Source: Sphingomonas sp. HMP6
GTDB taxonomy: Bacteria > Pseudomonadota > Alphaproteobacteria > Sphingomonadales > Sphingomonadaceae
Assembly: GCF_013374095.1 (NCBI RefSeq)
Contig: NZ_AP022672.1
Span: 1,735,501-1,799,500 of the forward strand
DNA: 64,000 nt
Reading direction: 5' to 3'
A model generated the notes under the pieces. That model was not told the origin of the DNA. It was given only the letters and a program-made list of their open reading frames with translations, and searched no databases. The stretch's first letter is position 1; every line of letters begins with the position of its first letter. Shown here piece by piece: positions 1-64,000 of the stretch. A program made the translations under genes and the position numbers.

Positions 1-1798
1 TGGCTTGCGCGCCGGCGAGCGCCGCGCTGGTCGAGCCTGCCACCGCGATCGTGCCGTCGCTGGCGACCGCAATCGCGCGCGCATCGGCCTGGCCGAGCGA
101 GAGGCTGCCGAGATCGCTGCTGATCGACGTCGCGCTGATGCTGCGCAAGCGCGCTTCACCGCTCTGATTGGTCAGCGCGAGCAGGTTTCCGTCCGCGCCG
201 ATCGCCAGCGCGGTCACGCTATCGGTCCCGCCGCCGTCGATCGTGCGGCGTTCCTGCAGCTTTCCGGCGGAATCGATCCGGGCGAGGAAGGCGTCGCCAT
301 TGCCGGTGGCGGATTTGCCGCCGACGAAAACCGTCCCGTCCGTGCCGACCGCAATCGCATTCGCGCGGTCGGCGCCGGCGGCATGGATGACCGTGGCGAA
401 ACGTTCGTCGCCCAGCGCGGAAAAGCGCGCGACGACCATGTCGCCGTCGCTACTCACGCCGTCGAAGCTGCCATTGACCGTTCCCGCGACGGTGACGTCG
501 CCATTGGCGGCGACCGCTACGGCGGCGCCTTGCGCGCCGCCAGACGCGCCGAGGCTGCGCTGCCACACGATCGCGCCTTCGCTGTTCAATTTGGTCAGGA
601 ACAGATCCTGCGTCCCGCCCGGCCGGTTGGATTGAAGATTGCCGTCCGAGGTGCCGACGGCATAACTGAAGCCCGATGCATCCGTCGCGATCGCCTGTGT
701 CGTCGTATTCGCCTGCACCGGACCGGGCGGCGCCACTGCCGGCGGGGTCACCCCCGCGATCGGCTTCAACGCGGGCGGCTTGACGTAGGTGAGCTTGGCG
801 CGGTCGGTCGCGGCCTGATCGATGCCAGCGATCGTCGCGAGCGGCTTGCGCGTCATCTCGCCCGTTAGGTCGTCGATCCGCAGGAGCTGCGTCACGGTCG
901 GTGCATCGAGCGCGGTCTGGCCGCTGGCGACGACGAGCGAATCGGGCGCGCCGACTTGATCGATCGACACACGCTCGGCCCCATTGGGGGCTTGCACCGA
1001 AAAGCCCCATTTGTCGGATTTCTTGTCGGGTACGAAATGCACCAGCCAGCGCGGGCTGGGATTACCGTCCTTGTCGAGCACAACTGACCCGTCCGGATTG
1101 CGCAGCGGAATCGCGTTGATCGCCGCATTGATTGCGGTCGCGACGGAATCGAGCGTCGGCGGCTGCGGAGTCTGGGCAAGATCGATCACGACGATATCGC
1201 TCGCCCCCGGCTTGTCGAGCGCGATGCGAAACACCTCATTCCCACTCAGGCCCGGCAGCGGTGAATCGCGCTTGTCGAGAATTCCGGTCCCGCTGAATTT
1301 GGTCGGATCGGACGATGCAACCGACACCGTTTCGGCGCGGCGCGTAGGCAGCGCGAACGACAATTCGACCTTGTCTGCTTTAGCCTGCCCGAGGAAGGTC
1401 TGGAGGTCGGCCAGCCCGTTGCCGAACGCCGCCTGCAGCGAGGTACGTTCCGCGTCCGTCGTCGTCGTCCGGGCGGCAGCGGTGGCGAGTAGCTGCAGCT
1501 TGGCCAGCGCCTTATAGGCGGTAAAGGTCGTCTCCACGTCGGGCGACCCGGCCGTCGGTGAGGTTGCGTTTGTGTCGACGATGCTCTTCAGCGCCTTGAT
1601 CGCCGAGACCTGCGCCGACTCCGGTGTCTTGGCCGCTGCCTGCTTCCACGGCGGGGTGGTGGGCGCGAGTGTGAACTGCGCCTTGGCCTTGCGCACGGCA
1701 AGCGACTCGGCCGCGGTCGGCACCCCGAAATCGGTATAGCTGTTCGTGCCCGTCAGCATCGAAAGGGCGCTCAGCCCGCTAGAAAGATTTATCGTCAC
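1..1798 (-). CDS. Large beta-propeller (SBBP-like) flagellar-locus protein, FlaEY-like, 5' part only
   Basis: An open minus-strand frame runs from a GTG at 1798 off the left edge, giving 599 codons with no stop. The first 190 or so residues are Ala/Thr-rich and helical. The second half repeats a blade-like unit of the type AIAVxxDGxxxVAGxxxG, for example at about residues 410-590, typical of SBBP beta-propeller repeats. There is no signal peptide. The GTG was chosen because the upstream ATG is followed at once by a stop. It diverges from fliG, with a palindromic flagellar box between them (1833-1846). Caulobacter has a large protein, FlaEY, linked to filament formation; calling this FlaEY-like rests on context and repeat style, not on an alignment. 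Real coding is likely; the function is unsure. Confidence 0.6.
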   Translation of the reverse strand, partial: MTINLSSGLSALSMLTGTNSYTDFGVPTAAESLAVRKAKAQFTLAPTTPPWKQAAAKTPESAQVSAIKALKSIVDTNATSPTAGSPDVETTFTAYKALAKLQLLATAAARTTTTDAERTSLQAAFGNGLADLQTFLGQAKADKVELSFALPTRRAETVSVASSDPTKFSGTGILDKRDSPLPGLSGNEVFRIALDKPGASDIVVIDLAQTPQPPTLDSVATAINAAINAIPLRNPDGSVVLDKDGNPSPRWLVHFVPDKKSDKWGFSVQAPNGAERVSIDQVGAPDSLVVASGQTALDAPTVTQLLRIDDLTGEMTRKPLATIAGIDQAATDRAKLTYVKPPALKPIAGVTPPAVAPPGPVQANTTTQAIATDASGFSYAVGTSDGNLQSNRPGGTQDLFLTKLNSEGAIVWQRSLGASGGAQGAAVAVAANGDVTVAGTVNGSFDGVSSDGDMVVARFSALGDERFATVIHAAGADRANAIAVGTDGTVFVGGKSATGNGDAFLARIDSAGKLQERRTIDGGGTDSVTALAIGADGNLLALTNQSGEARLRSISATSISSDLGSLSLGQADARAIAVASDGTIAVAGSTSAALAGAQA

Positions 1799-1832
1799 GA
1801 CATTGTCGCTCTGGCTCCGCGCTGCTCATCTA

Positions 1833-1846
1833 TCCTATAATAGAGG
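1833..1846. promoter_or_regulatory. Flagellar box A (divergent fliG / FlaEY-like)
   Basis: The sequence TCCTATAATAGAGG is close to the consensus of a recurring box. Its core, CCTNTANTANAGG, is an inverted repeat, so it can be read both ways. It lies 41 nt before the fliG ATG at 1883 and about 38 nt before the divergent GTG at 1798. It contains TATAAT and may be a -10 element, an operator, or both. Confidence 0.65.
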
Positions 1847-1882
1847 CATCCACCGACGCCGCTGCGCGTTAACCCTCAATAT

Positions 1883-2932
1883 ATGTCTGGATGCCGAATG
1901 AGCATGATGGCGCCAATCGCCCAGCCGGCCGAACTCAAGAAATTTTCCGGGCAGGAACGCGCTGCGGCGCTGATGCTCGCACTCGGCAAGGACCATGGCG
2001 CGCCGATCTGGGAATTGCTGACCAACGACGAAGTCCGCGAACTCTCCGCCGCGATCGCGCAGCTCGGACGCGTGCCATCGACTGTAGTCGAGCATCTGCT
2101 CGTGCAGTTTTCGGGAGAAATTTCGAGCATGGCATCGCTCCATGGCTCGTTCGAAACGACCGAGCGGCTGCTCGACGGCATCCTCCCCGAGGACCGCGTC
2201 AAGGAAATCATGGAAGATATCCGCGGCCCCTCCGGCCGGACGATGTGGGACAAACTGTCCAATGTCAGCGAAACCGTGCTCGCGACGTATCTGAAGAACG
2301 AATATCCGCAGACGGTCGCGGTGATCCTGAGCAAATTAAAGCCCGATCACGGGGCGCGCGTGCTCTCCGAACTACCACGCGAACTGTCGGTCGACGTCAT
2401 CTTGCGGATGTTGCGGATGGACACGGTGCAGAAGAAAGTGCTGGTCGAGGTAGAGACCACGCTCAAGACCGAATTCATGAGCAATCTGTCGCGATCGCAG
2501 CGGCGCGACCCGCACGAGACGATGGCCGAAGTGTTCAACGCGCTCGACCGCGCGACCGAGGAAGCGATGCTGACCGCACTCGACGAAAAGGCGCCCGAAG
2601 CCGCCGAACGCATCCGCGCGTTGATGTTCACGTTCGAGGATCTCGGTAACCTCATGCTGCCAGCCATCGCGACGATCGTCCGCAATGCCGACAAGCGCGA
2701 AATGGCGCTGGCGCTAAAGGGTGCGCCGCCCACGATGCGGGAGCTGTTCTTCTCGGGCATGACCGAACGATCGGCCAAGCTGCTGAAGGAAGACATGGCT
2801 GGCATGGGTCCGGTGCGCGCGCGCGAATGTGAAGAAGCGCAGAGCGCGCTGGTGCGCTTGGCCAAATCGCTCGCCGACAGCGGCCAGATCATGCTGGTCG
2901 ATCCCAAGAACGACGATGCGATGATTCTGTAA
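1883..2932 (+). CDS. fliG: Flagellar motor switch protein FliG
   Basis: FliG is the C-ring protein that couples stator movement to rotation and joins the MS-ring protein FliF to FliM/FliN. This 349-residue protein has the usual length. The N-terminal FliF-binding domain opens with an AAALMLALG segment. The middle armadillo part includes PQTVAVILSKL and LPRELSVDVILRM. The C-terminal part (after about residue 235) has the FTFEDLGNL and MRELFFSGMT elements. No strong ribosome site precedes the ATG at 1883; the ATG at 1898 (starting MSMMAP) is an equally good start. It is the first gene of a box-A unit with fliH. Here fliG precedes fliF rather than following it. Confidence 0.93.
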   Translation: MSGCRMSMMAPIAQPAELKKFSGQERAAALMLALGKDHGAPIWELLTNDEVRELSAAIAQLGRVPSTVVEHLLVQFSGEISSMASLHGSFETTERLLDGILPEDRVKEIMEDIRGPSGRTMWDKLSNVSETVLATYLKNEYPQTVAVILSKLKPDHGARVLSELPRELSVDVILRMLRMDTVQKKVLVEVETTLKTEFMSNLSRSQRRDPHETMAEVFNALDRATEEAMLTALDEKAPEAAERIRALMFTFEDLGNLMLPAIATIVRNADKREMALALKGAPPTMRELFFSGMTERSAKLLKEDMAGMGPVRARECEEAQSALVRLAKSLADSGQIMLVDPKNDDAMIL

Positions 2933-2957
2933 CCGCGCCATGAACCCGGGATATACG

Positions 2958-3629
2958 ATGGACTCGTCCTTCCACATCAAACCGTTCGCCTTCGACCGCG
3001 TCTTCGCCATGCAAAAGGGCGCGCAGGTGCCGAACGCGGCGGACAATATCGAAACGATCATCGTGCTGCGCGCCGAGATCGACCTGCTGAAGGCGCAGCT
3101 CGAAACCGCCACCGCCGTGGCACGCGCCGACGGCTTCGAAGGCGGTCTCGCCCAGGCCCGCAACGAGACCGCCGCGGCAATGCTCGCCGCGACCGATGCG
3201 CTGCACGCCTCGATCGAGGCGGTCGAACAGGAATTCGAGGAAATCGAACGGCGAACCTCGCGCGCTGCGGCCGACGTGGCGCTTGCCGCCGCCGATGGAT
3301 TGGCCGCGCGCGCCCTGGCCGCCGACCCCGCGCTCGCGATTGACGACGCGATCGGGCGCGTGCTCACGCAAGTGGCGCGCGGTCAGGAACTGCAGATTCG
3401 CGTCCACCCCGCGCTGATCGAAGCGACCGAGGCGCTGATCGCCGGACGGCAGAGCCGCGACCGGCGCCGCCTGTCGCTGACCGTCATCGCCGACGATACG
3501 CTGGCGATCGGCGATGCGTTGATCTCATGGGAGCAAGGCGGCTTGACCCTCGATGCCGCCGCGCGGCGTGCCGCGATCCTGACCGAGCTTGGCCTGGACG
3601 AGGCAGGCCGGGACCAAAACGCCGCTTGA
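2958..3629 (+). CDS. fliH: Flagellar assembly protein FliH
   Basis: FliH dimerises and regulates the export ATPase FliI at the flagellar type III gate. The protein has about 223 residues, with an Ala/Glu-rich helical middle (about residues 35-120) and a C-terminal domain ending in the family signature around DALISWEQGGLTLD. The ATG at 2958 was preferred because GGGAT lies upstream; an ATG at 2940 would add six residues. It follows fliG by 25 nt, so the two are probably co-transcribed. The next box (B) marks a new unit before fliF. The partner fliI lies far away at 29.6 kb. Confidence 0.85.
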   Translation: MDSSFHIKPFAFDRVFAMQKGAQVPNAADNIETIIVLRAEIDLLKAQLETATAVARADGFEGGLAQARNETAAAMLAATDALHASIEAVEQEFEEIERRTSRAAADVALAAADGLAARALAADPALAIDDAIGRVLTQVARGQELQIRVHPALIEATEALIAGRQSRDRRRLSLTVIADDTLAIGDALISWEQGGLTLDAAARRAAILTELGLDEAGRDQNAA

Positions 3630-3671
3630 CGGCAAGAATTACCTACCCGGCAAAATCTTCCGCCCACATCC

Positions 3672-3685
3672 TCCTATAATGATCG
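3672..3685 (+). promoter_or_regulatory. Flagellar box B (fliF unit)
   Basis: The sequence TCCTATAATGATCG keeps the left half of the consensus perfectly (TCCTATAAT). It lies 32 nt before the fliF GTG. The leader that follows carries GGGAGGGG at 3685-3692. Confidence 0.6.
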
Positions 3686-3712
3686 GGAGGGGTCATCGCC
3701 CCGATTGCACCA

Positions 3713-5341
3713 GTGGGGCCGATCTTGGACGGATTGCGAAAGTTCTTTGCGCAGCTTGGCACGCGCCGCCTGATGATCATGGGCGGCGTCGCCATCGCCT
3801 TGCTCGGCGTTCTGGCAGCGGTCGCGATGCGCGGCGGATCGAGCGAGATGGGGTATCTTTATACCGATCTCGATCCTTCGGTCGCGCAGTCGATGACTGC
3901 CAAACTGACCGCGCAGAACGTGCCGTTCCAGCTTTCCCCCGATGGCAGCGCGATTTTGGCACCCAAGGAAAAGCTGCCCGAATTGCGGATGGCGATGGCC
4001 GCCGACAAATTGAGCGGCAAGGTCGGGTACGATGTACTCGACGCCGAGCAACCCTTCGGCGTTTCCTCCTCGCGCGCGCGCATGAACGAGACGCGCGCGA
4101 TCGAGGGCGAACTCGAAAAGTCGCTGCAAAGCCTCGACAGTGTCGACCGCGCGCGCGTCCATATCGTGATGCCCGAACGCGCGATGTTCGCCACCGAATC
4201 GCGCAAGGCCACCGCGTCGGTCACGCTCAAGACACGCGGGAAACTGCCCGCAACGGCGGTGCAGGCGATCCGCTATCTGGTATCCTCCTCCGTCCCCGAA
4301 CTGTCCCCCGATCAGGTCTCGATCGTCGATCAGACCGGCGCGCTGCTCGCGCGGGCGGGCGAGGCCGACGACGGGGGTGCCGCCCAAGCCGACGACCGCC
4401 AAACGGGTATCGAAAACCGGCTACGTGGGCAGATCGAAGGTATGCTCGAGCCGATCGTCGGCGCGGGCAAGGTGCGCGCCGAGGTTTCCGCCCAGGTCGC
4501 GCGCGATCAGACGCGCGAGGAAAGCAACGTCTTCGATCCCGACAAGCAAGTGATCGGGCATCAGGTTACCGTCGAAAGCGGCGACCAGAGTAATGAGAGC
4601 GGAGCGACCGCCCCCGGTGCCTCGGTTGGCGCGCAGCTTCCCGAAAACAAGGGTGCTCCGCCCGCTGCGGGTGGCACCGGCGACAGCCGCAAATCGGCGC
4701 GCAACGAGACGTCCGAGGACACGACCTTCGAGAACAGCCAGACGCGCACCGTAACCGTCCGCGCGCCCGGCAAGCTCACCCGGTTGACCGTCGCAGTGAT
4801 GGTCGATGGCGGCAAGAAGGGTCTGCCCGCACCCGAGATCGCGCGGCTGACGCGGCTTGTCCAGAATGCCGTCGGGTTCGACGCGGCGCGCGGCGACAGC
4901 GTGGTGGTCGAGAACATGACCTTCGCCGCGGTCGACCCGTTCGCCGATGCCAAGGGCAGCTGGTTCTCCTGGGTTTCGATGGATCAGGTGTTCAGCCTGC
5001 TCAAGTTGATCGTAATCGCGGGCGTCGGGCTGATCGCGCTCCGAATGCTGCGCCCCAAGGTCACGCCCGGGCAACTCGCCGAAGAAGCGCGACAGCTGAC
5101 GGCGCAGACCGCCGAGGCGCAGGCCCTCGCCACGCGCGCGGCGGAAGGCGATCCCCAAGCGCTGCTGCAGATCGAGGCGATGCGCGAGGCAGGCGACGAT
5201 ACCTCGCTGCTCGATCAGGAAATCGCGCTCGCCCAGGTCGACGGACGCATCAAGCTCTCGTCGCTCAAGAAGATCGGTGACTCGATCAACGGCAGTCCGG
5301 CTGAGGCCGCGTCGGTGATCCGGCAATGGATGAACTCATGA
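3713..5341 (+). CDS. fliF: Flagellar MS-ring protein FliF
   Basis: FliF forms the inner-membrane MS-ring on which rotor and export gate are built. The protein has 542 residues. It has an N-terminal membrane segment (about residues 20-40), a YscJ-type ring domain with LYTDLD and VSSSRARMNETRAIEGEL motifs, a long Gly/Asn/Ser-rich periplasmic stretch (about 270-345), and a second membrane helix near 425-445. The cytosolic tail ends in LSSLKKIGDSINGSPAEAAS, typical of the FliG-binding end. The start is GTG at 3713; an in-frame TTG at 3725 is possible. It heads the box-B unit fliF-fliN-flbD-flhA. Confidence 0.95.
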   Translation: MGPILDGLRKFFAQLGTRRLMIMGGVAIALLGVLAAVAMRGGSSEMGYLYTDLDPSVAQSMTAKLTAQNVPFQLSPDGSAILAPKEKLPELRMAMAADKLSGKVGYDVLDAEQPFGVSSSRARMNETRAIEGELEKSLQSLDSVDRARVHIVMPERAMFATESRKATASVTLKTRGKLPATAVQAIRYLVSSSVPELSPDQVSIVDQTGALLARAGEADDGGAAQADDRQTGIENRLRGQIEGMLEPIVGAGKVRAEVSAQVARDQTREESNVFDPDKQVIGHQVTVESGDQSNESGATAPGASVGAQLPENKGAPPAAGGTGDSRKSARNETSEDTTFENSQTRTVTVRAPGKLTRLTVAVMVDGGKKGLPAPEIARLTRLVQNAVGFDAARGDSVVVENMTFAAVDPFADAKGSWFSWVSMDQVFSLLKLIVIAGVGLIALRMLRPKVTPGQLAEEARQLTAQTAEAQALATRAAEGDPQALLQIEAMREAGDDTSLLDQEIALAQVDGRIKLSSLKKIGDSINGSPAEAASVIRQWMNS

Positions 5342-5715
5342 TGGAAAGCTCCAATCCCATGGACAGCGATCAGCGCGACATGATCATCGCAAGCGAAACC
5401 GGGCCGGATGACTTTCCGCCGCTTGAAGATTTTGGCAGCGCGGCCCCCGCCGGAAACGCAGCCGCAAGCGCGCCGACGAGCCTTGAGGCGATCTATGACG
5501 TGCCGGTCAAGGTACAGGCGGTGCTTGGCCGATCGCGCATCGCGATCGGCGCGCTGATGCAGATGAAGGCAGGCGCGGTGATCGAGCTCGATCGGCGCGT
5601 CGGCGAACCGGTCGACATCTTCGTCAACAATCGCCTGATCGCGCGCGGCGAAGTGGTGATGATCGACAATTCGCTCGGCGTGACGCTGACCGAAATCGTC
5701 CGTCAGGAGCGCTGA
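5338..5715 (+). CDS. fliN: Flagellar motor switch protein FliN
   Basis: FliN is the C-ring component that forms the base of the switch and helps dock export substrates. This protein has 125 residues, with an acidic, disordered N-terminus (about residues 1-45). The SpoA/FliN domain follows, with YDVPVKVQAVLGRSRI, ELDRRVGEPVDIFVNNRLIA and RGEVVMIDNSLGVTLTEI. The ATG at 5338 overlaps the fliF stop as ATGA; a second ATG at 5341 is equally plausible. This suggests translational coupling inside the fliF unit. Confidence 0.93.
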   Translation: MMESSNPMDSDQRDMIIASETGPDDFPPLEDFGSAAPAGNAAASAPTSLEAIYDVPVKVQAVLGRSRIAIGALMQMKAGAVIELDRRVGEPVDIFVNNRLIARGEVVMIDNSLGVTLTEIVRQER

Positions 5716-5719
5716 GCAC

Positions 5720-7051
5720 GTGCACGCAACAGGGCCTGTTCATTTACTTCTGGTCGGCGCTCCCGGCACCGAATTCCGTACCGCCGCCGCGATGGCACGC
5801 GAAAGCGGCGCGCACGTCACGCTTGCGGACAATGCGGCGATGGCGCTGCAAATCCTGCGCGACGATGGTGGTGACATCGTGATGATCGATATCGATCAGG
5901 ACGTCGCGCGCTTCATCGCGCAACTGCGCTCCGAACGGATCGCGGTGCCGGTGCTCGCGTGCGGGATCGACGCGGCGGCGGACCGCGCGGTCGCGGCGAT
6001 CCGCGCCGGTGCGCGCGATTACGTGCCCTTGCCGCCGCAAGCAGACCTGATCGCAGCGGCGATCCTGTCGGTGTCGCAGAACGTCACGCGCATCGTCGGC
6101 GACGATCCGGCGCTTGGGCGCGCGATGGCGCTCGGGCTGGCGATGGCGCATTCCAGCGCACCGATGCTGATCGTCGGCGAAAGCGGCTGCGGCAAGGAAC
6201 TCTTCGCCCGCGCGATGCACGATGCGTCGGGCCGGCGCGGCCGTTTCCTGGTCATCGATTGCGCGAACAACAGCGCCGAAATTCTCGAATCCGAATTGTT
6301 CGGCCATGCCGCCGGTGCCTTCCCCGGCGCGCTCGCACGGCGGCGCGGACGGATCGATGAAGCGGTCGATGGCACCGTTTTTCTGCGCGACGTGGAGGCG
6401 CTCACCCCCGCGATCCAGGCGCGCCTGCTCACGGTCTTGCAAGGAACCCACGCCACCCGCCCCGCCGCCGATCCAGTCGCAATCCGCGCGCGGATCATGG
6501 CCAGCACCGGCGTCGATCTCGACGGATTGGTCACCAAAGGCCTGTTCCAGGGCAATCTGCTCGCGCGGCTCGGGTTGGTGCGGATCGCGCTGCCGCCGCT
6601 GCGCGCACGCGTCGGCGACATCGTGCCGATGGCGACATTCTTCGCGGAACGCTTCGCGCTCGCCAACGATCTGCCTCCCCGCCCTTTCGATGACGCGGCG
6701 ACGGCGTTGCTGCTGCAACACCAATGGCCCGGCAATGTCCGTGAGCTGGAGGATACGGTGCACCGCGCCGTCCTGCTCAACCGCGACGCGCACATCTCTG
6801 CAGACGCCCTCGTCACCGCCGATGGCTCCGCGCTCGGCTCCCCGACCGCAGCGGCACCGCATGCCGACAGCGCCGCATTCGTCGGTCGCACGGTCGACGA
6901 TATGGAGCGCGACCTGATCCTGCACACGCTGCGCCATTGCCGCGGCAACCGGACGCTTGCCTCGACGATCCTCGGCATTTCGGTGCGGACGATGCGCAAC
7001 AAGCTGAAGACCTTCATCGAGGCAGGCATCCCCGTCCTGCCCGCATCGTGA
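5720..7051 (+). CDS. flbD: FlbD/NtrC-type regulator with eroded AAA+ motifs
   Basis: This 443-residue protein starts at GTG and resembles the flagellar sigma-54 activator FlbD. It has a receiver-like domain (about 8-118, with the acidic site IVMIDID), an AAA+ domain (about 128-350) and a Fis-type helix-turn-helix (about 405-432). Walker A is intact (GESGCGKE, 153-160). The sigma-54 contact loop GAFTGA is GAFPGA (199-204). The Walker B FLDE position reads FLRD (221-224). The usual NRDL motif is GVDL (264-267), and the FRxDLYYRL element reads FQGNLLARL (276-284). Such losses would be expected to impair ATP hydrolysis and sigma-54 contact. It probably acts as a DNA-binding regulator without classical activator activity. 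It sits in the fliF unit directly before flhA. Confidence 0.82.
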   Translation: MHATGPVHLLLVGAPGTEFRTAAAMARESGAHVTLADNAAMALQILRDDGGDIVMIDIDQDVARFIAQLRSERIAVPVLACGIDAAADRAVAAIRAGARDYVPLPPQADLIAAAILSVSQNVTRIVGDDPALGRAMALGLAMAHSSAPMLIVGESGCGKELFARAMHDASGRRGRFLVIDCANNSAEILESELFGHAAGAFPGALARRRGRIDEAVDGTVFLRDVEALTPAIQARLLTVLQGTHATRPAADPVAIRARIMASTGVDLDGLVTKGLFQGNLLARLGLVRIALPPLRARVGDIVPMATFFAERFALANDLPPRPFDDAATALLLQHQWPGNVRELEDTVHRAVLLNRDAHISADALVTADGSALGSPTAAAPHADSAAFVGRTVDDMERDLILHTLRHCRGNRTLASTILGISVRTMRNKLKTFIEAGIPVLPAS

Positions 7052-7061
7052 CCGCCTGAGC

Positions 7062-9143
7062 ATGCCACCAGAGCTAGCCACCTTCATCAAACGCTTCGGC
7101 TTCAGCCAGGATCTGGCGCTTGCGGGCACCGTCGTCGCGATTATCGCGATGCTGATCCTGCCCTTGCCGGCCTGGATGCTCGACCTCGGTCTGGCACTGT
7201 CGATCACCTTGTCGGTGATGATCCTGATGACCGCGCTATTTATCGAAAAGCCGCTCGAGCTCTCGGCTTTCCCGACGATCCTGCTGATCGCGACGATGCT
7301 GCGGCTCGGCCTCAACCTCGCCTCGACCCGATTGATCCTGTCGCACGGGCATGAGGGGCCGCAGGCGGCCGGCGGCGTGATCGGCGCGTTTGGCGAATTC
7401 CTGATGGGTGGTCAGCCCGTCATCGGCCTGACGATCTTCGCGATCCTGGTGGTGATCAACTTCGTCGTCATCACCAAGGGTTCGGGCCGCATCGCCGAAG
7501 TTGCCGCGCGCTTCAGCCTGGACGCGATGCCGGGCAAGCAAATGGCGATCGACGCCGATCTGTCGGCCGGGATGATCACCGAGATTCAGGCCCGCGAACG
7601 GCGGACCGAGATCGAGGCCGAAAGCGGCTTCTATGGCGCGATGGACGGTGCCTCCAAATTCGTGAAGGGCGATGCCGTCGCCGGGTTGATGATCACCGCG
7701 ATCAACATCCTGGTCGGTCTCATCATCGGCGTTGTGATCCACGGCGTCCCGGTCGCCGATGCGTTTCATACCTATACCATCCTGACCGTCGGCGATGGCC
7801 TGGTCAGCCAAATCCCCGCGCTGATCGTCTCGACCGCTGCCGGTCTGCTCGTCTCCAAGGGCGGGATCAGCGGCAAGACCGGCGCGGCGCTTGGCGTACA
7901 GCTCGGGCGCTATCCCAAGGCATTCGGGATGGTCGCGCTGTTGATGGGCGCGCTGGCGATCATGCCGGGCCTGCCGTTCGTGCCCTTCGCCGCCTTTTCC
8001 GGGCTGTGCGGCTGGGTCGCCTGGACGCTGAGCAAGCGCGCTGATGCGGAGGCAAGCGCCGCCCGCATGGCAGAGGCGACCGCCGGACTCGCCGCGCAGC
8101 AAGTCGATGAGCCGGTATCGCGCACGCTGTCGATCGACGCGGTGCGGCTGGAGATCGGCTATGCGCTGCTGCCGCTGATCAACGATTCGAATGCCGAGCC
8201 GCGGCTCGACGATCAGGTCCGCGCGCTGCGGCGACAGATGGCGCTCGATTTCGGCTTCGTGCTCCCGTCGGTCCGCATCATCGACAATATGGCGCTCAAG
8301 GCCAATGAATATATCGTCTACATCAAGGAAACGGAGGCCGCGCGCGGCGAGATCCGGCTCGACAAATTGCTGGTGATCAATGCTGGCGGCGGCAATCTCG
8401 GCATCGTCGGCGAAGAAACGCGCGAGCCGGTGTTCAACCTCCCCGCTTTGTGGATCGACCGCGCCTTGCGCGACGAGGCGGGGGTGCGCGGGCTGACCGT
8501 GGTCGATTGCGGCACGATCATCACCACGCACCTGACCGAGTTGGTGAAGGACAATATCGCCGACCTGCTTTCGTTCACCGAGACGCACAAATTGATCACC
8601 GAAATCCACAAGGATTCGGAGAAACTCGTCTCGGAAATCGTGCCCGCCAAGATTTCGATCTCGGGCGTGCAACGGATCCTGCAGAATTTGCTGTCGGAGG
8701 GGATTTCGATCCGCGACATTCCAACGATCATGGAGGGCATCGCCGAGGCCGCCCCCCTCAGCCACAACCTCACGCAGATGACCGAGCATGTCCGCGGTCG
8801 CCTCGCGCGGCAGATTTCGGCGCAACAGACGCGCGAGGGGGCGATCCCGATCCTCACGCTGTCGGCGCATTGGGATGCCGAATTCGCCGAAAGCATTGTC
8901 GGCGTGGGCGACGACCGGCATCTCGCGATGGCGCCGTCCAGCCTGCAAGCCTTCATCGCCTCGGTGCGTGAGACCTATGACCGGCTCGCGGCGGGCGGCG
9001 AAATCCCGTGCATGCTGACCAACCCGGCGATCCGCCCGTTCGTCCGTTCGATCATCGAGCGGGTTCGCCCTGCCACCGTCGTGCTGAGCCAGAACGAAAT
9101 CCACGCGCGCGCGCGCATCCGCGCCCTGGGATCGATTGCGTAA
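7062..9143 (+). CDS. flhA: Flagellar export apparatus protein FlhA
   Basis: FlhA is the large inner-membrane ring of the flagellar type III export gate. The protein has 693 residues, as usual. The first 330 or so residues hold about eight membrane helices and the conserved FHIPEP-family block, including FPTILLIATMLRLGLNLASTR and the cytoplasmic loop around KQMAIDADLSAG. The soluble C-terminal domain (about 350-693) binds chaperones and substrates and includes VREPVFNLPA-like and LTLSAHWDAEF elements. It starts 10 nt after flbD and closes the box-B unit. Confidence 0.96.
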   Translation: MPPELATFIKRFGFSQDLALAGTVVAIIAMLILPLPAWMLDLGLALSITLSVMILMTALFIEKPLELSAFPTILLIATMLRLGLNLASTRLILSHGHEGPQAAGGVIGAFGEFLMGGQPVIGLTIFAILVVINFVVITKGSGRIAEVAARFSLDAMPGKQMAIDADLSAGMITEIQARERRTEIEAESGFYGAMDGASKFVKGDAVAGLMITAINILVGLIIGVVIHGVPVADAFHTYTILTVGDGLVSQIPALIVSTAAGLLVSKGGISGKTGAALGVQLGRYPKAFGMVALLMGALAIMPGLPFVPFAAFSGLCGWVAWTLSKRADAEASAARMAEATAGLAAQQVDEPVSRTLSIDAVRLEIGYALLPLINDSNAEPRLDDQVRALRRQMALDFGFVLPSVRIIDNMALKANEYIVYIKETEAARGEIRLDKLLVINAGGGNLGIVGEETREPVFNLPALWIDRALRDEAGVRGLTVVDCGTIITTHLTELVKDNIADLLSFTETHKLITEIHKDSEKLVSEIVPAKISISGVQRILQNLLSEGISIRDIPTIMEGIAEAAPLSHNLTQMTEHVRGRLARQISAQQTREGAIPILTLSAHWDAEFAESIVGVGDDRHLAMAPSSLQAFIASVRETYDRLAAGGEIPCMLTNPAIRPFVRSIIERVRPATVVLSQNEIHARARIRALGSIA

Positions 9144-9166
9144 AAGCGCCGCCGACCCGGCTTATC

Positions 9167-9180
9167 TCCTATAAAGGATG
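9167..9180 (+). promoter_or_regulatory. Flagellar box C (fliK-flgD unit)
   Basis: The sequence TCCTATAAAGGATG, 12 bases of which (TCCTATAAAGGA) are close to palindromic, begins 23 nt after the flhA stop. It lies 38 nt before the fliK ATG. Confidence 0.6.
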
Positions 9181-9213
9181 GGTCGGCCTGCGTGCCGGAC
9201 GGAAAGGCCCTGC

Positions 9214-12200
9214 ATGAATTTCTCCTCGACGGGCCCATCGACTGGACTGCCCGCCTGGCCCCAGGCTTCGCCCCGCTCCGCCGGATTGCCGGTGGTGACC
9301 GGCGACGACTTCGCACTCGCGATCGACGGGGCGATGGCGCTGCAGGCGGCGGTGGAGGACACGACGCCCCTTACGGCAGACGCGATTGCCGCAGGTGCTG
9401 CGCGGCGCTCGGCACCGATTGCACTTGGCGATACCGCGCCGGACGCCGTTCCCACCGCGCCGCCGACCGGCATCCCGCGCACCGCAAACCCGACCGCGCC
9501 GGTCCGGACACCAGCCGGTATGCCGCAGCCGACGCGCGATGCGCCTGGGCCAATGCCCGCAACCGTACCGGCTACCGCCCCGCCCCCGCTAACCGCCGCC
9601 GCTTCGAGTGCCGCGCCGATGAAGGATGCTGCCGCTGGACCGCTTCCGGCTGAGGCGTTGTTGAAGCCAGCAACGCCGATTGCGCAGAAACACGCAGGCC
9701 AAGCGCGGCCTGACGCCCGCGACGCCGCCGCAGCACCGGTGGCCGAGCGGACGACGGCGACTCCGGAAGCACCGGAGCAACCGGCAATGCCGACGGCAAA
9801 GGCGGCGATGCGCGTCGATGCTGCGGCGCGCGACGTCACGGCCCCGACTGCGCCGACGCCGCGCAGCGCGGGCGATCCTGCCCCGGTAACCGCTCCTGCT
9901 CCGGCCCCGGTCCTCGCAACCGTCGCCCCCGTGCGCGTGAAGGCCGCGTCCGCTATGCCGCCCCCGCAGGACGCGCCGCGCCCTGCCGCACCCAATTCAC
10001 CCGCGCCCACCCCGGCAGCGGAGCAAGCCGTCCCCAATCGTGTCGTCGCACACCCGAAGGCGCCGGTGCCGACGCCGCTGCCCCAACTTCCAACGGAGAC
10101 CGCGCGACCGCGTCTTGCCGAGGCCCCCGCGCCAGCGATCGACATGGCAGTCGAGACGGCTGCCTTGCCAAAAGTGAGCGCCCGGGCGCCCGCGATCGTC
10201 GCGGTCTCACTCGCGCCAGTGGCGCTTGCCGTGAAGGAAGGCGCGCTCGGCCGTACGGATCGCGCTGTCGGTGATGGCCGCGCCGCGTCGCCGGACGACG
10301 CTCCCCTGCGCAAGCTCGCGCCTAACGACGGTGCGCCCGTTCAAGCCAAGCCCGACTCGAGACCCGCCACGGTCGTCGTGGCGGCCGCTCCACCCACTGT
10401 CGAAACACCAGAAGCGTCGGTGCCGATATCAGCGGCGGTCGCGGCACCCGCGCCGATCGGGAGTGCAACGCCATCCGTCGCGCCCGCGGCGGAACCGCTT
10501 GCCCAAGCGAAAGCACCCGCAGCCGCACCCACTCGAGCAGCAGCCGCGCCCCCCGCTCCGGCCCGGCCCCGGCCCAGCCCCAGCCGCCGCTGCCGCCGCC
10601 GCTTCACCCGCCGGACCCGGCGCTGCCGAACGACCGCTTCCCGCCGCATCGGAAAAGATGCACCCGGCCACGCCGATCGTGACGGTGTCGGTTCCCCTGG
10701 TCACCCCGCATATCATCGCGCCGATTACGGCCAGCACCGCGCCAATCGCGGAGCGTCCCGCGCTGCCGGGCGTTCTTGCCGCCCAGACCGTTCCGCTGAT
10801 GCGAGTCGGCCCGCCGCGCATTGCCGTACCGGTTGCCCCCGCATCGCCGGATATGACGGCGATCGCCCCGGTTCCGGCGCCACCCGCTCACGCAGCCCCC
10901 GCACCCGTCGCCAACGCAGTCCCTGTCTCGGCCAGCGGCGCGGCGACGCTAACCCGGTCTCCGATCGCCGAGGCCGCGCCGCTGCCGCCCGCACCGGTCG
11001 AGCCGGATGCGCCAGTCGTAGCCCCCGCAGTATCCGCCGTGCCAGCGAGGCCAACGGGGCCTGCGACCCACGCAGCGCCCGCACTGCCGGCGGCGCACGC
11101 CGCGCCAGGCGCACCCGCAGTATTCACCGTGCCAGCGGCACCAGCCGCGCCAAGGGAACCCGAAGCGCCCGAAGCGCAGCCTGCCGGCAAGGCATCCCGC
11201 GCGAAGCCGGCGGCGATCCAACCGCAATCGCCAGAGGATCTCGTCGCACCAGTCCGGGCGACGCCGGTCCTTTCCACGCCATTCGTGTCGACGCCGGATG
11301 TAACGGCAACGATCCCGCTGCGATCCACCGTGCGTGAGCCAGCGGTCGCAGATCCGCCGCGCCGCGCCGCGCCGGATCGGCACGAGGCGGCAGATCAATC
11401 CGCGCCCCCCACAGTGCCCACGGTCGCACCATCGATCCTTCCCCAGATGATCCCGGTCGCGACGTCACTGCCCGCCGCTGCGTCGCGTACGGCGGACACA
11501 GCGGACAGGACGAAGCCGATCAGCGTCCAGCGCGCAGCGCCCGCGCTCGGCATGGCGAGCGTGGCAGCGCCGCCCCCGCGCGGCCAAGACATACCCGTGG
11601 CCGCGCACGATACCGCGCAACCGGCTGCACCATCGGATGCTCCGAACTTTGCCGACACGCTGCCGCCTGCCCCTGCCGACACCGGCGATGCCAGGCCAGC
11701 CCCCGCGCCCCTGCTGAGCGCAGAGCCACTTCGCACCCCCAATCCCCCACCGGTGGCCCCCCGCGCGCATCAGTCGGAAACGATCCCGACCCCCACCGTC
11801 ACCGCACATCCCGGCCAGATCGGCCGCGAGCTGGGGGTCGAGATCGCGCGGCGCGTATCGGCCGGCGGCAATGAGCTGCTCGTGCGGCTTGCGCCTGCCG
11901 AACTCGGCCGGATCGAGGTCCGCATGGCCTTCGACGATCGCGGCGGCCTGACGACGGTGATTGCCGCCGACAGCCCCATCGCGCTCGACATGCTGCGCCG
12001 CAACAGCGCCGATCTCAGCCGATCACTGAACGACGCGGGCTTCCGCAGCGACGCGCAAAGTCTGCGTTTCGACGGCGGTGGCGACCGTGGGGGTGATCGC
12101 GGTGGCGGCCAGCCCCGCACCCCGTGGCAGACCGCAACGCAGAAATCGGGCCCGTCGGACGATTTCGGCGCGGCCAGCGACTTCGAGCAAACCCCGTACC

Positions 12201-12241
12201 GCCAGCTGCGCACCAGCGGCCGCTACGACCTCATGGCATAG
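9214..12241 (+). CDS. fliK: Flagellar hook-length control protein FliK, frame break at a C6 tract
   Basis: FliK measures hook length and switches export specificity. The reading frame starts at ATG 9214 behind GGAAAGG. It codes for a very long Pro/Ala-rich ruler region in one frame up to about 10550-10590, then continues in the next frame to 12241. The C-terminal Flg_hook domain (about 11800-12080) has the diagnostic LVRLAPAELGRIEVRM segment. The span is one base too long for a single frame. Removing one C from the run of six at 10549-10554 would join both parts into about 1008 residues. A sequencing slip, a true mutation or phase variation are all possible. flgD follows 12 nt later. Confidence 0.85.
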
Positions 12242-12253
12242 GAGCCCGCCAAC

Positions 12254-12925
12254 ATGGCCATCATCGCAAACACTCCCACGACGACGACCCCAGTGGTCGC
12301 GGCACCCGGCGCCACCGCCAAGAGCACCATCGGCGCGGACTTCAACATGTTCCTGAAACTGCTCACGACGCAGATGCAGAATCAGGACCCGCTGAGCCCG
12401 ATGGACAGCGCGCAATATACCCAGCAGCTCGTCCAATATTCGCAAGTCGAGCAAAGCGTACAGCAGACCGGCGCGCTGAAGGATATCCTCGCCAGTCTTT
12501 CGACGCAGACGATGACGCAGGCGGCGGGGTTCATCGGGCGTGATGCCGAATTCAATACGGCGGTCTCCGGCCTCGGTGTCGCGCCGGCGCGCTGGTCCTA
12601 CACCGCGTCGGGCGAGCTCAACGCCGCCACGGCGACGATCACCGATGCGTCGGGCAAGGTTGTCGATACGCGCGCGGTGACGCTGGACGGCAGCAACGGC
12701 AAGTATAGCTGGGACGGCATGTTGCCGAACGGGACGAAGGCTGCGGACGGTGCCTATTCGCTGTCGCTCAGCGCCAAGAACGCCGCCGGGGCGAACGTCC
12801 CCGTGACGATCCGCGGCGTGGGCACGGTCAGCGGCGTGAGTGCGCTCAACGGGATCGTCTCGCTTGGCGTGAACGGCGTGACGATGCCGATCAGCGCGCT
12901 CCTCAGTCTGGTCGCGGTCGGCTGA
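12254..12925 (+). CDS. flgD: Flagellar hook assembly (cap) protein FlgD
   Basis: FlgD forms the scaffold cap that lets hook subunits polymerise. The protein has 223 residues, with the N-terminal signature MFLKLLTTQMQNQDPLSPMD (about 32-51) and YTQQLVQYSQVEQS. A FlgD Ig/Tudor part follows, including YSWDGMLPNGTKAADGAYSL. A clear GGAG ribosome site lies 10 nt before the ATG. It is the second gene of the fliK unit. The neighbouring hook gene flgE is not adjacent but lies at 27.7-29 kb. Confidence 0.95.
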   Translation: MAIIANTPTTTTPVVAAPGATAKSTIGADFNMFLKLLTTQMQNQDPLSPMDSAQYTQQLVQYSQVEQSVQQTGALKDILASLSTQTMTQAAGFIGRDAEFNTAVSGLGVAPARWSYTASGELNAATATITDASGKVVDTRAVTLDGSNGKYSWDGMLPNGTKAADGAYSLSLSAKNAAGANVPVTIRGVGTVSGVSALNGIVSLGVNGVTMPISALLSLVAVG

Positions 12926-13007
12926 CGCCGCGCACAGCGCGCGATGGCGCCTTCTAGCGCGCGCATCGCACGACCGATTCCGATCCAGTTACGGAAAATG
13001 CATCATA

Positions 13008-13625
13008 ATGAGCTGCTGCGCGATGTTCGTCGGCTGGCGCGATAACCTCGGCAAAGACTGCAGCCTTTCCTGCGACGTCCGTTTCGGCACCATGATAAAT
13101 GACCGCAGCTTCGAGCGCTCCGGCGGGTCCGATGCGCCGCCGTTCCTTGAGCGCAATGTCGTTGCGACATCGATCATTCCGGCCTGCCACCCCTCGGCGA
13201 GGGGGGCGGCCGCTGCGGGCGCCAATTCGGTCCTGCCCAGTGCGATCCACGTACAGGGCAATATGATCCAGTGGCAAACCGAAGATCGCGCTGGCACCTT
13301 CGTCGGCAGCGCAGCGGACAAACCGCCAGCGCCGGCATCGGCCCCACTTTGTGAACGGGAATGCACCGCGCATCAGGCTGGCCTCGGCTGGCCGAAGCGG
13401 CGCAGCCCGCGCTCGCGAAATTTATTTGCCCGCGCGCACCACGCAGAGGAATTGGTTCCTATTATAGAAGAGAGACCCGGATGCGCCCCCCTTGCATCCG
13501 GGTCTCGCTACATCGCGTGTCGTTCGATCACAAAATGGAAAAGACAGGCTGCCCCCTCAGCCTGTCTTTTTTGTTTTGGTACGAATGCGACGCGGGTCGT
13601 GGGGACAGCAGGATGCAGCGCTTAG
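13008..13625 (+). CDS. Doubtful ORF with PilZ-like pattern
   Basis: This stretch between flgD and the small RNA holds no confident gene. The plus frame from 13008 has high third-position GC. It shows a PilZ-like order: RSFER (an RxxxR motif, about residues 33-37), then HPSARG (about 63-68) where PilZ proteins have [D/N]xSxxG, and a strand-like GNMIQWQTEDRAG. If real, it could be a c-di-GMP-type flagellar brake with an altered binding motif. Against this, there is no ribosome site. The C-terminal third looks random and runs through the small-RNA hairpins and terminator, so the 3' end must be wrong or decayed. Confidence 0.28.
   Translation: MSCCAMFVGWRDNLGKDCSLSCDVRFGTMINDRSFERSGGSDAPPFLERNVVATSIIPACHPSARGAAAAGANSVLPSAIHVQGNMIQWQTEDRAGTFVGSAADKPPAPASAPLCERECTAHQAGLGWPKRRSPRSRNLFARAHHAEELVPIIEERPGCAPLASGSRYIACRSITKWKRQAAPSACLFCFGTNATRVVGTAGCSA
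13457..13470 (+). promoter_or_regulatory. Flagellar box D (small-RNA promoter)
   Basis: The sequence TCCTATTATAGAAG matches the box. It stands directly before a transcript with no coding sequence. With TATTAT at 13460-13465 as a -10 element, transcription would begin around 13471-13473, exactly at the base of the first hairpin. Confidence 0.55.
13472..13573 (+). ncRNA. Candidate small RNA with two C-rich-loop hairpins
   Basis: A short transcript is framed by box D and a strong terminator. Hairpin 1 is a perfect 13-bp stem (13472-13484 with 13494-13506) closing the loop GCCCCCCTT. A single-stranded linker of about 30 nt follows (13507-13538). Hairpin 2 is a perfect 13-bp stem (13539-13551 with 13558-13570) closing the loop CCCCCT and ending in a T run. 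C-rich loops in stable hairpins are a known design of alphaproteobacterial small RNAs that pair with Shine-Dalgarno-like G runs. No family is claimed. The promoter-like box, the exact start and the terminator together make it a good candidate. Confidence 0.6.
13539..13572 (+). terminator. Rho-independent terminator of the small RNA
   Basis: The stem AAAAGACAGGCTG pairs with CAGCCTGTCTTTT across a 6-nt loop, followed by T residues to 13572. The A-rich left arm means it can also stop minus-strand transcription. Confidence 0.85.
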
Positions 13626-14056
13626 TCGAGGTGGGTGCGACTGGCCTGGCCAGGGACCAGCAAGTGCAGCGCCGGGGGCCCAGCGGTACGCCGCGCCGCG
13701 GAGCGTCGTACCGGGCGCTCGCCACCGTCAGATCGCCCGTCGCCCTGCACCAGGCGCGGCGGGGTTTTGGCGAAGGCATCGATCCAGAAGTCGTCAAGCA
13801 GACACCCCGGCACGTCGGCGGGCTTGAGCACGGTGGCGATACAGTCGCTGATCGAGGGATCCTCGCACGGGCCAATCACCTCGACCACGTCATCGAGCGT
13901 CATTCCCGGGGCTGCAAGCAAGCGGGCGGCAGCCGCAGCCCACAGTGCGCGTCCATCGGATACGGCCAACGTCAGGCTGATCCGGTACTGCGGTTGGAGA
14001 CCGTCTGGCAGGGTTTTGCAATCGTTTGAAGAACCGGGAAGATTTTCCGAGTACAC
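13622..14056 (-). CDS. Hypothetical protein near flagellin
   Basis: I do not recognise this 144-residue protein. Its middle (about 20-95) looks folded, with an Ala-rich helix around GRALWAAAAARLLAAPGM and an acidic stretch LDDVVEVIGPCEDPSISDC. The last 45 residues are Arg/Gly/Pro-rich and probably disordered. There is no signal peptide or membrane helix. The GTG at 14056 was chosen because GAGGG lies about 9 nt upstream; an ATG at 14080 would add eight residues but lacks a ribosome site. It points toward the small-RNA terminator and lies downstream of the flagellin region on the same strand. Confidence 0.55.
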   Translation of the reverse strand: MYSENLPGSSNDCKTLPDGLQPQYRISLTLAVSDGRALWAAAAARLLAAPGMTLDDVVEVIGPCEDPSISDCIATVLKPADVPGCLLDDFWIDAFAKTPPRLVQGDGRSDGGERPVRRSAARRTAGPPALHLLVPGQASRTHLD

Positions 14057-14190
14057 GAGAATATCCCTCTTTATCATCAACTAGGCGGCACGCGTTGAGC
14101 CCTGAGCAACTGAGGATCGCAATGGTCTTGTCGCACGCCCGACGATATTGAGGGAATGTCCCTAACCAAGACGGATGATGCCCTGCCGCG

Positions 14191-14595
14191 CTATTGCAGC
14201 CGCTTCGTCGCCCGGCGGCCGAGTTCGCGCGAATGGGCGATCACGACGCAGAGCTCGGCATAGAGCCGGTCCCAAAAGGGCGCAGGTATCGCGAAATCGT
14301 GGCGCGCACCGGTCTGTTTCATCACCAACGCGACGTGGTCGCCGCGTTCCAGGCCAAAACTGGCGGCGAACGGGCCATCGACGAACTCATCGGCGAGATC
14401 GTTCGGGAGCGCGAGCCGCGCGGCCATGATGTAGCCGCAAAAGACCTCGACGCCGTAATGGTCGAGTACGGCCGTGCTGTAATTCTTGCGATCGGGGCGG
14501 TCGAAGACGACCAGCGCTCCGGTCGGATGTGCCTCTACGCTGACCCGCAGACGCGCACCAAAGGCGTCCGTGATCTCGCGAATTCTGGGAAACAC
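14191..14595 (-). CDS. Hypothetical protein downstream of flagellin
   Basis: This 134-residue cytosolic protein starts at GTG with GAAGGA 8 nt upstream. I do not recognise the family. It has alternating strand and helix segments (RVSVEAHPTGALVVFDRP, then YGVEVFCGYIMAARLALP, then GDHVALVMKQ), no membrane segment, and ends Arg/Lys-rich. It lies 138 nt beyond the flagellin stop, behind that gene's terminator, on the same strand. Position suggests a link to flagellin use, but nothing in the sequence proves it. Confidence 0.6.
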   Translation of the reverse strand: MFPRIREITDAFGARLRVSVEAHPTGALVVFDRPDRKNYSTAVLDHYGVEVFCGYIMAARLALPNDLADEFVDGPFAASFGLERGDHVALVMKQTGARHDFAIPAPFWDRLYAELCVVIAHSRELGRRATKRLQ

Positions 14596-14664
14596 CGCGG
14601 ATTCCTTCAGTTATGACGGGGATTGCAGCCGGATCCGATCCAGCGCTGCCACCTGAAGAGGAAA

Positions 14665-14692
14665 GGGCCGGGATGGCAAACCATCCCGGCCC
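14665..14692 (-). terminator. Flagellin terminator
   Basis: A perfect 12-bp GC-rich stem (GGGCCGGGATGG with CCATCCCGGCCC) with a 4-nt loop lies 41 nt past the flagellin stop. On the minus strand it is followed by TTTCCTCTT. A second, smaller GC palindrome sits at about 14703-14719. Confidence 0.7.
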
Positions 14693-14732
14693 TCCTGCGA
14701 TCCCCCGGGCGAACCCGGGGTATCTCCGCCCC

Positions 14733-15584
14733 TTAACGGAACAGCGACGTGATCGTCTGCGGCGCCTGATTGGCGATCGACAGAGCCTGCACGCCAAGCT
14801 GCTGCTTGACCTGAAGGGCCTGAAGCTTTGCCGATTCCTTCGCCAGATCGGCATCGACAAGGCTGCCGATGCCCGACTCGATCACATCCGACAGCTTGCT
14901 GGTGAAGGTCGATTGCGCGTCGATCTGACGCGAAGCCGAACCCAGGTTGCTGAGCGACGTGGCGAGGTTGGTCTGGGTCGTGGTCAGCGTGTCGATCATC
15001 GTCGTGGCAGCAGCAGCGCTGCTGATGTTGCCGCTTGCGGCAACCGTGATGACCGAACCGCCCAGGTCGAGGCCCTGGTTGGCGACCGACAGCGAATCCG
15101 GCTGCCAGGTGCCGCCCGAGGTACCGTCCTGCAGCGACTGGAGGGCCGAAACCGCCCCGCCGCTTGCCTTCAACAGGTTGGTCCCGTTGAAATCAGACGC
15201 ATTGACGATCGTCGTGATCTGATCGCGAAGGGCGGTGAAGTCCTTGTTGATGCCGTCACGCGACGCCTGGTCGATCCCCGTGTCGGCCGCCTGATAGGCT
15301 TTCGCCTTCATCTGGTTGACGACGTCGGAGATCTGCTCCGCACCGGCGATAGCCACGTCCGTCACGCTCTTGGCGCGCGACAAAGACGAGGAGACCGACT
15401 GCAGGCCGCCCAGATCGCTGCGGAGGCTCTGGGCAGTCGTATAGGCTGCCGAGTTGTCCTTGGTCGATGCCACGTTCATGCCGGTGGTGATCCGGCTGGA
15501 AGTCGTGCTGAGTGCCTTGGTCGTGCTGGTCAAGCTCTGGAGAGCTGCCATTGCGCCGGTGTTGGTGTTGACCGAAAGAGCCAT
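14733..15584 (-). CDS. Flagellin
   Basis: This is the filament subunit, 283 residues. The N-terminal D0/D1 part starts MALSVNTNTGAMAALQ and contains the coiled-coil pattern SSRITTGMNVASTKDNSAAY. The C-terminal D0 ends QLGVQALSIANQAPQTITSLFR. The central variable domain is short, as usual in alphaproteobacteria. The ATG at 15584 follows AAGGAA at a good distance; a longer frame to 15644 has no flagellin features. The leader from box K is about 88 nt, long enough for post-transcriptional control by FlbT, which in Caulobacter acts on a flagellin mRNA leader. A strong hairpin terminator follows. Confidence 0.96.
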   Translation of the reverse strand: MALSVNTNTGAMAALQSLTSTTKALSTTSSRITTGMNVASTKDNSAAYTTAQSLRSDLGGLQSVSSSLSRAKSVTDVAIAGAEQISDVVNQMKAKAYQAADTGIDQASRDGINKDFTALRDQITTIVNASDFNGTNLLKASGGAVSALQSLQDGTSGGTWQPDSLSVANQGLDLGGSVITVAASGNISSAAAATTMIDTLTTTQTNLATSLSNLGSASRQIDAQSTFTSKLSDVIESGIGSLVDADLAKESAKLQALQVKQQLGVQALSIANQAPQTITSLFR

Positions 15585-15671
15585 GATCATTCCTTCTTGG
15601 ATAAAAAGCCGCTTCTGCAGCTTGGGCCAGAAACGCTGACCCACGGCGGCCCGGAAACGCTTCCGGCTCGC

Positions 15672-15685
15672 CCTTTATTGTGGGA
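15672..15685 (-). promoter_or_regulatory. Flagellar box K (flagellin)
   Basis: On the minus strand the sequence is TCCCACAATAAAGG, a C/C variant of the consensus. It lies about 88 nt before the flagellin ATG, which leaves the longest leader of the set. Confidence 0.5.
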
Positions 15686-15765
15686 AGAAATATGGGATAA
15701 CCAAAACGGCCCGCGGAGTTTATTTAAGGTTAGCGGGACGTTACCGGCCGACGCCCCGGACACCG

Positions 15766-16530
15766 TCAGAACGGGAACAGCGCGTCGTAGATCTGCTGGC
15801 CCCAACGCGCCTGCTGCGCGTCGGTCAGCTGACCGCGCCCGCCGTAGCTGATCCGTGCCTCGGCAATTTGCGAATGGAGGATCGAATTGTCGCGGTTGAT
15901 GTCCTCGGGCCGGACCATGCCCGAAACGACGAGCTCTCGTAGCTCGAAGTTAACGCGCACTTCCTGCTTGCCGCGGATCAGCAGATTGCCGTTTGGCATT
16001 ACGCCGACCACGGTGGCGGCGATCGTCATGTTGATCGTCTCGCTGCGTGAGGTGTTGCCGGCGCCGTTCGATTGCGAGGTCGAACTGGTATCAACCAGCT
16101 TGGCCGGATCGACAGCGCCGGGCAGCAGCTTGGCGAGCGGCGTCTGCAGGCCAAACAGCGCTGCGATCCCGGACTTCTCGGTTCCCGCACGGGTCCGCGT
16201 CGTGCTGTTGTCGACTGCGGCCTTGTCGGCAATGTTGATGCGCACGGTCAGGATGTCGCCGACGCGGCCAGCGCGCTGATCACGGAAGAACGCGCCTGCC
16301 CCGGTTCGGAACAGCGATGCGCTGGGCGGGGACGGCGCGACCGCTGCCACCGTTGGCCCGCCAGCGCGGTTGGTCGCGCCTTGCAAGCCGAGCGACGCCT
16401 CGATCGAGGGGCTTGGGCCTTGCTCCATTGGGGTCATTTTCGGGGCTTTGCCGATCGCCTTCAGATGCCCGACGGCGCCACAACCCGAAAGCGCGCCCGC
16501 CAGCGCGATCAGCGATACAATCTTCTTCAT
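15766..16530 (-). CDS. flgH: Flagellar L-ring lipoprotein FlgH
   Basis: FlgH forms the outer-membrane L-ring bushing. This 254-residue precursor has a lipoprotein signal, with hydrophobic residues 4-15 and a LSGC lipobox. The FlgH core has GAGAFFRDQRAGRVGDILTV and VVGVMPNGNLLIRGKQEV, and ends SYGGRGQLTDAQQARWGQQ. The start at 16530 gives a normal signal peptide; a start at 16554 would add eight residues. It is the last gene of the flgF-flgG-flgA-flgH unit. The usual P-ring gene flgI is not adjacent. Confidence 0.95.
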   Translation of the reverse strand: MKKIVSLIALAGALSGCGAVGHLKAIGKAPKMTPMEQGPSPSIEASLGLQGATNRAGGPTVAAVAPSPPSASLFRTGAGAFFRDQRAGRVGDILTVRINIADKAAVDNSTTRTRAGTEKSGIAALFGLQTPLAKLLPGAVDPAKLVDTSSTSQSNGAGNTSRSETINMTIAATVVGVMPNGNLLIRGKQEVRVNFELRELVVSGMVRPEDINRDNSILHSQIAEARISYGGRGQLTDAQQARWGQQIYDALFPF

Positions 16531-16550
16531 GGCAGGTTTCCCGAAATGCT

Positions 16551-17021
16551 TCACTGGGCCGAAACGCGGACCGCGCCCGTGCCCTCCACGACGCCATCGA
16601 GCGTATGGTTGGTGGCGAGACTGACCACGCGGACGAAATCCCCGGCTGCGCCGCCGCTCAAGGCCTTGCCCTGCGCCGTGATCGAAAGACCGCCGTCGCG
16701 CAGCGCGATCGTGACGGGTTCGCCACGACGCACCAATTGCGGGCGGATGACATCGCTGCTGCGCACCATCGCCCCGGCCGGCAACGCGCGCGCCGCCTCC
16801 ATGCCGATGATGTCCCTCGCGCGCGGCAAGCCCCGCGCGGCGGTCTCGGCCACATCTTGCGTCGTAAAGTCGCCGGAGGACAACAGATCGCCCTTGGCGA
16901 TCGCGTGATCGAGTACCGGCACACTCACCTGCGGCGCGGGCGCTTCTGGCCCTTGCGCATGAAGTTGCGCTGCGCAGAGCATGAACAACGCGCTCAGCAC
17001 GAGGGCGTGGGACAGCTGCAT
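16551..17021 (-). CDS. flgA: P-ring assembly chaperone FlgA
   Basis: FlgA is the periplasmic chaperone for P-ring assembly. This 156-residue precursor starts MQLSHALVLSALFMLCAAQ with a clear signal peptide. The SAF domain has AIAKGDLLSSGDF, AARALPAGAMVRSSDV and the C-terminal block GDFVRVVSLATNHTLDGVVEGTGAVRV. The ATG at 17021 sits against the flgG stop, so translation is probably coupled. flgH follows 20 nt later. Confidence 0.92.
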   Translation of the reverse strand: MQLSHALVLSALFMLCAAQLHAQGPEAPAPQVSVPVLDHAIAKGDLLSSGDFTTQDVAETAARGLPRARDIIGMEAARALPAGAMVRSSDVIRPQLVRRGEPVTIALRDGGLSITAQGKALSGGAAGDFVRVVSLATNHTLDGVVEGTGAVRVSAQ

Positions 17022-17022
17022 C

Positions 17023-17805
17023 TCAGCGCAACTGGCTGGTGGTGGCCAGCATTTCATCGGCGGTCTTCACCACCCGGCTGTTCATTTCATAGGCACGCTG
17101 CGCGGTGATCAGCGCGGTGATCTCGCTCACCGGATTGACGTTCGATTGCTCGACGAAGCCTTGCGTTAGCATCCCGAATCCCGGCTCCCCCGGGGCCGCG
17201 ATCGTCGCCTGGCCCGAGGCCGCGGTTTCGAGGAAATTGTTGCCGCCCAGCGCCTCGAGCCCAGCTTCGTTGACGAAGGTGGCAAGCTGTAGCTGTCCGA
17301 TCGTCTGCGGCGCCGGCGTGCCGGCGAGCGTGACCTGCACTTCGCCGGTCTTGGATACGGTCACTGCCACCGCACCCTGCGGAATCGTGATACCGGGCTG
17401 CACGATATAGCCGTCCGCCGTCACCAATTCGCCCTGGTCGGACAGCTGGAACGATCCGTCGCGGGTATAGCCGGTCTCGCCGCTGGGCATGGTGATCTGA
17501 AAATAGCCCTTACCCTGGATCGCCAGATCATAGGGGTTGTCGGTCTGCGCCAAAGACCCCTGCTCGACAATGCGATAGACGCCGCCGGTCTTCACGCCCG
17601 CGCCGATCTGAATGCCGGTCGGCAGTTTGGAATCGCTGCCCGATGCGGCACCGGCGCGTGCGACCTGCTGATACAGCAAGTCCTGGAACTCGGCGCGCTG
17701 CCGCTTGAAGGCAGTCGTGCTCATATTGGCGATGTTGTTCGAGATGACGTCGACATTGGTCTGCTGGGCCAGCATGCCGGTGGAAGCGATAGAGAGCGAA
17801 CGCAT
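17023..17805 (-). CDS. flgG: Flagellar distal rod protein FlgG
   Basis: FlgG is the distal rod subunit. It has 260 residues, starts MRSLSIASTGMLAQQTNVDV and carries the rod/hook N-terminal motif NNIANMSTTAFKRQRAEFQDL. The C-terminal rod/hook domain is EQSNVNPVSEITALITAQRA and YEMNSRVVKTADEM. Size and motifs fit FlgG exactly. It is the second gene of the box-E unit running leftward. Confidence 0.96.
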   Translation of the reverse strand: MRSLSIASTGMLAQQTNVDVISNNIANMSTTAFKRQRAEFQDLLYQQVARAGAASGSDSKLPTGIQIGAGVKTGGVYRIVEQGSLAQTDNPYDLAIQGKGYFQITMPSGETGYTRDGSFQLSDQGELVTADGYIVQPGITIPQGAVAVTVSKTGEVQVTLAGTPAPQTIGQLQLATFVNEAGLEALGGNNFLETAASGQATIAAPGEPGFGMLTQGFVEQSNVNPVSEITALITAQRAYEMNSRVVKTADEMLATTSQLR

Positions 17806-17842
17806 GGAAATCCTTTCGGAAAAGTAAAACGGAAGAGCAGGA

Positions 17843-18589
17843 TCAGGTGAAGCGGCCGAGTCGATCGATCGCGTTCTTGCGCAGGTCGTCCATCGACTGC
17901 GACAGGCGCTGGCTCGATTGATAGGACCGCAGGATGTCGACCATCGCCGTCGTCTCGACGATCGGCTGCACGTTCGATCCCTCGACCCCGCCGGCGGTCA
18001 GCTTGGTTTCGGCTGCGCTGAGAATGCGTCCCGCGCTACCCGCCATCAGTCCGTCGCCACGCGGCGCGACCGTCGCTTCGTCGGGGAAAACCGTCACTGC
18101 GAGACGTCCGAGCACATTCGCTCCGCTCATCACCGATCCGTCGCTGGCGATCGTCAAATTGACCTGCTGTTCCGGCGGCACGTTGATCGGCTTGCCATTA
18201 TCCCCCAGCAGCCGCTGCCCGCCCGCCGTCGCAAGATCGCCAGATCCCAGCACTTTGACGAAGCCCGCGCGCGTATAAGCGGCATCGCCACCGCCCGGTG
18301 CCTCGACACCAAAATAGCCCGGGCCGTCGATCATCACGTCGAGCGGGTTTCCGGTCGACTGGAACGCACCCATCGAGCTGTCGTGGATCGCGCCGTAATC
18401 AAGCACATAGGAGGTGGTCGCCGCCGTGGGTACGCTCGCGTCACCGCTTTGCTCGACATATTCGTGAAACACCGGCTGTTCGCGCTTGAAGCCGACGGTG
18501 CTGCTGTTGGCCATATTGTTGGCGGTCACGTCGAGCCGGCGTCGCAGCGCCTGTTCGTGGCTCAACAGAACATAGGAGGAGACATCCAT
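17843..18589 (-). CDS. flgF: Flagellar proximal rod protein FlgF
   Basis: FlgF is a rod subunit. It has 248 residues with the N-terminal motif RRLDVTANNMANSSTVGFKR and the C-terminal GSNVQPIVETTAMVDILRSYQ. The start at 18589 (MDVSSYVLLSHEQAL) matches the family start; an ATG at 18646 would place 19 unrelated residues in front, close to box E. It is the first gene of the leftward unit flgF-flgG-flgA-flgH. Confidence 0.94.
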   Translation of the reverse strand: MDVSSYVLLSHEQALRRRLDVTANNMANSSTVGFKREQPVFHEYVEQSGDASVPTAATTSYVLDYGAIHDSSMGAFQSTGNPLDVMIDGPGYFGVEAPGGGDAAYTRAGFVKVLGSGDLATAGGQRLLGDNGKPINVPPEQQVNLTIASDGSVMSGANVLGRLAVTVFPDEATVAPRGDGLMAGSAGRILSAAETKLTAGGVEGSNVQPIVETTAMVDILRSYQSSQRLSQSMDDLRKNAIDRLGRFT

Positions 18590-18651
18590 TTCCGTTCGCT
18601 CCAGATAAATCGTCGGTCGGAGCGCACTAGGCAGAAATTGCCGCACGCTTA

Positions 18652-18665
18652 TCCTATATTAGAGG
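18652..18665. promoter_or_regulatory. Flagellar box E (divergent flgF / fliL)
   Basis: The sequence TCCTATATTAGAGG is a symmetric form of the box between two divergent flagellar units. It lies 73 nt before the fliL GTG and about 66 nt before the flgF ATG, so it could serve both directions. Confidence 0.6.
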
Positions 18666-18733
18666 GGAATTGAACGAATGGCGCGGCGGCGGGCAGTTTC
18701 TCGCAAAGTCGCCGCCCAACGAAAGGCGATCCC

Positions 18734-19261
18734 GTGTCCGACCCCCAAAGCGAGAGCGAAATCGCCGAAAGCGCCGAGGGCGAGACCGTCGTCGCGACCA
18801 AGCCGCCGCGCTTCAGCAAGAAGCTTAAGATCATCATCGGTGCTGTCGTCCTGCTGCTGGTCATCGGCGGCGTGGCAGCGGTGATGTTCTTCCCCAAAGG
18901 CGAGGAGAAAGGCGAGCATGCAGCCGCCCCCGCCGAAGGCGGGCATGGTGAAGCTGGTGCCACCTATATCGAGGCGCCGGCGATCGTGGTGAACCTGCGC
19001 GGCGCGGATGGGACGGCACGGTTCCTGAAAATTCGTTTCACGCTCGTCCCTGAATCGGCCGGCAAGGTTGAGGAGATCAAAGCCAAACTCCCGGCGGTCG
19101 TCGATGCGTTTCAGCCGTTCCTGCGGGAGTTGCGGCCCGAGGATCTTGCCGGGTCCGCCGCGGTGTTCCGGATCAAGGAAGAAATGCTGGTCCGCGCCAA
19201 CGACGCGCTCGGAAAAGGCGAAATCAAGGATATTCTGATCCAGGATCTTATTCAGCAATGA
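18734..19261 (+). CDS. fliL: Flagellar basal body-associated protein FliL
   Basis: FliL surrounds the stator units and supports torque. This 175-residue protein has a cytosolic N-terminus, one membrane helix (about 31-50, IIIGAVVLLLVIGGVAAVMF), and a periplasmic domain with VVNLRGADGTARFLKIRFTL. The start is GTG at 18734. Its last bases overlap fliM as ATGA. It heads the rightward unit fliL-fliM-DUF6468-motE under box E. Confidence 0.92.
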   Translation: MSDPQSESEIAESAEGETVVATKPPRFSKKLKIIIGAVVLLLVIGGVAAVMFFPKGEEKGEHAAAPAEGGHGEAGATYIEAPAIVVNLRGADGTARFLKIRFTLVPESAGKVEEIKAKLPAVVDAFQPFLRELRPEDLAGSAAVFRIKEEMLVRANDALGKGEIKDILIQDLIQQ

Positions 19262-20271
19262 GTGACGACGACTTCATGGATTTCGAGATCGCTGCGCCGA
19301 GCATGACGCTTGGCGACGGCGAAGACTTCGACCAGGCCAGTATCGATGCGATGTTCGGCGGCAACGAACCGGTCGCCAAGAAGAGCGGGCTCAAGGCGGT
19401 CATCGAGTCCAAGATCATCAGCCACGAGCGGCTGCCGATGCTGGAAGTGGTGTGCGAGCATATGGTGCGCAGCTTTGCCAGCAGCATGCGCAACCTGACC
19501 TCGGACGCGATCGATGTCAGCCTGGAGGAACTCACGTCGATTCGCTTCGGCGATTTCATGGGGCGCCTCGCAATGCCGGCGATGATCGGCGTGTTCAACG
19601 TGCCCGAATGGGATAATTACGGCGTCATTACCGTCGAATCGAGCTTGATCTACGCGGTTGTGGATGCGTTGCTGGGTGGACGGCGCGGCGCCGGACCGAT
19701 GCGGATCGAGGGGCGCGCCTTCACCACGATCGAGACGAGCCTGGTGTCGCAGATGCTCGAGCTGGCGCTTACCGATCTGTCGGCTGCGTTCGAGCCGATC
19801 GCGCCGATCTCGATGCTGCTCGAGCGCGTCGAGACCAGCCCGCGCTTTGCCGCGATCGCCGGGCCGACCAATATCGCCGCCGTCGCCACCTTCCGCGTCG
19901 ATATGGAGGGGCGCGGCGGCAAGTTCAGCGTCTTGCTGCCCTATGCGACGATCGAGCCGGTGCGCGACCAACTGCTCCAACGCTTTATGGGCCAAAAGAT
20001 CGGGCGCGGGAATATCTGGGAGGCGCATATGGCCGCCGAGCTGCTCAAGACCGACGTCTCGATCGATGTCGTGCTGGGCGAGCGGACGCTGCGGCTCGAA
20101 GAGATCCGCAGCTTCGCAGTCGGCCAGACGATCGCGCTGCACACCGCGCCCGACGATCCGCTCGAAATTCAGTCGGGCGGCATACCGCTGGGCCGCGCCC
20201 AGATCGGGCAACGCTGCAACAATATCGCGGTCCGCATGGTGGCCGACATGTTCAAGGAGATCGAGCGATGA
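19258..20271 (+). CDS. fliM: Flagellar motor switch protein FliM
   Basis: FliM is the C-ring protein that binds CheY-P and FliG. It has 337 residues. The N-terminus includes DQASIDAMFGG, near the place where many FliM proteins carry the CheY-binding helix, although LSQxEID is not literally present. The middle CheC-like domain has IYAVVDALLGGRRGAGPMRI, and the C-terminal SpoA domain has the region around LEIQSGGIPLGRAQIGQ. It overlaps fliL by 4 nt and the next gene by 4 nt. Confidence 0.95.
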   Translation: MSDDDFMDFEIAAPSMTLGDGEDFDQASIDAMFGGNEPVAKKSGLKAVIESKIISHERLPMLEVVCEHMVRSFASSMRNLTSDAIDVSLEELTSIRFGDFMGRLAMPAMIGVFNVPEWDNYGVITVESSLIYAVVDALLGGRRGAGPMRIEGRAFTTIETSLVSQMLELALTDLSAAFEPIAPISMLLERVETSPRFAAIAGPTNIAAVATFRVDMEGRGGKFSVLLPYATIEPVRDQLLQRFMGQKIGRGNIWEAHMAAELLKTDVSIDVVLGERTLRLEEIRSFAVGQTIALHTAPDDPLEIQSGGIPLGRAQIGQRCNNIAVRMVADMFKEIER

Positions 20272-20660
20272 GCTTTGCCACCCTAACCAACATCGTGACG
20301 ATGCTGTTCTGCATCGCGGTCCTGGTGCAAAGTGTGCGATTGATCCGTGCGCTGCGCGCGGTGAAGGGCGACGATTTCGGCACGATGGTCAAGGCGCTCG
20401 ACACCGCGACCGCCGAAGCCCGCGAAGTCCTCGATGACTTGCGCGAAACGCTCCGCATCGATTGCGCCGCGAATGCGCGCGTCATCGCCACCGGCACCGC
20501 GATGCGGGAGGAATTAACCGTGATGGCGGGCATCGCCGACGCCGTCGCCGAACGAATCGTCGAGGCGGTCGAGAAAAGCAGCGCGACGTCTGCCAAGGCC
20601 GCGGCGCCAAAGGCAAAAGCGCGGCCCCGTGCGCGCGCCGTCGCCGAGGCCGCGGCATGA
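20268..20660 (+). CDS. DUF6468-like flagellar-locus membrane protein
   Basis: This 130-residue protein has one N-terminal membrane helix (about 6-24), a helical, probably coiled-coil middle (about 35-105), and an Ala/Lys/Arg-rich tail. A small protein of this type, often called DUF6468, commonly sits between fliM and motE in alphaproteobacteria; the assignment rests on position and topology. It overlaps both neighbours by 4 nt, so it is part of the fliL unit. Its role is unknown; linkage to MotE suggests a motor or stator function. Confidence 0.75.
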   Translation: MSFATLTNIVTMLFCIAVLVQSVRLIRALRAVKGDDFGTMVKALDTATAEAREVLDDLRETLRIDCAANARVIATGTAMREELTVMAGIADAVAERIVEAVEKSSATSAKAAAPKAKARPRARAVAEAAA

Positions 20661-21199
20661 TCCGCAAGCCATCGCTACTGATGCTGACGGCCGCCGCTGC
20701 GGCGATTTCGGGCGTCGCGCATGCCGTCGGCGTGGCGGCACCGGCAGCCGATGCGCCGGCCACCCGGCTCGGCACTGCGATCAAGGAAGATATTGCCGCG
20801 CGCGATCAATCGGCAAAGCGCCGAAACCGTGCCCTTGCCCTGCGCGAGCAGGCCGCCCGCGCGACCGAGGAACGGATCAAGAGCGAGCTGCGCGCGCGCC
20901 AGGAGGCGGCCGCGAGCGCCAGTTCGGCGACCGGACCCACCGCGCAGGAGGCGCAATATGACAACCTCGCGCGAATTTATCAGGCGATGAAACCCGCCAA
21001 GGCCGCGCTCGTGTTCGAACAGCTCGACATGGACGTGCAGATGAAGGTCGCAGGAAGGATGCGCGACCGCTCCACGGCAATGATCCTGGCGGCGATGACG
21101 CCCAAGGGTGCCGCCGATCTCAGCATGTCGCTGGCGCATAAGGAAGCGAGCAAGGCGCGGGAGATAGCCGTGTCGGCCCCGGCACGACGCCAGCCGTAA
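20657..21199 (+). CDS. motE: MotE-family flagellar motor chaperone
   Basis: MotE is a periplasmic chaperone for the stator protein MotC in rhizobia. This 180-residue protein has a signal peptide (cleavage near AHA, about residue 22), a charged helix (about 45-90), and the MgtE-N-like domain YQAMKPAKAALVFEQLDMDV and MILAAMTPKGAADLS. The ATG at 20657 overlaps the previous stop; a longer frame to 20462 only shadows that gene. It ends the fliL unit before a terminator. Confidence 0.85.
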   Translation: MIRKPSLLMLTAAAAAISGVAHAVGVAAPAADAPATRLGTAIKEDIAARDQSAKRRNRALALREQAARATEERIKSELRARQEAAASASSATGPTAQEAQYDNLARIYQAMKPAKAALVFEQLDMDVQMKVAGRMRDRSTAMILAAMTPKGAADLSMSLAHKEASKAREIAVSAPARRQP

Positions 21200-21293
21200 G
21201 GGCGTTTTTGGAAAATGCGCCATGGCGCCTTTCGCGGCACCGGCCCGCTCTTGAAATTCGCTTTTCCGCGACTTTACAAATGGTCTCTAAGGG

Positions 21294-21321
21294 CAAGCCC
21301 CCGCCGTCCGGCGGGGGTTTG
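21294..21321. terminator. Bidirectional terminator between motE and the convergent gene
   Basis: A 12-bp stem (CAAGCCCCCGCC with GGCGGGGGTTTG, one G-U pair) with the loop GTCC lies between two converging genes, about 95 nt past motE and 5 nt from the stop of the gene at 21327. Confidence 0.7.
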
Positions 21322-21326
21322 CGGCC

Positions 21327-21773
21327 TCACCCCTCTGCGCAAACCTCGACGATCAGGACGCGGGCGATGCCGGGGTCGGCGGCGCGCAAGGCAGCGGTCA
21401 GATCGGCGCTGAGCCGAAGCGCATCGACCGGCGTTTGCGGCGATGCGAACAGGCGCGAGAATTCGATCGCACCGGCCACCGACACCGCACGCAGTTCGGG
21501 TAGCCGCGCGGTCAGCCGTTCGAGGCTGGCGGTGTCCTTGGCCGCGAGCACGAGTTTGACTTTCAGCGCCCCCTCGATCCGGTCCGACCCGACGATCGGC
21601 ACGACGATCTGGTCCATCGTCAGAAACTCCGGGGCGGCATGTTCTGATGCGGCGTGTTCCGGCGCGGCACCATCCGCCGCGCCCGCCACCGTGGCGAGCG
21701 CGATCATGGCCGCGGCCTTCGAAAACAGATGGGCGATCGGTCGAACTCCGCGCGGCGGACACGCCCGCCGCAT
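21327..21773 (-). CDS. Exported hypothetical protein, weakly FliL-like
   Basis: This 148-residue protein has an N-terminal export signal and a mature domain of about 105 residues. The order of strands and helices (IVVPIVGSDRIEGALKVKLV, then helical repeats, then ARVLIVEVC) recalls the periplasmic part of FliL, but I cannot show homology. The start is uncertain. The ATG at 21773 lies only 7 nt from box F; an ATG at 21704 (starting MIALATVAG) would leave a normal leader of about 76 nt and a short signal peptide. Lying between two flagellar units, it is probably a flagellar accessory gene. Confidence 0.6.
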   Translation of the reverse strand: MRRACPPRGVRPIAHLFSKAAAMIALATVAGAADGAAPEHAASEHAAPEFLTMDQIVVPIVGSDRIEGALKVKLVLAAKDTASLERLTARLPELRAVSVAGAIEFSRLFASPQTPVDALRLSADLTAALRAADPGIARVLIVEVCAEG

Positions 21774-21779
21774 CCACTC

Positions 21780-21793
21780 ACCTATAATAGAGG
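21780..21793. promoter_or_regulatory. Flagellar box F
   Basis: The sequence ACCTATAATAGAGG differs from box A only in its first base. It lies 29 nt before the ATG at 21818 on the plus strand and close to the start of the divergent gene. Confidence 0.6.
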
Positions 21794-21817
21794 ATACACG
21801 CCCCAGAAGGACATTTC

Positions 21818-22054
21818 ATGAGCCGCGATCAAAGGCCGGGCCGCGTCAAGCTAATCGATTCGTCCGCAGAGGCCGTCCCGACGCGCCGGGTCGGCGACAT
21901 CCCGGGCACCGCCATCGTCGATTCGACCGCGCCGGCTGTCGCCGACCTGCCCGTCGCAAAATCGCGCACCATGGCGTGGTCGGCGCTGTTCCTGATCGCC
22001 TGCATCACCGGTGCCGCGGTCGTCACGCTAATGCCGCTGCTCGGCACCGGCTGA
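21818..22054 (+). CDS. Small single-pass membrane protein
   Basis: This 78-residue protein has a polar N-terminal half and one membrane helix near the C-terminus (about 52-74, MAWSALFLIACITGAAVVTL). I do not recognise the family. Box F lies 29 nt upstream. Its stop overlaps the next start as TGATG, so it is coupled with the TPR protein. It may anchor or deliver that protein at the membrane. Confidence 0.7.
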   Translation: MSRDQRPGRVKLIDSSAEAVPTRRVGDIPGTAIVDSTAPAVADLPVAKSRTMAWSALFLIACITGAAVVTLMPLLGTG

Positions 22055-23880
22055 TGCGGCCGATCTTTGCGCTTGCACTGCTTGCCGCGTCGGCGGCGGC
22101 CCCCACCCCCGCGCCGGTGGCCACCCCGCCGGCAAACCCGGCCGACACCGAAAACGGCGCGGCGACCGATATCGCCGTCACGCCGGTCAATGATGCCCCG
22201 AAGGTGACGCCGTTCGCGCCGCAATTTTCCACCTTGCCGACGATCACGCGGCCGGACGGCTGGGCGATCGTCAGCCGGGACACGGCATGGCGCGGCCTGA
22301 TGCGGTCGAATCCGAACAATCGCCAGGCCGCGCGCTGGGTCTATGCGCGCAGCCAGATCGGGCTTGGCCATGCCGCCGAAGCGATCGGCGCGATTGCGGT
22401 GATGCGGCAGGACGAGCCCGACATCGTGCTGGTGCCCTCGTACCAGCTCGCGCTCGGCGCGGCGCTGACGCTGCTCCACCGCTCGCCCGAGGCGGTGGTG
22501 GCGCTGTCGGTCGAGGCGCTGACCAACAATCCGGAGGCCTGCGCATGGCGGATGCTGGCACTGGCCGAGGCGGATCAGCCGGCGCAGGCGCTCGGCCAGG
22601 TGCAATGCGCCATCCCGGCGCTCAACGCACGGTCCCCGGCGGTGCGCGCGCGCTTTCTCCTCGCCATCGCACGTGGTGCCGAACGGCTGGGCAAGCCCGC
22701 GCTGGTCGTCATGCTGTTGCGCACCTTGCCCGCGGGCAATGTTTCGGCGGAGCTGCTGCGCGCCCGCGCCCAGATTGCGCTCGGCCATGTCGCGGAAGGC
22801 AATTTACTGCTCGCGCGCGCGGCCTCCACGGGCGACCGAGCCGAACGACTCGATGTCGACTTGAGCGTGCTGGAGGCGGCAGTGGCACGCGGCGCGACCC
22901 CGGCCGATGCGATAAAACAGCTGCGCCACATCCGCTACGTCTGGCGCGGCGGCGCTATCGAGGAGCGCGCGCTGATGCTGTCGTATCGGCTCGCCCGCCA
23001 CCGGCGCGATTTACGCGGCACGCTGGAGGCCGGCGCAACGCTGTTCCGCTATTTCAACGGCGGCAGCGCGCGGCCGACCCTCGTCGCCGAACTCCAGGAT
23101 ACGATCGCCACCGCGCTCGCGCCCGAAAATCCGATGCCGCTCGACCAGATCGCCGGGCTGTATTGGGATTATCGCGATCTCGCGCCCGCGGCGGCGGCCG
23201 GCGATCTGCTGGTGTCGCACTTCGCCGATCGGCTGCAAGCCGCCGGCCTGTATGCGCGCGCCGCCGAATTGCTCGAACATCAATTGATCATGCGCACGAA
23301 GGATATTGCGCAAGGGCCGCTATCGACACGGGTCGCGTCGCTCTTCATCCTCGCCGGAGAGCCCGACCGTGCGCTCGCGGCGATCCGCGCGACCGAGGAG
23401 AACGCCTATCCCGATGCGATGCTGTGGGACCGGCACCGCGTCGAAGCGGTTGCGCTCGATCAGCTCGGCCGCACCAATGAAGCGATGGCGGTGCTGCAGG
23501 AGGTGCCCGACGGCCTCGCCATTCGCGGCGAGCTCTATTGGAAGCGCCGTGACTGGAAGGCGCTCGCGGCCGTCACCGAACCGACGCTGACCGGCGGCGA
23601 AAAGATGACCGATGTGATGCAGGCCAAGGTGCTGCGCTACGCGATCGCGCTGGCGATGCTGGGGCGCGAGGATGCACTGGCCCGCCTCAACGCGCGCTAC
23701 CGCGCGGCATTCGGAAAGCTGCCGACCGCAGCGACGTTCGAAACGCTGACCGCCGCGATCGGCGCGATCGATCCTGCCACCGTCAGCGCCGCAATGGCCG
23801 CGATCCCCTCGGCCAGCCCGGCGGGCGACATCGCCGATCTGGTCGATGCGGCGCCGGTGGTGGCTGGGCCGACTGGGTGA
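22054..23880 (+). CDS. Exported TPR-like repeat protein of the flagellar island
   Basis: This 608-residue protein has a signal peptide (about residues 1-17) and a Pro/Thr-rich linker. A long array of helical pairs of TPR/SEL type follows (about 85-540), for example AARWVYARSQIGLGHAAEAI and RVASLFILAGEPDRALAAI. The start at 22054 overlaps the previous stop; a frame open to 21208 passes through the terminator and the opposite gene and is not real. Its role is unknown. Box F control and the flagellar setting suggest a periplasmic scaffold for motor or secretion components. Confidence 0.75.
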   Translation: MRPIFALALLAASAAAPTPAPVATPPANPADTENGAATDIAVTPVNDAPKVTPFAPQFSTLPTITRPDGWAIVSRDTAWRGLMRSNPNNRQAARWVYARSQIGLGHAAEAIGAIAVMRQDEPDIVLVPSYQLALGAALTLLHRSPEAVVALSVEALTNNPEACAWRMLALAEADQPAQALGQVQCAIPALNARSPAVRARFLLAIARGAERLGKPALVVMLLRTLPAGNVSAELLRARAQIALGHVAEGNLLLARAASTGDRAERLDVDLSVLEAAVARGATPADAIKQLRHIRYVWRGGAIEERALMLSYRLARHRRDLRGTLEAGATLFRYFNGGSARPTLVAELQDTIATALAPENPMPLDQIAGLYWDYRDLAPAAAAGDLLVSHFADRLQAAGLYARAAELLEHQLIMRTKDIAQGPLSTRVASLFILAGEPDRALAAIRATEENAYPDAMLWDRHRVEAVALDQLGRTNEAMAVLQEVPDGLAIRGELYWKRRDWKALAAVTEPTLTGGEKMTDVMQAKVLRYAIALAMLGREDALARLNARYRAAFGKLPTAATFETLTAAIGAIDPATVSAAMAAIPSASPAGDIADLVDAAPVVAGPTG

Positions 23881-23934
23881 TGCGCGGGCGTTGGACGGTA
23901 GGGATTGGCAGCAAGCGGACATCGCGAGTGCCGT

Positions 23935-24576
23935 TTAGATAGCTGATCGTTGACGACTGCGTAAACCCAAGGCCGCCCATATAGCTGCCCCCAATACCAA
24001 AAGGGCACCAAACAGCCCTGCTGCGGCCTGCTCAATAGCGTTGCTTTCCAAAACGCCCGGAGCCCCCGCCGCGGACACGACGAGGTGCGGTTGCGCGAGG
24101 CCAAGCGATGAAGCACGTCCTATCGAGCGCACATCCAAATGGTAATTCTTTCGGAGATCAGGGCGAATATATGCCGCAACCCAAGTAAAAGTACTTGCTC
24201 CCTCATATTCGCCGCCAGCTAACGCCGCGCCTGGTTCGATCTCACCGGATAGATCACGTCCGTCCGCCGATATTTTTAGCGATAACGCCACCGGCCAGCG
24301 CAACGCCGGGTCTTTGCATTCAGGCTTGGACATTACTTCGGCTGATACGTAGCAAGGATAAAGTTGCGCAGCTACCCTTTGGTCCATCCTGACGCCAATC
24401 GCATAACGCTCGGCATAGCCGGCCCGAAAGGTGGCCCGCGTCGTCACTCCGGGTGTGAGATCAATAGAACCTAGATCAATCACAGGGTTCGGACGCAGTG
24501 CTACGGCAACATTCACGACCAGGGCTAAGCCGACAAGGCTTAGTGGCCCTAGATTGCGCCATCGATGCCTTTTCAT
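23935..24576 (-). CDS. Hypothetical two-helix membrane protein, lower GC
   Basis: This 213-residue protein has an N-terminal membrane helix (about 9-27), an extracytoplasmic domain (about 30-180) rich in strands with one cysteine pair candidate (YPCYVSAEVMSKPEC), and a C-terminal helix (about 184-205) followed by RSRQR. I do not recognise it. Codon use is clearly more AT-rich than in the flanking flagellar genes, with no box in front. It is probably a later insertion between the TPR gene and flgL. Confidence 0.6.
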   Translation of the reverse strand: MKRHRWRNLGPLSLVGLALVVNVAVALRPNPVIDLGSIDLTPGVTTRATFRAGYAERYAIGVRMDQRVAAQLYPCYVSAEVMSKPECKDPALRWPVALSLKISADGRDLSGEIEPGAALAGGEYEGASTFTWVAAYIRPDLRKNYHLDVRSIGRASSLGLAQPHLVVSAAGAPGVLESNAIEQAAAGLFGALLVLGAAIWAALGLRSRQRSAI

Positions 24577-24652
24577 CTGCGCATTCTACCGAACGCCTCA
24601 ACGACCGCAACTGGCTGTAGTTTCAGCCGATCGCCCACGCCCCCCAAGCGCA

Positions 24653-25561
24653 TCACCGCAGATAGCTGACCAAACTCAGCCCCGAGAGCTGCGAGAAGAC
24701 CGAATAGCTGGCCTGCAGGATCGTCTTCTGCTGCGCCAGATCGATCGCGACCTGGCCGAGATCGGCATCCTCATTGCCCGAGATAATGCCCCGCATCAGT
24801 GTCGCACGATCCTCTGCGCGGATGCCGAGCGTTTCCGCCTGGGCCTGCCTGCGGCCATTGTCGGCATTGACGGCGCGAAGACTTTTCAGGCCGGTGTCGA
24901 TCTCGCCCGCTGCCTGGGTGAGCACGGTAAGCTGGGCCGCGGTCGGCGGATCGCCGATCGGGCTGGCCCCGGCGAGCGTCTGGAACGCGGTATAGAGGCC
25001 CGAACCGATGTCGCTTGCCGTGACGCCATATTCCACGTCGACACCGTCGGACAGGCGCACCGACGCCTTGATGCTATCATTGACGAAGGCGGCCGATGCG
25101 GGGGTCGCGATCGTATCCGCCAGCGTGCCCGGCAGGAACGGCGTCCCTTCGGTCTGCGACCCGCCGAACAACGACGACCCACCTTCGGCGGCATTAAGCG
25201 CGGCGCGGAACTGGTTGAACGCCGCCTTGATCGCATCGTTCAGCCCGACACCCTTGCCCGTGCCGATCGCCGTCAGCAGATCCTGCTTCAGCGACATCGC
25301 GCTGGTATCGATCGCGCCGATATTGGCGTCGTTGAACGACAGCGTGGTGGCGACGCGATCGGCCGCGGCGACATAAGCCTCCTGCTTCGCCAGCAGCGAG
25401 TGAGTCGATAGGTTGCGCACCGCCTCGGTCCCAAGCGAAGCATAGTCCGGTGCCTTTTTGGAGGTCGCCAATTGCGCTTGGGTGGTGGCGAGCTTTTGCT
25501 GCGATTGCTGGATCGCAGCGGACATGCTGCGTTGGAGCGGAATGGTGGCGACGCGGGTCAT
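24653..25561 (-). CDS. flgL: Flagellar hook-filament junction protein FlgL
   Basis: FlgL is the second junction protein between hook and filament. It has 302 residues. The N-terminus (MTRVATIPLQRSMSAAIQQS) and coiled-coil region with AQLATSKKAPDYASLGTEAV are flagellin-like. The C-terminal helix has DLGQVAIDLAQQKTILQASY. It lies 11 nt downstream of flgK in the flgE-flgK-flgL unit, the expected partner order. Confidence 0.92.
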   Translation of the reverse strand: MTRVATIPLQRSMSAAIQQSQQKLATTQAQLATSKKAPDYASLGTEAVRNLSTHSLLAKQEAYVAAADRVATTLSFNDANIGAIDTSAMSLKQDLLTAIGTGKGVGLNDAIKAAFNQFRAALNAAEGGSSLFGGSQTEGTPFLPGTLADTIATPASAAFVNDSIKASVRLSDGVDVEYGVTASDIGSGLYTAFQTLAGASPIGDPPTAAQLTVLTQAAGEIDTGLKSLRAVNADNGRRQAQAETLGIRAEDRATLMRGIISGNEDADLGQVAIDLAQQKTILQASYSVFSQLSGLSLVSYLR

Positions 25562-25572
25562 GTGCGGTGTCC

Positions 25573-27672
25573 TTATCTGATCATCGCGAGCAGCGTGTCG
25601 TACATCTCGCTCGCCGTGGTGATGAGGCGCGCCGATGCCGAATAGCTGTTCTGGAGCACGACCATGTTCGCCAGCTCCTCATCGATGTTGACGCCTGAAA
25701 AGCTGTCCCGGCGGTTGGCCGCGTCGTCGCGCCGCGCCGTCGCATCGGCCAGCGTCGATGCCGCCTGCGACGCCGCGGTCCCGGCATTGCCGAGCAGATC
25801 CGCGGTGCGCGCGGCGGTGGTGGTGATGCCATCCTTGCCGAGATCGACATTGGCGGCGAGCTGATCGACGAACGCGGTCGCGCCGCGATTGTCGCCCGCG
25901 CCCAGCGCCTTCGCGCCGATCGCCGTACCGATCTGAAAGCGCGCGAGGCCGAGCTTGCCGGGGCTCGCGAGAATATCCGGGCGGACCGCAGCCTTCGCCA
26001 GGCCGCTTTGCGCACCGGTCAGTTGGACGATGCTCGAAAAGGATTGCCCGGTGCCCAGCCGGTCGGTCGAATCCGACCCGACCGACAAAGCGGCCCCGAC
26101 GAGATTGGCATTCGGCGCAAACTGGATCCGGCCCTTGTCGTCCATTGCGAAGTTGCCGAACGATCCGATCGGACTGGCGTTGAGCTCGGTCACGAGATCG
26201 CCGAACGTCGGCCCGACCGAGCCGGTCATCGTATGGCTCGTCAGCGTGCGGCCCGAGGCGTCACGCAGCACGAGGTTCGTCGCCTGTCCCACTGCGAAAC
26301 CGTGCGCGTCCGACGGGGTGAAACCCGACGGGACAAGCGCGCTGCTTGCGCTGCGGACAACGTCGTTCATCCCGAAATATTGCGAAAAGCCGATGCCGGC
26401 GCGCTCGCTCGGCGCGGTCGGGCTTTGCGCGATGACGACGCCGTTGCTGCTCGTGGTTGCCTTGATCGAGAACGCGCCGCCGGCAAACGACGCGGTCGCG
26501 GTCGCGCCGAGGCCGGCGTTGATCGCGGTCACGGCGTCGTCCACCGTTGCGCTGGCGCCGAGTGCAGAAAAATCGACCGTAGTCGACGCGACCAACTCGC
26601 CATTCGCCTTGGTCACCGCGAACACCGCCGAACCGGTGAAGCCCAGCCGATCCGTACCCGTAAGCGCCGACGCGCGTCCGGTCAGCTGGTTCGGTGCGGG
26701 AACGGTGGTTCCGGCGTTGGAAACGGCGTTCAGCGTCTGCGCGAGACCGGTGAACAGCACGCCAAGCTTTTCGGTGAAGACGGGCAGCGCGCGATCCCGC
26801 AGATCGATCAATCCGCCAAGCTTGCCGCCGACCGCCGCGGAATCGATCTTGTCGCCGGTCGCTATACCAGCGCCGCTGCCGGTATCGGCAAAGCGCAGCG
26901 TGATGACCGGATAGTTCGTCTGGGTCACCCCGCCGCCAGAAAGCGGCAACGACAATTGCCGCAGCCGGTTATCGAGCAAGGGCGTGCCCGACGCGGTATC
27001 GATCGCGACCCGGCCATCGCCCTGTTCGCGGACGTTGATCTTCACCAGTCCGCTCAATTCTTCGATCGCCGACATTCGCTGATCCTGCACACCGGCCGAA
27101 CTGTGGCCCGAACCGTCGAGCCGGGAGACCGTGCCGTTGAGATCGTTGATCCGCACCAGCAGCGAATTGATCCGGTCGACGCTGTCCCCGACTTCGGATT
27201 GCACGTCGGCCCGGAGCGACGCGACGTCGGACCCGAGCTGGTTCATCGAGGAAATCGCGTCCTGGACGTTCGATGTGAACGCCGCGACCGACTGTGGCGA
27301 AGCCTGCACGCCCGTCATCGCCACGGCCGAGGCATCGATCGCATCGAGCCGCGACGGCAGGCCATATTCGGCACCGGGTGCCCCCAGCAGCGATTGCAGG
27401 CGACCGAGATAGGAAGACGTAACCTCCGCCGATCCCATGTCACCCGCGCGCCGGAAAACGGTCGCCTCGAGGAAGCGATCGGCGATCCGGCTCGGTTCGC
27501 CGAACCGCACGCCGTTGACTTGGCCAGCGGTAACACCGGTCGTCTGCGCGACCTTCTCGCGCGCATATCCTGGCGTGCTGACATTGGCGATGTTGTTCGA
27601 AACCGAGCGCAGGCCCGCCTGCGACGCCGCAAGCCCCGATACTGCCGATCCCAGAATCTCGTTCAACGACAC
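25573..27672 (-). CDS. flgK: Flagellar hook-filament junction protein FlgK
   Basis: FlgK is the first junction protein, here 699 residues. The N-terminus carries the rod/hook motif SVSNNIANVSTPGYAREKVA. The centre is a long Gly/Ala/Thr-rich variable region. The C-terminal block GVNIDEELANMVVLQNSYSA is diagnostic for FlgK. The start is GTG at 27672. A stable hairpin separates it from flgE; otherwise it is part of the flgE unit. Confidence 0.95.
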   Translation of the reverse strand: MSLNEILGSAVSGLAASQAGLRSVSNNIANVSTPGYAREKVAQTTGVTAGQVNGVRFGEPSRIADRFLEATVFRRAGDMGSAEVTSSYLGRLQSLLGAPGAEYGLPSRLDAIDASAVAMTGVQASPQSVAAFTSNVQDAISSMNQLGSDVASLRADVQSEVGDSVDRINSLLVRINDLNGTVSRLDGSGHSSAGVQDQRMSAIEELSGLVKINVREQGDGRVAIDTASGTPLLDNRLRQLSLPLSGGGVTQTNYPVITLRFADTGSGAGIATGDKIDSAAVGGKLGGLIDLRDRALPVFTEKLGVLFTGLAQTLNAVSNAGTTVPAPNQLTGRASALTGTDRLGFTGSAVFAVTKANGELVASTTVDFSALGASATVDDAVTAINAGLGATATASFAGGAFSIKATTSSNGVVIAQSPTAPSERAGIGFSQYFGMNDVVRSASSALVPSGFTPSDAHGFAVGQATNLVLRDASGRTLTSHTMTGSVGPTFGDLVTELNASPIGSFGNFAMDDKGRIQFAPNANLVGAALSVGSDSTDRLGTGQSFSSIVQLTGAQSGLAKAAVRPDILASPGKLGLARFQIGTAIGAKALGAGDNRGATAFVDQLAANVDLGKDGITTTAARTADLLGNAGTAASQAASTLADATARRDDAANRRDSFSGVNIDEELANMVVLQNSYSASARLITTASEMYDTLLAMIR

Positions 27673-27690
27673 GCCGATATTTCCTCACTC

Positions 27691-27712
27691 GGGCGGGCCG
27701 ACCGGCCCGCCC
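27691..27712 (-). other. Intercistronic hairpin flgE/flgK
   Basis: A perfect 9-bp stem (GGGCGGGCC with GGCCCGCCC, loop of 4) lies in the 53-nt gap between flgE and flgK. It has no T tract on either strand, so it may adjust mRNA stability or partial read-through rather than terminate transcription. Confidence 0.5.
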
Positions 27713-27725
27713 AATTACCCTGCGA

Positions 27726-29027
27726 TTATCGCTTCAGATTGCCGATTTCCTGGAGCATCTCGTCGACCGTCGTGATGATCTTGGACGACGCGCTATACGC
27801 GCGCTGGAACCGGATCATGTTGGTGAACTCCTGCGCAAGATCGACCGTCGATGCTTCGAGCGTGTTGGCCGAAATAGTACCGGCACCAAGCGAACCCGGC
27901 GCATTGATCGCGACGCTGCCCGACATGTCCGAAACGCCATAAGCGTTACCCGGCAAGCGGGTCAGGCCGTCGGGATTCTGGAAGCTGGCGAGCGGCAGCT
28001 GGAACACCGTGCGGGACGTGCCGTCTTCGAACACGGCGCTGACCAGGCCGCCATCGGAGATGCGGGTGGACGCGACGCTGCCGAGCAAGCCGCCGTCTAC
28101 GCTCGACGAAATGACCGCCGATGCGCCGCCGAACTGCGTCAGGCCATCGAGACCGCCGTCGGTGCCGAGGCTAAGCTGAATCGGCCCGGTACCCGCACCG
28201 CTGGTCCAGCCGGGCGTAAGCGCGGCGAACATCGCGGGCGAGGAACCGGCGCGATCAAGCGATCCGTCGGCGTTGAACAGGATGTTCCCGCTGGCGAGCA
28301 AACCGCCGGCTGCGGTAACGTCGGTCGCGGGGGTGGCGTAGATTTCACCCTTCCAGGCATTCGGCCCGGTCTTCAGGAACGCGAGCGTCACGGTGTGCTT
28401 GCCGCCCTGCGCGTCGGTAATGTCGAGCGGGCGCGAGAATTGCGCCGGCGTCGTGCCCGCCGCCAAATCGCCGGCCACATAGGCACCGGTGAAGGCGGTC
28501 GCGGTCGCGTCGAGGTTGGCGCGCATCTGCAGCTTGCTCGTCGCCGCAGCGGTCCCGGTCAACTGGGTAACGCGAACCGGCACCAGTGCGCCGAGATCGC
28601 CATTGTTGACGTAATTGCCCTGCGCATCGAGCGGCCAACCCTGGAGATAATAGCCACCCGAATTCTTGAGATAGCCTTGGCTGTCCGGGGTGAACGATCC
28701 GGCGCGCGTGTAGCTGATATCGGCGGAAGCGCCGGTACCGTTGCGCGTCACGAAGAAGCCGGCCCCGGCAATGCCGACGTCGGTCGCGCTGCTCGATGCC
28801 TGCAGCACCCCGTCTTTTGACACGAGCGAGCGGGTTACTGCAGTGACGCCGCCTGCGGCATAGGCTTGCCCGCCGCGCCCGTCGGACACCAAAGTGCGGA
28901 ACTGCGTATCGGCGTTCTTATAGCCGACGGTGTTGATGTTGGTGATATTGTCGGCGACGCTCGCCATCGCGGTCGATTGCGCGCTCAAACCGGACACACC
29001 GGCATATAGGGCTGAGTAGAGGCTCAA
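27726..29027 (-). CDS. flgE: Flagellar hook protein FlgE
   Basis: FlgE is the hook subunit, 433 residues. The N-terminus (SLYSALYAGVSGLSAQSTAM) and ADNITNINTVGYKNADTQF are typical. The D2 domain centre is Gly/Thr-rich. The C-terminus has STVDLAQEFTNMIRFQRAYS. No ATG fits. A TTG at 29027 with GGAGAT 6 nt upstream gives the family start, whereas the ATG at 29060 adds 11 unrelated residues. It heads flgE-flgK-flgL under box J. Confidence 0.94.
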   Translation of the reverse strand: MSLYSALYAGVSGLSAQSTAMASVADNITNINTVGYKNADTQFRTLVSDGRGGQAYAAGGVTAVTRSLVSKDGVLQASSSATDVGIAGAGFFVTRNGTGASADISYTRAGSFTPDSQGYLKNSGGYYLQGWPLDAQGNYVNNGDLGALVPVRVTQLTGTAAATSKLQMRANLDATATAFTGAYVAGDLAAGTTPAQFSRPLDITDAQGGKHTVTLAFLKTGPNAWKGEIYATPATDVTAAGGLLASGNILFNADGSLDRAGSSPAMFAALTPGWTSGAGTGPIQLSLGTDGGLDGLTQFGGASAVISSSVDGGLLGSVASTRISDGGLVSAVFEDGTSRTVFQLPLASFQNPDGLTRLPGNAYGVSDMSGSVAINAPGSLGAGTISANTLEASTVDLAQEFTNMIRFQRAYSASSKIITTVDEMLQEIGNLKR

Positions 29028-29076
29028 GGATAATCTCCGGAAAGAAGGTCCGCGCGACATCAGCGGCGCTCGGCTC

Positions 29077-29090
29077 CCTCAATTGTAGGA
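29077..29090 (-). promoter_or_regulatory. Flagellar box J (flgE unit)
   Basis: On the minus strand the sequence is TCCTACAATTGAGG, two bases off box A. It lies about 54 nt before the flgE TTG start and is divergent from box G. Confidence 0.55.
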
Positions 29091-29156
29091 GGGGTTCGGC
29101 GCGGAATCGTGATTCAGCGCGAAATTCCTGAAATCGCTCCGGCGCTTCGGCGGCCA

Positions 29157-29170
29157 TCCTATAAGATGGC
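29157..29170 (+). promoter_or_regulatory. Flagellar box G (flbT unit)
   Basis: The sequence TCCTATAAGATGGC keeps the left half of the consensus; CATCCTATAAGATG around it is close to palindromic. It lies 28 nt before the flbT ATG. Confidence 0.55.
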
Positions 29171-29193
29171 ATATATTCAGGAGGATTTTACCG

Positions 29194-29610
29194 ATGACCC
29201 TGCGAATTTCCCTGCGCGACGGCGAGAAGCTAATCGTCAACGGTGCGGTGCTGCGTGCGATCGGCCGCACCGACCTGTGCGTCGAGAATTCCGTTTCGCT
29301 GCTGCGCGGCCGCGAAGTGATGTCGCCAGACGACGCCGTCACCCCCGCGCGGCGGCTCTATTACGCGTGCATGATCGCCTATATCGATCCGCACGGCGCC
29401 ACCGCGCACCATGACGAGATCGTGCGCTATCTGCATGATCTACTCGGCGCACTCGAGGCGCCCGAAGCCAAGGCGGCGTGCGCCAGCTTCGCGCGCAAGG
29501 TCGCGACCGGCGATTTCTACCGCGCGCTGGCGGATTGCCGCGCGCTGATCGACTATGAAGCGGCGGCGATCGGCCGCACCGCGCCGCAGGTCGCCCAAGC
29601 CGCCGCATGA
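29194..29610 (+). CDS. flbT: Flagellin post-transcriptional regulator FlbT
   Basis: FlbT binds flagellin mRNA in Caulobacter and limits its translation before the hook is finished. This protein has 138 residues. The family signature is clear: LRISLRDGEKLIVNGAVLRA, VENSVSLLRGREVMSPDDA and TPARRLYYACMIAYID. No FlaF partner gene is recognisable nearby. An AGGAGG ribosome site lies just upstream. It overlaps fliI by 4 nt, which puts filament control in the same unit as the export ATPase. Confidence 0.93.
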   Translation: MTLRISLRDGEKLIVNGAVLRAIGRTDLCVENSVSLLRGREVMSPDDAVTPARRLYYACMIAYIDPHGATAHHDEIVRYLHDLLGALEAPEAKAACASFARKVATGDFYRALADCRALIDYEAAAIGRTAPQVAQAAA

Positions 29611-30932
29611 AAGCCCTTGCCGCCGCCGCGCGCAGTTTGCGTGACTTGTCCCCCGACCAACGCTTTGGCCGGGTGATCGGCGTGCGCGGTGCTTTGATCG
29701 AGGTCGAGGGCCTGACCGGCGCCGCGCAGATCGGATCGCACATCACCGTCGCCGGTGCCGAGGGCGCGGTCGCGGCGGAAGTCACCGGGCTCGACCGTGG
29801 GGTGGCGCACTGCCTGCCGTTCAGCGATCCGCAGGGGATCGCCTCGGGCGCGCGTGCCGATTTGATCGCAGGGCGTTTCGTCGTCCGCCCATGCGACGCG
29901 TGGCTCGGCCGCATGGTCGATGGGCTCGGCCGTCCGATCGATGGCAAGGGGACGCTCCCGGTCGGGCCGGATCCACGTCCGATCAAGGCTCCGCCGCCCC
30001 CCGCCGCACAGCGTGCGCGCGTCGGCGCACGTATCGCTACCGGGGTGCGCGCGCTCGATCTGTTCGCGCCGCTCTGCCAGGGCCAGCGGCTCGGCCTGTT
30101 TGCCGGCTCAGGCGTGGGCAAATCGGTGCTGCTGTCGATGCTCGCGCGCTGGACCGGTTGCGATATCGCGGTGATCGGGTTGATCGGCGAGCGCGGCCGC
30201 GAAGTGCAGGAATTCGTCGAGGACGATCTCGGGCCAGAGGGCCTCGCGCGCAGCGTCGTGGTCGTCGCCACCTCCGACGAACCCGCGCTGATGCGACGTC
30301 AGGCCGCGTGGACCACGCTCGCGATCGCAGAACATTTCCGCGACCAGGGGCTGAACGTGCTGTGCCTGATGGACTCGGTCACCCGCTTCGCCATGGCGCA
30401 GCGTGAGATCGGTCTCGCCAGTGGTGAGCCCGCCGCGACCAAGGGCTATACGCCGACCGTGTTCGCCGAGCTGCCGCGCTTGCTCGAACGTGCCGGTCCT
30501 GGGCTTCCCGGACAGGGATCGATCACCGGCCTGTTCACCGTGCTGGTCGATGGCGACGATCACAATGAGCCGGTCGCCGATGCGGTGCGCGGCATCTTGG
30601 ACGGGCATATCGTCATCACGCGCCGCATTGCCGAGCGCGGACGTTACCCCGCGATCGACATTCTGAAATCGGTCTCGCGCACGCTGCCAGGGGCGCTCGA
30701 TCCCGATCAGAACACGCTGCGCCTTGCCGCGCGATCGGTCCTGTCGACCTATGCCGACATGGAAGAGATCGTCCGGCTCGGTGCCTATCAGACCGGCGCC
30801 AATCCCGAGGTCGATCGCGCAATCGCGCTCGCCCCACAAATCGAGACGCTGCTGACCCAGACCAAGCAGGATCGCGGCGATTTGACCGACAGCTTCGCGG
30901 CGCTTGGCGCGATCATGGAGGACCCGTCATGA
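29607..30932 (+). CDS. fliI: Flagellum-specific export ATPase FliI
   Basis: FliI is the ATPase that powers and orders type III flagellar export. It has 441 residues, with a beta-barrel N-terminal domain, Walker A GLFAGSGVGKS (about 162-172), the GLIGERGREVQEF block and Walker B VLCLMDSVTRFA. The F1-beta-like layout matches FliI, not a housekeeping F1 subunit. It overlaps flbT upstream and fliJ downstream by 4 nt each. Confidence 0.97.
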   Translation: MKALAAAARSLRDLSPDQRFGRVIGVRGALIEVEGLTGAAQIGSHITVAGAEGAVAAEVTGLDRGVAHCLPFSDPQGIASGARADLIAGRFVVRPCDAWLGRMVDGLGRPIDGKGTLPVGPDPRPIKAPPPPAAQRARVGARIATGVRALDLFAPLCQGQRLGLFAGSGVGKSVLLSMLARWTGCDIAVIGLIGERGREVQEFVEDDLGPEGLARSVVVVATSDEPALMRRQAAWTTLAIAEHFRDQGLNVLCLMDSVTRFAMAQREIGLASGEPAATKGYTPTVFAELPRLLERAGPGLPGQGSITGLFTVLVDGDDHNEPVADAVRGILDGHIVITRRIAERGRYPAIDILKSVSRTLPGALDPDQNTLRLAARSVLSTYADMEEIVRLGAYQTGANPEVDRAIALAPQIETLLTQTKQDRGDLTDSFAALGAIMEDPS

Positions 30933-31384
30933 ACACCCCGTTCGATGCAGCTCTGCGGCTACGCCAGCGCGAGATGGATGCGATGCGCGTGTCGATCAGC
31001 GTCCAGGTCAATCACTTGATGGTGATCGAGGAAACCCGCGAGACGGTCGATCGCTCGGTCGCACGCGAAGTGGAAATCGCCGCAAGCAATTGGGGCAGCT
31101 CGGCGCACGCCTTCATGGCCCGCATGCGCACACAGCGGGAGCGGCTGCTGCGCGAGCGCGCGACCGTCAACGCCCGGCTGACCGGCCTGCGCGCGCAAGC
31201 GGCCGAAGCCTATGGCGCTTTGCGCGCAATCGAGGGCGCGGCGGCACGCTTTCGCGCCGAGGCCGACCGCGTCGCGGCCACGGCCGAGCAGAGCCGCGCC
31301 GATGACTTTTCCGCTGCACGTTTTTCCCGGGCGCAGGATGTGATTCGTCGTTCCCGCGCTGCCGCGGATCGCGATGAGCTATGA
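30929..31384 (+). CDS. fliJ: FliJ-like flagellar export chaperone
   Basis: FliJ is a coiled-coil protein that sits in the FliI ring and contacts FlhA. This 151-residue protein is almost entirely helical and charged, with heptad-like Arg/Glu/Ala spacing and few hydrophobic patches. Sequence signatures for FliJ are weak in general, so the call rests on length, predicted coiled coil and its place directly after fliI with a 4-nt overlap. Confidence 0.78.
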   Translation: MNTPFDAALRLRQREMDAMRVSISVQVNHLMVIEETRETVDRSVAREVEIAASNWGSSAHAFMARMRTQRERLLRERATVNARLTGLRAQAAEAYGALRAIEGAAARFRAEADRVAATAEQSRADDFSAARFSRAQDVIRRSRAAADRDEL

Positions 31385-32382
31385 TTGCAGCCACCGATCT
31401 CACGCGCCTTGCGCCGGCCGAAAAGGCCGCGTTGATCTATGCCCAGGCGCAGAGCGACGTGTCCGCGCGGCTGTGGCGCGCGGCATTGGGCAGCGACGAC
31501 AACGCCGAGCGTAATTCATCAGCATCGTCGCAATGCCCCGAATTCAATCTCGATTCGTTGCTGTCGCTGCTGATGCCAAAGGCCGATTCCAGCACGGCGA
31601 GCGTTCCCGAACCGGTCGTGGCCCGGCCGACCCCGAACGGGCCGACCTCAACCGCGCCGTCCCCAGGCGCGGTGCCCCCGGCTGCGCTGCCCCCGGGCGA
31701 GCCAACCGTCGCTATGGTGCCGCTGCACGCAAGTGCCGTCACCGGTCTCGGCCCGAACGCCCGCTACCGCGCCACGCTCGATGCCGCAGCGGCGCGTACC
31801 GGGATCCCGGTCGCAGCCCTCACGGCGATCGTCGATGCCGAGGCCGGCAAAAACTGCGACGGCGTTTGGAACACCACGTCGCGCAACCCGCGGTCGAGCG
31901 CGGCGGGCCTTGGCCAATTCCTCGGCGGCACCTGGCAAGGCGAAGCTGAGCGCGCCGGCACCTGGCTGCACGATGTCGCCACCAAGCAGGGCTGGCTGGG
32001 TAATGATGGCCGGGTGCTCCCAGCCGCCCGCTCGTCGCTGCTCGCGCTACGCTATGATGCCACGGCGTCGATCAATGCGACTGCGGACTATGCACTGCGC
32101 AGCGTCGCCCAGTTGAAGCGTGCCGGGATCACGATCGGCAACGATGTCGTGACCGTCGCGCGGGCCGCCTATCTTGGCCATCACTTGGGAACCGGCGACG
32201 CGATCCGCTTTCTCAAAGGCGGGCTGGACCCCAGTCGCGCCAAGGTATTGCTCGACGCGCAGATCGGCACGGCCAGCGCGAATCAGCGAATCGCCCAGAG
32301 CGGCGATGCCGCCGCAGCGCACCGTTCGTGGCTTTTGGGATTTATCGACCGCCACATCACCCCCGCGCGCTTTTCAGCCTGA
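31381..32382 (+). CDS. Flagellar-locus lytic transglycosylase-like protein
   Basis: This 333-residue protein has a low-complexity Pro/Ala linker (about 65-115) before a lysozyme-like domain. The putative catalytic glutamate lies in AIVDAEAGKNCDG (about 148-160), followed by SSAAGLGQFLGGTW, which matches the GLxQ-type transglycosylase motif. No signal peptide is visible; export could be through the flagellar system. It overlaps fliJ by 4 nt and ends the flbT unit. Likely task: opening peptidoglycan for the rod, as FlgJ or SltF do elsewhere. Confidence 0.78.
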   Translation: MIAATDLTRLAPAEKAALIYAQAQSDVSARLWRAALGSDDNAERNSSASSQCPEFNLDSLLSLLMPKADSSTASVPEPVVARPTPNGPTSTAPSPGAVPPAALPPGEPTVAMVPLHASAVTGLGPNARYRATLDAAAARTGIPVAALTAIVDAEAGKNCDGVWNTTSRNPRSSAAGLGQFLGGTWQGEAERAGTWLHDVATKQGWLGNDGRVLPAARSSLLALRYDATASINATADYALRSVAQLKRAGITIGNDVVTVARAAYLGHHLGTGDAIRFLKGGLDPSRAKVLLDAQIGTASANQRIAQSGDAAAAHRSWLLGFIDRHITPARFSA

Positions 32383-32445
32383 GCAGATCTCAGAAGATCG
32401 TTTATTATCAGTATTTTGAAAGCATACATCAGAAGGATTAGGTAG

Positions 32446-32482
32446 AACTTCTTATAGGACAATAACTATCCTGTTAAAGGAC
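32446..32482. promoter_or_regulatory. Flagellar box I pair before the sigma gene
   Basis: Two box-like sites lie 9 nt apart. On the minus strand at 32446-32459 the sequence is TCCTATAAGAAGTT. On the plus strand at 32469-32482 it is TCCTGTTAAAGGAC, 83 nt before the sigma start. Both deviate from the consensus. The 32383-32559 gap is AT-rich and otherwise empty. Confidence 0.45.
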
Positions 32483-32559
32483 ACCCCTCCAGATAGACCC
32501 ATCACAGGGAAGGGTTGGCAAGGGGCCGCCATCCCACAGTTTGTTTGGGGAGACATAGG

Positions 32560-33660
32560 ATGTCGAAGACCACCGTCGCACTGGAAGCAGCCGTTTCCGC
32601 CGTCATTGCGAACATGCCGAAGGGCGATGACATTTCCCCTGCGCGCCAGCGCGCCGCAGTCGACAAAGCCTTCTCCGCGATCCTCAAACTGATCGCCCCC
32701 CGCATCCGTCATTTCATCCGCCAATACGGCCTGGTCGCCCATTGGGAAGACGCCGAGCAGTGCTGCGCGATCGCCGTCCACCGCGCGATCCTGGGCTATG
32801 ATCCTGAAAAGGCGATGTTCACCACGTTCGTCAATTGGCAGATCCGCGGCGAGCTCCAGAGCTTGCGCTTCCGCGTGATGACCGACCAGCGCCCCTCCGC
32901 CAAGAAGGTCGATGCGACGACCGTGTCGCTCCATTCCGTCGTGTCGGGAGCCGAAGGCGACGAAGCAACGCTCGAAGCCATCATCGAGGACGAAGGCGCG
33001 CTGGCCCGCACCGAAGCCGGTGCCTCCGACTATTTGGCACAGGCCGCCACCCGCTCGCTGGTCGAGGAGTATATCGAACATCAGCGCCTCGCCGGGATCG
33101 AACAGCTGCGCAAGCGGCCGCGGCCCAAGCGGATCGTCGGCGCCGAGCCGGTCGATCACGCCGCAGCGATGCTCCGCCGCCCGCGCACGCACGGCGTATG
33201 CCCGATCGAAGTTGCCAAGCTCGAACAGAAGCTCGGCCGCGACAAGGAAATCGTCGAGCGCCGCGTGTTCGATGCCGCGACGCTGGACGAACTGGGTGCC
33301 AACACGGGTGTCACCAAGGAACGCGTCCGTCAGATCACCAAGCGCGCATCGCGCACGATCGCAGAGCTTGCCGCAACCAATCCGCGCTTCGCGGTGATGG
33401 CTGAGTATCGCAAGACTCCCCTTCGCCCGCTCCGCGCCCGCGCGGCGAAGCGCCCGTTGGATGCCGCCCCCGTGGCGCTCCTGCCGGCGCTGGGCCAGCC
33501 ACACAACACGCTTGCCCGCGTCGTCGCGATCGAAGCGCAGACTGCCCGTCCGTCGCAGCGCGCGCCCCATGATCTCGAATCGATCGTCGCGGCGATCGTC
33601 CCGACGGTCGCATCCGACCTGCTCGACGGGAATGCGCCGGGCAGCAACGCGCGCCACTGA
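32560..33660 (+). CDS. Sigma-70-family factor of the flagellar island
   Basis: This 366-residue protein has a sigma region 2-like segment (about 58-112, with EDAEQCCAIAVHRAILGYDP and FTTFVNWQIRGELQSL) and a region 4 helix-turn-helix (about 241-267, TLDELGANTGVTKERVRQIT). Between them is an unusual spacer of about 125 residues, and behind region 4 a tail of about 95 residues. It does not look like FliA, whose region 4 and 240-residue length differ; region 4 recalls RpoD/RpoH. The ATG at 32560 follows GGGGAGA; a frame open from 32515 lacks a ribosome site. Its place and its own box suggest it directs flagellar transcription from the recurring box. That link is inference. Confidence 0.85.
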   Translation: MSKTTVALEAAVSAVIANMPKGDDISPARQRAAVDKAFSAILKLIAPRIRHFIRQYGLVAHWEDAEQCCAIAVHRAILGYDPEKAMFTTFVNWQIRGELQSLRFRVMTDQRPSAKKVDATTVSLHSVVSGAEGDEATLEAIIEDEGALARTEAGASDYLAQAATRSLVEEYIEHQRLAGIEQLRKRPRPKRIVGAEPVDHAAAMLRRPRTHGVCPIEVAKLEQKLGRDKEIVERRVFDAATLDELGANTGVTKERVRQITKRASRTIAELAATNPRFAVMAEYRKTPLRPLRARAAKRPLDAAPVALLPALGQPHNTLARVVAIEAQTARPSQRAPHDLESIVAAIVPTVASDLLDGNAPGSNARH

Positions 33661-33747
33661 TCCGAAGAGACACTATCGGAGCGCGGTGCTGCTGCCGATG
33701 CGGCAGCCCGCGTGCCGCAATTCCCTCTCTAGGAAAAGGCGCGCGGC

Positions 33748-34281
33748 ATGAATTCGGCCCGGACGAAATCGTTTATCGGCCACGTACCAATGCCGCCGCC
33801 GCGCAGTTTGCCCGGCATGGACCGCGCGCTGACGCGCATCGCGACGCGCTTGGTCCGCCACGCCCGTCCGCTACTCCGGGCGAACAATGCCTTCCTCCTG
33901 ACGATGACAACCAACACGCGGGATGAGCAGGCACCATTGTGGACCGGCTTCTGGGATACGCGCGGCGCGCTTACCCCCCTCCCCCCGGCGCCCCGCAGTG
34001 GCACGGCGCAACGACACTTCGCCGCGCTCGAGACGGCGGGAGTCCTTCTATTGTCGGATTTGATCTGCCGCTGGCCCGCCAATGCGATTCCGCCGGTGGT
34101 CGGGATCTTCACCGACGGCGGCGGCGTCGCCTTTTCTTCCGATTATCCCTCGCCACTGTCGTCCAACTGGCTGGCGCACCATCAGGCGGGGCTGTGCCCG
34201 ACCACGACGCTGCTGCCTTTCCGCCCAAATGGTGCGTGGGCACGGCTAATCGCACCGACGATGGAGCCTTTCATCCACTAA
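33748..34281 (+). CDS. Hypothetical protein after the sigma gene
   Basis: This 177-residue protein is of unknown family, with codon use like its neighbours. It has a basic N-terminal third (about 1-45) and a folded-looking rest with APLWTGFWDTRGALTP, then LETAGVLLLSDLICRWPAN and VVGIFTDGGGVAFSSDYP. It shows no signal peptide or membrane helix. It lies 87 nt after the sigma gene and may share its transcript. An anti-sigma or cofactor role is conceivable from position only. Confidence 0.6.
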   Translation: MNSARTKSFIGHVPMPPPRSLPGMDRALTRIATRLVRHARPLLRANNAFLLTMTTNTRDEQAPLWTGFWDTRGALTPLPPAPRSGTAQRHFAALETAGVLLLSDLICRWPANAIPPVVGIFTDGGGVAFSSDYPSPLSSNWLAHHQAGLCPTTTLLPFRPNGAWARLIAPTMEPFIH

Positions 34282-34305
34282 GCGCGATTGAAATTTGGTA
34301 TACCA

Positions 34306-34319
34306 TCCTATAAAGGATC
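34306..34319 (+). promoter_or_regulatory. Flagellar box H (XRE regulator)
   Basis: The sequence TCCTATAAAGGATC contains the same 13 bases as box C (TCCTATAAAGGAT). It lies 50 nt before the XRE gene. Confidence 0.6.
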
Positions 34320-34364
34320 GCCCTAAGAGGGATTAACCCTCAAAAAAATGGGGTCGATAATCGC

Positions 34365-35537
34365 ATGGGATCGCAAACAAGGTCGCCGAAGCCGCGCGTG
34401 ACGACGGGCACGCCGCCTGCAAGGAACACGGCGCCATCACCCGCCGCGATGCCGAACGATATCGTTCTCGATCCCAACCGCGCCTTCATCTTTCCCAATC
34501 GCGTGCGCGAACAGCGTCAGCGCCACGGGCTCCAGAAGCTGATGGCGCTCAGCAATCTCATTGGCGACATCCCCTATATCCGCCTGTCGAAGATCGAGCG
34601 TGGCGAAGTCGTTGCGCGGGCGGATGAACTGACCCGCATTGCGCGCGCGCTCGACATCCCACCGGAGGCGCTGCTGCTCGACGTCGCGGCGCGCGGCTTC
34701 GACATTGCGACCTGGGCCGAGCCGTTCCGCGACATGACCGCCTGGAATGAGGCCGACGAACGCGAGGCAGTCTTGCTCGCCGCCGCGCTGCGCGTGCGGC
34801 GCAATCAGGATCGCGGGCTGACGATCGCGGTGCTGGATCGCGACTATGGCCTTCCCGCCGTCATCCTGTCGCGGATCGAAAATGCGCAAAAGCCGCTTGA
34901 TCGCTGGAATTCGGCAACGCTCGCGTCGCTGTGCCGCGTGTTCGGGGTGAGCGGCGTGCCGGCCCTGCAGGAAATGATCACGGCGCAATATCGGCGGGGC
35001 GAACTCGCCGGCTTCGTCACGACCATCAGCGACCCGCAGATGCGCCTGGCGCGCACGCGCGAGCGGATCGCCGCGTTGCGCACTGAGCTGACGAGTCTGG
35101 CAGGCGGCCCGGCCACGCCGGTGGCGGCTAAAAAGGCGGCGCAAGGCACCCCGGCGCCGCTTGCGAGCGATCAACCGCGCGAGCTGCGCGTCCATGGCGC
35201 GCCGCTCGCGGGGGGCCTGATCGGCTTCACCGCGACCGATGACAGGGTGGAGGCACCGTCGCGTGCCGGACCGCGCGCCTTCGCGCTGCGGGTCTGCCGG
35301 GCGACGCTCGGCGCCGGCTTGCCCGCGAATGCCGTGGTCATCGCCGATCCTGACCGGCTCCCGACCGTCGGCGGGCTCGCCGCGATCCGCACCGGCGATG
35401 CGTATCGGCTGGTGACCGTCACGTTCGATCGAAACGGGGCGACGACCGGGTATAGCGTCACACCCGACATGGAAATCAACCTCGACGCGCTCGATCCGGC
35501 CGATGTCGCCGCGGTCATCGGTGCTGTTTTTGCGTGA
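34365..35537 (+). CDS. Tandem XRE-domain transcription regulator
   Basis: This 390-residue protein has a polar N-terminal 35 residues and two XRE-like helix-turn-helix units. The first is at about 45-105 (LSNLIGDIPYIRLSKIERGE). The second is at about 140-200 (LDRDYGLPAVILSRIENAQKP). A linker rich in Ala and Pro (about 240-285) leads to a C-terminal domain (about 300-390) whose strands recall S24/LexA-type folds. No catalytic Ser-Lys pair is identified. Box H places it in the flagellar regulon, probably as a late or feedback regulator; its targets are unknown. Confidence 0.75.
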   Translation: MGSQTRSPKPRVTTGTPPARNTAPSPAAMPNDIVLDPNRAFIFPNRVREQRQRHGLQKLMALSNLIGDIPYIRLSKIERGEVVARADELTRIARALDIPPEALLLDVAARGFDIATWAEPFRDMTAWNEADEREAVLLAAALRVRRNQDRGLTIAVLDRDYGLPAVILSRIENAQKPLDRWNSATLASLCRVFGVSGVPALQEMITAQYRRGELAGFVTTISDPQMRLARTRERIAALRTELTSLAGGPATPVAAKKAAQGTPAPLASDQPRELRVHGAPLAGGLIGFTATDDRVEAPSRAGPRAFALRVCRATLGAGLPANAVVIADPDRLPTVGGLAAIRTGDAYRLVTVTFDRNGATTGYSVTPDMEINLDALDPADVAAVIGAVFA

Positions 35538-35549
35538 GGCGCCGGGCGC

Positions 35550-36026
35550 TCATGCCGCGATACGCTGCGTTTCCAATCCATTGTCCTGGCCGAAGCTGAT
35601 TCGCACCGTGACGTTCCAGCTCTGCTTGGGCGGCTTTGGTGGACCGAGCCGAATAATGCGCCCGCCCACCGCTAGCGCATAAGCCGACCGTCGCCGCATC
35701 CGGTCGCGTGCGTGCCGTAGTCGATCGACTGCGCGCCAACGCACCACCGCGCAGCCGATCCGCACCGCCTGCGCCGCACCGATGACGTTCTGGCGCATCG
35801 CATCCAGCCGTACCGCCACGCGCGAGCGGTGCTTGAACATCGCTAGATCGACATTGCGCCATGCCACCTGAAATCCGGCGGGGACGGCGATCCACTGCGC
35901 CTCAGGCGCCGTCGATGACCGAATCATGTCGCGGCTGCATCGGGTGCACCGGGTGAAGCGGAAGCCTTGGTTTTCCAGCGACCGGGGTGCGATGGCGTGG
36001 CCGGACAGTAGGCAAAGAAGATTCAT
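35550..36026 (-). CDS. Small zinc-motif hypothetical protein
   Basis: This 158-residue protein has an N-terminal half with a likely zinc-binding pattern (CLLSGH at about 5-10, then CTRCSRDM at about 27-34) and the conserved-looking WIAVPAGFQVAWR. A basic helical region (about 70-115) and a strand-rich end follow. I do not recognise the family. Its first 125 nt overlap the 3' end of the upstream MraZ-like gene in another frame, an unusually long overlap. The two are likely co-transcribed. Confidence 0.55.
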   Translation of the reverse strand: MNLLCLLSGHAIAPRSLENQGFRFTRCTRCSRDMIRSSTAPEAQWIAVPAGFQVAWRNVDLAMFKHRSRVAVRLDAMRQNVIGAAQAVRIGCAVVRWRAVDRLRHARDRMRRRSAYALAVGGRIIRLGPPKPPKQSWNVTVRISFGQDNGLETQRIAA

Positions 36027-36513
36027 GGTCGGTTCCCGTGCGATGGCCGGCAGCGGCGAGGTCGAGATGCAGCGAGGCGAGCAGGCGCAATTCGTCGTGC
36101 TTGCCCGTCATGATCTGGTCGAGGTCCCAGATTTCGAAACTGTCGCCCATGCCGACGACAAGCGTGCGATACGCTTCGCCGTGGCGCAGGTTGAGCCACG
36201 GCGCGATAGCGATCTGGCCTTTGCCGTTCAGCCAGCCCGGTGCCGTGAAACCAAGGTCCCGGCGCAGGCCGACCCGCTGTTCCGCCTGCACGATCCCGCC
36301 TTCGGCAAGGCGGCGGCGCTGGAAGCGTTCCATCCGCGCCTCGACCGCGCTTTCGTCATAGACGACCAGATGACGAACAGTATCACGTAGGCAGACGAAA
36401 AGACGATCGTTCGCCTTTCGCGATGTGATCGCAATACAGAATGCCGTCGGCAATGTAATATTGCCCTTCGCCCCAACTTCGCAAATCGCGCTTCCAACGA
36501 ATAAGCGACTCAT
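35902..36513 (-). CDS. MraZ-like (double AbrB fold) protein
   Basis: This 203-residue protein starts at ATG 36513, with GGAG 9 nt upstream. Two repeats look like the duplicated AbrB/MraZ fold: first GAKGNITLPTAFCIAI with HLVVYDE, then LNGKGQIAIAPWLNLRHGEA followed by LVVGMGDSFEIWDLDQI. MraZ itself sits in the division cluster and has about 150 residues, so this is probably a paralogue that binds DNA. The last 40 or so residues overlap the next gene and may not be conserved. The region in front (36514-36640) is AT-rich and probably holds the promoter. Confidence 0.55.
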   Translation of the reverse strand: MSRLFVGSAICEVGAKGNITLPTAFCIAITSRKANDRLFVCLRDTVRHLVVYDESAVEARMERFQRRRLAEGGIVQAEQRVGLRRDLGFTAPGWLNGKGQIAIAPWLNLRHGEAYRTLVVGMGDSFEIWDLDQIMTGKHDELRLLASLHLDLAAAGHRTGTDHESSLPTVRPRHRTPVAGKPRLPLHPVHPMQPRHDSVIDGA

Positions 36514-36696
36514 CTTCCTTCTCCCGTATCGGTGAAGGGGTATAACCATAACAAAATGTGTATTTGTATATCGGACAAACCCTTACGGTGTTTCCCTAAT
36601 ACAAACAATTTATGGTCAAAAAGCTGAATTAGTATCGCAGCCGCGCTATAACGGCGTTCCGGATGCGCGCGATCCGCGCGGAATCCGACCGCCGCC

Positions 36697-37317
36697 TCAG
36701 GCGGGGCGGTCCGGCACCCAGCGCGGTCGAAGTGTCATGATCGCCGCGAAAAGATCGGATTCGAGGTGGCCTGCGAGCCACGTCTGGACGCCCGCTAGCG
36801 GCTGATGCGCGAACCATGCCGGATCGACGCCCGCGAATTGCCGCACGAACGGCAGGATCGCCGCATCTGCCAGCCCGCGCTGCGCCCCGCACAAATGGCG
36901 CTCGACGGCCAGCCGCCGCTCGAGCACCGCCAGGAATGTCAGTCCGCTTTCACGGTGCGCACGCGCATCGGAGCCATGCCGCTCGGGATATTTATAGCGG
37001 TCGAGATCATGTTTGAACCCGCCATCGTTGGCGGCGATCAGCGCCGGATCGTCGCGCGACAGCCACGCTTCGGGGTCGTGCGCCGCAAGCGCCCAGCGCA
37101 TGATGTCGAGGCTCTCGTCGATCACCCTTCCGTCGGCCAGGTGCAGCACGGGCACCGTCGCCTTGGGTGAGAGCGCCAGCATCGCGGCCGGCTTGTCCGA
37201 CAGCTTCACCTCGCGCAGTTCGCAGCGGACTCCGCTCACCGCCAGCGCGAGCCGCGCCCGCATCGCATAGGGGCAACGCCGGAAACTATAGAGGATCGGC
37301 GTGTTCACACGGTCCAT
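36697..37317 (-). CDS. Glutathione S-transferase-like protein
   Basis: This 206-residue protein has a thioredoxin-fold N-terminus with the CPYA motif (about 15-18, FRRCPYAMRARLAL), as in glutaredoxin-2-like and stringent-starvation-type GSTs. A cis-Pro follows in KATVPVLHLADG, and then a helical C-terminal domain. The CPYA cysteine suggests thiol-transfer chemistry rather than the serine type. Its start overlaps the end of the Hsp70 gene by 13 nt, so they form one minus-strand unit. Confidence 0.85.
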   Translation of the reverse strand: MDRVNTPILYSFRRCPYAMRARLALAVSGVRCELREVKLSDKPAAMLALSPKATVPVLHLADGRVIDESLDIMRWALAAHDPEAWLSRDDPALIAANDGGFKHDLDRYKYPERHGSDARAHRESGLTFLAVLERRLAVERHLCGAQRGLADAAILPFVRQFAGVDPAWFAHQPLAGVQTWLAGHLESDLFAAIMTLRPRWVPDRPA

Positions 37318-38597
37318 TCGGTCAGATTGGGTTCGTCGCCGATCAGAGCGAGCCCGTGCGCGATCGAGGTCAATTCCCCGCCGGTCGCGATCCGGTCTGC
37401 GCCGAAGCGCCGGTCGAACATCGCGCGGATCGCGGGGATCAGCGAGGAACCGCCGGTCAGGAACACGCGGTCGATCGCATCCGTCGGCATGTCGGCGCGG
37501 GACAGCGCGAGATCGAGCGCTTCCTCGATCAGCCGCAGGTCGTCGGCAATCCAGCTTTCGAAATCCGCGCGCCGGACGGGAGCCGCAATATCGATACCAC
37601 CGCCACTGAAGGTCAGTTCGGCGTCCTCCGCCTGCGACAGCGCGCGCTTCACCTTGCCGACTGCGTCGTACAGCGGGAAGCCCTGCTCATGGTCGATCAG
37701 CGCGATCATCCGCCCGATCGGCGCGGGGTCGACGGCGCTGCGTTGCAGCTTGCGGAGTTCCTCAAGCGTGCGGCGGTTGCGCATCAGCGCGAGTCGCGAC
37801 CAATCCGCAAAGTCCGCGAAATAGCCGCCCGGGATCTCAAGCTCCTTGCCGAACGATCGGTAGCTGCTCCCCTTGCCCAGCAACGGCAGCACCAGCCGGT
37901 CCATGATGCGCCGGTCGAACCGATCACCCGCAATCCCCACGCCCGACGACGCCAGCGGGACACAGCGCCGCGCGGCACCAGGCGCAGCGACGCGCACGAC
38001 CGAGAAATCGGTGGTGCCTCCGCCGAAATCGGCGACCAGCACCGTCGCCGGTTCGGTTAGGCGCGCGGCATAGCTGAACGCGGCGCCCAGCGGCTCATAG
38101 ACATAGTGCAGATCGACCCCGAACTCGGCGAACATCGCGTCGTAGCGGGACCGCGCGAGCTCCGGATCGGGCCGCGCGCCGGCATAAACCACCGGACGCC
38201 CGACGATGATGCGCGGCGGTCGCGAATCTAGCGCGCCACCGGCATGCGTCACCAATTTCTGCAGGAACAGCCGACCGAAATCCTCGAATCGGAAGTTGCG
38301 CCCAAAGATTTGCGCGCGTTCGAACAACGGGCTTGCCGCCACCGTCTTGAACGATTGCACGAAGCGGCTGTCGAGCGGCGACTGCAAATATTCGGCCACC
38401 GCCCACGGCCCGGCATCGTGCGCGACCCCGTTCCAGCCGCGCTCTTCTTCCCAGAAGCACAAGGCCGAGCGAAACACCGCGCCGGTCGCTTCGGCACCGA
38501 CGAAATCGATCAGCTGCGATCCGCCCGCGCCATCGCTGCGCGCGACGACGGTGTTGGTCGTGCCAAAGTCGAGCCCAAGCGCGGTTGCGGTCGTCAC
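37305..38597 (-). CDS. YegD-type Hsp70-family protein
   Basis: This 430-residue protein has the actin/Hsp70 ATPase fold: phosphate-1 GLDFGTTNTVV, phosphate-2 VLVADFGGGTTDFSVVRV and the adenosine motif FLTGGSSLIPAI. It lacks the full substrate-binding and lid domains of DnaK, as YegD proteins do. The GTG at 38597 was chosen because GGAGGGAG precedes it; an ATG at 38618 lies inside the tRNA terminator. It is followed by the GST gene with a 13-nt overlap. Substrates are unknown. Confidence 0.88.
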   Translation of the reverse strand: MTTATALGLDFGTTNTVVARSDGAGGSQLIDFVGAEATGAVFRSALCFWEEERGWNGVAHDAGPWAVAEYLQSPLDSRFVQSFKTVAASPLFERAQIFGRNFRFEDFGRLFLQKLVTHAGGALDSRPPRIIVGRPVVYAGARPDPELARSRYDAMFAEFGVDLHYVYEPLGAAFSYAARLTEPATVLVADFGGGTTDFSVVRVAAPGAARRCVPLASSGVGIAGDRFDRRIMDRLVLPLLGKGSSYRSFGKELEIPGGYFADFADWSRLALMRNRRTLEELRKLQRSAVDPAPIGRMIALIDHEQGFPLYDAVGKVKRALSQAEDAELTFSGGGIDIAAPVRRADFESWIADDLRLIEEALDLALSRADMPTDAIDRVFLTGGSSLIPAIRAMFDRRFGADRIATGGELTSIAHGLALIGDEPNLTEWTV

Positions 38598-38616
38598 GAA
38601 ACTCCCTCCGGAAGAC

Positions 38617-38653
38617 AAAAAAGCCCGCCAACCTATTAGGTCAGCGGGCTTTT
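38617..38653 (-). terminator. Terminator of tRNA-Val
   Basis: The stem AAAGCCCGC pairs with GCGGGCTTT around an inner ACCT/AGGT pairing. On the minus strand it ends in a run of six T. It directly follows the tRNA. Confidence 0.85.
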
Positions 38654-38655
38654 AA

Positions 38656-38730
38656 TGGTGGGCGTGGCAAGGATTGAACTTGCGACCCCTGCGATGTCAA
38701 CACAGTGCTCTACCACTGAGCTACACGCCC
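38656..38730 (-). tRNA. tRNA-Val (anticodon GAC)
   Basis: A cloverleaf can be drawn: a 7-bp acceptor stem (GGGCGTG with CACGCCC), D arm GCTC/GAGC, anticodon stem CTGTG/CGCAG with loop TTGACAT (anticodon GAC), and T arm GCAAG/CTTGC with TTCAATC. The discriminator A is followed by an encoded CCA. The 75 nt including CCA fit a normal tRNA. Confidence 0.95.
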
Positions 38731-38811
38731 ACGACGCCGTGCAGTTGCAGGGCGAGGGGCGGCCTTTAACGAAGGGCTCACGCCTACGCAAGCGCTGCCG
38801 CACGGTATGCG

Positions 38812-39189
38812 TCAGATATTGTCGCTCACACGCTCCAGTTCGAACATGCGGTCGACCTCAAGCACGAGATCGCGCAGGTGGAACGGCTTGGACAGCACAC
38901 GCGCTTGCGGCATCGTCTTGCCCGCCTTCAGCGTGACGGCGGCGAAGCCGGTGATGAACATCACGCGTAAATCCGGCACCATTTCGCCTGCCTTTTGCGC
39001 GAGTTCGATGCCGTCCATTTCGGGCATTACGATATCGGTCAGCAGCAAGTCGAAATGCTCGGTTTCCAGCAGCGGGATCGCCGCGGTGCCACGGTCCACC
39101 GCCGACACCGCATAACCCGATCGTTCGAGCGCCCGGGTGAGGTATTCCCGCATCACGCGATCATCCTCGGCAAGCAAAATCCGTATCAT
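38812..39189 (-). CDS. cpdR: CpdR-type single-domain response regulator
   Basis: This 125-residue protein is a lone receiver domain with ILLAEDD, the phosphorylation site in LLTDIVMPEMDGIEL (Asp about 52), the switch Thr in VMFITGFAA and the Lys in VLSKPFHL. Such a lone receiver with this sequence style is CpdR, which in Caulobacter controls ClpXP loading and the cell cycle by its phosphorylation state. No partner kinase lies nearby; it is normally reached through ChpT. Confidence 0.85.
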   Translation of the reverse strand: MIRILLAEDDRVMREYLTRALERSGYAVSAVDRGTAAIPLLETEHFDLLLTDIVMPEMDGIELAQKAGEMVPDLRVMFITGFAAVTLKAGKTMPQARVLSKPFHLRDLVLEVDRMFELERVSDNI

Positions 39190-39296
39190 GTTCCAACCCT
39201 GCCCCGCGGCGTTTGCCGGTGTCGAACGTGTAAGCGCAAAGCCCTTAAGATTTTCTCGCCGGGTCGTCGCGCGACGTGTGATAGCATGCGCAGATT

Positions 39297-40145
39297 ATGG
39301 CCGCTTCGTCCCCATCTTTCGACCGTTACGGCAGCGTTCTTCCCGCCAGCCCGGTCGTCCTGTCGGTCCCGCATGCCGGACGCGATTATCCGCTGGCACT
39401 GCGTGCGGCGCTGCGCGTGCCGATGGCGGCGGTAACAATCCTTGAGGACCGCCACATCGATGCCGTGGCGCTGGCCGCACACAGCGGCGAGACGATGCTG
39501 ATCCAGCGCCGCGCGCGCGCCTGGATCGATCTCAATCGCTCCGAACTGGAGCGCGACCCCGCGATCGATGAGGGCGCCGTGTGGACCGCGCTCTCGCAAA
39601 CATCGTCCAAGGTGCGCGGTGGGCTCGGGCTGGTGCCCCGGCGCGTGGCGGGTGCGGGGGAATTGTGGCGGCGCCGGCTCGATGCCTATGATGTCGCCGC
39701 ACGCATTCGCGAGGATCACCGACCGTATCACGCCGAATTGGCCACGGCTTTGGCGGCGGCGCAGGCGCGGTTCGGCGCGGCGGTGCTGCTTGATCTGCAT
39801 TCGATGCCCTCGCTCGGGCCGGGCAAGCCGCGAATCGTTATCGGCGACCGTTTCGGGCGCAGTGCCAACGCGTGCTTCGTCGCGGCGATCGAGGCGGTGG
39901 TGGAGGCGACGGGACACCCCGTCGCACTCAATACGCCCTATGCTGGCGGGCACATTCTCGAATCGCACGCACGGCCGACCAGTGGCGTTCATGCCGTGCA
40001 GATCGAATTCGACCGCAGCCTCTATCTCGATCCCGCCGGAGACGGCCCCGGTGACGGTCTGGCGGCGACCGCCGCGGTGCTGCGCCGCATCATCGATACG
40101 CTTGCAGAAGCGGCAGCGGGACCACTTTCGGTCGCTGCGGAATAG
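39297..40145 (+). CDS. N-formylglutamate amidohydrolase
   Basis: This family hydrolyses N-formyl-glutamate to formate and glutamate at the end of histidine breakdown. The protein has 282 residues and the FGase signatures VVLSVPHAGRDYP, WIDLNRSELERDP, VLLDLHSMPSLG and YAGGHILESH, which hold the likely metal-binding His/Asp/Glu residues. No other hut genes lie nearby, so it may act on other formyl or acyl amino acids. Confidence 0.9.
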   Translation: MAASSPSFDRYGSVLPASPVVLSVPHAGRDYPLALRAALRVPMAAVTILEDRHIDAVALAAHSGETMLIQRRARAWIDLNRSELERDPAIDEGAVWTALSQTSSKVRGGLGLVPRRVAGAGELWRRRLDAYDVAARIREDHRPYHAELATALAAAQARFGAAVLLDLHSMPSLGPGKPRIVIGDRFGRSANACFVAAIEAVVEATGHPVALNTPYAGGHILESHARPTSGVHAVQIEFDRSLYLDPAGDGPGDGLAATAAVLRRIIDTLAEAAAGPLSVAAE

Positions 40146-40147
40146 CC

Positions 40148-40180
40148 AAAAAAAACCACCGCGTGCGATGCACGCGGTGG
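40148..40180 (-). terminator. Terminator of the sapC-cytochrome b561 unit
   Basis: A perfect 11-bp stem (CCACCGCGTGC with GCACGCGGTGG, loop of 3) is followed by eight T on the minus strand. It lies about 140 nt past the cytochrome gene and faces the stop of the plus-strand gene. Confidence 0.8.
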
Positions 40181-40319
40181 CCAAGGTTCAGGGAGGAGGC
40201 GCCCTGAAAGGGCGCCGCGCGGCCCGCGAAAGGGGGGGGAACACGAACCGCGTGGTTTGGATATAGGGAAGCCGTTTTCGCGCTTCAAGGGAGAAATTCG
40301 TCTTAGGTAATGAACCGTA

Positions 40320-40880
40320 TCACGAGCGCGGCGACACACCCGGCAGCATCCGCCCCAGCACCCCATCGCGCAGCACGAAATGGTGCCGCAGTGCAGCGAC
40401 GACATGCAACACGACCAGCGCCGCCATCCCATAACCGAGCAGGCCATGCGCCTCATGCGCGATTCCGCTCGCGGCCTTGGAGATCGGCAAGGTCGGCACA
40501 TCGAACAGGCCGAACCAGGCGAACGGCTTGCTCGTCGCCTTGCCCGATACGAGCATCCAGCCGCTAAGCGGCAGAATCAGCAGCAGCGCATAGAAAGCAG
40601 CATGCGTCGCGCCCGCGGTGATCCGTTCCCACGCCGCCATGCCCGCGGGCAGTGGCGGCGGCCGATGTGCCAGCCGCCACGCGATCCGGCCCAGCGTCAG
40701 CACCAGAACGGTGATGCCGATCGAGAAGTGCAGCGGCATCGCGCGCTTCACGCCATCGAGCAGCGATTCGTGCAGCAAGCCGATCGCCAGATTGACCAGT
40801 ACCAGCGCGGCGATGATCCAGTGAAACCAGATCGCGCCGCGCGAGTACCGATCGATCCGGATCAGCGCGCTGCGCGCCAC
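40320..40880 (-). CDS. Cytochrome b561-family protein
   Basis: This 186-residue inner-membrane protein has four helices and the b561 pattern of haem-ligand histidines, in WFHWIIAALVLVNLAIGLLH, MPLHFSIGITVLVLTLGR, AHEAHGLLGYGMAAL and VLHVVAALRHHFVLRDGVL. It probably moves electrons between quinol and periplasmic acceptors or superoxide. The GTG at 40880 directly follows the sapC stop; an ATG at 40955 would lie deep inside sapC. Confidence 0.9.
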   Translation of the reverse strand: MARSALIRIDRYSRGAIWFHWIIAALVLVNLAIGLLHESLLDGVKRAMPLHFSIGITVLVLTLGRIAWRLAHRPPPLPAGMAAWERITAGATHAAFYALLLILPLSGWMLVSGKATSKPFAWFGLFDVPTLPISKAASGIAHEAHGLLGYGMAALVVLHVVAALRHHFVLRDGVLGRMLPGVSPRS

Positions 40881-40881
40881 C

Positions 40882-41652
40882 TCATACCGCCATTTGCGCG
40901 GTCGGTGCCTTGCCCAGCTTGACCTGACGCTCGAACACCTGCGGCAAGGCGGCAAGCGAGAACATGTGCGCGTAGATCAACGCGAGCAGCCCCGACTTCT
41001 GGATCTTGCGCAGTTGATCGCCGCGCAGATCGTTGAGTTTCTCCTCGTTGATCATCTGGAAACCGCGATAGATAAACGGCTGTTCGAAGCCCTGCATCTG
41101 CAGCGTCACTTCGCCGTCCATCAGCAGGCCGAGCTCGCGCAGTTCGGTCATGAAGTTCGCGGTGCGTGCCCCGGCCTGTTCGAACTGCTCGTTGAAGGTC
41201 AGGATGTTCTGCACGACTTCGGTCGGCTTGCCGCCCTCGAAGAGCGGCTCGCCGTCGTCGAAAGCGCCGATCGTCTCGGCGGTCGGATCGAAGCACAGCG
41301 ACAATTCCTCGGCTTCCGGGCGCAGCCGCGCAAGCATGAAGGGATAGCGGCGGACATAGGCGGGAACGTACAACTGTTCCTCGATGATCTTGCCCTCGTC
41401 GTCGACGAAGACGTTGACGCCCTCGTTCAGGCCCATCAGCGCGATCGGAATGGCATCGTCGCCGGTGGTGAAGACGATCGGCAGGCTACGCTGGGCCGCC
41501 ACGAATTCATCGACCGTGATCGGAATGGCATGCTGCCCGACCAGGAACTTCGCACGGTCCATGCCGCGGAATTTGAAGGCGGCGTGGGTATCGCTCGAAA
41601 GCGGCTCAAGCGCGTTGTAGAACAGCGGAAGCGATTGCGGCGCGCTGGCCAT
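40882..41652 (-). CDS. sapC: SapC-family protein
   Basis: This 256-residue protein matches the SapC family (first linked to a Campylobacter S-layer locus) with HAIPITVDEFVAAQRSLPIV, ALMGLNEGVNVFVDDEGKI and YVPAYVRRYPFMLA. It has no signal peptide. Its biochemical role is not established. A GGAGAAA ribosome site precedes the ATG. It is the first gene of a unit with cytochrome b561. Confidence 0.88.
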   Translation of the reverse strand: MASAPQSLPLFYNALEPLSSDTHAAFKFRGMDRAKFLVGQHAIPITVDEFVAAQRSLPIVFTTGDDAIPIALMGLNEGVNVFVDDEGKIIEEQLYVPAYVRRYPFMLARLRPEAEELSLCFDPTAETIGAFDDGEPLFEGGKPTEVVQNILTFNEQFEQAGARTANFMTELRELGLLMDGEVTLQMQGFEQPFIYRGFQMINEEKLNDLRGDQLRKIQKSGLLALIYAHMFSLAALPQVFERQVKLGKAPTAQMAV

Positions 41653-41710
41653 CGTAGTTTCTCCATCGAAAATGAAAGCGCGCTAACGCTACGCCGAATG
41701 GCCGCTGGCT

Positions 41711-43198
41711 CTATGGTGCAGACGGGCTTTCCGCAAGGGCGAGCAATTTTCCGGGGTTCATCAATCCGTGCGGGTCAAGTCCCGCCTTGATCGCCCGCAG
41801 CGCCGCCATCCGCGCCGGAGACGAAAGCCGCGCCAGTTCGTCGCGCTTCATCTGGCCGATCCCGTGTTCGGCCGAAATCGACCCGCCCGCCGCCACGACC
41901 AGATCATACACCATGTGGCTGGCCAGTTCGCCCACCTCCGCACGCCAGCGGGCCGCATCGACACCCCCCCCCAGACCGGGCGGCGCGTTGACGTGGAAAT
42001 GGACATTGCCGTCGCCCAGATGCCCGAAGGCGCTGGCATGGACGCCGGGAAACGCCGCCTCGACCTGGGCCGCAGCGTGCAGCATGAAACCGGGCATCGC
42101 ATCGACCGGGACTGAAATGTCGTGCGCCATGGTCGGCCCCTCGGCGCGTTCCGCCTCCGAAATCGAATCGCGTAAGCGCCAGAACGCCTCGGCCTGCGCC
42201 TCGCTCGCCGCGACCACGCCGTCCTGCGCCAGACCGGCGGTGAGCACGCATTGCATCACATCCTCCAGCGCCGCTTGCGCCGGGGCTTCGGCGCTTGGGG
42301 AAACGTAATCAACCAGCACCAGCCACGGCGGCACGACCGCAAACGGCGCGCGCGTACCGAAAATATGCTTCAGCACGAGATCGAGCGCGATCTTCGGCAC
42401 AAGCTCGAAACTCTCGATCGCGCTGCCCGATTGCGCCTCCATCACGCGCAGCGCCTTCAAAGCGTCGGCGGGGGATTCGACTGCGAGCCACCCGGTCGCG
42501 CGATCGTGCACGGCGGGCACCAGTCGCAGCGTCGCCGCGGTGATGACGCCGAGCGTTCCCTCGGCCCCGACCAACAATTGCGTCAGGTCATAGCCGCGAT
42601 TGTCTTTCTTCAGCGCGGCAAGACCGTCGTGGATCGATCCGTCGGGCAGAACCGCCTCGATTCCGGCGACCAGCGCGCGCATCGTTCCGAATCGCAGCAC
42701 TTGCGTGCCCCCGGCGTTGGTCGAGGTCAGGCCACCGATCGTCGCACTCCCCCGCGCGCCCAGCGTCAGCGGGAAACGCATCCCCTGCGCATCGGCGGCG
42801 TCGTGCAGCGTCTCGAGAATCACCCCCGCCTCGACCACAGCCAGCTGCGCCGCCGGATCGATCGACCGAATCCGGTTCATCCGCCGCAGCGACAGGATCA
42901 GCGCCGAACCATCGGCGGGCGGAGTCGCCCCGCCCACCATCGACGTATTTCCGCCCTGCGGCACCAACGCCACGCCAAACTCCCCCGCCAACCGCACGAT
43001 CGTCACCACGCCTGCGGTCGTGTCCGGCGACAGGATCGCGGCGCTCGCGCCGTGATAGCGCCCGCGCCAGTCATCGAGCCACGGCGCGATGTCGTTCGGG
43101 TCGGTCACCACCGCCTTTTCGCCAAGTGCGGCGCGGACCGCGTCGATCATGTGGGTCTGGCGCAGGCGTGCGGGGTCGGTCATGCTGGCGTTCGTCAT
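41711..43198 (-). CDS. FAD-linked 2-hydroxyacid dehydrogenase (GlcD/D2HGDH type)
   Basis: This 495-residue flavoprotein of the VAO/PCMH family probably oxidises D-2-hydroxyacids such as D-lactate or D-2-hydroxyglutarate. FAD-binding motifs are ALVPQGGNTSMVGGATP and GGLTSTNAGGTQVLRFG. The C-terminal oxidase part has AFGHLGDGNVHFHVN (metal-binding histidines) and SISAEHGIGQMKRDEL, ending in LDPHGLMNPGKLL. The ATG at 43198 was preferred over 43288, which adds 30 basic residues. Confidence 0.9.
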   Translation of the reverse strand: MTNASMTDPARLRQTHMIDAVRAALGEKAVVTDPNDIAPWLDDWRGRYHGASAAILSPDTTAGVVTIVRLAGEFGVALVPQGGNTSMVGGATPPADGSALILSLRRMNRIRSIDPAAQLAVVEAGVILETLHDAADAQGMRFPLTLGARGSATIGGLTSTNAGGTQVLRFGTMRALVAGIEAVLPDGSIHDGLAALKKDNRGYDLTQLLVGAEGTLGVITAATLRLVPAVHDRATGWLAVESPADALKALRVMEAQSGSAIESFELVPKIALDLVLKHIFGTRAPFAVVPPWLVLVDYVSPSAEAPAQAALEDVMQCVLTAGLAQDGVVAASEAQAEAFWRLRDSISEAERAEGPTMAHDISVPVDAMPGFMLHAAAQVEAAFPGVHASAFGHLGDGNVHFHVNAPPGLGGGVDAARWRAEVGELASHMVYDLVVAAGGSISAEHGIGQMKRDELARLSSPARMAALRAIKAGLDPHGLMNPGKLLALAESPSAP

Positions 43199-43279
43199 TG
43201 CGGGCGGTCTATCATTGCGACATGCACGTTGCCAATTCATCCGACGTTCAAGCATGGAAGGTATCGCTGGCTTCGACCT

Positions 43280-43735
43280 ATGCCCCACGCCGCCTTCCCC
43301 GTCCTGCTGCTCTTGTCGCTCACCCCGGCTGCCTCAGCCCAGGTTGGACCGTGGGATGGTGCCGAGCTGGCGCAGCTCTCGATTCACCAGCGCATCGTGA
43401 TCCGCATCCCGCGCATTCTCGGGCGGCGGCCGGAACAGCGGTCGGAACCGCCCACCGTCCGCTGGACCGAGAAAAAAGGCCCGCGCTGCGTGCCGATGAG
43501 CGCGGTTGAAGGCGCGATCATCACCGGCAGCGACAGCGTCGATCTCATCGTGGCGGACGGCACCCGGCTGCGCGCCCTGTTCGACGACGATTGCCCCGCG
43601 CTCGATTTCTATTCCGGCCTGTATGTGAAGGGTACCACCGACGGGATGGTCTGCGCCGACCGCGATTCGATCCGTTCGCGATCGGGCAGCGTGTGCCGAA
43701 TCGATGGTTTCAAGCGGCTGGTGGCAAAACGATAG
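43280..43735 (+). CDS. Exported hypothetical protein
   Basis: This 151-residue protein has a signal peptide (about 1-20, PVLLLLSLTPAASAQ). The rest is a small domain with two likely disulfides (Cys in GPRCVPM, DDDCPALD, DGMVCAD and GSVCRID). The pattern RDSIRSRSGSVCRID at the end recalls a small family of sphingomonad exported proteins, function unknown. It is divergent from the FAD dehydrogenase gene. Confidence 0.75.
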   Translation: MPHAAFPVLLLLSLTPAASAQVGPWDGAELAQLSIHQRIVIRIPRILGRRPEQRSEPPTVRWTEKKGPRCVPMSAVEGAIITGSDSVDLIVADGTRLRALFDDDCPALDFYSGLYVKGTTDGMVCADRDSIRSRSGSVCRIDGFKRLVAKR

Positions 43736-43832
43736 GGCGTGGTTTACCCGTTTACCTTGACATTTCGCGCCTGATCGGCAAGCGCTTTCCTGGTCCTGGC
43801 GCTCTCGCCGAGACGCATTTTCCGGACACCGC

Positions 43833-45335
43833 ATGACTTTTGCCGACCTCGGCCTTTCCGATGAACTCCAACGCGCCGTCAATGAGTCGGGCTATACCGA
43901 ACCGACTCCGATCCAGGCGAGCGCAATCCCCTCGATCCTGATGGGCCGCGACCTTGTCGCCGTCGCACAGACCGGCACGGGCAAGACCGCTGCCTTCGTG
44001 CTGCCGATGATCGACATTTTGGGCGAGGGCCGCAGCCGCGCCCGGATGCCGCGCACCTTGATCCTCGAGCCGACGCGCGAACTCGCCGCGCAGGTCGCCG
44101 AGAATTTCGAGAAATACGGCAAATATCACAAGCTCTCGATGGCGTTGCTGATCGGCGGCGTATCGATGGGCGACCAGACCGCCGCGCTCGAAAAGGGCGT
44201 CGACGTCCTGATCGCCACACCCGGCCGGCTGATGGATTTGTTCGGCCGCGGGAAAATCCTGCTGACGGGCTGCTCGATGCTGGTGATCGACGAGGCCGAC
44301 CGGATGCTCGACATGGGGTTCATCCCCGATATCGAGGAAATCTGCACCAAGCTGCCCAAGACCCGCCAGACTTTGCTCTTCTCGGCGACGATGCCGCCGC
44401 CGATCAAGAAGCTGGCCGACAAATTCCTCGAAAATCCCAAGACGATCGAGGTCGCTCGCCCCGCCACCGCCAACATCAACATCAAGCAATGGCTTGTGCA
44501 CGTCACCGCCGCCAAGAAGCGCGACCGGTTGGTTTCGCTGCTGCGCCAGGAAGACGTTAAGACCGGCATCATCTTCTCGAACCGCAAGACGACCGTGCGC
44601 GAGCTCAACAAGGCGCTGCAACGCGCCGGCTTCGCGTCGAGCGAAATCCATGGCGACATGGAGCAATCGCAGCGCATCGCCGAGCTCGACCGCTTCAAGA
44701 AGGGCGAGGTCAACATCCTCGTCGCGTCCGACGTCGCCGCCCGCGGGATCGACATCAAGGGCGTCAGCCACGTCTTCAACTATGACGCGCCGTGGCATCC
44801 GGACGATTACATCCACCGCATCGGCCGCACCGGCCGCGCGGGCGCGACCGGCATCGCCTTCACCTTCGCGACGCCCGACGATGCCGAGAACATCCAGAAT
44901 ATCGAGAAGCTGACCGGGCTGAAGATCGAACGCTATGAAGCGGGCGATGCACCGGTGGCGGACGAAGCCGAAGCCCCGCAAGAGGCAGCGCCCCGCGGTC
45001 GTGGGCGTGGCAGGAAACCCGCCGCCAAGCCGGTTGAAGTCGCCGTCGAGGCTGCTCCGGTGGAAGCCGAACGCCCGGCCCGCACGCCGCGCCAGCCACG
45101 CGAAGAGCGCCAGCCACGCGAAGAACGGCCCGCCCGTGAGGCTCGCCCGCCGCGCGACGAGCGCCCCGCCCGCGAGGAACGGCCAGCCCGCGAAGAACGC
45201 CCCGCTCGCGACAGCCGCCCGCCACGCGACGAGCGTCCGGCGCGGACCGAGCAACCCCAGCTTGCCGATGCGGTCGACGATGGCGGCTGGAACGGCCCGA
45301 TGCCGAGCTTCCTGATGGCCAAGCTGACCGACTGA
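43833..45335 (+). CDS. DEAD-box RNA helicase (RhlE-like)
   Basis: This 500-residue ATP-dependent RNA helicase has the Q motif, motif I AQTGTGKT, motif Ia PTRELAAQV, motif II VIDEADRMLDMG, motif III SAT, motif V VASDVAARGIDI and motif VI HRIGRTGRAG. The C-terminal 120 or so residues are a low-complexity array of Arg/Glu/Pro units such as EERPAREERPA, typical of RNA-binding tails. It may act in ribosome assembly or mRNA turnover. Confidence 0.95.
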   Translation: MTFADLGLSDELQRAVNESGYTEPTPIQASAIPSILMGRDLVAVAQTGTGKTAAFVLPMIDILGEGRSRARMPRTLILEPTRELAAQVAENFEKYGKYHKLSMALLIGGVSMGDQTAALEKGVDVLIATPGRLMDLFGRGKILLTGCSMLVIDEADRMLDMGFIPDIEEICTKLPKTRQTLLFSATMPPPIKKLADKFLENPKTIEVARPATANINIKQWLVHVTAAKKRDRLVSLLRQEDVKTGIIFSNRKTTVRELNKALQRAGFASSEIHGDMEQSQRIAELDRFKKGEVNILVASDVAARGIDIKGVSHVFNYDAPWHPDDYIHRIGRTGRAGATGIAFTFATPDDAENIQNIEKLTGLKIERYEAGDAPVADEAEAPQEAAPRGRGRGRKPAAKPVEVAVEAAPVEAERPARTPRQPREERQPREERPAREARPPRDERPAREERPAREERPARDSRPPRDERPARTEQPQLADAVDDGGWNGPMPSFLMAKLTD

Positions 45336-45338
45336 GCC

Positions 45339-45530
45339 GTGAGCGGGTTCATCGAGCGCATCCCGGCGATCGCAAGCCCGTGTATCAATCGCTGCGAAAT
45401 CGACCCGTCGAGCCGTCAGTGTCTCGGCTGCGCCCGCACGCTCGATGAAATCGCCGCCTGGGGCAGCAGCACGACCGAATGGCGTGCGGCGGTGATGGCG
45501 GCGCTGCCGGGTCGGCGTGAGACGCGCTGA
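45339..45530 (+). CDS. DUF1289 small cysteine protein
   Basis: This 63-residue protein starts with GTG, 3 nt after the helicase stop. It shows the DUF1289 pattern SPCINRCEIDPSSRQCLGC followed by RTLDEIAAW, with four cysteines likely to bind a metal. The function of the family is unknown. It is probably co-expressed with the helicase gene. Confidence 0.88.
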   Translation: MSGFIERIPAIASPCINRCEIDPSSRQCLGCARTLDEIAAWGSSTTEWRAAVMAALPGRRETR

Positions 45531-45543
45531 CACCGCCCCGTTT

Positions 45544-45632
45544 CCGTTCGCCCTGAGCCTGTCGAAGGGCTGCGTGCCACACGTCGAGCGGTGATTGCTG
45601 CAAGCAGGCTTCGACAGGCTCAGCCCGAACGG
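45544..45632. repeat. Palindromic intergenic repeat, pair 1
   Basis: Arms of 24 nt (45544-45567 and 45609-45632) face each other. Both carry TTCGACAGGCTCAG with GAACGG at the outer end, differing only at three central bases. This sequence style is a common dispersed repeat in sphingomonads and xanthomonads. It lies in the convergent gap between two genes. Confidence 0.7.
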
Positions 45633-45660
45633 GAAAATTGCCCCCTTATCGCTTGGCACT

Positions 45661-45737
45661 GTGCTCCTGCGCAGGCAGGAGCCCTGCGTCACGAAAGACG
45701 GCGCGCGGCCCCAAGGCTCCTGCCTTCGCAGGAGCAC
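45661..45737. repeat. Palindromic intergenic repeat, pair 2
   Basis: Arms of 23 nt (45661-45683 and 45715-45737), built around GCTCCTGC and GCAGGAGC, match in 22 of 23 positions as an inverted repeat. It follows pair 1 directly but has an unrelated sequence. The 45531-45770 gap contains only these two structures. Confidence 0.7.
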
Positions 45738-45770
45738 GAGGTCACCGTATCGACAGGGCTCGGCGCCCCA

Positions 45771-46394
45771 TCACCCCGCCGCGGCCGCCGCCGCAATCAG
45801 TGCATCATCGATCTCGCCCGCCCGCTGATACGCAGGCCGCGCCAGCACCCGCGCGAGATAATCGTCGAACGCCGCCCGCTTCGGCAGCGACCCGAACTGC
45901 ACGCCCCACGCGACTTGCGATCCGGCATAGACGTCCACCGCGGTAAACCGCTCGCCCGCAAAAAAGGGATGCGCCGACACCGCGCGCTCCAGCGTATCGA
46001 CCATCAGATCGAAACTGCCATACCCCGCCATGCGACCCTGTTCGGCGGTCGGCGTGAAGCCCATCGCGCGATTGGTGACGGCTTGTTCCGCTGGACCCGC
46101 TGCGTAGAACATCCAGCGGTAATACTCCGCGCGCTCATCCACGGTCGGCGCCAACCCAGCCTCGGGAAACGCCTCCGCCAGATAGCTGCAAATCGCGGCG
46201 CATTCAGTGACGACATGGCCATCATGGACGATCGCGGGCACCTTCCCCATCGGGTTGATCGACAAATACGGCTCCGCCTTCATCGTCGTCGCATAATCGA
46301 GCACCACCGTTTCATACGGCGCACCGACTTCCTCAAGCATCCAGCGGACGATCCGCCCGCGCGACATCGGATTGGTGTAAAACGTCAGCGCCAT
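45771..46394 (-). CDS. Glutathione S-transferase
   Basis: This 207-residue GST has the N-terminal thioredoxin fold TFYTNPMSRGRIVRWMLEEV, where Ser in PMSRGR is a candidate catalytic residue. The Pro-loop follows in PMGKVPAIVHDG and glutathione contacts in HVVTECAAICSYLAEAFP. The C-terminal helical domain has FFAGERFTAVDVYAGSQVAW. Its class cannot be fixed by eye. It is a single gene facing the helicase unit. Confidence 0.9.
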   Translation of the reverse strand: MALTFYTNPMSRGRIVRWMLEEVGAPYETVVLDYATTMKAEPYLSINPMGKVPAIVHDGHVVTECAAICSYLAEAFPEAGLAPTVDERAEYYRWMFYAAGPAEQAVTNRAMGFTPTAEQGRMAGYGSFDLMVDTLERAVSAHPFFAGERFTAVDVYAGSQVAWGVQFGSLPKRAAFDDYLARVLARPAYQRAGEIDDALIAAAAAAG

Positions 46395-46461
46395 AGTCCG
46401 CCCCCGAATCGATCAATGAGAACATTAGTGGAACATTTCTGGCGCCGACGGTCAAGAACCT

Positions 46462-47343
46462 TCAGACCAAGGACGTCTTGAACAACTCCAACATCCGCCC
46501 CCACGCCTTGTCAGCTTGTGCGGCGTCGTAGACGCGACTGTCGGGCGGGCACCAGCCATGCTTGGTCCCGGTATAGACCTCGATCTCGGCCGACAGCTTG
46601 GCCGCGGCGAAGGCAGCGCGGAGCACCTCCTTGTCGCCGGGTGCCCGCGCGTCGTCATTCTCGGCAATCGCGATCAGATAGCTGGCCTTCATCTGCGGGA
46701 TCAGCATGTTCGGGCTGTCAGGCTGCGTGCCGACCAGCCCGCCGCCGTGGAAGCTCGCGCCCGCCTTGATCCGGCCGGGGATCGCCGCCGCCGTGCGCAT
46801 CACCATCGGCCCGCCCATGCAATATCCGCTGGTGCCCACGCCGCGCTTCTTGTCGACCTGTTTCTGCGCATCGAGGAAGGCGACGAACGCCGTGGCATCG
46901 CGCACCGTCCCGGCGGGGCTCAGCGCCGCTACGAACGGGCCGATCTTGGCGCGCACCGCGGGCTGATCATAGCTTTCGCCGGGTGCCAGGAACGGCGCCT
47001 TGGTCGAGCGGTAGAATTGGTTGACGACCAGCACGGCATAGCCGCTTTGCGCCAGCCGGTCGGCCATCTGCCGAAACGCAGGGCGCAGGCCCATGATGTC
47101 AGGCCACATCAGCACGGCCGGATGTTTGCCCTTCATGGGCGCGACGAAATAACCGTCGGCGGTGCCATCGGGCGTCGCGATCGACACGTCCTTGCCGCTG
47201 ATCATAGCGGCATTGGCAGGGACCGGCAGCAGCATCGCTAGGCCCGCACCACCCGCAAGCGAGGCGAACCCACGCCGCGTAACCGCCGATGTTACGATTC
47301 CGAGATGCGCGTCATTGTCGGCTGCGGTAAACTCGTCGCACAT
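46462..47343 (-). CDS. Dienelactone hydrolase-family protein, exported
   Basis: This 293-residue alpha/beta hydrolase has a Tat-like signal (TRRGFASLAGGAGLAMLL, about 22-39). The nucleophile elbow is GTSGYCMGGPM (Cys, as in dienelactone hydrolase). The acid and His come late in IAENDDARAP and TKHGWCPPD. Start 47343 follows GAGGAGA. The substrate is unknown; other members act on dienelactones or esters. Confidence 0.88.
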   Translation of the reverse strand: MCDEFTAADNDAHLGIVTSAVTRRGFASLAGGAGLAMLLPVPANAAMISGKDVSIATPDGTADGYFVAPMKGKHPAVLMWPDIMGLRPAFRQMADRLAQSGYAVLVVNQFYRSTKAPFLAPGESYDQPAVRAKIGPFVAALSPAGTVRDATAFVAFLDAQKQVDKKRGVGTSGYCMGGPMVMRTAAAIPGRIKAGASFHGGGLVGTQPDSPNMLIPQMKASYLIAIAENDDARAPGDKEVLRAAFAAAKLSAEIEVYTGTKHGWCPPDSRVYDAAQADKAWGRMLELFKTSLV

Positions 47344-47391
47344 CGCTGTATCTCCTCGCAATTCAACCCCCGGCGTCCCCGCGAGCCTAAC

Positions 47392-48486
47392 CTAGGCCGC
47401 GCGATACCACCACACGCCGTCTTCGACGCTCTTGGTCGCGCGCCCCTCGACCTCGAGCCGCCGTAGATGCGCCTGCGATTCGCCCGTCGCCATGCCCAAC
47501 ATGTCGGGGCCGATCGCGCGCCGGAACAGCCGCCCGAAACAATCGATCGCGCGGCGCGGTTCGGCCAGAAACACCGCCAGCTCGTCAAGCCGCTCGCGAT
47601 GTTCGCGGTCCATTGCCTCGAGCCGCGCGTGCAGCCCCGTGAACGGATCGCCATGCCCCGGCAGCACCAGCAGATCGTCGGGCAACGTCTTCAGCTTCGC
47701 GATCGAATCGAACCATTCGCCCAGCGGATCGGCATTGGGCTCGGTCACGCCGAGCGAGACGTTCGGGCTGATCCGCGGCAACACCTGGTCCCCCGCAATC
47801 AGCACCTTGCCAGCAGGATCGTAGAGGCAGGCATGTTCCGGGCTATGACCCGATCCGACGACGATCTGCCAGTCGGTCGTGCCGATGCGCAGCGTGTCGC
47901 CATCCTTGATCCGCGTGAAGCTGAGCGGCATCGGCGTCACGATATGGCGGAACCCGGCCCAGCCGCGCGCGGCGGCATGCGCGATCTGATCCTCATCCCA
48001 CCCGGCCGCCACGCGCATCGCGGTCACGTCGCCCGGCACCGCATCGCGTGCGTCCGCCACCAGCATCTGCGCGGTCAGCCATTCGCCGCGCGTCATCACC
48101 ACCGGGCAACCGTGCTTGTCGTGCATCCATCCGGCGAGACCGATATGGTCGGGGTGGAAATGCGTGCCGATCATCTTCGTCACGCGCACGCCCGCCAGCG
48201 GCCCCTTCCACAACGTCTTCCAAGCATCCCGCGCGTCCGACGTGTTCATGCCAGTATCGACCAGCGCCACACCCACGCCTTGTTCGTCCTGGTCATCGAG
48301 CAGCCAGCAATTGACGTGCTTCAGCGGCCCGGGAACATGCAACCGTACCCAGCGCACACCGGGGGCCACGGTCATCACCTCGCCCGCTGCCGGTTCGGCC
48401 CCGCCGAATGGGTAGGTCAGACCTTTATGGCTGGTGGGGACGAAGGATTGGTCGGGCGCCTGCGCCGCTGCTGATATGGACATCAC
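47392..48486 (-). CDS. Metallo-beta-lactamase-fold hydrolase
   Basis: This 364-residue MBL-fold enzyme has the metal motif THFHPDHIG (about 108-116), further ligands in VGSGHSPEHACLYDPAG and LIAGDQVLP, and a late His in LVLPGHGDPF. The C-terminal 70 residues form a helical domain (LDELAVFLAEPRRAIDCFGR), like the LACTB2 or glyoxalase-II-type group. It may hydrolyse a thioester or CoA ester. It lies 48 nt upstream of the dienelactone hydrolase gene on the same strand. Confidence 0.9.
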   Translation of the reverse strand: MMSISAAAQAPDQSFVPTSHKGLTYPFGGAEPAAGEVMTVAPGVRWVRLHVPGPLKHVNCWLLDDQDEQGVGVALVDTGMNTSDARDAWKTLWKGPLAGVRVTKMIGTHFHPDHIGLAGWMHDKHGCPVVMTRGEWLTAQMLVADARDAVPGDVTAMRVAAGWDEDQIAHAAARGWAGFRHIVTPMPLSFTRIKDGDTLRIGTTDWQIVVGSGHSPEHACLYDPAGKVLIAGDQVLPRISPNVSLGVTEPNADPLGEWFDSIAKLKTLPDDLLVLPGHGDPFTGLHARLEAMDREHRERLDELAVFLAEPRRAIDCFGRLFRRAIGPDMLGMATGESQAHLRRLEVEGRATKSVEDGVWWYRAA

Positions 48487-48526
48487 CCGCGACTAGCGCG
48501 CCCGCGCCGCGCGAGTCACGCACTTC

Positions 48527-49171
48527 CTAATCTGGCGCGCCCAGCACCACGTCCAGCACCTGATCGGGCCGTTCGAACAGGAAGTCGGGCTGCAACTGCG
48601 TCAAGGCCGCACGATTGGCATAGCCCCACAGCACCGCTGCGGAGGTGACACCCACCTTCTTGGCGGCCACCACGTCGCGCGTCTCGTCCCCGATCGAAAT
48701 CACCTGCGACGCCGCAATCCCGGTCTTGCGCAGCACTCGGCGATAGCGGCGCGCCTTGCCGAACAGCGACGCGCCGCATTCGAACCGCTCGAACATCGCA
48801 GCATTGGTCGGCCCGAGGATCGCGCGCGCATTGTCTTCGGCGTTGGAGGTGACAAGCGCGATCCGCACGCCGTTTGCCGCCAAGTGCTGCAAGACCGGCA
48901 CGATCCCGTCGAACAAGGCGATCCGGTCGGCCTGCTGCGCCAGCAGCGCGTGGACGTAACGCCCGATCGCGGGCAATTTCCAGCGCGGAATGCCAAGGTG
49001 GCGGATCACCTCGCTCGACGTCCGTCCGCGCAACATCTCGACGTCATCCGCCGCGACCCGCCGGAATTTGAAGCGATCGGCAAGATGATCGGCGATCGAC
49101 AAAAACCAGTCGCCGCTATCGGCCAGCGTCCCGTCGAAATCGAAGATGACGAGGCGATAGCGCGGCGTCAC
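48527..49171 (-). CDS. HAD-superfamily hydrolase (phosphoglycolate phosphatase-like)
   Basis: This 214-residue HAD enzyme has motif I in VIFDFDGTLADSGDWF, motif II Ser/Thr in IALVTSNAED, motif III Lys in SLFGKARRYRRVL and motif IV in VISIGDETRDVVAAKKVG. A small helical cap (about 16-80) points to a phosphoglycolate- or nucleotide-type phosphatase. It starts 9 nt before the end of the EF-hand gene, on the same strand. Confidence 0.9.
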   Translation of the reverse strand: MTPRYRLVIFDFDGTLADSGDWFLSIADHLADRFKFRRVAADDVEMLRGRTSSEVIRHLGIPRWKLPAIGRYVHALLAQQADRIALFDGIVPVLQHLAANGVRIALVTSNAEDNARAILGPTNAAMFERFECGASLFGKARRYRRVLRKTGIAASQVISIGDETRDVVAAKKVGVTSAAVLWGYANRAALTQLQPDFLFERPDQVLDVVLGAPD

Positions 49172-49180
49172 CGAATACGC

Positions 49181-49687
49181 TCAGCGCGGGTCCGGGCCGC
49201 GCCCGCGACCCTTCTTGGCCGGGCCGCCCTCCGGGAAAGCGCCCGCGCGGATTGTCAGCAACTCGGCGCGCGTGGTGGCGCCATCCTTGTCGACATCGAA
49301 CCGGTCCAACAGGCTGGCGAATTGCGCCTCCAACTCGGGCAGCGTGATGCGGTTGTCGCCGTCGCGATCGACCCCGAACGGGCTGGGCAGCGCGTTGCGA
49401 TCCCCCAGCCATTTCAGCGCCCAATCGGCATAGCCGATATAACCGATCGACCCGGCATGGCCGCCATCGACATCGGCGAAGGTCCGCGCGACGCAAGCGT
49501 TCAACTCGTCGCGCGTCGTGCGGCCATCACCATTCGCATCGCACGCCGCAATGAACATCGCGGCGGGCTCGGCGACGATCGTCGCGGCGGGCTGGCGTTG
49601 CTGCGGTGACAGCGCGACCGGCGGCACCGTCTGCGCCGAAAGCGGCGCGGCGGCGAGCGCGAGGATCAGAAAGGGCAGCACGCGCAT
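49181..49687 (-). CDS. Exported EF-hand calcium-binding protein
   Basis: This 168-residue precursor has a signal peptide (MRVLPFLILALAAAPLSAQ) and three EF-hand loops: DANGDGRTTRDEL, DRDGDNRITLPEL and DVDKDGATTRAEL. A degenerate fourth loop is around DVDGGHAGSIGY. The tail is Lys/Arg/Gly-rich. The ATG at 49687 follows GAGGAG. It probably binds calcium in the periplasm; its role is unknown. It lies in the minus-strand run with queA. Confidence 0.88.
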   Translation of the reverse strand: MRVLPFLILALAAAPLSAQTVPPVALSPQQRQPAATIVAEPAAMFIAACDANGDGRTTRDELNACVARTFADVDGGHAGSIGYIGYADWALKWLGDRNALPSPFGVDRDGDNRITLPELEAQFASLLDRFDVDKDGATTRAELLTIRAGAFPEGGPAKKGRGRGPDPR

Positions 49688-49696
49688 CAACGCTCC

Positions 49697-50725
49697 TCAG
49701 GCCGGCAACAACAGGCTCGCATCGCCATAGCTGTAGAATCGATAGCCGTCTTCTATCGCATGCGCATACGCCGCCTGCATCCGCTCTCGCCCCATCAGCG
49801 CCGAGACCAGCATGAACAACGTCGAGCGCGGCAAATGGAAGTTGGTGATCAACCCGTCGATCCCGCGAAAGCGATAGCCGGGTGTGATGAAGATCGCGGT
49901 GTCGCCTTCGAACGGACGGATCATGCGGTCTTCGCCGGTCGCACTTTCGATCAACCGGAGGCTGGTCGTGCCGACCGCGATGACGCGCCCGCCGCGGGCC
50001 CGCACCGCGTTCAGCCGGTCGGCGGTCGCGGCGTCGATCCGGCCCCATTCGGCGTGCATCTTGTGCTCGGTCGTGTCCTCCGCCTTCACCGGCAGAAAGG
50101 TGCCCGCCCCGACATGGAGCGTCAGCGTCGCATGTTCGATCCCCGCCCCGTCCAGCCGCGCCATCAGGTCGGGCGTGAAATGCAGCGCCGCGGTGGGGGC
50201 TGCGACCGCGCCCTTCTCGGCGGCGAACATCGTCTGGTAATCCTCGGCATCCTGCGCATCGGCCGGGCGGCGCGCGGCGATGTAAGGTGGCAGCGGCATC
50301 CGCCCGGCGCGCTCGAGCAACAGCTCGACTGGCTCGTCGCCCGCAAACTCCAGCGCGAAGCTGCCATCCGCGCCGCGATCATGCGCGGTCGCGGAAACGC
50401 CATTCCCGAAATCGATCGCATCGCCGTCGCGCAGCCGCCGCGCGTTGCGGATGAAGGCGCGCCAGCGGCGCGGCCCCTCGCGCTTGTGCAAGGTCGCGCC
50501 GATCCGCGAATCACCGCGCGTGCCCTCAAGCTGCGCCGGGATGACGCGCGTATCGTTGAACACCAGCAGATCGCCTGGCCGCAGCGACGCGGGCAAGTCG
50601 CCGACGCTGCGATCGTGCGTTGCGTCGCCGTCGAGCACGAGCAAGCGCGCCGCATCGCGCGGCACCGCCGGGCGCAGCGCGATCCGCTCGGGCGGCAATT
50701 CGAAGTCGAACAGATCGACGTTCAT
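49697..50725 (-). CDS. queA: tRNA preQ1 ribosyltransferase-isomerase QueA
   Basis: QueA transfers and rearranges the ribose of S-adenosylmethionine onto preQ1-tRNA, the next-to-last step of queuosine synthesis. The protein has 342 residues with [58 protein letters not shown] and [15 protein letters not shown] motifs. It ends in [18 protein letters not shown]. The order coaD, cyclophilin, queA is common in related genomes. Confidence 0.96.
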
Positions 50726-50750
50726 GGACGAAGCCCCGCTGGCGTCGGCT

Positions 50751-51500
50751 TCAGCCGCTCTTCCGTCCCGAGGCGCGCACCACCGGCGCCTTCGGCGCAG
50801 GCTTCACCGGGGCCAGCGTCGCAGGCGGCAGTACGGCGACTGGCGGTGGCGGCGGTGCATACGCCGGCGGCGAATCCGCGCCGATATAAGCGTGCAGGAT
50901 GCGCGACGGATTGAGCGGCGGCTCGCCCCGCGCGATCGCATCGACATAGTTCATGCCCGAGATGACGCGGCCGAAGATCGTGTATTTGCGATCGAGCTTC
51001 AGCGTGGGATTGAACACGATGAAGAACTGGCTGTTCGCGCTGTTCTCGGCCTTGGTCACTTCCTCGACCGTGGCGCCCTCGGCCGATCCTTCGCGCGCCG
51101 CCGATACGGCACCGCGTACGTGCGGCAGGAAATTGAACTCGGCGGCCAAATCGGGCAGCTTCGATCCGCCCGTGCCGTCGCCCTTGGGGTCGCCGGTCTG
51201 CGCCATGAAGCCTTCAATCACGCGGTGGAACAGCAGACCGTCATAGAAATGCTGCCGCGTCAGCGTCTTGATCCGCTCGACCATCTTTGGCGCGGCATCG
51301 GGACGCAGCCAGATGACGACCCGGCCACCCGTCGACAGATCGAGATAGAGCAGGTTTTCCGGGTCGGTCGCCGATGGCACCGGCGGACGGCCCGCGGTGG
51401 TCGTAGTCGCCGCAGTCTGCACCGGCTTCGGTTTCTTGGCGGCAAAGGCAGGCCCCGCAAGCAGCGCGAACAAAGCGATAAAAAGGGTAAAAAAGCGCAT
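50751..51500 (-). CDS. Periplasmic cyclophilin-type peptidyl-prolyl isomerase
   Basis: This 249-residue precursor has a signal peptide (about 1-20) and a cyclophilin domain with [29 protein letters not shown] and [12 protein letters not shown]. The family Arg and Gln residues for catalysis are present ([12 protein letters not shown]). The tail after about 205 is Pro/Ala-rich. It helps fold exported proteins. It lies 25 nt upstream of queA on the same strand. Confidence 0.92.
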
Positions 51501-51631
51501 GAGTCCCCGCAGGTACGGCTGGTGGTGAACGGTCGCTTAGACCAACTGGCGGCTTGCGCCAAACTGAACGTGTCGCCGCCAAAGGCGACGGAATTAGGGC
51601 CAGGCCGATCCGGCCCCCGATCCGCCCCCGC

Positions 51632-52150
51632 TCAGACGCTGCCCTTGCGCCCGATCTGCTGGACGCGCGCGGCCACCTCGACGGCAATCGTCGATGTCAC
51701 GAACCGGTCGATCGGTCCGCCATAGAAAGCAATTTCCTTGACCAGGCGGCTGGCGATCGGCTGCAGCGAGACGTCTGCCATCAGGAACACCGTCTCGATC
51801 CGCGGGTTGATCGCGCGGTTCATGCCGGTCAACTGATACTCATATTCGAAATCGGTCACGCCGCGCACCCCGCGCAGGATCGTGCTCGCGCCCTGCGCCT
51901 CGGCGAAATCCATCAGCAGCGAATCGAACCCGACGACGCTGACGCCGGAGATTCCTGCCGTCTCGCGCTCCATCATCGCGATCCGCTCACCGGCCGAGAA
52001 CATCGGCGATTTCGACGCATTGGTCGTAACCCCAATCACCAACCGGTCGACCAGCGTCGCGCCGCGCCGGATGATGTCCATATGCCCCAGCGTCACCGGA
52101 TCGAACGTGCCGGGATAGACGCCCACCCGCTCGCCGCCGGGCTTGCTCAA
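51632..52150 (-). CDS. coaD: Phosphopantetheine adenylyltransferase CoaD
   Basis: CoaD makes dephospho-CoA from phosphopantetheine and ATP. The protein has 172 residues with the nucleotidyltransferase T/HxGH site in GVYPGTFDPVTLGHMDIIRR, LRGVRGVTDFEYEYQLTGMN and the C-terminal STIAVEVA region following VKEIAFYGGPIDRFV. It overlaps ispA by 4 nt at its start. Confidence 0.96.
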   Translation of the reverse strand: MSKPGGERVGVYPGTFDPVTLGHMDIIRRGATLVDRLVIGVTTNASKSPMFSAGERIAMMERETAGISGVSVVGFDSLLMDFAEAQGASTILRGVRGVTDFEYEYQLTGMNRAINPRIETVFLMADVSLQPIASRLVKEIAFYGGPIDRFVTSTIAVEVAARVQQIGRKGSV

Positions 52151-53046
52151 CGATCACGCTCCAGCGTGAAGCGCGCGATATCGCGAAGCAGATCGGCTTC
52201 CGGCCCGAAATGCTGGAGGTGTTCGATCGCTTGATCGACCAGCATCTCCGCCTGCGCCCGCGCACGGTCTAGCCCGAGCAGCGACAGGAAGGTTTCCTTG
52301 CCGGCCTCGCCATCCTTGCGCAGCGCCTTGCCGACCGCCGCCTCGTCACCCTCGGCATCGAGCAGATCATCGACGATCTGGAAGGCGAGCCCCACGTCGC
52401 GGGCATAACCGCGCAGGCCCGTGCGCCCCTCGGGCGGCACCTTGCCCAGAATCGCCCCCGCCTCAACCGAGCAAGCGATCAGCGCACCGGTCTTCATCGC
52501 CTGCAACCGGGTGACGGTCGGCAAATCGAAGCTCGACTTCTCGGCTTCGAGGTCGAGCGCCTGCCCGCCGGCCATGCCGGTGGGGCCTGCCGCGCGGGCG
52601 AGGTCGAGCACCAATTCGCTGCGCACGAACGGGTCGGCATGCGTCACCGGGTCGGACAGGATTTCGAACGCCAACGCGTGCAGGCAATCGCCCGCCAGGA
52701 TCGCGGTCGCCTCACCAAAAACCTTGTGTACCGTCGGCTTGCCGCGGCGCATGTCGTCATTGTCCATCGCCGGCAGATCGTCATGGATCAGCGAATAGAC
52801 ATGGATGCACTCGATCGCGGTCGCCACCCGGCCCGCGCAGTCGCGGTCGACCGCAAACAGCCGTGCAGTCGCGAACACCAGCAGCGGGCGCAGGCGCTTG
52901 CCGCCCCCGATCGCGGCATGGCGCATCGCACGATACAGATCGGCGCGCGGGTCCTCGGGAACTGTCAGGAACAGGTCGAGCCGGCGGTCGATATCGCTGG
53001 CGACGTCGGCCATGGCCGCATCGAGCGACGGGGAGACAAGCGTCAC
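52147..53046 (-). CDS. ispA: Farnesyl/geranyl diphosphate synthase IspA
   Basis: This 299-residue trans-prenyltransferase condenses isopentenyl diphosphate with allylic diphosphates. The aspartate-rich motifs are present: LIHDDLPAMDNDDMRRG (first) and FQIVDDLLDAEGD (second), plus GGKRLRPLLV. The GTG at 53046 lies just after the xseB stop; an upstream ATG at 53133 would overlap xseB deeply. The pairing xseB-ispA is the usual bacterial arrangement. Confidence 0.95.
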   Translation of the reverse strand: MTLVSPSLDAAMADVASDIDRRLDLFLTVPEDPRADLYRAMRHAAIGGGKRLRPLLVFATARLFAVDRDCAGRVATAIECIHVYSLIHDDLPAMDNDDMRRGKPTVHKVFGEATAILAGDCLHALAFEILSDPVTHADPFVRSELVLDLARAAGPTGMAGGQALDLEAEKSSFDLPTVTRLQAMKTGALIACSVEAGAILGKVPPEGRTGLRGYARDVGLAFQIVDDLLDAEGDEAAVGKALRKDGEAGKETFLSLLGLDRARAQAEMLVDQAIEHLQHFGPEADLLRDIARFTLERDR

Positions 53047-53050
53047 GCGA

Positions 53051-53290
53051 TCAACCTGCGACAAAGGGCTGCGTGCCGATGGCCCGGCCCTCCCCATCGG
53101 CACGGATCGCTTCGATCCGGGCCTGTGCCGCATTCAGCCGATCGTCGCAGCGACGTCGCAGCCGGTCTCCGCGCTCGTACAGCGCGATTGCTTGGTCGAG
53201 TGGTGCCTCACCACTCTCTAGCCTTGACACGATCCCCTCCAATTCTTTCAACGCCGCTTCGAACGTCAGCTCTTCAATCGGTATGTCCAT
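53051..53290 (-). CDS. xseB: Exodeoxyribonuclease VII small subunit XseB
   Basis: XseB is the small subunit of exonuclease VII, which degrades single-stranded DNA with XseA. It has 79 residues and the signature LTFEAALKELEGIVSRLESG and ALYERGDRLRRRCDDRLNAA. A longer frame open to 54316 is only the shadow of the dehydrogenase on the other strand. ispA starts 4 nt after the stop. xseA is not in the window. Confidence 0.95.
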   Translation of the reverse strand: MDIPIEELTFEAALKELEGIVSRLESGEAPLDQAIALYERGDRLRRRCDDRLNAAQARIEAIRADGEGRAIGTQPFVAG

Positions 53291-53383
53291 GACGCAGCTA
53301 TGCGGCAGGCAAGCGTTTGGGGTCAAGGATACGCTGGCCTTACTGTGCGTTTGTCGCGCGACACTGATCAGGAACCATACCCA

Positions 53384-54730
53384 ATGTTCACCAGCATCGA
53401 TCCCGCCACCGGCACGCCGGGGGCCTCCTTCGCCGAACTCACCACCGCCGAGCTCGAAACCAAAGTGCAGCGCGCGCACGACGCGTTCCGCGCCTGGCGC
53501 ATCACCGACCATGCGACGCGAACCGACTTGCTGGAGCGGATCGCCGAGCAGTTCGACGCCAACGCACACCGCCTCGCCGAGATCGCCACGCGCGAAATGG
53601 GCAAGACCCTCAAATCCGCGCTGGCCGAGGTCGAGAAATGCGCGGCCGGCTTCCGCCATTATGCGCAGGAAGGCCCGGCGATGCTGGCACCGCGCGAATT
53701 CCCCGGCGGCACCGCGACCTGGCATCCGCTCGGCGCCGTGCTCGCGGTGATGCCGTGGAACTTCCCGTATTGGCAGGTGGTGCGCTTCCTCGCGCCGACG
53801 ATCATGGCGGGCAATGTCGGCCTGTTGAAGCACGCGTCCAACGTCCAGGGCGTCGCCGCCGCGATCGAGGAAATGGTCATCGCGGCGGGCGCGCCTGCGG
53901 GCCTGTTCCAGAATTTGCCGATCAAATCGGACAAGGTCGCCGCGCTCATCGCCGACGACCGCATCGTCGCGGTGACGCTGACCGGCAGCGAGGGCGCGGG
54001 CATGCAAGTCGCCGAGGCGGCAGGCCGCGCGCTGAAAAAGGTCGTGCTCGAACTCGGCGGATCGGACCCGTTCATCGTCATGCCCTCGGCCGATCTCGAT
54101 CTGGCGGCCAAGACCGCAGTGACCGCGCGAATCCAGAACACCGGCCAATCCTGCATCTGCGCCAAGCGGATGATCGTCCACGCCGACGTGTATGATGCGT
54201 TTCTGGAGAAATTCGCGGCTGGCATGAAAGCCGTCGTCGCGGGCGATCCGATGGAGTCGGTCACCGACATGGGCCCCTTGTCGAGCGCGGCGCAGCGGCA
54301 GACTGTGCTCGACCAAATCGCGATGATCGAAGCCGAGGGCGGCAAGCTGCTGCTGGGTGGCGAAGCGCTCCCCGGTAAAGGCGCGTTTATGTCGGCCGGC
54401 ATCCTAGTCGATGTGCCGATCGACCATGCGGTCGCGCAGGAGGAACTATTCGGCCCCGTCGCGATGCTGTTCAAGGCCGACGACATCGACGCCGCGATCA
54501 CCCTCGCCAACGCCGTCCCGTTCGGCTTGGGCTCCTCGGTCTGGACCAACCACGCAGACGAACGCGCCCGCTTCGAACGCGACATCGAAGCCGGCATGAT
54601 CGCCGTCAACGCGATGCTGGCGAGCCAGCCGCACGCCCCGTTCGGCGGCATCAAGCGCTCAGGGCATGGGCGGGAACTGGGTCCCTACGGCCTGCACGAA
54701 TTCATGAATTTGAAGACCGTGCTGGGGTGA
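53384..54730 (+). CDS. NAD(P)-dependent succinate-semialdehyde dehydrogenase-like protein
   Basis: This 448-residue aldehyde dehydrogenase has the PWNFPYWQVVRF cofactor-site block, the Glu in VVLELGGSDPFIV, the catalytic Cys in NTGQSCICAKRMIV and the C-terminal EEQ-type block QEELFGPVAML. Short length and sequence style fit the Sad/YneI group, which oxidises succinate semialdehyde. Start 53384 matches the family; an ATG at 53300 adds unrelated residues. Confidence 0.9.
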   Translation: MFTSIDPATGTPGASFAELTTAELETKVQRAHDAFRAWRITDHATRTDLLERIAEQFDANAHRLAEIATREMGKTLKSALAEVEKCAAGFRHYAQEGPAMLAPREFPGGTATWHPLGAVLAVMPWNFPYWQVVRFLAPTIMAGNVGLLKHASNVQGVAAAIEEMVIAAGAPAGLFQNLPIKSDKVAALIADDRIVAVTLTGSEGAGMQVAEAAGRALKKVVLELGGSDPFIVMPSADLDLAAKTAVTARIQNTGQSCICAKRMIVHADVYDAFLEKFAAGMKAVVAGDPMESVTDMGPLSSAAQRQTVLDQIAMIEAEGGKLLLGGEALPGKGAFMSAGILVDVPIDHAVAQEELFGPVAMLFKADDIDAAITLANAVPFGLGSSVWTNHADERARFERDIEAGMIAVNAMLASQPHAPFGGIKRSGHGRELGPYGLHEFMNLKTVLG

Positions 54731-55352
54731 CGCGGGGCGGGACGAGTGTGTGCTTTTCGTAGATTCCAGCCCATCTTTTCCACGATGCAACGGACCAGAA
54801 GCAGACTTTCGCTCCCTCTTACAGACCGTTCGCAGGAGCGTAGGATTCGTAAAAGTAGGAAGACTCGTCGCCAAGGTCGTGCTTAGAGATTTTAAATGAC
54901 CCACAAACTATCTTGACAGAGCGCGGTTTCAATCGGGCAATTTCCCTATTAAATGCCCGTGCCCAGTTGAGCCGTGTTATTCCGCACTTGGAGTATGGGG
55001 GCTCTGCGTCGTCCATGTATTGCTCTGAAGTATAAAGTTCTTTTAACAATTTGGACTGCACGAATTCGACACTATTTGTCGTTAGACCGGGCGAGCAGTC
55101 ACCTCGCGATGTGGGCTCGATCCCCGGCACGCGCCAATGGGATTGATAGCCATTATGATTGAAGATAAAAACCCTACTATCGCCGTCCCGAACAGAACGA
55201 CGCGCGGCTTCTGTCGCGGTACCTCGCATGTCGTGCATGCAAACTGCATAGGAAACTGAAGAATTTTTATTCGGGGCGCCGCGCGGCATATTTGCACTGC
55301 GGTTGTTCGGTGCGCTTCCGTAGTCACAGCCAGCACACGCCAAAAAGGCTAG

Positions 55353-56998
55353 CCCGTAAAATTCACGAGGCTGTTGGTTTTGGGGTTTTGCGCGGTTCGG
55401 ATGTGGGCTCTCTCGGCGCAAGGCGCACCTGATCACGACGCCTGTTTCATCGCGGGTTTTCGAGAGGTTTGCGGAGCTTCTGGACGGGGGCGGTGTCGGC
55501 GGCACGGCCGCACTGGCTAGGTCGGCGCCGGGCAGAGGGCGCGAGCGATCTGCCGGAACGTATCCGCCTCGGGGCAAGCGCTGGCGAAGGCGATGCGGAT
55601 GCGGGTGGCGGTTTCGATGACGCGGGCGGCGAGCTTGATCAGGCGCAGCCGGATGGTGGCGAACTCGGCGGTTCGCAGCGCGGCAGTCGCAGGCATCGCG
55701 TGGCGCAGCTTCCACATGAGCCAGTAGGCGGCAGTATGCAGGATCAGGCGCATCTGATTGGCGTTGGCGCTGCGGCACGAGGTGCGGTCGCTTTTGAGCT
55801 GCGCTTTGTGCAGCTTAATCAGGTTCTCGGCCTGACCACGGGCGCAATACAGCGTGTCATAGATCCGCTCTGCGCTGCCGTCCTGAAGCGAAGTGACGAC
55901 GAAGCGGATATCGAGCCCGAGCGTGCTGGCCTCGATGCGCGCCACGACCCGGCGTGTGGCCTCCCCCCAGCTCTTCGCGGCGTAGCGCGTCTCGGCATAG
56001 CGGCGCAGTTCGACTAATTTGCGCACCGCGCGGTCAGTCGCGCAGGCATCACCTTGGGTCACGATGACGGGATCGGCGTGCAGCGCTCGGTTGCCCGGCA
56101 AGCCAAAAATATAGTCGACGCCGTTGGCCTCGCACCACGCCATGATCTCGGGTCGGCCGTAGTGGCCATCGCCGCGCAGCGTGATCGCGGTATCAGGCCA
56201 GTAGCGGCGGATACGGCGGATCAGCCGCCGGACATGTCCGGCGACTTCGGCGCCCGAGGGGGTCTTGCCGGTGCGCAACAGCATCGCCACCGGGCGGCCC
56301 GTCGCCGTGTCGTAAACGTGGATCGGCAAAAAGCACCGCTCACCGTAATGGCCATTCCAAAAGGACAGCTGCTGCGCGCCGTGAACAACATTGACCGTGT
56401 CGTCGATGTCGAGCGTGACCGCCGCTGGCGGCGCGGGATAGCTCGCGCAGTAAATATCCACCAACGCCCCCGTCAGGCGCACCAGCTCGCGCGTCGTCGG
56501 GGCGTTTTCCCAGCGACACATCGTCGGTTGGCTCGCCAGGCCAACCGGTCCTTCGGGACATTTGCCCAGGGCCAGCTTGAAGCCCGGGTCATGGCGCAAG
56601 GCATCGAGATCGTTGGCATCCTCGTAGCCGCAAGCAATCGCCAGCATCCGAGCGCGCAGGATATCCGCCTTGCCGTGGATGACGCGGCTTTGGTCGCGCG
56701 GATCGGCAATGCAGGCGGCGAGCCGATCGGCAATCCCCATCTGCCGCTCGGCCTGACCGAGCAGCAGCACGCCGCCGTCCGACGTCAACCTGCCGCCGTC
56801 AAAGGCAGCAGACACTTTCTTGCGACCAATGGCTGGAAAGCCAAAGCAGGCTCGCTTATCGTCGCTTTCGGCGGATGTAGGCTGTGGCATTTTTTGCCTC
56901 GTGGCAGGACTGGTTTAGACACCCATATTCCTACTGCAAAGCAAAGGCTTACGCTACATCCGCCAACCCAAAATCACCCCCCCGGTGAATTATCCGGG
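55353..56998 (-). mobile_element. IS1380-family element, copy 1 (1646 bp)
   Basis: The ends are imperfect inverted repeats: the left reads CCCGTAAAATTCACGAGG and the right, on the minus strand, CCCGGATAATTCACCGGG. A 4-bp target duplication CTAG flanks it (55349-55352 and 56999-57002). It carries one transposase gene and no passenger. It interrupts the lipoprotein gene. Confidence 0.88.
55517..56890 (-). CDS. IS1380-family transposase (copy 1)
   Basis: This 457-residue DDE transposase has the family hallmark TLDIDDTVNVVHGAQQLSFW with the first acidic residues, RGDGHYGRPEIMAWCEANGV with the next, and a late CARGQAENLIKLHKAQLKSD block with Glu. It appears intact and may be active. Scattered substitutions distinguish it from copy 2. 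Confidence 0.93.
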   Translation of the reverse strand: MPQPTSAESDDKRACFGFPAIGRKKVSAAFDGGRLTSDGGVLLLGQAERQMGIADRLAACIADPRDQSRVIHGKADILRARMLAIACGYEDANDLDALRHDPGFKLALGKCPEGPVGLASQPTMCRWENAPTTRELVRLTGALVDIYCASYPAPPAAVTLDIDDTVNVVHGAQQLSFWNGHYGERCFLPIHVYDTATGRPVAMLLRTGKTPSGAEVAGHVRRLIRRIRRYWPDTAITLRGDGHYGRPEIMAWCEANGVDYIFGLPGNRALHADPVIVTQGDACATDRAVRKLVELRRYAETRYAAKSWGEATRRVVARIEASTLGLDIRFVVTSLQDGSAERIYDTLYCARGQAENLIKLHKAQLKSDRTSCRSANANQMRLILHTAAYWLMWKLRHAMPATAALRTAEFATIRLRLIKLAARVIETATRIRIAFASACPEADTFRQIARALCPAPT

Positions 56999-57284
56999 CT
57001 AGGAGGGCGACCGCCAGATTACTATCGACTACTGAGTGGTGGCGCAAACTCATTTGCGTGAGCTTATCAAACAACCGGATTACGGCAAGCCTTGAGGACT
57101 GATGCAAGGTATAGGTTGGGCGAAAGCGGAAGTCCGGCGACTGTCCTACACCGCAAAAATTTGCGACACTGCCCGCTCGGCTCTTTCTCATCTTCAACCC
57201 CGCGTTCCACACGAATGCTGTTCGTCGCCTGCCGCTACGCCCCTCCACAACTGGCGGAAGCAACCGGTTTACGCCTAACCTTAG

Positions 57285-58921
57285 CCTGATCTATTCACCG
57301 GCAGCGTTTCTCAGCCGATGGGTCAGCGCAGGCGTCGTGTAGCCGCAGGCAGGGCGCATGGGTCCCAAGCGCCTGTCTCATCGCGGGTTCACAGTTTGGG
57401 GCGGAGTTGATGGGCGGGGTTCGTTTGGCGGCCACTGCCGCATCGATCATGGTCCCGTGGTGCGCAAGTTGAGCGCGATGGATCGGAACAGCGCGGCATC
57501 GGGACAGGCGCTTGCGAAGGCGATGCGGATGCGGCTGGTGGTTTCGACGACGCGCGCGGCGACCTTGAGCAGCCGCAGGCGGATGGTCGCGAACTCGGCG
57601 GTGCGGAGCGTGGCGGTTGCGGGCATAGCGTGCCGCACGGCCCACATCAGCCAGTAGGCGGCGGTGTGAAGGATGAGCCGCATCTGATTGGCGTTGGCCG
57701 AGCAGCAGGAGGTTCGGTCGCTCTTCAGCTGCGTTTTATGCAGCTTGATCAAGTTTTCCGCCTGGCCGCGGGCGCAGTAAAGCGTGTCATAGATCCGTTC
57801 AGCGCTGCCCTCGGCAAGCGAGGTGACAACGAGGCGGATGTCGAGGCCGAGGCTGCTCGCCTCGATGCGAGCAACGACGCGACGTTCGGTATTCCCCCAG
57901 GTTTTCGCAGCGTAGCGCGTCTCTGCGTAACGCCTTAGTTCGACCAGTCCCTGCAATGCCCGGTCGGTCGCGCAGGCATCGCCTTCCCGAACGATGACGG
58001 GATCGGCGTGGAGCGTGCGGTTGCCGGGCAGCCCGAAGATGTAGTCGATTCCGTTCGCCTCGCACCAGGCCATCGGCTCTGGCCGACCGTAATGACCATC
58101 GCCGCGCAGCGTGATCCGGGTATCGGGCCAGTGGCGACGGATACGTCGCACGAGCCGGCGAACATGGCCGGCGACTTCCTTGCCCGACGGCGTTTTGCCG
58201 GTGCGCAGCAGCATCGCAACCGGCCGCCCGGTAGCGGTGTCGTAGACATGGATCGGCAGGAAGCAGCGCTCGCCGTAGTGGCCGTTCCAGAAAGAGAGCT
58301 GCTGCGCGCCGTGTACGACGTCGACGGTATCATCGATGTCGAGCGTCACCGCCGCAGGTGGCACGGGGTAGCTCGCGCAATAAAGGTCGACCAGCGTACC
58401 GGTCAGACGGATCAACTCGCGCGTAGTCGGCGCGTTTTCCCACCGGCTCATCGTCGGCTGGCTGGCCAGCCCGAACGGATCACCCGGCAGTTTGCCGAGC
58501 GCCAGCTTGAACCCTGGATCATGCCGCAGGGCGTCGAGATCATTGGCGTCTTCATACCCACACGAGATCGCGAGCATGCGGGCGCGCAAGATGTCGGCGA
58601 CCCGGTGGATCACCCGACCCTGATCGCGCGGATCAGCGATGCAGGCGGCGAGCCGATCCGCGATCCCCAACCGCCGCTCGGCCTGTGCGAGCAGTAGCAC
58701 GCCGCCGTCCGACGTCAGCCGACCGCCGTCGAACGCGGCGGTGATTTTTCGACCACGAATGGCTGGGAAGGTGAAGGAGAACCCACTATCGTCGGCCATG
58801 GCGGTCGTGGCACTTTCTGTCTGGAGCAGAGGGATGGCGTAAGCACCCTTTCTCTACTCCAAACCAAAGACTTAGACCACGATCGCCACCACCGATTATC
58901 GCTCCCGATGAATAATCCGGG
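57285..58921 (-). mobile_element. IS1380-family element, copy 2 (1637 bp)
   Basis: The left end CCTGATCTATTCACCGGC and the right end, on the minus strand, CCCGGATTATTCATCGGG form imperfect inverted repeats. A 4-bp duplication TTAG flanks it (57281-57284 and 58922-58925). It lies 282 nt from copy 1 in the same orientation. It sits 24 nt behind the stop of the quinone oxidoreductase gene and breaks no recognisable gene. The 57003-57284 stretch between the copies holds only the lipoprotein 5' end and its leader. Confidence 0.88.
57447..58799 (-). CDS. IS1380-family transposase (copy 2)
   Basis: This 450-residue transposase has the same motif set as copy 1 (LDIDDTVDVVHGAQQLSFW, RGDGHYGRPEPMAWCEANGI, ARGQAENLIKLHKTQLKSD). 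The N-terminus is shorter and many positions differ, so the two are related but distinct elements, not a recent duplication. Confidence 0.93.
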   Translation of the reverse strand: MADDSGFSFTFPAIRGRKITAAFDGGRLTSDGGVLLLAQAERRLGIADRLAACIADPRDQGRVIHRVADILRARMLAISCGYEDANDLDALRHDPGFKLALGKLPGDPFGLASQPTMSRWENAPTTRELIRLTGTLVDLYCASYPVPPAAVTLDIDDTVDVVHGAQQLSFWNGHYGERCFLPIHVYDTATGRPVAMLLRTGKTPSGKEVAGHVRRLVRRIRRHWPDTRITLRGDGHYGRPEPMAWCEANGIDYIFGLPGNRTLHADPVIVREGDACATDRALQGLVELRRYAETRYAAKTWGNTERRVVARIEASSLGLDIRLVVTSLAEGSAERIYDTLYCARGQAENLIKLHKTQLKSDRTSCCSANANQMRLILHTAAYWLMWAVRHAMPATATLRTAEFATIRLRLLKVAARVVETTSRIRIAFASACPDAALFRSIALNLRTTGP

Positions 58922-58944
58922 TTAGCCTAACCTTCCGCGCTAAC

Positions 58945-59943
58945 CTACAGCGTCAGCACGATCTTCCCGACATGATCGCCCGCCTCCATCCGCGCATGCG
59001 CGGCGGGGGCTTCCTCCAGCGGGTAGGTGCGGTCGATCGCCGGCTTCAACCGCCCGGCCTCGACATGCGGCCACACCATCCGGTGCAACTCGTCGGCGAC
59101 CATCGATTTGAACGCGGCGTCCCTTGGCCGCAGCGTCGATCCGGTCAGCGTGAGCCGCCGGCGCATCACCTCGAAGATCGGGATCGTCGCCATCAGCCCG
59201 CCCTGCACCGCGATCGACACGTGCCGCCCGTCATCGGCCAGACACTGCAAATTGCGCGGCACATAGTCCCCGCCGACCATGTCGAGCACCGCCGCGCAGC
59301 CCTTCCCGTCGGTGATCTCCGCCACCCGCGCCACGAAATCCTCGGTCTTGTAATTGATCGCATGCGCCGCGCCCAGGCCGCGCGACGCCGCGCACTTCTC
59401 GTCCGATCCCGCCGTTACGATCACGCGCAGCCCGAAGATCGTGCCCAAGGCAATCGCCATCGTACCGATCCCGCTGGTGCCGCCATGCACCAGCACGGTA
59501 TCGCCCTCGGTCGCGTAGGCGCGTTCGAACAAATTGGTCCACACGGTGAACAAGGTCTCGGGAATGGCCGCCGCCTCGATCATCGACAGCGCCTCGGGCA
59601 CCGGCAGCACCTGTCCCGCCGCCACCGCGACATATTCGGCATAGCCGCCGCCGCCGAGCAGGGCGCACACCGGCTGCCCGGTCATGTCGATCGCCAGATC
59701 GTCATGCTGCGCAACGACCGTGCCGGCGACTTCCAGTCCCGGGATCGACGGCGCGCCCGGCGGCGGGGCGTAGCCGCCCTTGCGCTGCAGCACGTCGGGC
59801 CGGTTGACCCCCGCCGCCGCCACACGGATCAGCACTTCGCCAGGGCCGGGCACCGGCACCGGCCGATCGACCACGCACAGCACCTCCGGTCCACCGGGGG
59901 CCGCGGGATCGATCGCGCGCATCGTTTTGGCTATTCCGTCCAT
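58945..59943 (-). CDS. NAD(P)H:quinone oxidoreductase (PIG3/Qor-like MDR protein)
   Basis: This 332-residue medium-chain dehydrogenase/reductase has a GroES-like N-terminus with GPGEVLIRVAAAGVNRPDVL and an NADPH-binding Rossmann domain with VHGGTSGIGTMAIALG. It lacks the zinc-binding cysteines of true alcohol dehydrogenases, as quinone oxidoreductases do. An alternative start at 59922 would shorten it by seven residues. It is a single gene, next to the second IS element. Confidence 0.88.
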   Translation of the reverse strand: MDGIAKTMRAIDPAAPGGPEVLCVVDRPVPVPGPGEVLIRVAAAGVNRPDVLQRKGGYAPPPGAPSIPGLEVAGTVVAQHDDLAIDMTGQPVCALLGGGGYAEYVAVAAGQVLPVPEALSMIEAAAIPETLFTVWTNLFERAYATEGDTVLVHGGTSGIGTMAIALGTIFGLRVIVTAGSDEKCAASRGLGAAHAINYKTEDFVARVAEITDGKGCAAVLDMVGGDYVPRNLQCLADDGRHVSIAVQGGLMATIPIFEVMRRRLTLTGSTLRPRDAAFKSMVADELHRMVWPHVEAGRLKPAIDRTYPLEEAPAAHARMEAGDHVGKIVLTL

Positions 59944-60023
59944 CGGTCGCGCGCCTCGTTTTACCTGTCACTACGTACGGCGCCTTATTGACATGGGGCC
60001 GCGTCGGGTCAACGATCGTGTCC

Positions 60024-60221
60024 ATGGACCTCGACGAGTTTCTCCCGAAAAATGCGGGCGATCCGCTCGCTGCGCTGATCGCGCAGGACCTCGACCCGTT
60101 GTCGGTCAAGGAACTGGACGCGCGGATCGCGGCGCTCGAAGGCGAAATCGCGCGAACCCGCCGAAAAATGCAGACCGCCGTAACGCACCGCGCGTCTGCG
60201 CACGATCTGTTCAAGTCATGA
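60024..60221 (+). CDS. DUF1192 small protein
   Basis: This 65-residue protein matches the alphaproteobacterial DUF1192 pattern DLDPLSVKELDARIAALEGE, followed by a short coiled coil and a C-terminal AHDLFK. The ATG at 60024 gives the family length; a frame from 59988 adds 12 residues. The function is unknown. It is divergent from the quinone oxidoreductase gene. Confidence 0.85.
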   Translation: MDLDEFLPKNAGDPLAALIAQDLDPLSVKELDARIAALEGEIARTRRKMQTAVTHRASAHDLFKS

Positions 60222-60347
60222 CGAGGGTGCATCCGGGAGACAGGAAATCCGGATGCGGTTTTCAAGTGCTTGTCACACCGGACTTGGCTTCCGACATAGG
60301 CGCAAAGGGTCGCGCGTCCCCAGCGACCCGCATGGAGTAAAGAACCG

Positions 60348-62678
60348 ATGCCATCCTTCGCCTCTGCGCTGGAAACCACGCTTCACAAGGCGCTCGAAGC
60401 GGCCTCCTCGCGCCGCCACGAATATGCGACACTCGAACATCTGCTGTTCGCGCTGATCGATGATGAACATGCGTCGAAAGTGATGGAATCGTGCGGCGTC
60501 GATACCGCCGAGTTGACCACGACGGTCCGCCATTATCTCGATACCGAGCTTGAGGCGCTGAAGGTCGACGCGGCCACCGACCCCTCCCCCACCAGCGGGT
60601 TCCAGCGTGTGGTCCAGCGCGCCATCCTCCACGTCCAATCGTCGGGCCGCGATGAAGTGACCGGCGCCAACGTGCTGGTCGCTTTGTTCAGCGAGCGCGA
60701 GAGCTACGCCGTTTATTTCCTGCAGCAGCAGGACATGAGCCGCCTCGACGCGGTCAGCTTTATCAGCCACGGCGTCGGCAAGGGCGGTGCCGGACCCGAA
60801 GCCGCGGCGCCCAAGGGTGCGGAGGAAGAGAAGCCGCAAAAGGTCGGCGAGAAGGGCAAGAGCGAGAGCGCGCTCAAGCAATTCTGCGTCGATCTCAACG
60901 AGAAGGCCAAGAAGGGCAAGGTCGACCCGCTGATCGGCCGCGGCCCCGAGGTCGATCGGACCGTTCAGATCCTGTGCCGCCGATCGAAGAACAACCCGCT
61001 GTATGTCGGCGATCCCGGCGTCGGCAAGACCGCGATCGCCGAGGGCCTTGCGCGCAAGATCGTCGAAGGCAACGTGCCCGAAGTGCTGCTGCCCGCCGTC
61101 ATCTACTCGCTCGACATGGGCGCGTTGCTGGCGGGCACGCGGTATCGCGGTGACTTCGAGGAGCGGCTCAAGGCCGTCGTGACCGAGCTCGAAAAGATGC
61201 CCGACGCGATCCTGTTCATCGACGAGATCCACACCGTGATCGGTGCCGGCGCGACCAGCGGCGGGGCGATGGACGCCTCGAACTTGCTCAAGCCCGCGCT
61301 GTCGGGCGGGACGATCCGCTGCATCGGCTCGACCACGTACAAGGAATTCCGCAACCATTTCGAGAAGGACCGCGCACTTCTGCGGCGCTTCCAGAAGATC
61401 GACGTGAACGAACCGACGATCGAGGACACGATCAAGATCCTCACGGGTCTGCGCTCGGCGTTCGAGGATCACCACAAGGTGAAATACACCCCCGACGCGA
61501 TCAAGGCCGCAGTCGAGCTGTCGTCGCGCTACATCAATGACCGCAAGCTGCCGGACAAGGCGATCGACGTGATCGACGAGGTCGGCGCGATGCAGATGCT
61601 GGTGCCGCTCGCCAAGCGTAAGAAGACGATTACCACGCGTGAGATCGAGCAGGTCATCGCCACGATGGCGCGCATCCCGCCGAAATCGGTCTCGACCGAC
61701 GACACCAAGGCGCTCGAATCGCTCGAAACGGATCTCAAGCGCGTCGTTTTCGGGCAGAATGCCGCGATCGAGAAGCTCGCCTCGGCGATCAAGCTCAGCC
61801 GCGCGGGCTTGCGCGATCCGGAGAAGCCGATCGGCAATTATCTGTTCACCGGGCCGACCGGCGTCGGCAAGACCGAAGTCGCCAAGCAGCTTGCCCACAT
61901 CATGGGCATTCCGCTCCAGCGCTTCGACATGTCGGAATATATGGAGCGGCATTCGGTCTCGCGGCTGATCGGCGCGCCTCCGGGCTATGTCGGGTTTGAC
62001 CAGGGCGGTCTGCTTACCGACGCGATCGATCAGCAGCCGCATTCGGTGCTGTTGCTCGACGAGATCGAGAAGGCGCATCCCGACCTGTTCAACATCCTGC
62101 TGCAGGTAATGGACAACGGGCGGCTGACCGACCAGCACGGCAAGACGGTCGATTTCCGCAACGTCATCCTGATCATGACGACCAACGCGGGCGCGTCCGA
62201 TATGGCGCGCGAGACCTTGGGCTTCGGCAACCTCACCCGCGAGGGCGAGGATGAGCAAGCGGTCCAGAAGATGTTCACGCCCGAGTTCCGCAACCGCTTG
62301 GATGCGATCGTGCCGTTCGGTTATCTACCGACCGAAGTGGTCGCGCGCGTGGTCGACAAGTTCATCCTCCAGCTCGAATTGCAGCTGGCGGACCGCAACG
62401 TCCACATCAATCTCGACGACGAATCGAAGGCGTGGCTCACCACCAAGGGCTATGACAAGCTCTACGGCGCACGACCGATGGGCCGCCTGATCCAGGAGAA
62501 GATCAAGCAGCCGCTCGCCGAGGAGTTGCTGTTCGGCAAGCTCGTCCATGGCGGCGAGGTGACGGTGAAGATGAAGGAGGGCGCCCTGTCCTTCGAAATC
62601 ACGCCCGCCCCGCCCAAGAAGCCCAAGAAAAAGGGCGCGTCGGCCAAGATCGACAAGGACACGACCTCAGCCAAGTAG
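60348..62678 (+). CDS. clpA: ATP-dependent Clp protease ATP-binding subunit ClpA
   Basis: ClpA unfolds substrates, often N-degrons brought by ClpS, for the ClpP protease. The protein has 776 residues, with the double Clp_N repeat (about 1-140), AAA-1 with [15 protein letters not shown] and [16 protein letters not shown]-2 with [14 protein letters not shown] and [14 protein letters not shown], and ClpP-docking-type features near the C-terminus. The last 25 residues are Lys/Pro-rich. clpS is not adjacent on this side. Confidence 0.96.
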
Positions 62679-62691
62679 AATCACCTTCTCG

Positions 62692-62723
62692 GATGGGCCC
62701 GGTGCGACAGCGTCGGGCCCATC
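62692..62723 (+). terminator. Probable clpA terminator
   Basis: A 10-bp stem (GATGGGCCCG with CGGGCCCATC) with a 12-nt loop begins 13 nt past the clpA stop. The tail is only moderately T-rich (GTGCGTTTGG). Confidence 0.55.
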
Positions 62724-62797
62724 GTGCGTTTGGCGGTCGGTTACGGACCGGGCACGGTGTTTACCATCTATTGGGAAACGGCGGGCTATGACGCGAT

Positions 62798-64000
62798 ATG
62801 CACCGAGCCCTTTTTTCCAATATCTTAGCCGTTCTGATCGCGGGGATCGGTGCCTTGACGGCGCGCCCGGCACAGGCGCAAATCGATTTTGTCGGGGAGC
62901 CGGTTTCGCTCTGCGTCGCCCGTGCGGAGCCGGGAATGACGCCAGCCGCGCTGCTGGCCGGCCAGGCGCGGTTCGATTGCAGCTCGCGGCAGACCAGCCT
63001 GGGACCGGGCAATTTCTGGGTGCGCAGCGGACCTGTCTCGCGCTCCGGGCCGCTCCGCATCCGCTCGATGAGCGTGTGGCAGCAGCGAGTGACGCTTTAT
63101 GCGCAATATGCAGATGGTGCAGTCCTTGCGGAGGCCATCGATGATCATGCGGCAAGCCGGCACATTGTGCTCGGCGCGATCCTAGAACAACCCCTTCCAG
63201 CGCGGCCGGCTCCACTCGTGCGGCTGCTTTGGCATGTCGAAGGCTCGCCCAATTTGCGCGCTATCGTGCGCGAACCGCGGATCGCGACTCCGGCCGAGAG
63301 CGAACGCTTCAATCTGGCAATGAGCGCAATCTATGCGGGCTTCGCCGGCCTGTGCATCACCCTGCTATGCTATAATTTTGCGGTGTGGACAGCACTTCGG
63401 CACCGCTTTCAGCTTGCCTATTGCGCGATGGTGGCCGGCCTCCTGATGTACGCTTTCTCGACCTCGGGCGCGCTTGCCTGGGCTTGGCCGGCGATCGCCA
63501 ATACCGATCGCATCCGCCTCAATTATCTAACCCTCGGCCTCTCCTCAATCGCGGCGTTCGCCTTCGCCCGCGCCTTTTTCGAACCGCGCGTGTTCTCCGG
63601 ACGGTTCGGTCGAATCGCGGTTGTAACGTCGGCCACAATGCTGGCCGCGACGCTCGCTTATGTTCTGTTTGCGCAATATGACGTGCATCTGTTCGACACG
63701 CTCTACTGCTGGGCCTTCGTCGGGCAAATCGCGGTGATCCCGCCGATCCTGTGGCGCGCCTGGAAATTGCGGAGCAACTATCTGTGGCTGTTCGCCGTCG
63801 CATGGGCAGCACCGATCGGCTTAGCCTCTTTGCGGGTCGCCAATTCGATCAATCTGATCGGGAGCAGCTTCTGGCTCGACAATTCGACCATTCTGTCGAT
63901 GTCGCTGGAGGCGCTGTTGTCCAGCCTCGCCATCGCCTACCGCCTGCGCCTGTTGAGCGCGGAGCGGGACGAGGCACGCGACGGCGAGATTGCTGCCCGT
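62798..64000 (+). CDS. 7TMR-DISM-type membrane sensor, 3' end missing
   Basis: An open frame of 401 codons runs from ATG 62798 to the right edge. It has a signal peptide (about 1-29, ending RPAQAQ) and an extracellular beta-rich domain (about 30-170, with WVRSGPVSRSGPLRIRS). Seven membrane helices follow between about 175 and 380, then a helix SAERDEAR that begins a coiled coil. This is the layout of 7TMR-DISM receptors, which usually continue into a histidine kinase or GGDEF domain. The output domain lies outside the window. Confidence 0.8.
   Translation, partial: MHRALFSNILAVLIAGIGALTARPAQAQIDFVGEPVSLCVARAEPGMTPAALLAGQARFDCSSRQTSLGPGNFWVRSGPVSRSGPLRIRSMSVWQQRVTLYAQYADGAVLAEAIDDHAASRHIVLGAILEQPLPARPAPLVRLLWHVEGSPNLRAIVREPRIATPAESERFNLAMSAIYAGFAGLCITLLCYNFAVWTALRHRFQLAYCAMVAGLLMYAFSTSGALAWAWPAIANTDRIRLNYLTLGLSSIAAFAFARAFFEPRVFSGRFGRIAVVTSATMLAATLAYVLFAQYDVHLFDTLYCWAFVGQIAVIPPILWRAWKLRSNYLWLFAVAWAAPIGLASLRVANSINLIGSSFWLDNSTILSMSLEALLSSLAIAYRLRLLSAERDEARDGEIAAR

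Follow-up and report, generated by a model that had tools for sequence, protein, structure and literature searches.

Which promoters drive the flagellar cluster in the window (the whole 64-kb stretch of DNA analysed here), and which factor reads them? Little is known about how sphingomonads control their flagella, and the Caulobacter scheme has been assumed for Sphingomonas sp. WG (PMC8921679). The original prediction was that a palindromic box lies before every flagellar unit and acts as a -10-like element or operator of a flagellar regulon, with no common -35 element. Comparison with relatives supports this, with the -10 favoured over the operator. We consider it probable that a promoter class made of a -10 only, whose likely reader is the product of the sigma-70-family gene at 32560-33660 (+), has replaced sigma-54/FlbD control of this flagellar system, and that the HTH of FlbD has been reused.

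Results

Distribution of the box

At up to 3 mismatches, the 14-mer TCCTATAATAGAGG was found 10 times in the 64-kb window against 0.51 copies expected, and 0 of 100 shuffles reached 10. The box observation as such is thus confirmed, and the coordinates first given for the boxes are correct. With up to 1 mismatch, the shorter TCCTAYAAT has 14 copies in the window where 4.4 are expected, 13 in the first 36 kb and one in the last 28 kb. Its density per 10 kb is 3.6 and 2.6 in the cluster, 0.36 in the remainder of the window and 0.5 around the second flagellar locus. Genome-wide, the loose 14-mer (up to 3 mismatches) has 52 sites, below the 81 of its reversed control, and by itself is of no diagnostic value. 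All three genome-wide matches with 0-1 mismatch lie inside the flagellar cluster, and 5 of the 14 exact copies of TCCTAYAAT (reversed control, 8) are in the cluster region.

A box matrix trained on relatives only was scanned over 99.5 kb around the cluster. Nine of its top 14 matches are sites among the 11 originally listed, and the remaining five, four of which precede motility genes, lie left of the window, into which the set continues beyond the sites first listed. At a score of at least 16 there were 14 matches in the flagellar cluster and none at the same genome's second flagellar locus. The proposed use of such a scan, to separate flagellar from random genes, succeeds to this extent, but two strong matches outside the cluster lie upstream of non-motility genes, for a TonB-dependent receptor and a peroxiredoxin.

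The highest matrix score (23.8) belongs to box A (1833-1846), a putative bidirectional -10 between fliG (+) and a FlaEY-like gene (-), which has 0 mismatches and counterparts in 8 relatives. Box B (3672-3685, +), the candidate fliF promoter, is exactly TCCTATAAT, and 7 of 8 relatives match it with 0-1 mismatch. Box C (9167-9180, +), before the fliK unit, scores only 12.8 in this genome, yet 7 of 8 relatives have a copy with at most 1 mismatch. The flagellin box (15672-15685, -) is the variant TCCCACAAT, where relatives mostly have TCCCAGAAT. Two further boxes are predicted to be bidirectional, one at 18652-18666 between flgF (-) and fliL (+), on the basis of motif match, relatives and symmetry, and the other at 21780-21794 between a 78-residue gene (+) and a FliL-like gene (-), on the basis of motif match, relatives and reverse-strand scoring. 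The flgE box TCCTACAAT (29077-29090, -) and the flbT box TCCTATAAG (29157-29170, +) are present with 0-1 mismatch in 51 and 48, respectively, of 63 named flgE-flbT spacers, compared with 20 of 1260 shuffles.

Most units have a box, but it is weak before the sigma gene, the XRE gene and the 'small RNA'. The region upstream of the sigma gene (32451-32482) is variant and partly conserved, with a weak forward box TCCTGTTAAAGGAC (32469-32482) outside the top 40 of the matrix and an opposite-strand copy, TATAGGA, at 32451-32459 (matrix 14.5); the repeats of TATAGGA here have an operator-like look. A double-HTH XRE regulator (34365-35537, +) adjoins the sigma gene, and for 37 of 80 named loci a relative was found no more than 1.5 kb downstream of the sigma gene. 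Box K (34306-34319, +; matrix 17.8) was rejected as a conserved XRE promoter, having at most 1 mismatch in 3 of these 37; looser variants, within 2 mismatches, occur in 26 of 37 against 13.5% in shuffles. The box at 13457-13470 (TTCTATAAT / TCCTATTAT; matrix 20.2 and 14.6) is followed immediately, by eye, by a hairpin. The flgD-flagellin gap of G071, G107, G021 and G006 holds no box within 1 mismatch, that of G043, G123 and G131 holds a one-mismatch box each, and Rfam at gathering thresholds found no RNA family in window positions 1-36000. The 'small RNA', patchily conserved and lacking an Rfam match at those thresholds, was not retained.

Across six promoters in 8 relatives (the window's own rows left out), 39 of 48 rows match the box with at most 1 mismatch. 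From 90 promoter rows collected for the profile, 77 had at most 2 mismatches and 73 of these were full-length; the 73 are orthologous, hence not independent, and L038 was left out of the alignment (A1). Their conserved core is TCCTATAAT. On this comparison, the box is real and conserved. Among clusters without the sigma gene, there was no box near the flagellar starts of G022, G056, G052 and G007; the G022 assembly is only 67% complete, so the sigma gene is but tentatively absent there. In another, G040, a one-mismatch box stands 88 nt ahead of flgK, in DNA of 48% GC. G039 keeps the sigma gene beside flgJ, with the other cluster genes missing, and has no box in 48 kb.

Promoter architecture

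The boxes are oriented with TCC-TATAAT directed at the gene. The predicted +1 is a purine in 58 of the 73 aligned promoters, and -7T is kept in 44 of 53; in housekeeping (sigma-70) promoters of N. aromaticivorans -7T is mostly missing (PMC8407463). From -60 nt to +28 nt of the box start nothing besides the box is comparably conserved, an A/T-rich stretch being all that was seen. The conserved core, the purine at the predicted +1 and the lack of a conserved -35 are in keeping with the -10 reading, which is favoured over an operator. The start sites at the boxes are predicted ones throughout.

The description of the box as palindromic holds for the copies that lie between divergently oriented genes, of which there are three pairs, whereas most single-direction copies are asymmetric and aimed at their gene. 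The reverse-strand -10 score is higher in divergent than in single boxes, both for fliG and fliL (18 vs 42 rows, not independent, p=4e-5) and when the third divergon is added (27 vs 42 rows, not independent, p=7e-7). Twenty of the 27 divergent-box rows score above 5 on the reverse strand and the remaining seven do not, and in 19 of these 20 the predicted starts are 18 bp apart, which is how the starts of bidirectional promoters are most often spaced (PMC10268837). The FlaEY and FlgF rows were dropped from the symmetry tests, as opposite-strand sharers of the FliG and FliL boxes, and the FliL2 rows were left out of one symmetry comparison but kept in reverse-strand scoring. The palindrome of the box is better read as an overlapping, divergent pair of -10 elements than as an operator.

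Companion elements were searched for at the same promoters. A TTGACA-like -35 (spacer 16-18, up to 2 mismatches) was present in 2 of 73, against about 6 from shuffles; near the -35 position, full CtrA sites (TTAA-N7-TTAA) were found in 0 of 73 box promoters and half-sites (TTAACC) in 1 of 73; and the sigma-54 -24/-12 element (TGGCAC-N5-TTGC) was found in 0 of 73. The window's first 36 kb contains no -24/-12 match with up to 1 mismatch, the total being 59 against 71 expected. In sigma-lacking clusters, G040 excepted, sigma-54 sites are only modestly above chance. The sigma-28 consensus is TAAA-N15-GCCGATAA; at 2 mismatches it has 2 sites in the window where 1.6 are expected, one of them ending right before the XRE start. 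All four elements, being at or below chance, were rejected as companions of the box. Upstream of the sigma gene itself, TTAACC half-sites occur in 23 of 70 cases against 7% in shuffles, and a full CtrA site, present in just 2 of 71, was discarded.

The cluster sigma gene and the decay of FlbD

The product of the sigma-70-family gene, the proposed reader of the boxes, scores 33.1 bits for Sigma70_r4 (cut-off 24.1). Region 2 was not reported by Pfam, an alignment of region 2.3-2.4 to RpoS reached 5 bits only, and the match to FliA/WhiG was 21 bits against a cut-off of 190. The predicted structure, of modest confidence (mean pLDDT 67.8) and used for the fold alone, matches sigma-factor folds with a best Foldseek E of 1.4e-3, none being at or below 0.001; against the sigma-2 domain of SigC it gave a TMt of 0.75 at E 0.9. 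Close relatives of the gene were found in 25 of 397 genomes, 22 of which also carry a close FlhA, and the genomes that bear the sigma gene group in a single clade (0.993). About 2 Mb separate the sigma gene of G262 from the flhA cluster, and the copy in G006 has a stop inside the matched stretch. Genomes without the close cluster (G132, G060, G119 and others) encode sigma-like paralogs; these stand apart from any other cluster gene and were set aside. Co-occurrence suggests that the cluster sigma is most likely what reads the boxes.

FlbD (5720-7051, +) has a ruined AAA+ domain (GAFPGA, FLRDV) and an intact Fis-type HTH. Of 21 sigma-bearing genomes examined, 10 have a ruined AAA+ domain and 11 a deleted one, the HTH being kept; GAFTGA and the Walker B DE are both missing in all 21, either because the GAFTGA threonine and the aspartate of Walker B are gone or because the entire domain is. 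In sigma-lacking clusters GAFTGA and LLLDE are found in 4 of 4 full FlbDs, and boxes are essentially absent; a fifth such cluster has a frame-broken FlbD with GAFTGA and LLLDE still in its pieces. Among these sequences, FlbD decay follows the presence of the sigma gene.

Many boxes have a second palindrome, GGCAAnnnTTGCC, at fixed distances from them; it is probably the site bound by FlbD. Upstream of fliF it reads GGCAAGAATTACC (3631-3643), its centre 35 nt before TCC; in 6 of 8 relatives it is 18-19 nt before TCC, a position at which a less exact copy, with 2 mismatches, can be seen by eye in this genome. Near the fliL box it reads GGCAGAAATTGCC (18630-18642), centred 16 nt before the box, a spacing kept in 7 of 8 relatives. 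With at most 1 mismatch, the palindrome occurs in this genome only at the fliO-side, fliF and flgF/fliL boxes; the flgE-flbT spacer holds none, while in relatives the copies at flgE and flbT sit further upstream.

Discussion

We propose a dedicated promoter class in which the box serves as the -10, with TCC at -15 to -13, TATAAT at -12 to -7 and no -35; this class would drive the alpha-type flagellar and chemotaxis genes, and the cluster sigma would most likely read it. In each of the three divergent pairs, both strands of the box would work as a -10, with starts usually 18 bp apart. FlbD, having lost its sigma-54-activating AAA+ domain and kept its HTH, would be an ordinary DNA-binding regulator at GGCAAnnnTTGCC, probably repressing where its site covers the -35 region (fliF and fliL) and probably activating where the site lies further upstream (flgE and flbT in relatives). 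A fuller version, in which a sigma that reads only an extended -10 replaced sigma-54 throughout the flagellar system, shared bidirectional -10s fire the early divergent operons and the motorless FlbD was reused as repressor and activator, the ruin and later deletion of its AAA+ domain being still seen in lineages alive today, is plausible but falls a little short of an even chance. One point against our proposal is that no -35 is conserved, although a sigma factor possessing region 4 should normally recognise one.

The strongest competitor, which we regard as unlikely, is that RpoD reads the -10 while an activator (the FlbD HTH, CtrA or another) takes the place of the -35, the cluster sigma acting elsewhere. 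Activator-dependent promoters typically have no -35, TATAAT is a general -10, and a palindrome at set distances could position such an activator. In this genome, however, the palindrome accompanies only the three sets of boxes named above, CtrA sites are practically absent from the box promoters, -7T is rare in the sigma-70 promoters of N. aromaticivorans (PMC8407463), and the boxes co-occur with the sigma gene. That the box is instead an operator of the neighbouring XRE regulator or another repressor, with the real promoters elsewhere, is improbable: symmetric copies, the TATAGGA repeats and the XRE genes near sigma would suit it, but single-direction copies are mostly asymmetric and gene-directed, no similarly conserved alternative element surrounds the box, and purines are enriched precisely at the expected +1. 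A Caulobacter-like sigma-54/FlbD/CtrA hierarchy with incidental boxes is very improbable, for although the genome has rpoN, the cluster carries FlbD, FlbT and FlaEY-like genes and this scheme is the one assumed for strain WG, FlbD lacks the residues or the whole domain concerned and -24/-12 matches are at or below chance.

The proposed class would share parts with several known systems. Caulobacter crescentus (sigma-54/FlbD, ftr) has related genes, FlbD and FlbT among them, and a palindrome at fliF, where FlbD represses via ftr4 (PMC3930126); unlike there, the AAA+ domain is here dead or deleted, -24/-12 elements are lacking, and TCCTATAAT boxes accompany a cluster sigma-70-family gene. Rhodobacter sphaeroides fla2 is likewise one of two flagellar sets, with divergent promoters and no use of RpoN (given as unpublished in PMC6180460), but it has CtrA sites near the -35, none of which are seen here, and the portion of that paper available mentions no matching sigma gene. 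Overlapping symmetric -10s with starts commonly 18 bp apart are known from E. coli and Salmonella (PMC10268837, PMC12825309), where bidirectionality is general to sigma-70 promoters; here it is kept at three orthologous flagellar divergons. The sigma-28/FliA regulon is also served by a sigma-70-family factor devoted to flagellar genes, but FliA-type sites are at chance in the window and the cluster sigma would serve early and late genes alike. Among the literature matches listed, drawn mostly from outside subscription papers, there was no description of the box or the cluster sigma.

The FlbD sequences argue against the Caulobacter sigma-54/FlbD scheme for this type of cluster. If our reading is true, the steps by which one sigma class gave way to another would be traceable, from an intact FlbD through a ruined to a deleted AAA+ domain, and an operator palindrome would have been retained while the promoter core was swapped. 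It could also help to explain the separate control of two flagellar systems in plant-associated Sphingomonas (PMC13015449).

Distribution of the box in the source genome

The original prediction placed a short element with the core TCCTAYAAT before the flagellar units, and the box was indeed found where it had been claimed and more often than by chance: 10 copies of the 14-mer (≤3 mismatches) against 0.51 expected in the window, and 14 of TCCTAYAAT (1 mismatch allowed) against 4.4. Alignment of 73 promoters on the box gave the consensus TCCTATAAT, which has seven exact copies in the 3.6 Mb, single-contig source genome. Four of these lie within 1713933-1739172, inside the window or just left of it. 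Further boxes lie left of the window. They stand before motA (with STAS, receiver, CheA-, CheW-, CheR-, CheB- and CheD-type genes behind it), before flgI, before a short gene that precedes a FliO gene of weak match, and before genes for a protoglobin chemoreceptor and a HAD-type protein. The prediction was made without sight of this stretch, and these boxes are therefore an independent test.

A position weight matrix, the check proposed with the prediction, was built from 53 promoters of relatives, none from the source genome, and used to scan 99.5 kb. All 14 matches scoring ≥16 fell within 1707893-1769803; nine were originally predicted sites and five lie left of the window. The maximum was 13.4 in the last 28 kb of the window and 15.1 in the 40 kb around the second flagellar locus. 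The fliK box ranked low (12.8) and the forward box of the sigma gene was absent from the top 40. Elsewhere, the scan covered only nine 4-kb pieces, chosen for holding the exact 9-mer, and gave two matches ≥16. The stronger (19.7) lies some 100 nt ahead of the probable start of a TonB-dependent receptor, and the weaker (16.2) precedes a peroxiredoxin.

The fliK gene is apparently split over two overlapping frames (9178-12241). The first (9178-11337) opens at the start behind its box and has no Pfam match; the Flg_hook domain lies in the second (10271-12241). At 13457-13510 a box is, by eye, directly followed by a strong hairpin, as in the flgD-flagellin gap of two relatives (genomes G043 and G123); this could be either a small RNA or a terminator.

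Conservation and anatomy of the promoters

Orthologous starts carry the box in eight relatives with a syntenic cluster. At six promoters (fliG, fliF, fliL, flgE, flbT and fliK) it has ≤1 mismatch in 45/54 rows (39/48 without the source genome). The flagellin box does so in only 2/9 and mostly reads TCCCAGAAT. A wider sample comprised 80 named loci, the best 80 of 98 relatives found, from Sphingomonas, Novosphingobium, Sphingobium, Blastomonas, Alteriqipengyuania, Stakelama and others. Among the 63 with a measurable flgE-flbT spacer, a box points toward flbT in 48 and toward flgE in 51 (shuffles, 20/1260).

The 73 aligned promoters are orthologous rather than independent rows. Their predicted +1 is a purine in 58/73 (48/53 for the six promoters); the sequence is A-rich just downstream of it and A/T-rich some 30-40 nt upstream. 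No -35 element is conserved across them, and the original prediction had seen none common to its boxes: TTGACA (≤2 mismatches, spacers 16-18) occurs in 2/73, with about 6 expected. CtrA sites (no full, one half) and sigma-54 sites (none) are likewise rare or absent at these 73 promoters. The box promoters keep T-7 (44/53 rows of the six), unlike most sigma-70 promoters of Novosphingobium aromaticivorans, more than 80% of which are described as without a conserved T at this position (PMC8407463).

Divergent boxes

With a matrix trained on single-direction promoters, the reverse strand scored higher at the divergent fliG and fliL boxes than at single ones (18 vs 42 rows, p = 4e-5; 6e-5 in another run). 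Addition of a third divergon, that of the 78-residue gene, gave p = 7e-7 (27 vs 42 rows) and strengthens a bidirectional reading. Reverse scores exceeded 5 in 12/18 fliG/fliL rows and 8/9 third-divergon rows; the reverse strand of the fliG boxes scores poorly in six relatives. In 19 of these 20 rows the predicted starts are 18 bp apart, the sole exception being the source genome's own fliL box. For bidirectional promoters, 18 bp is given as the most frequent start spacing (PMC10268837, PMC12825309). The reverse-strand scores and this spacing suggest, as the simplest account of the palindromic box, a pair of -10 elements that occupy the same site.

The sigma gene

The putative reader of the box is the product of the sigma gene at 32560-33660 (+), a sigma-70-family protein of 366 residues with Pfam region 4. 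Its structure was modelled with modest confidence; the model matches sigma factors, but no match reaches E 0.001, and the alignment of region 2.3-2.4 to RpoS scores only 5 bits. A close ortholog (>390 bits) occurs in 25/397 family genomes, 22 of which have a close alpha-type FlhA (≥71% identity, one partial). Seven of the 397 lack a close sigma and have an FlhA that is more distant (52-66%); in one of them, G038, a remote sigma homolog lies near the cluster, and a search for FlbD found none. The G038 cluster (L139-L141, L055) is alpha-type, on a long branch and without FlbD, and its fliG divergon carries GCTATATAGC (by eye); it may be a diverged form of the same switch. G039 keeps the sigma without other cluster genes or boxes.

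The sigma gene's own promoter has a weak forward box and reverse ATAGGA units (47/71), so some operator role is possible. TATAGGA, the reverse box, is repeated upstream of the gene in L201, L205, L214 and others; several Novosphingobium loci have two or three operator-like copies, some about 20 bp apart. Several Sphingomonas genomes hold two or three flagellar-type sigma genes (L173/L178, L162/L167, L172/L194/L199), some of them without adjoining flgJ. Short proteins resembling sigma region 2 occur in conserved non-flagellar neighbourhoods (G132, G060, G119, G048, G141, G122), often, by eye, adjoining a gene resembling an efflux pump.

FlbD decay and sigma-54

FlbD of the source genome (5720..7051, +) reads GAFPGA and FLRDV. 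Among 21 sigma-bearing genomes examined, nine of which were checked for boxes, FlbD is full-length in 10, where both motifs are ruined; in the other 11 its AAA+ domain is gone and the HTH remains. FlbD is intact in G022, G056, G052 and G040, and frame-broken with motifs kept in G007. No box lies near the mapped flagellar starts of G022, G056, G052 and G007; G040 (48% GC) has many scattered matches, one 88 nt before flgK.

Sigma-54 sites (TGGCMC-N5-TTGCW, ≤1 mismatch) numbered 19 in G040 (4.2 expected), 8 in G052 (3.4), 5 in G007 (4.0) and 2 in G056 (0.6). One such site precedes fliK in G052 and another flgK in G040. Continued sigma-54 control in these clusters is therefore likely, although outside G040 the counts are only modestly above chance, and the sigma-54 comparison weakened as an argument. 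A FliF+FliG tree, rooted on the clusters that lack the sigma and weak at some inner nodes, places the sigma-bearing genomes in a single clade (0.993), inside which the deleted FlbDs are nested (0.981). The second flagellar locus (G000:C1:2830000-2869999; L147, L148) is of another type, has few boxes, and its FlbD-like sigma-54 activator retains GAFTGA and LLLDE.

A palindrome upstream of the boxes

A separate palindrome, GGCAAnnnTTGCC (≤1 mismatch), lies at set distances upstream of the boxes, measured from its centre to TCC: 18-19 nt at fliF in 6/8 relatives, 16 nt at fliL in 7/8, 31-37 in flgE/flbT spacers, and 34-36 at a further site, which in the source genome is the FliO side. In the source genome it lies 35 from TCC at fliF and 16 at fliL; none was found in the flgE-flbT spacer. 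It occurs in 48/63 named flgE-flbT spacers and 0.5% of shuffles. At ≤2 mismatches, it is 34-36 nt from the flbT box in 29/38 spacers having that box, and among the 40 with a flgE box it lies at 31-33 in 13 and 51-55 in 16, positions about two helical turns apart. We infer its equivalence to the Caulobacter ftr. Moreover, GGCAAnnnTTGCC is found near fliF in G022, G056, G052 and G040, where FlbD is kept and boxes are absent, which fits a candidate FlbD site that would have outlasted an exchange of the promoter core.
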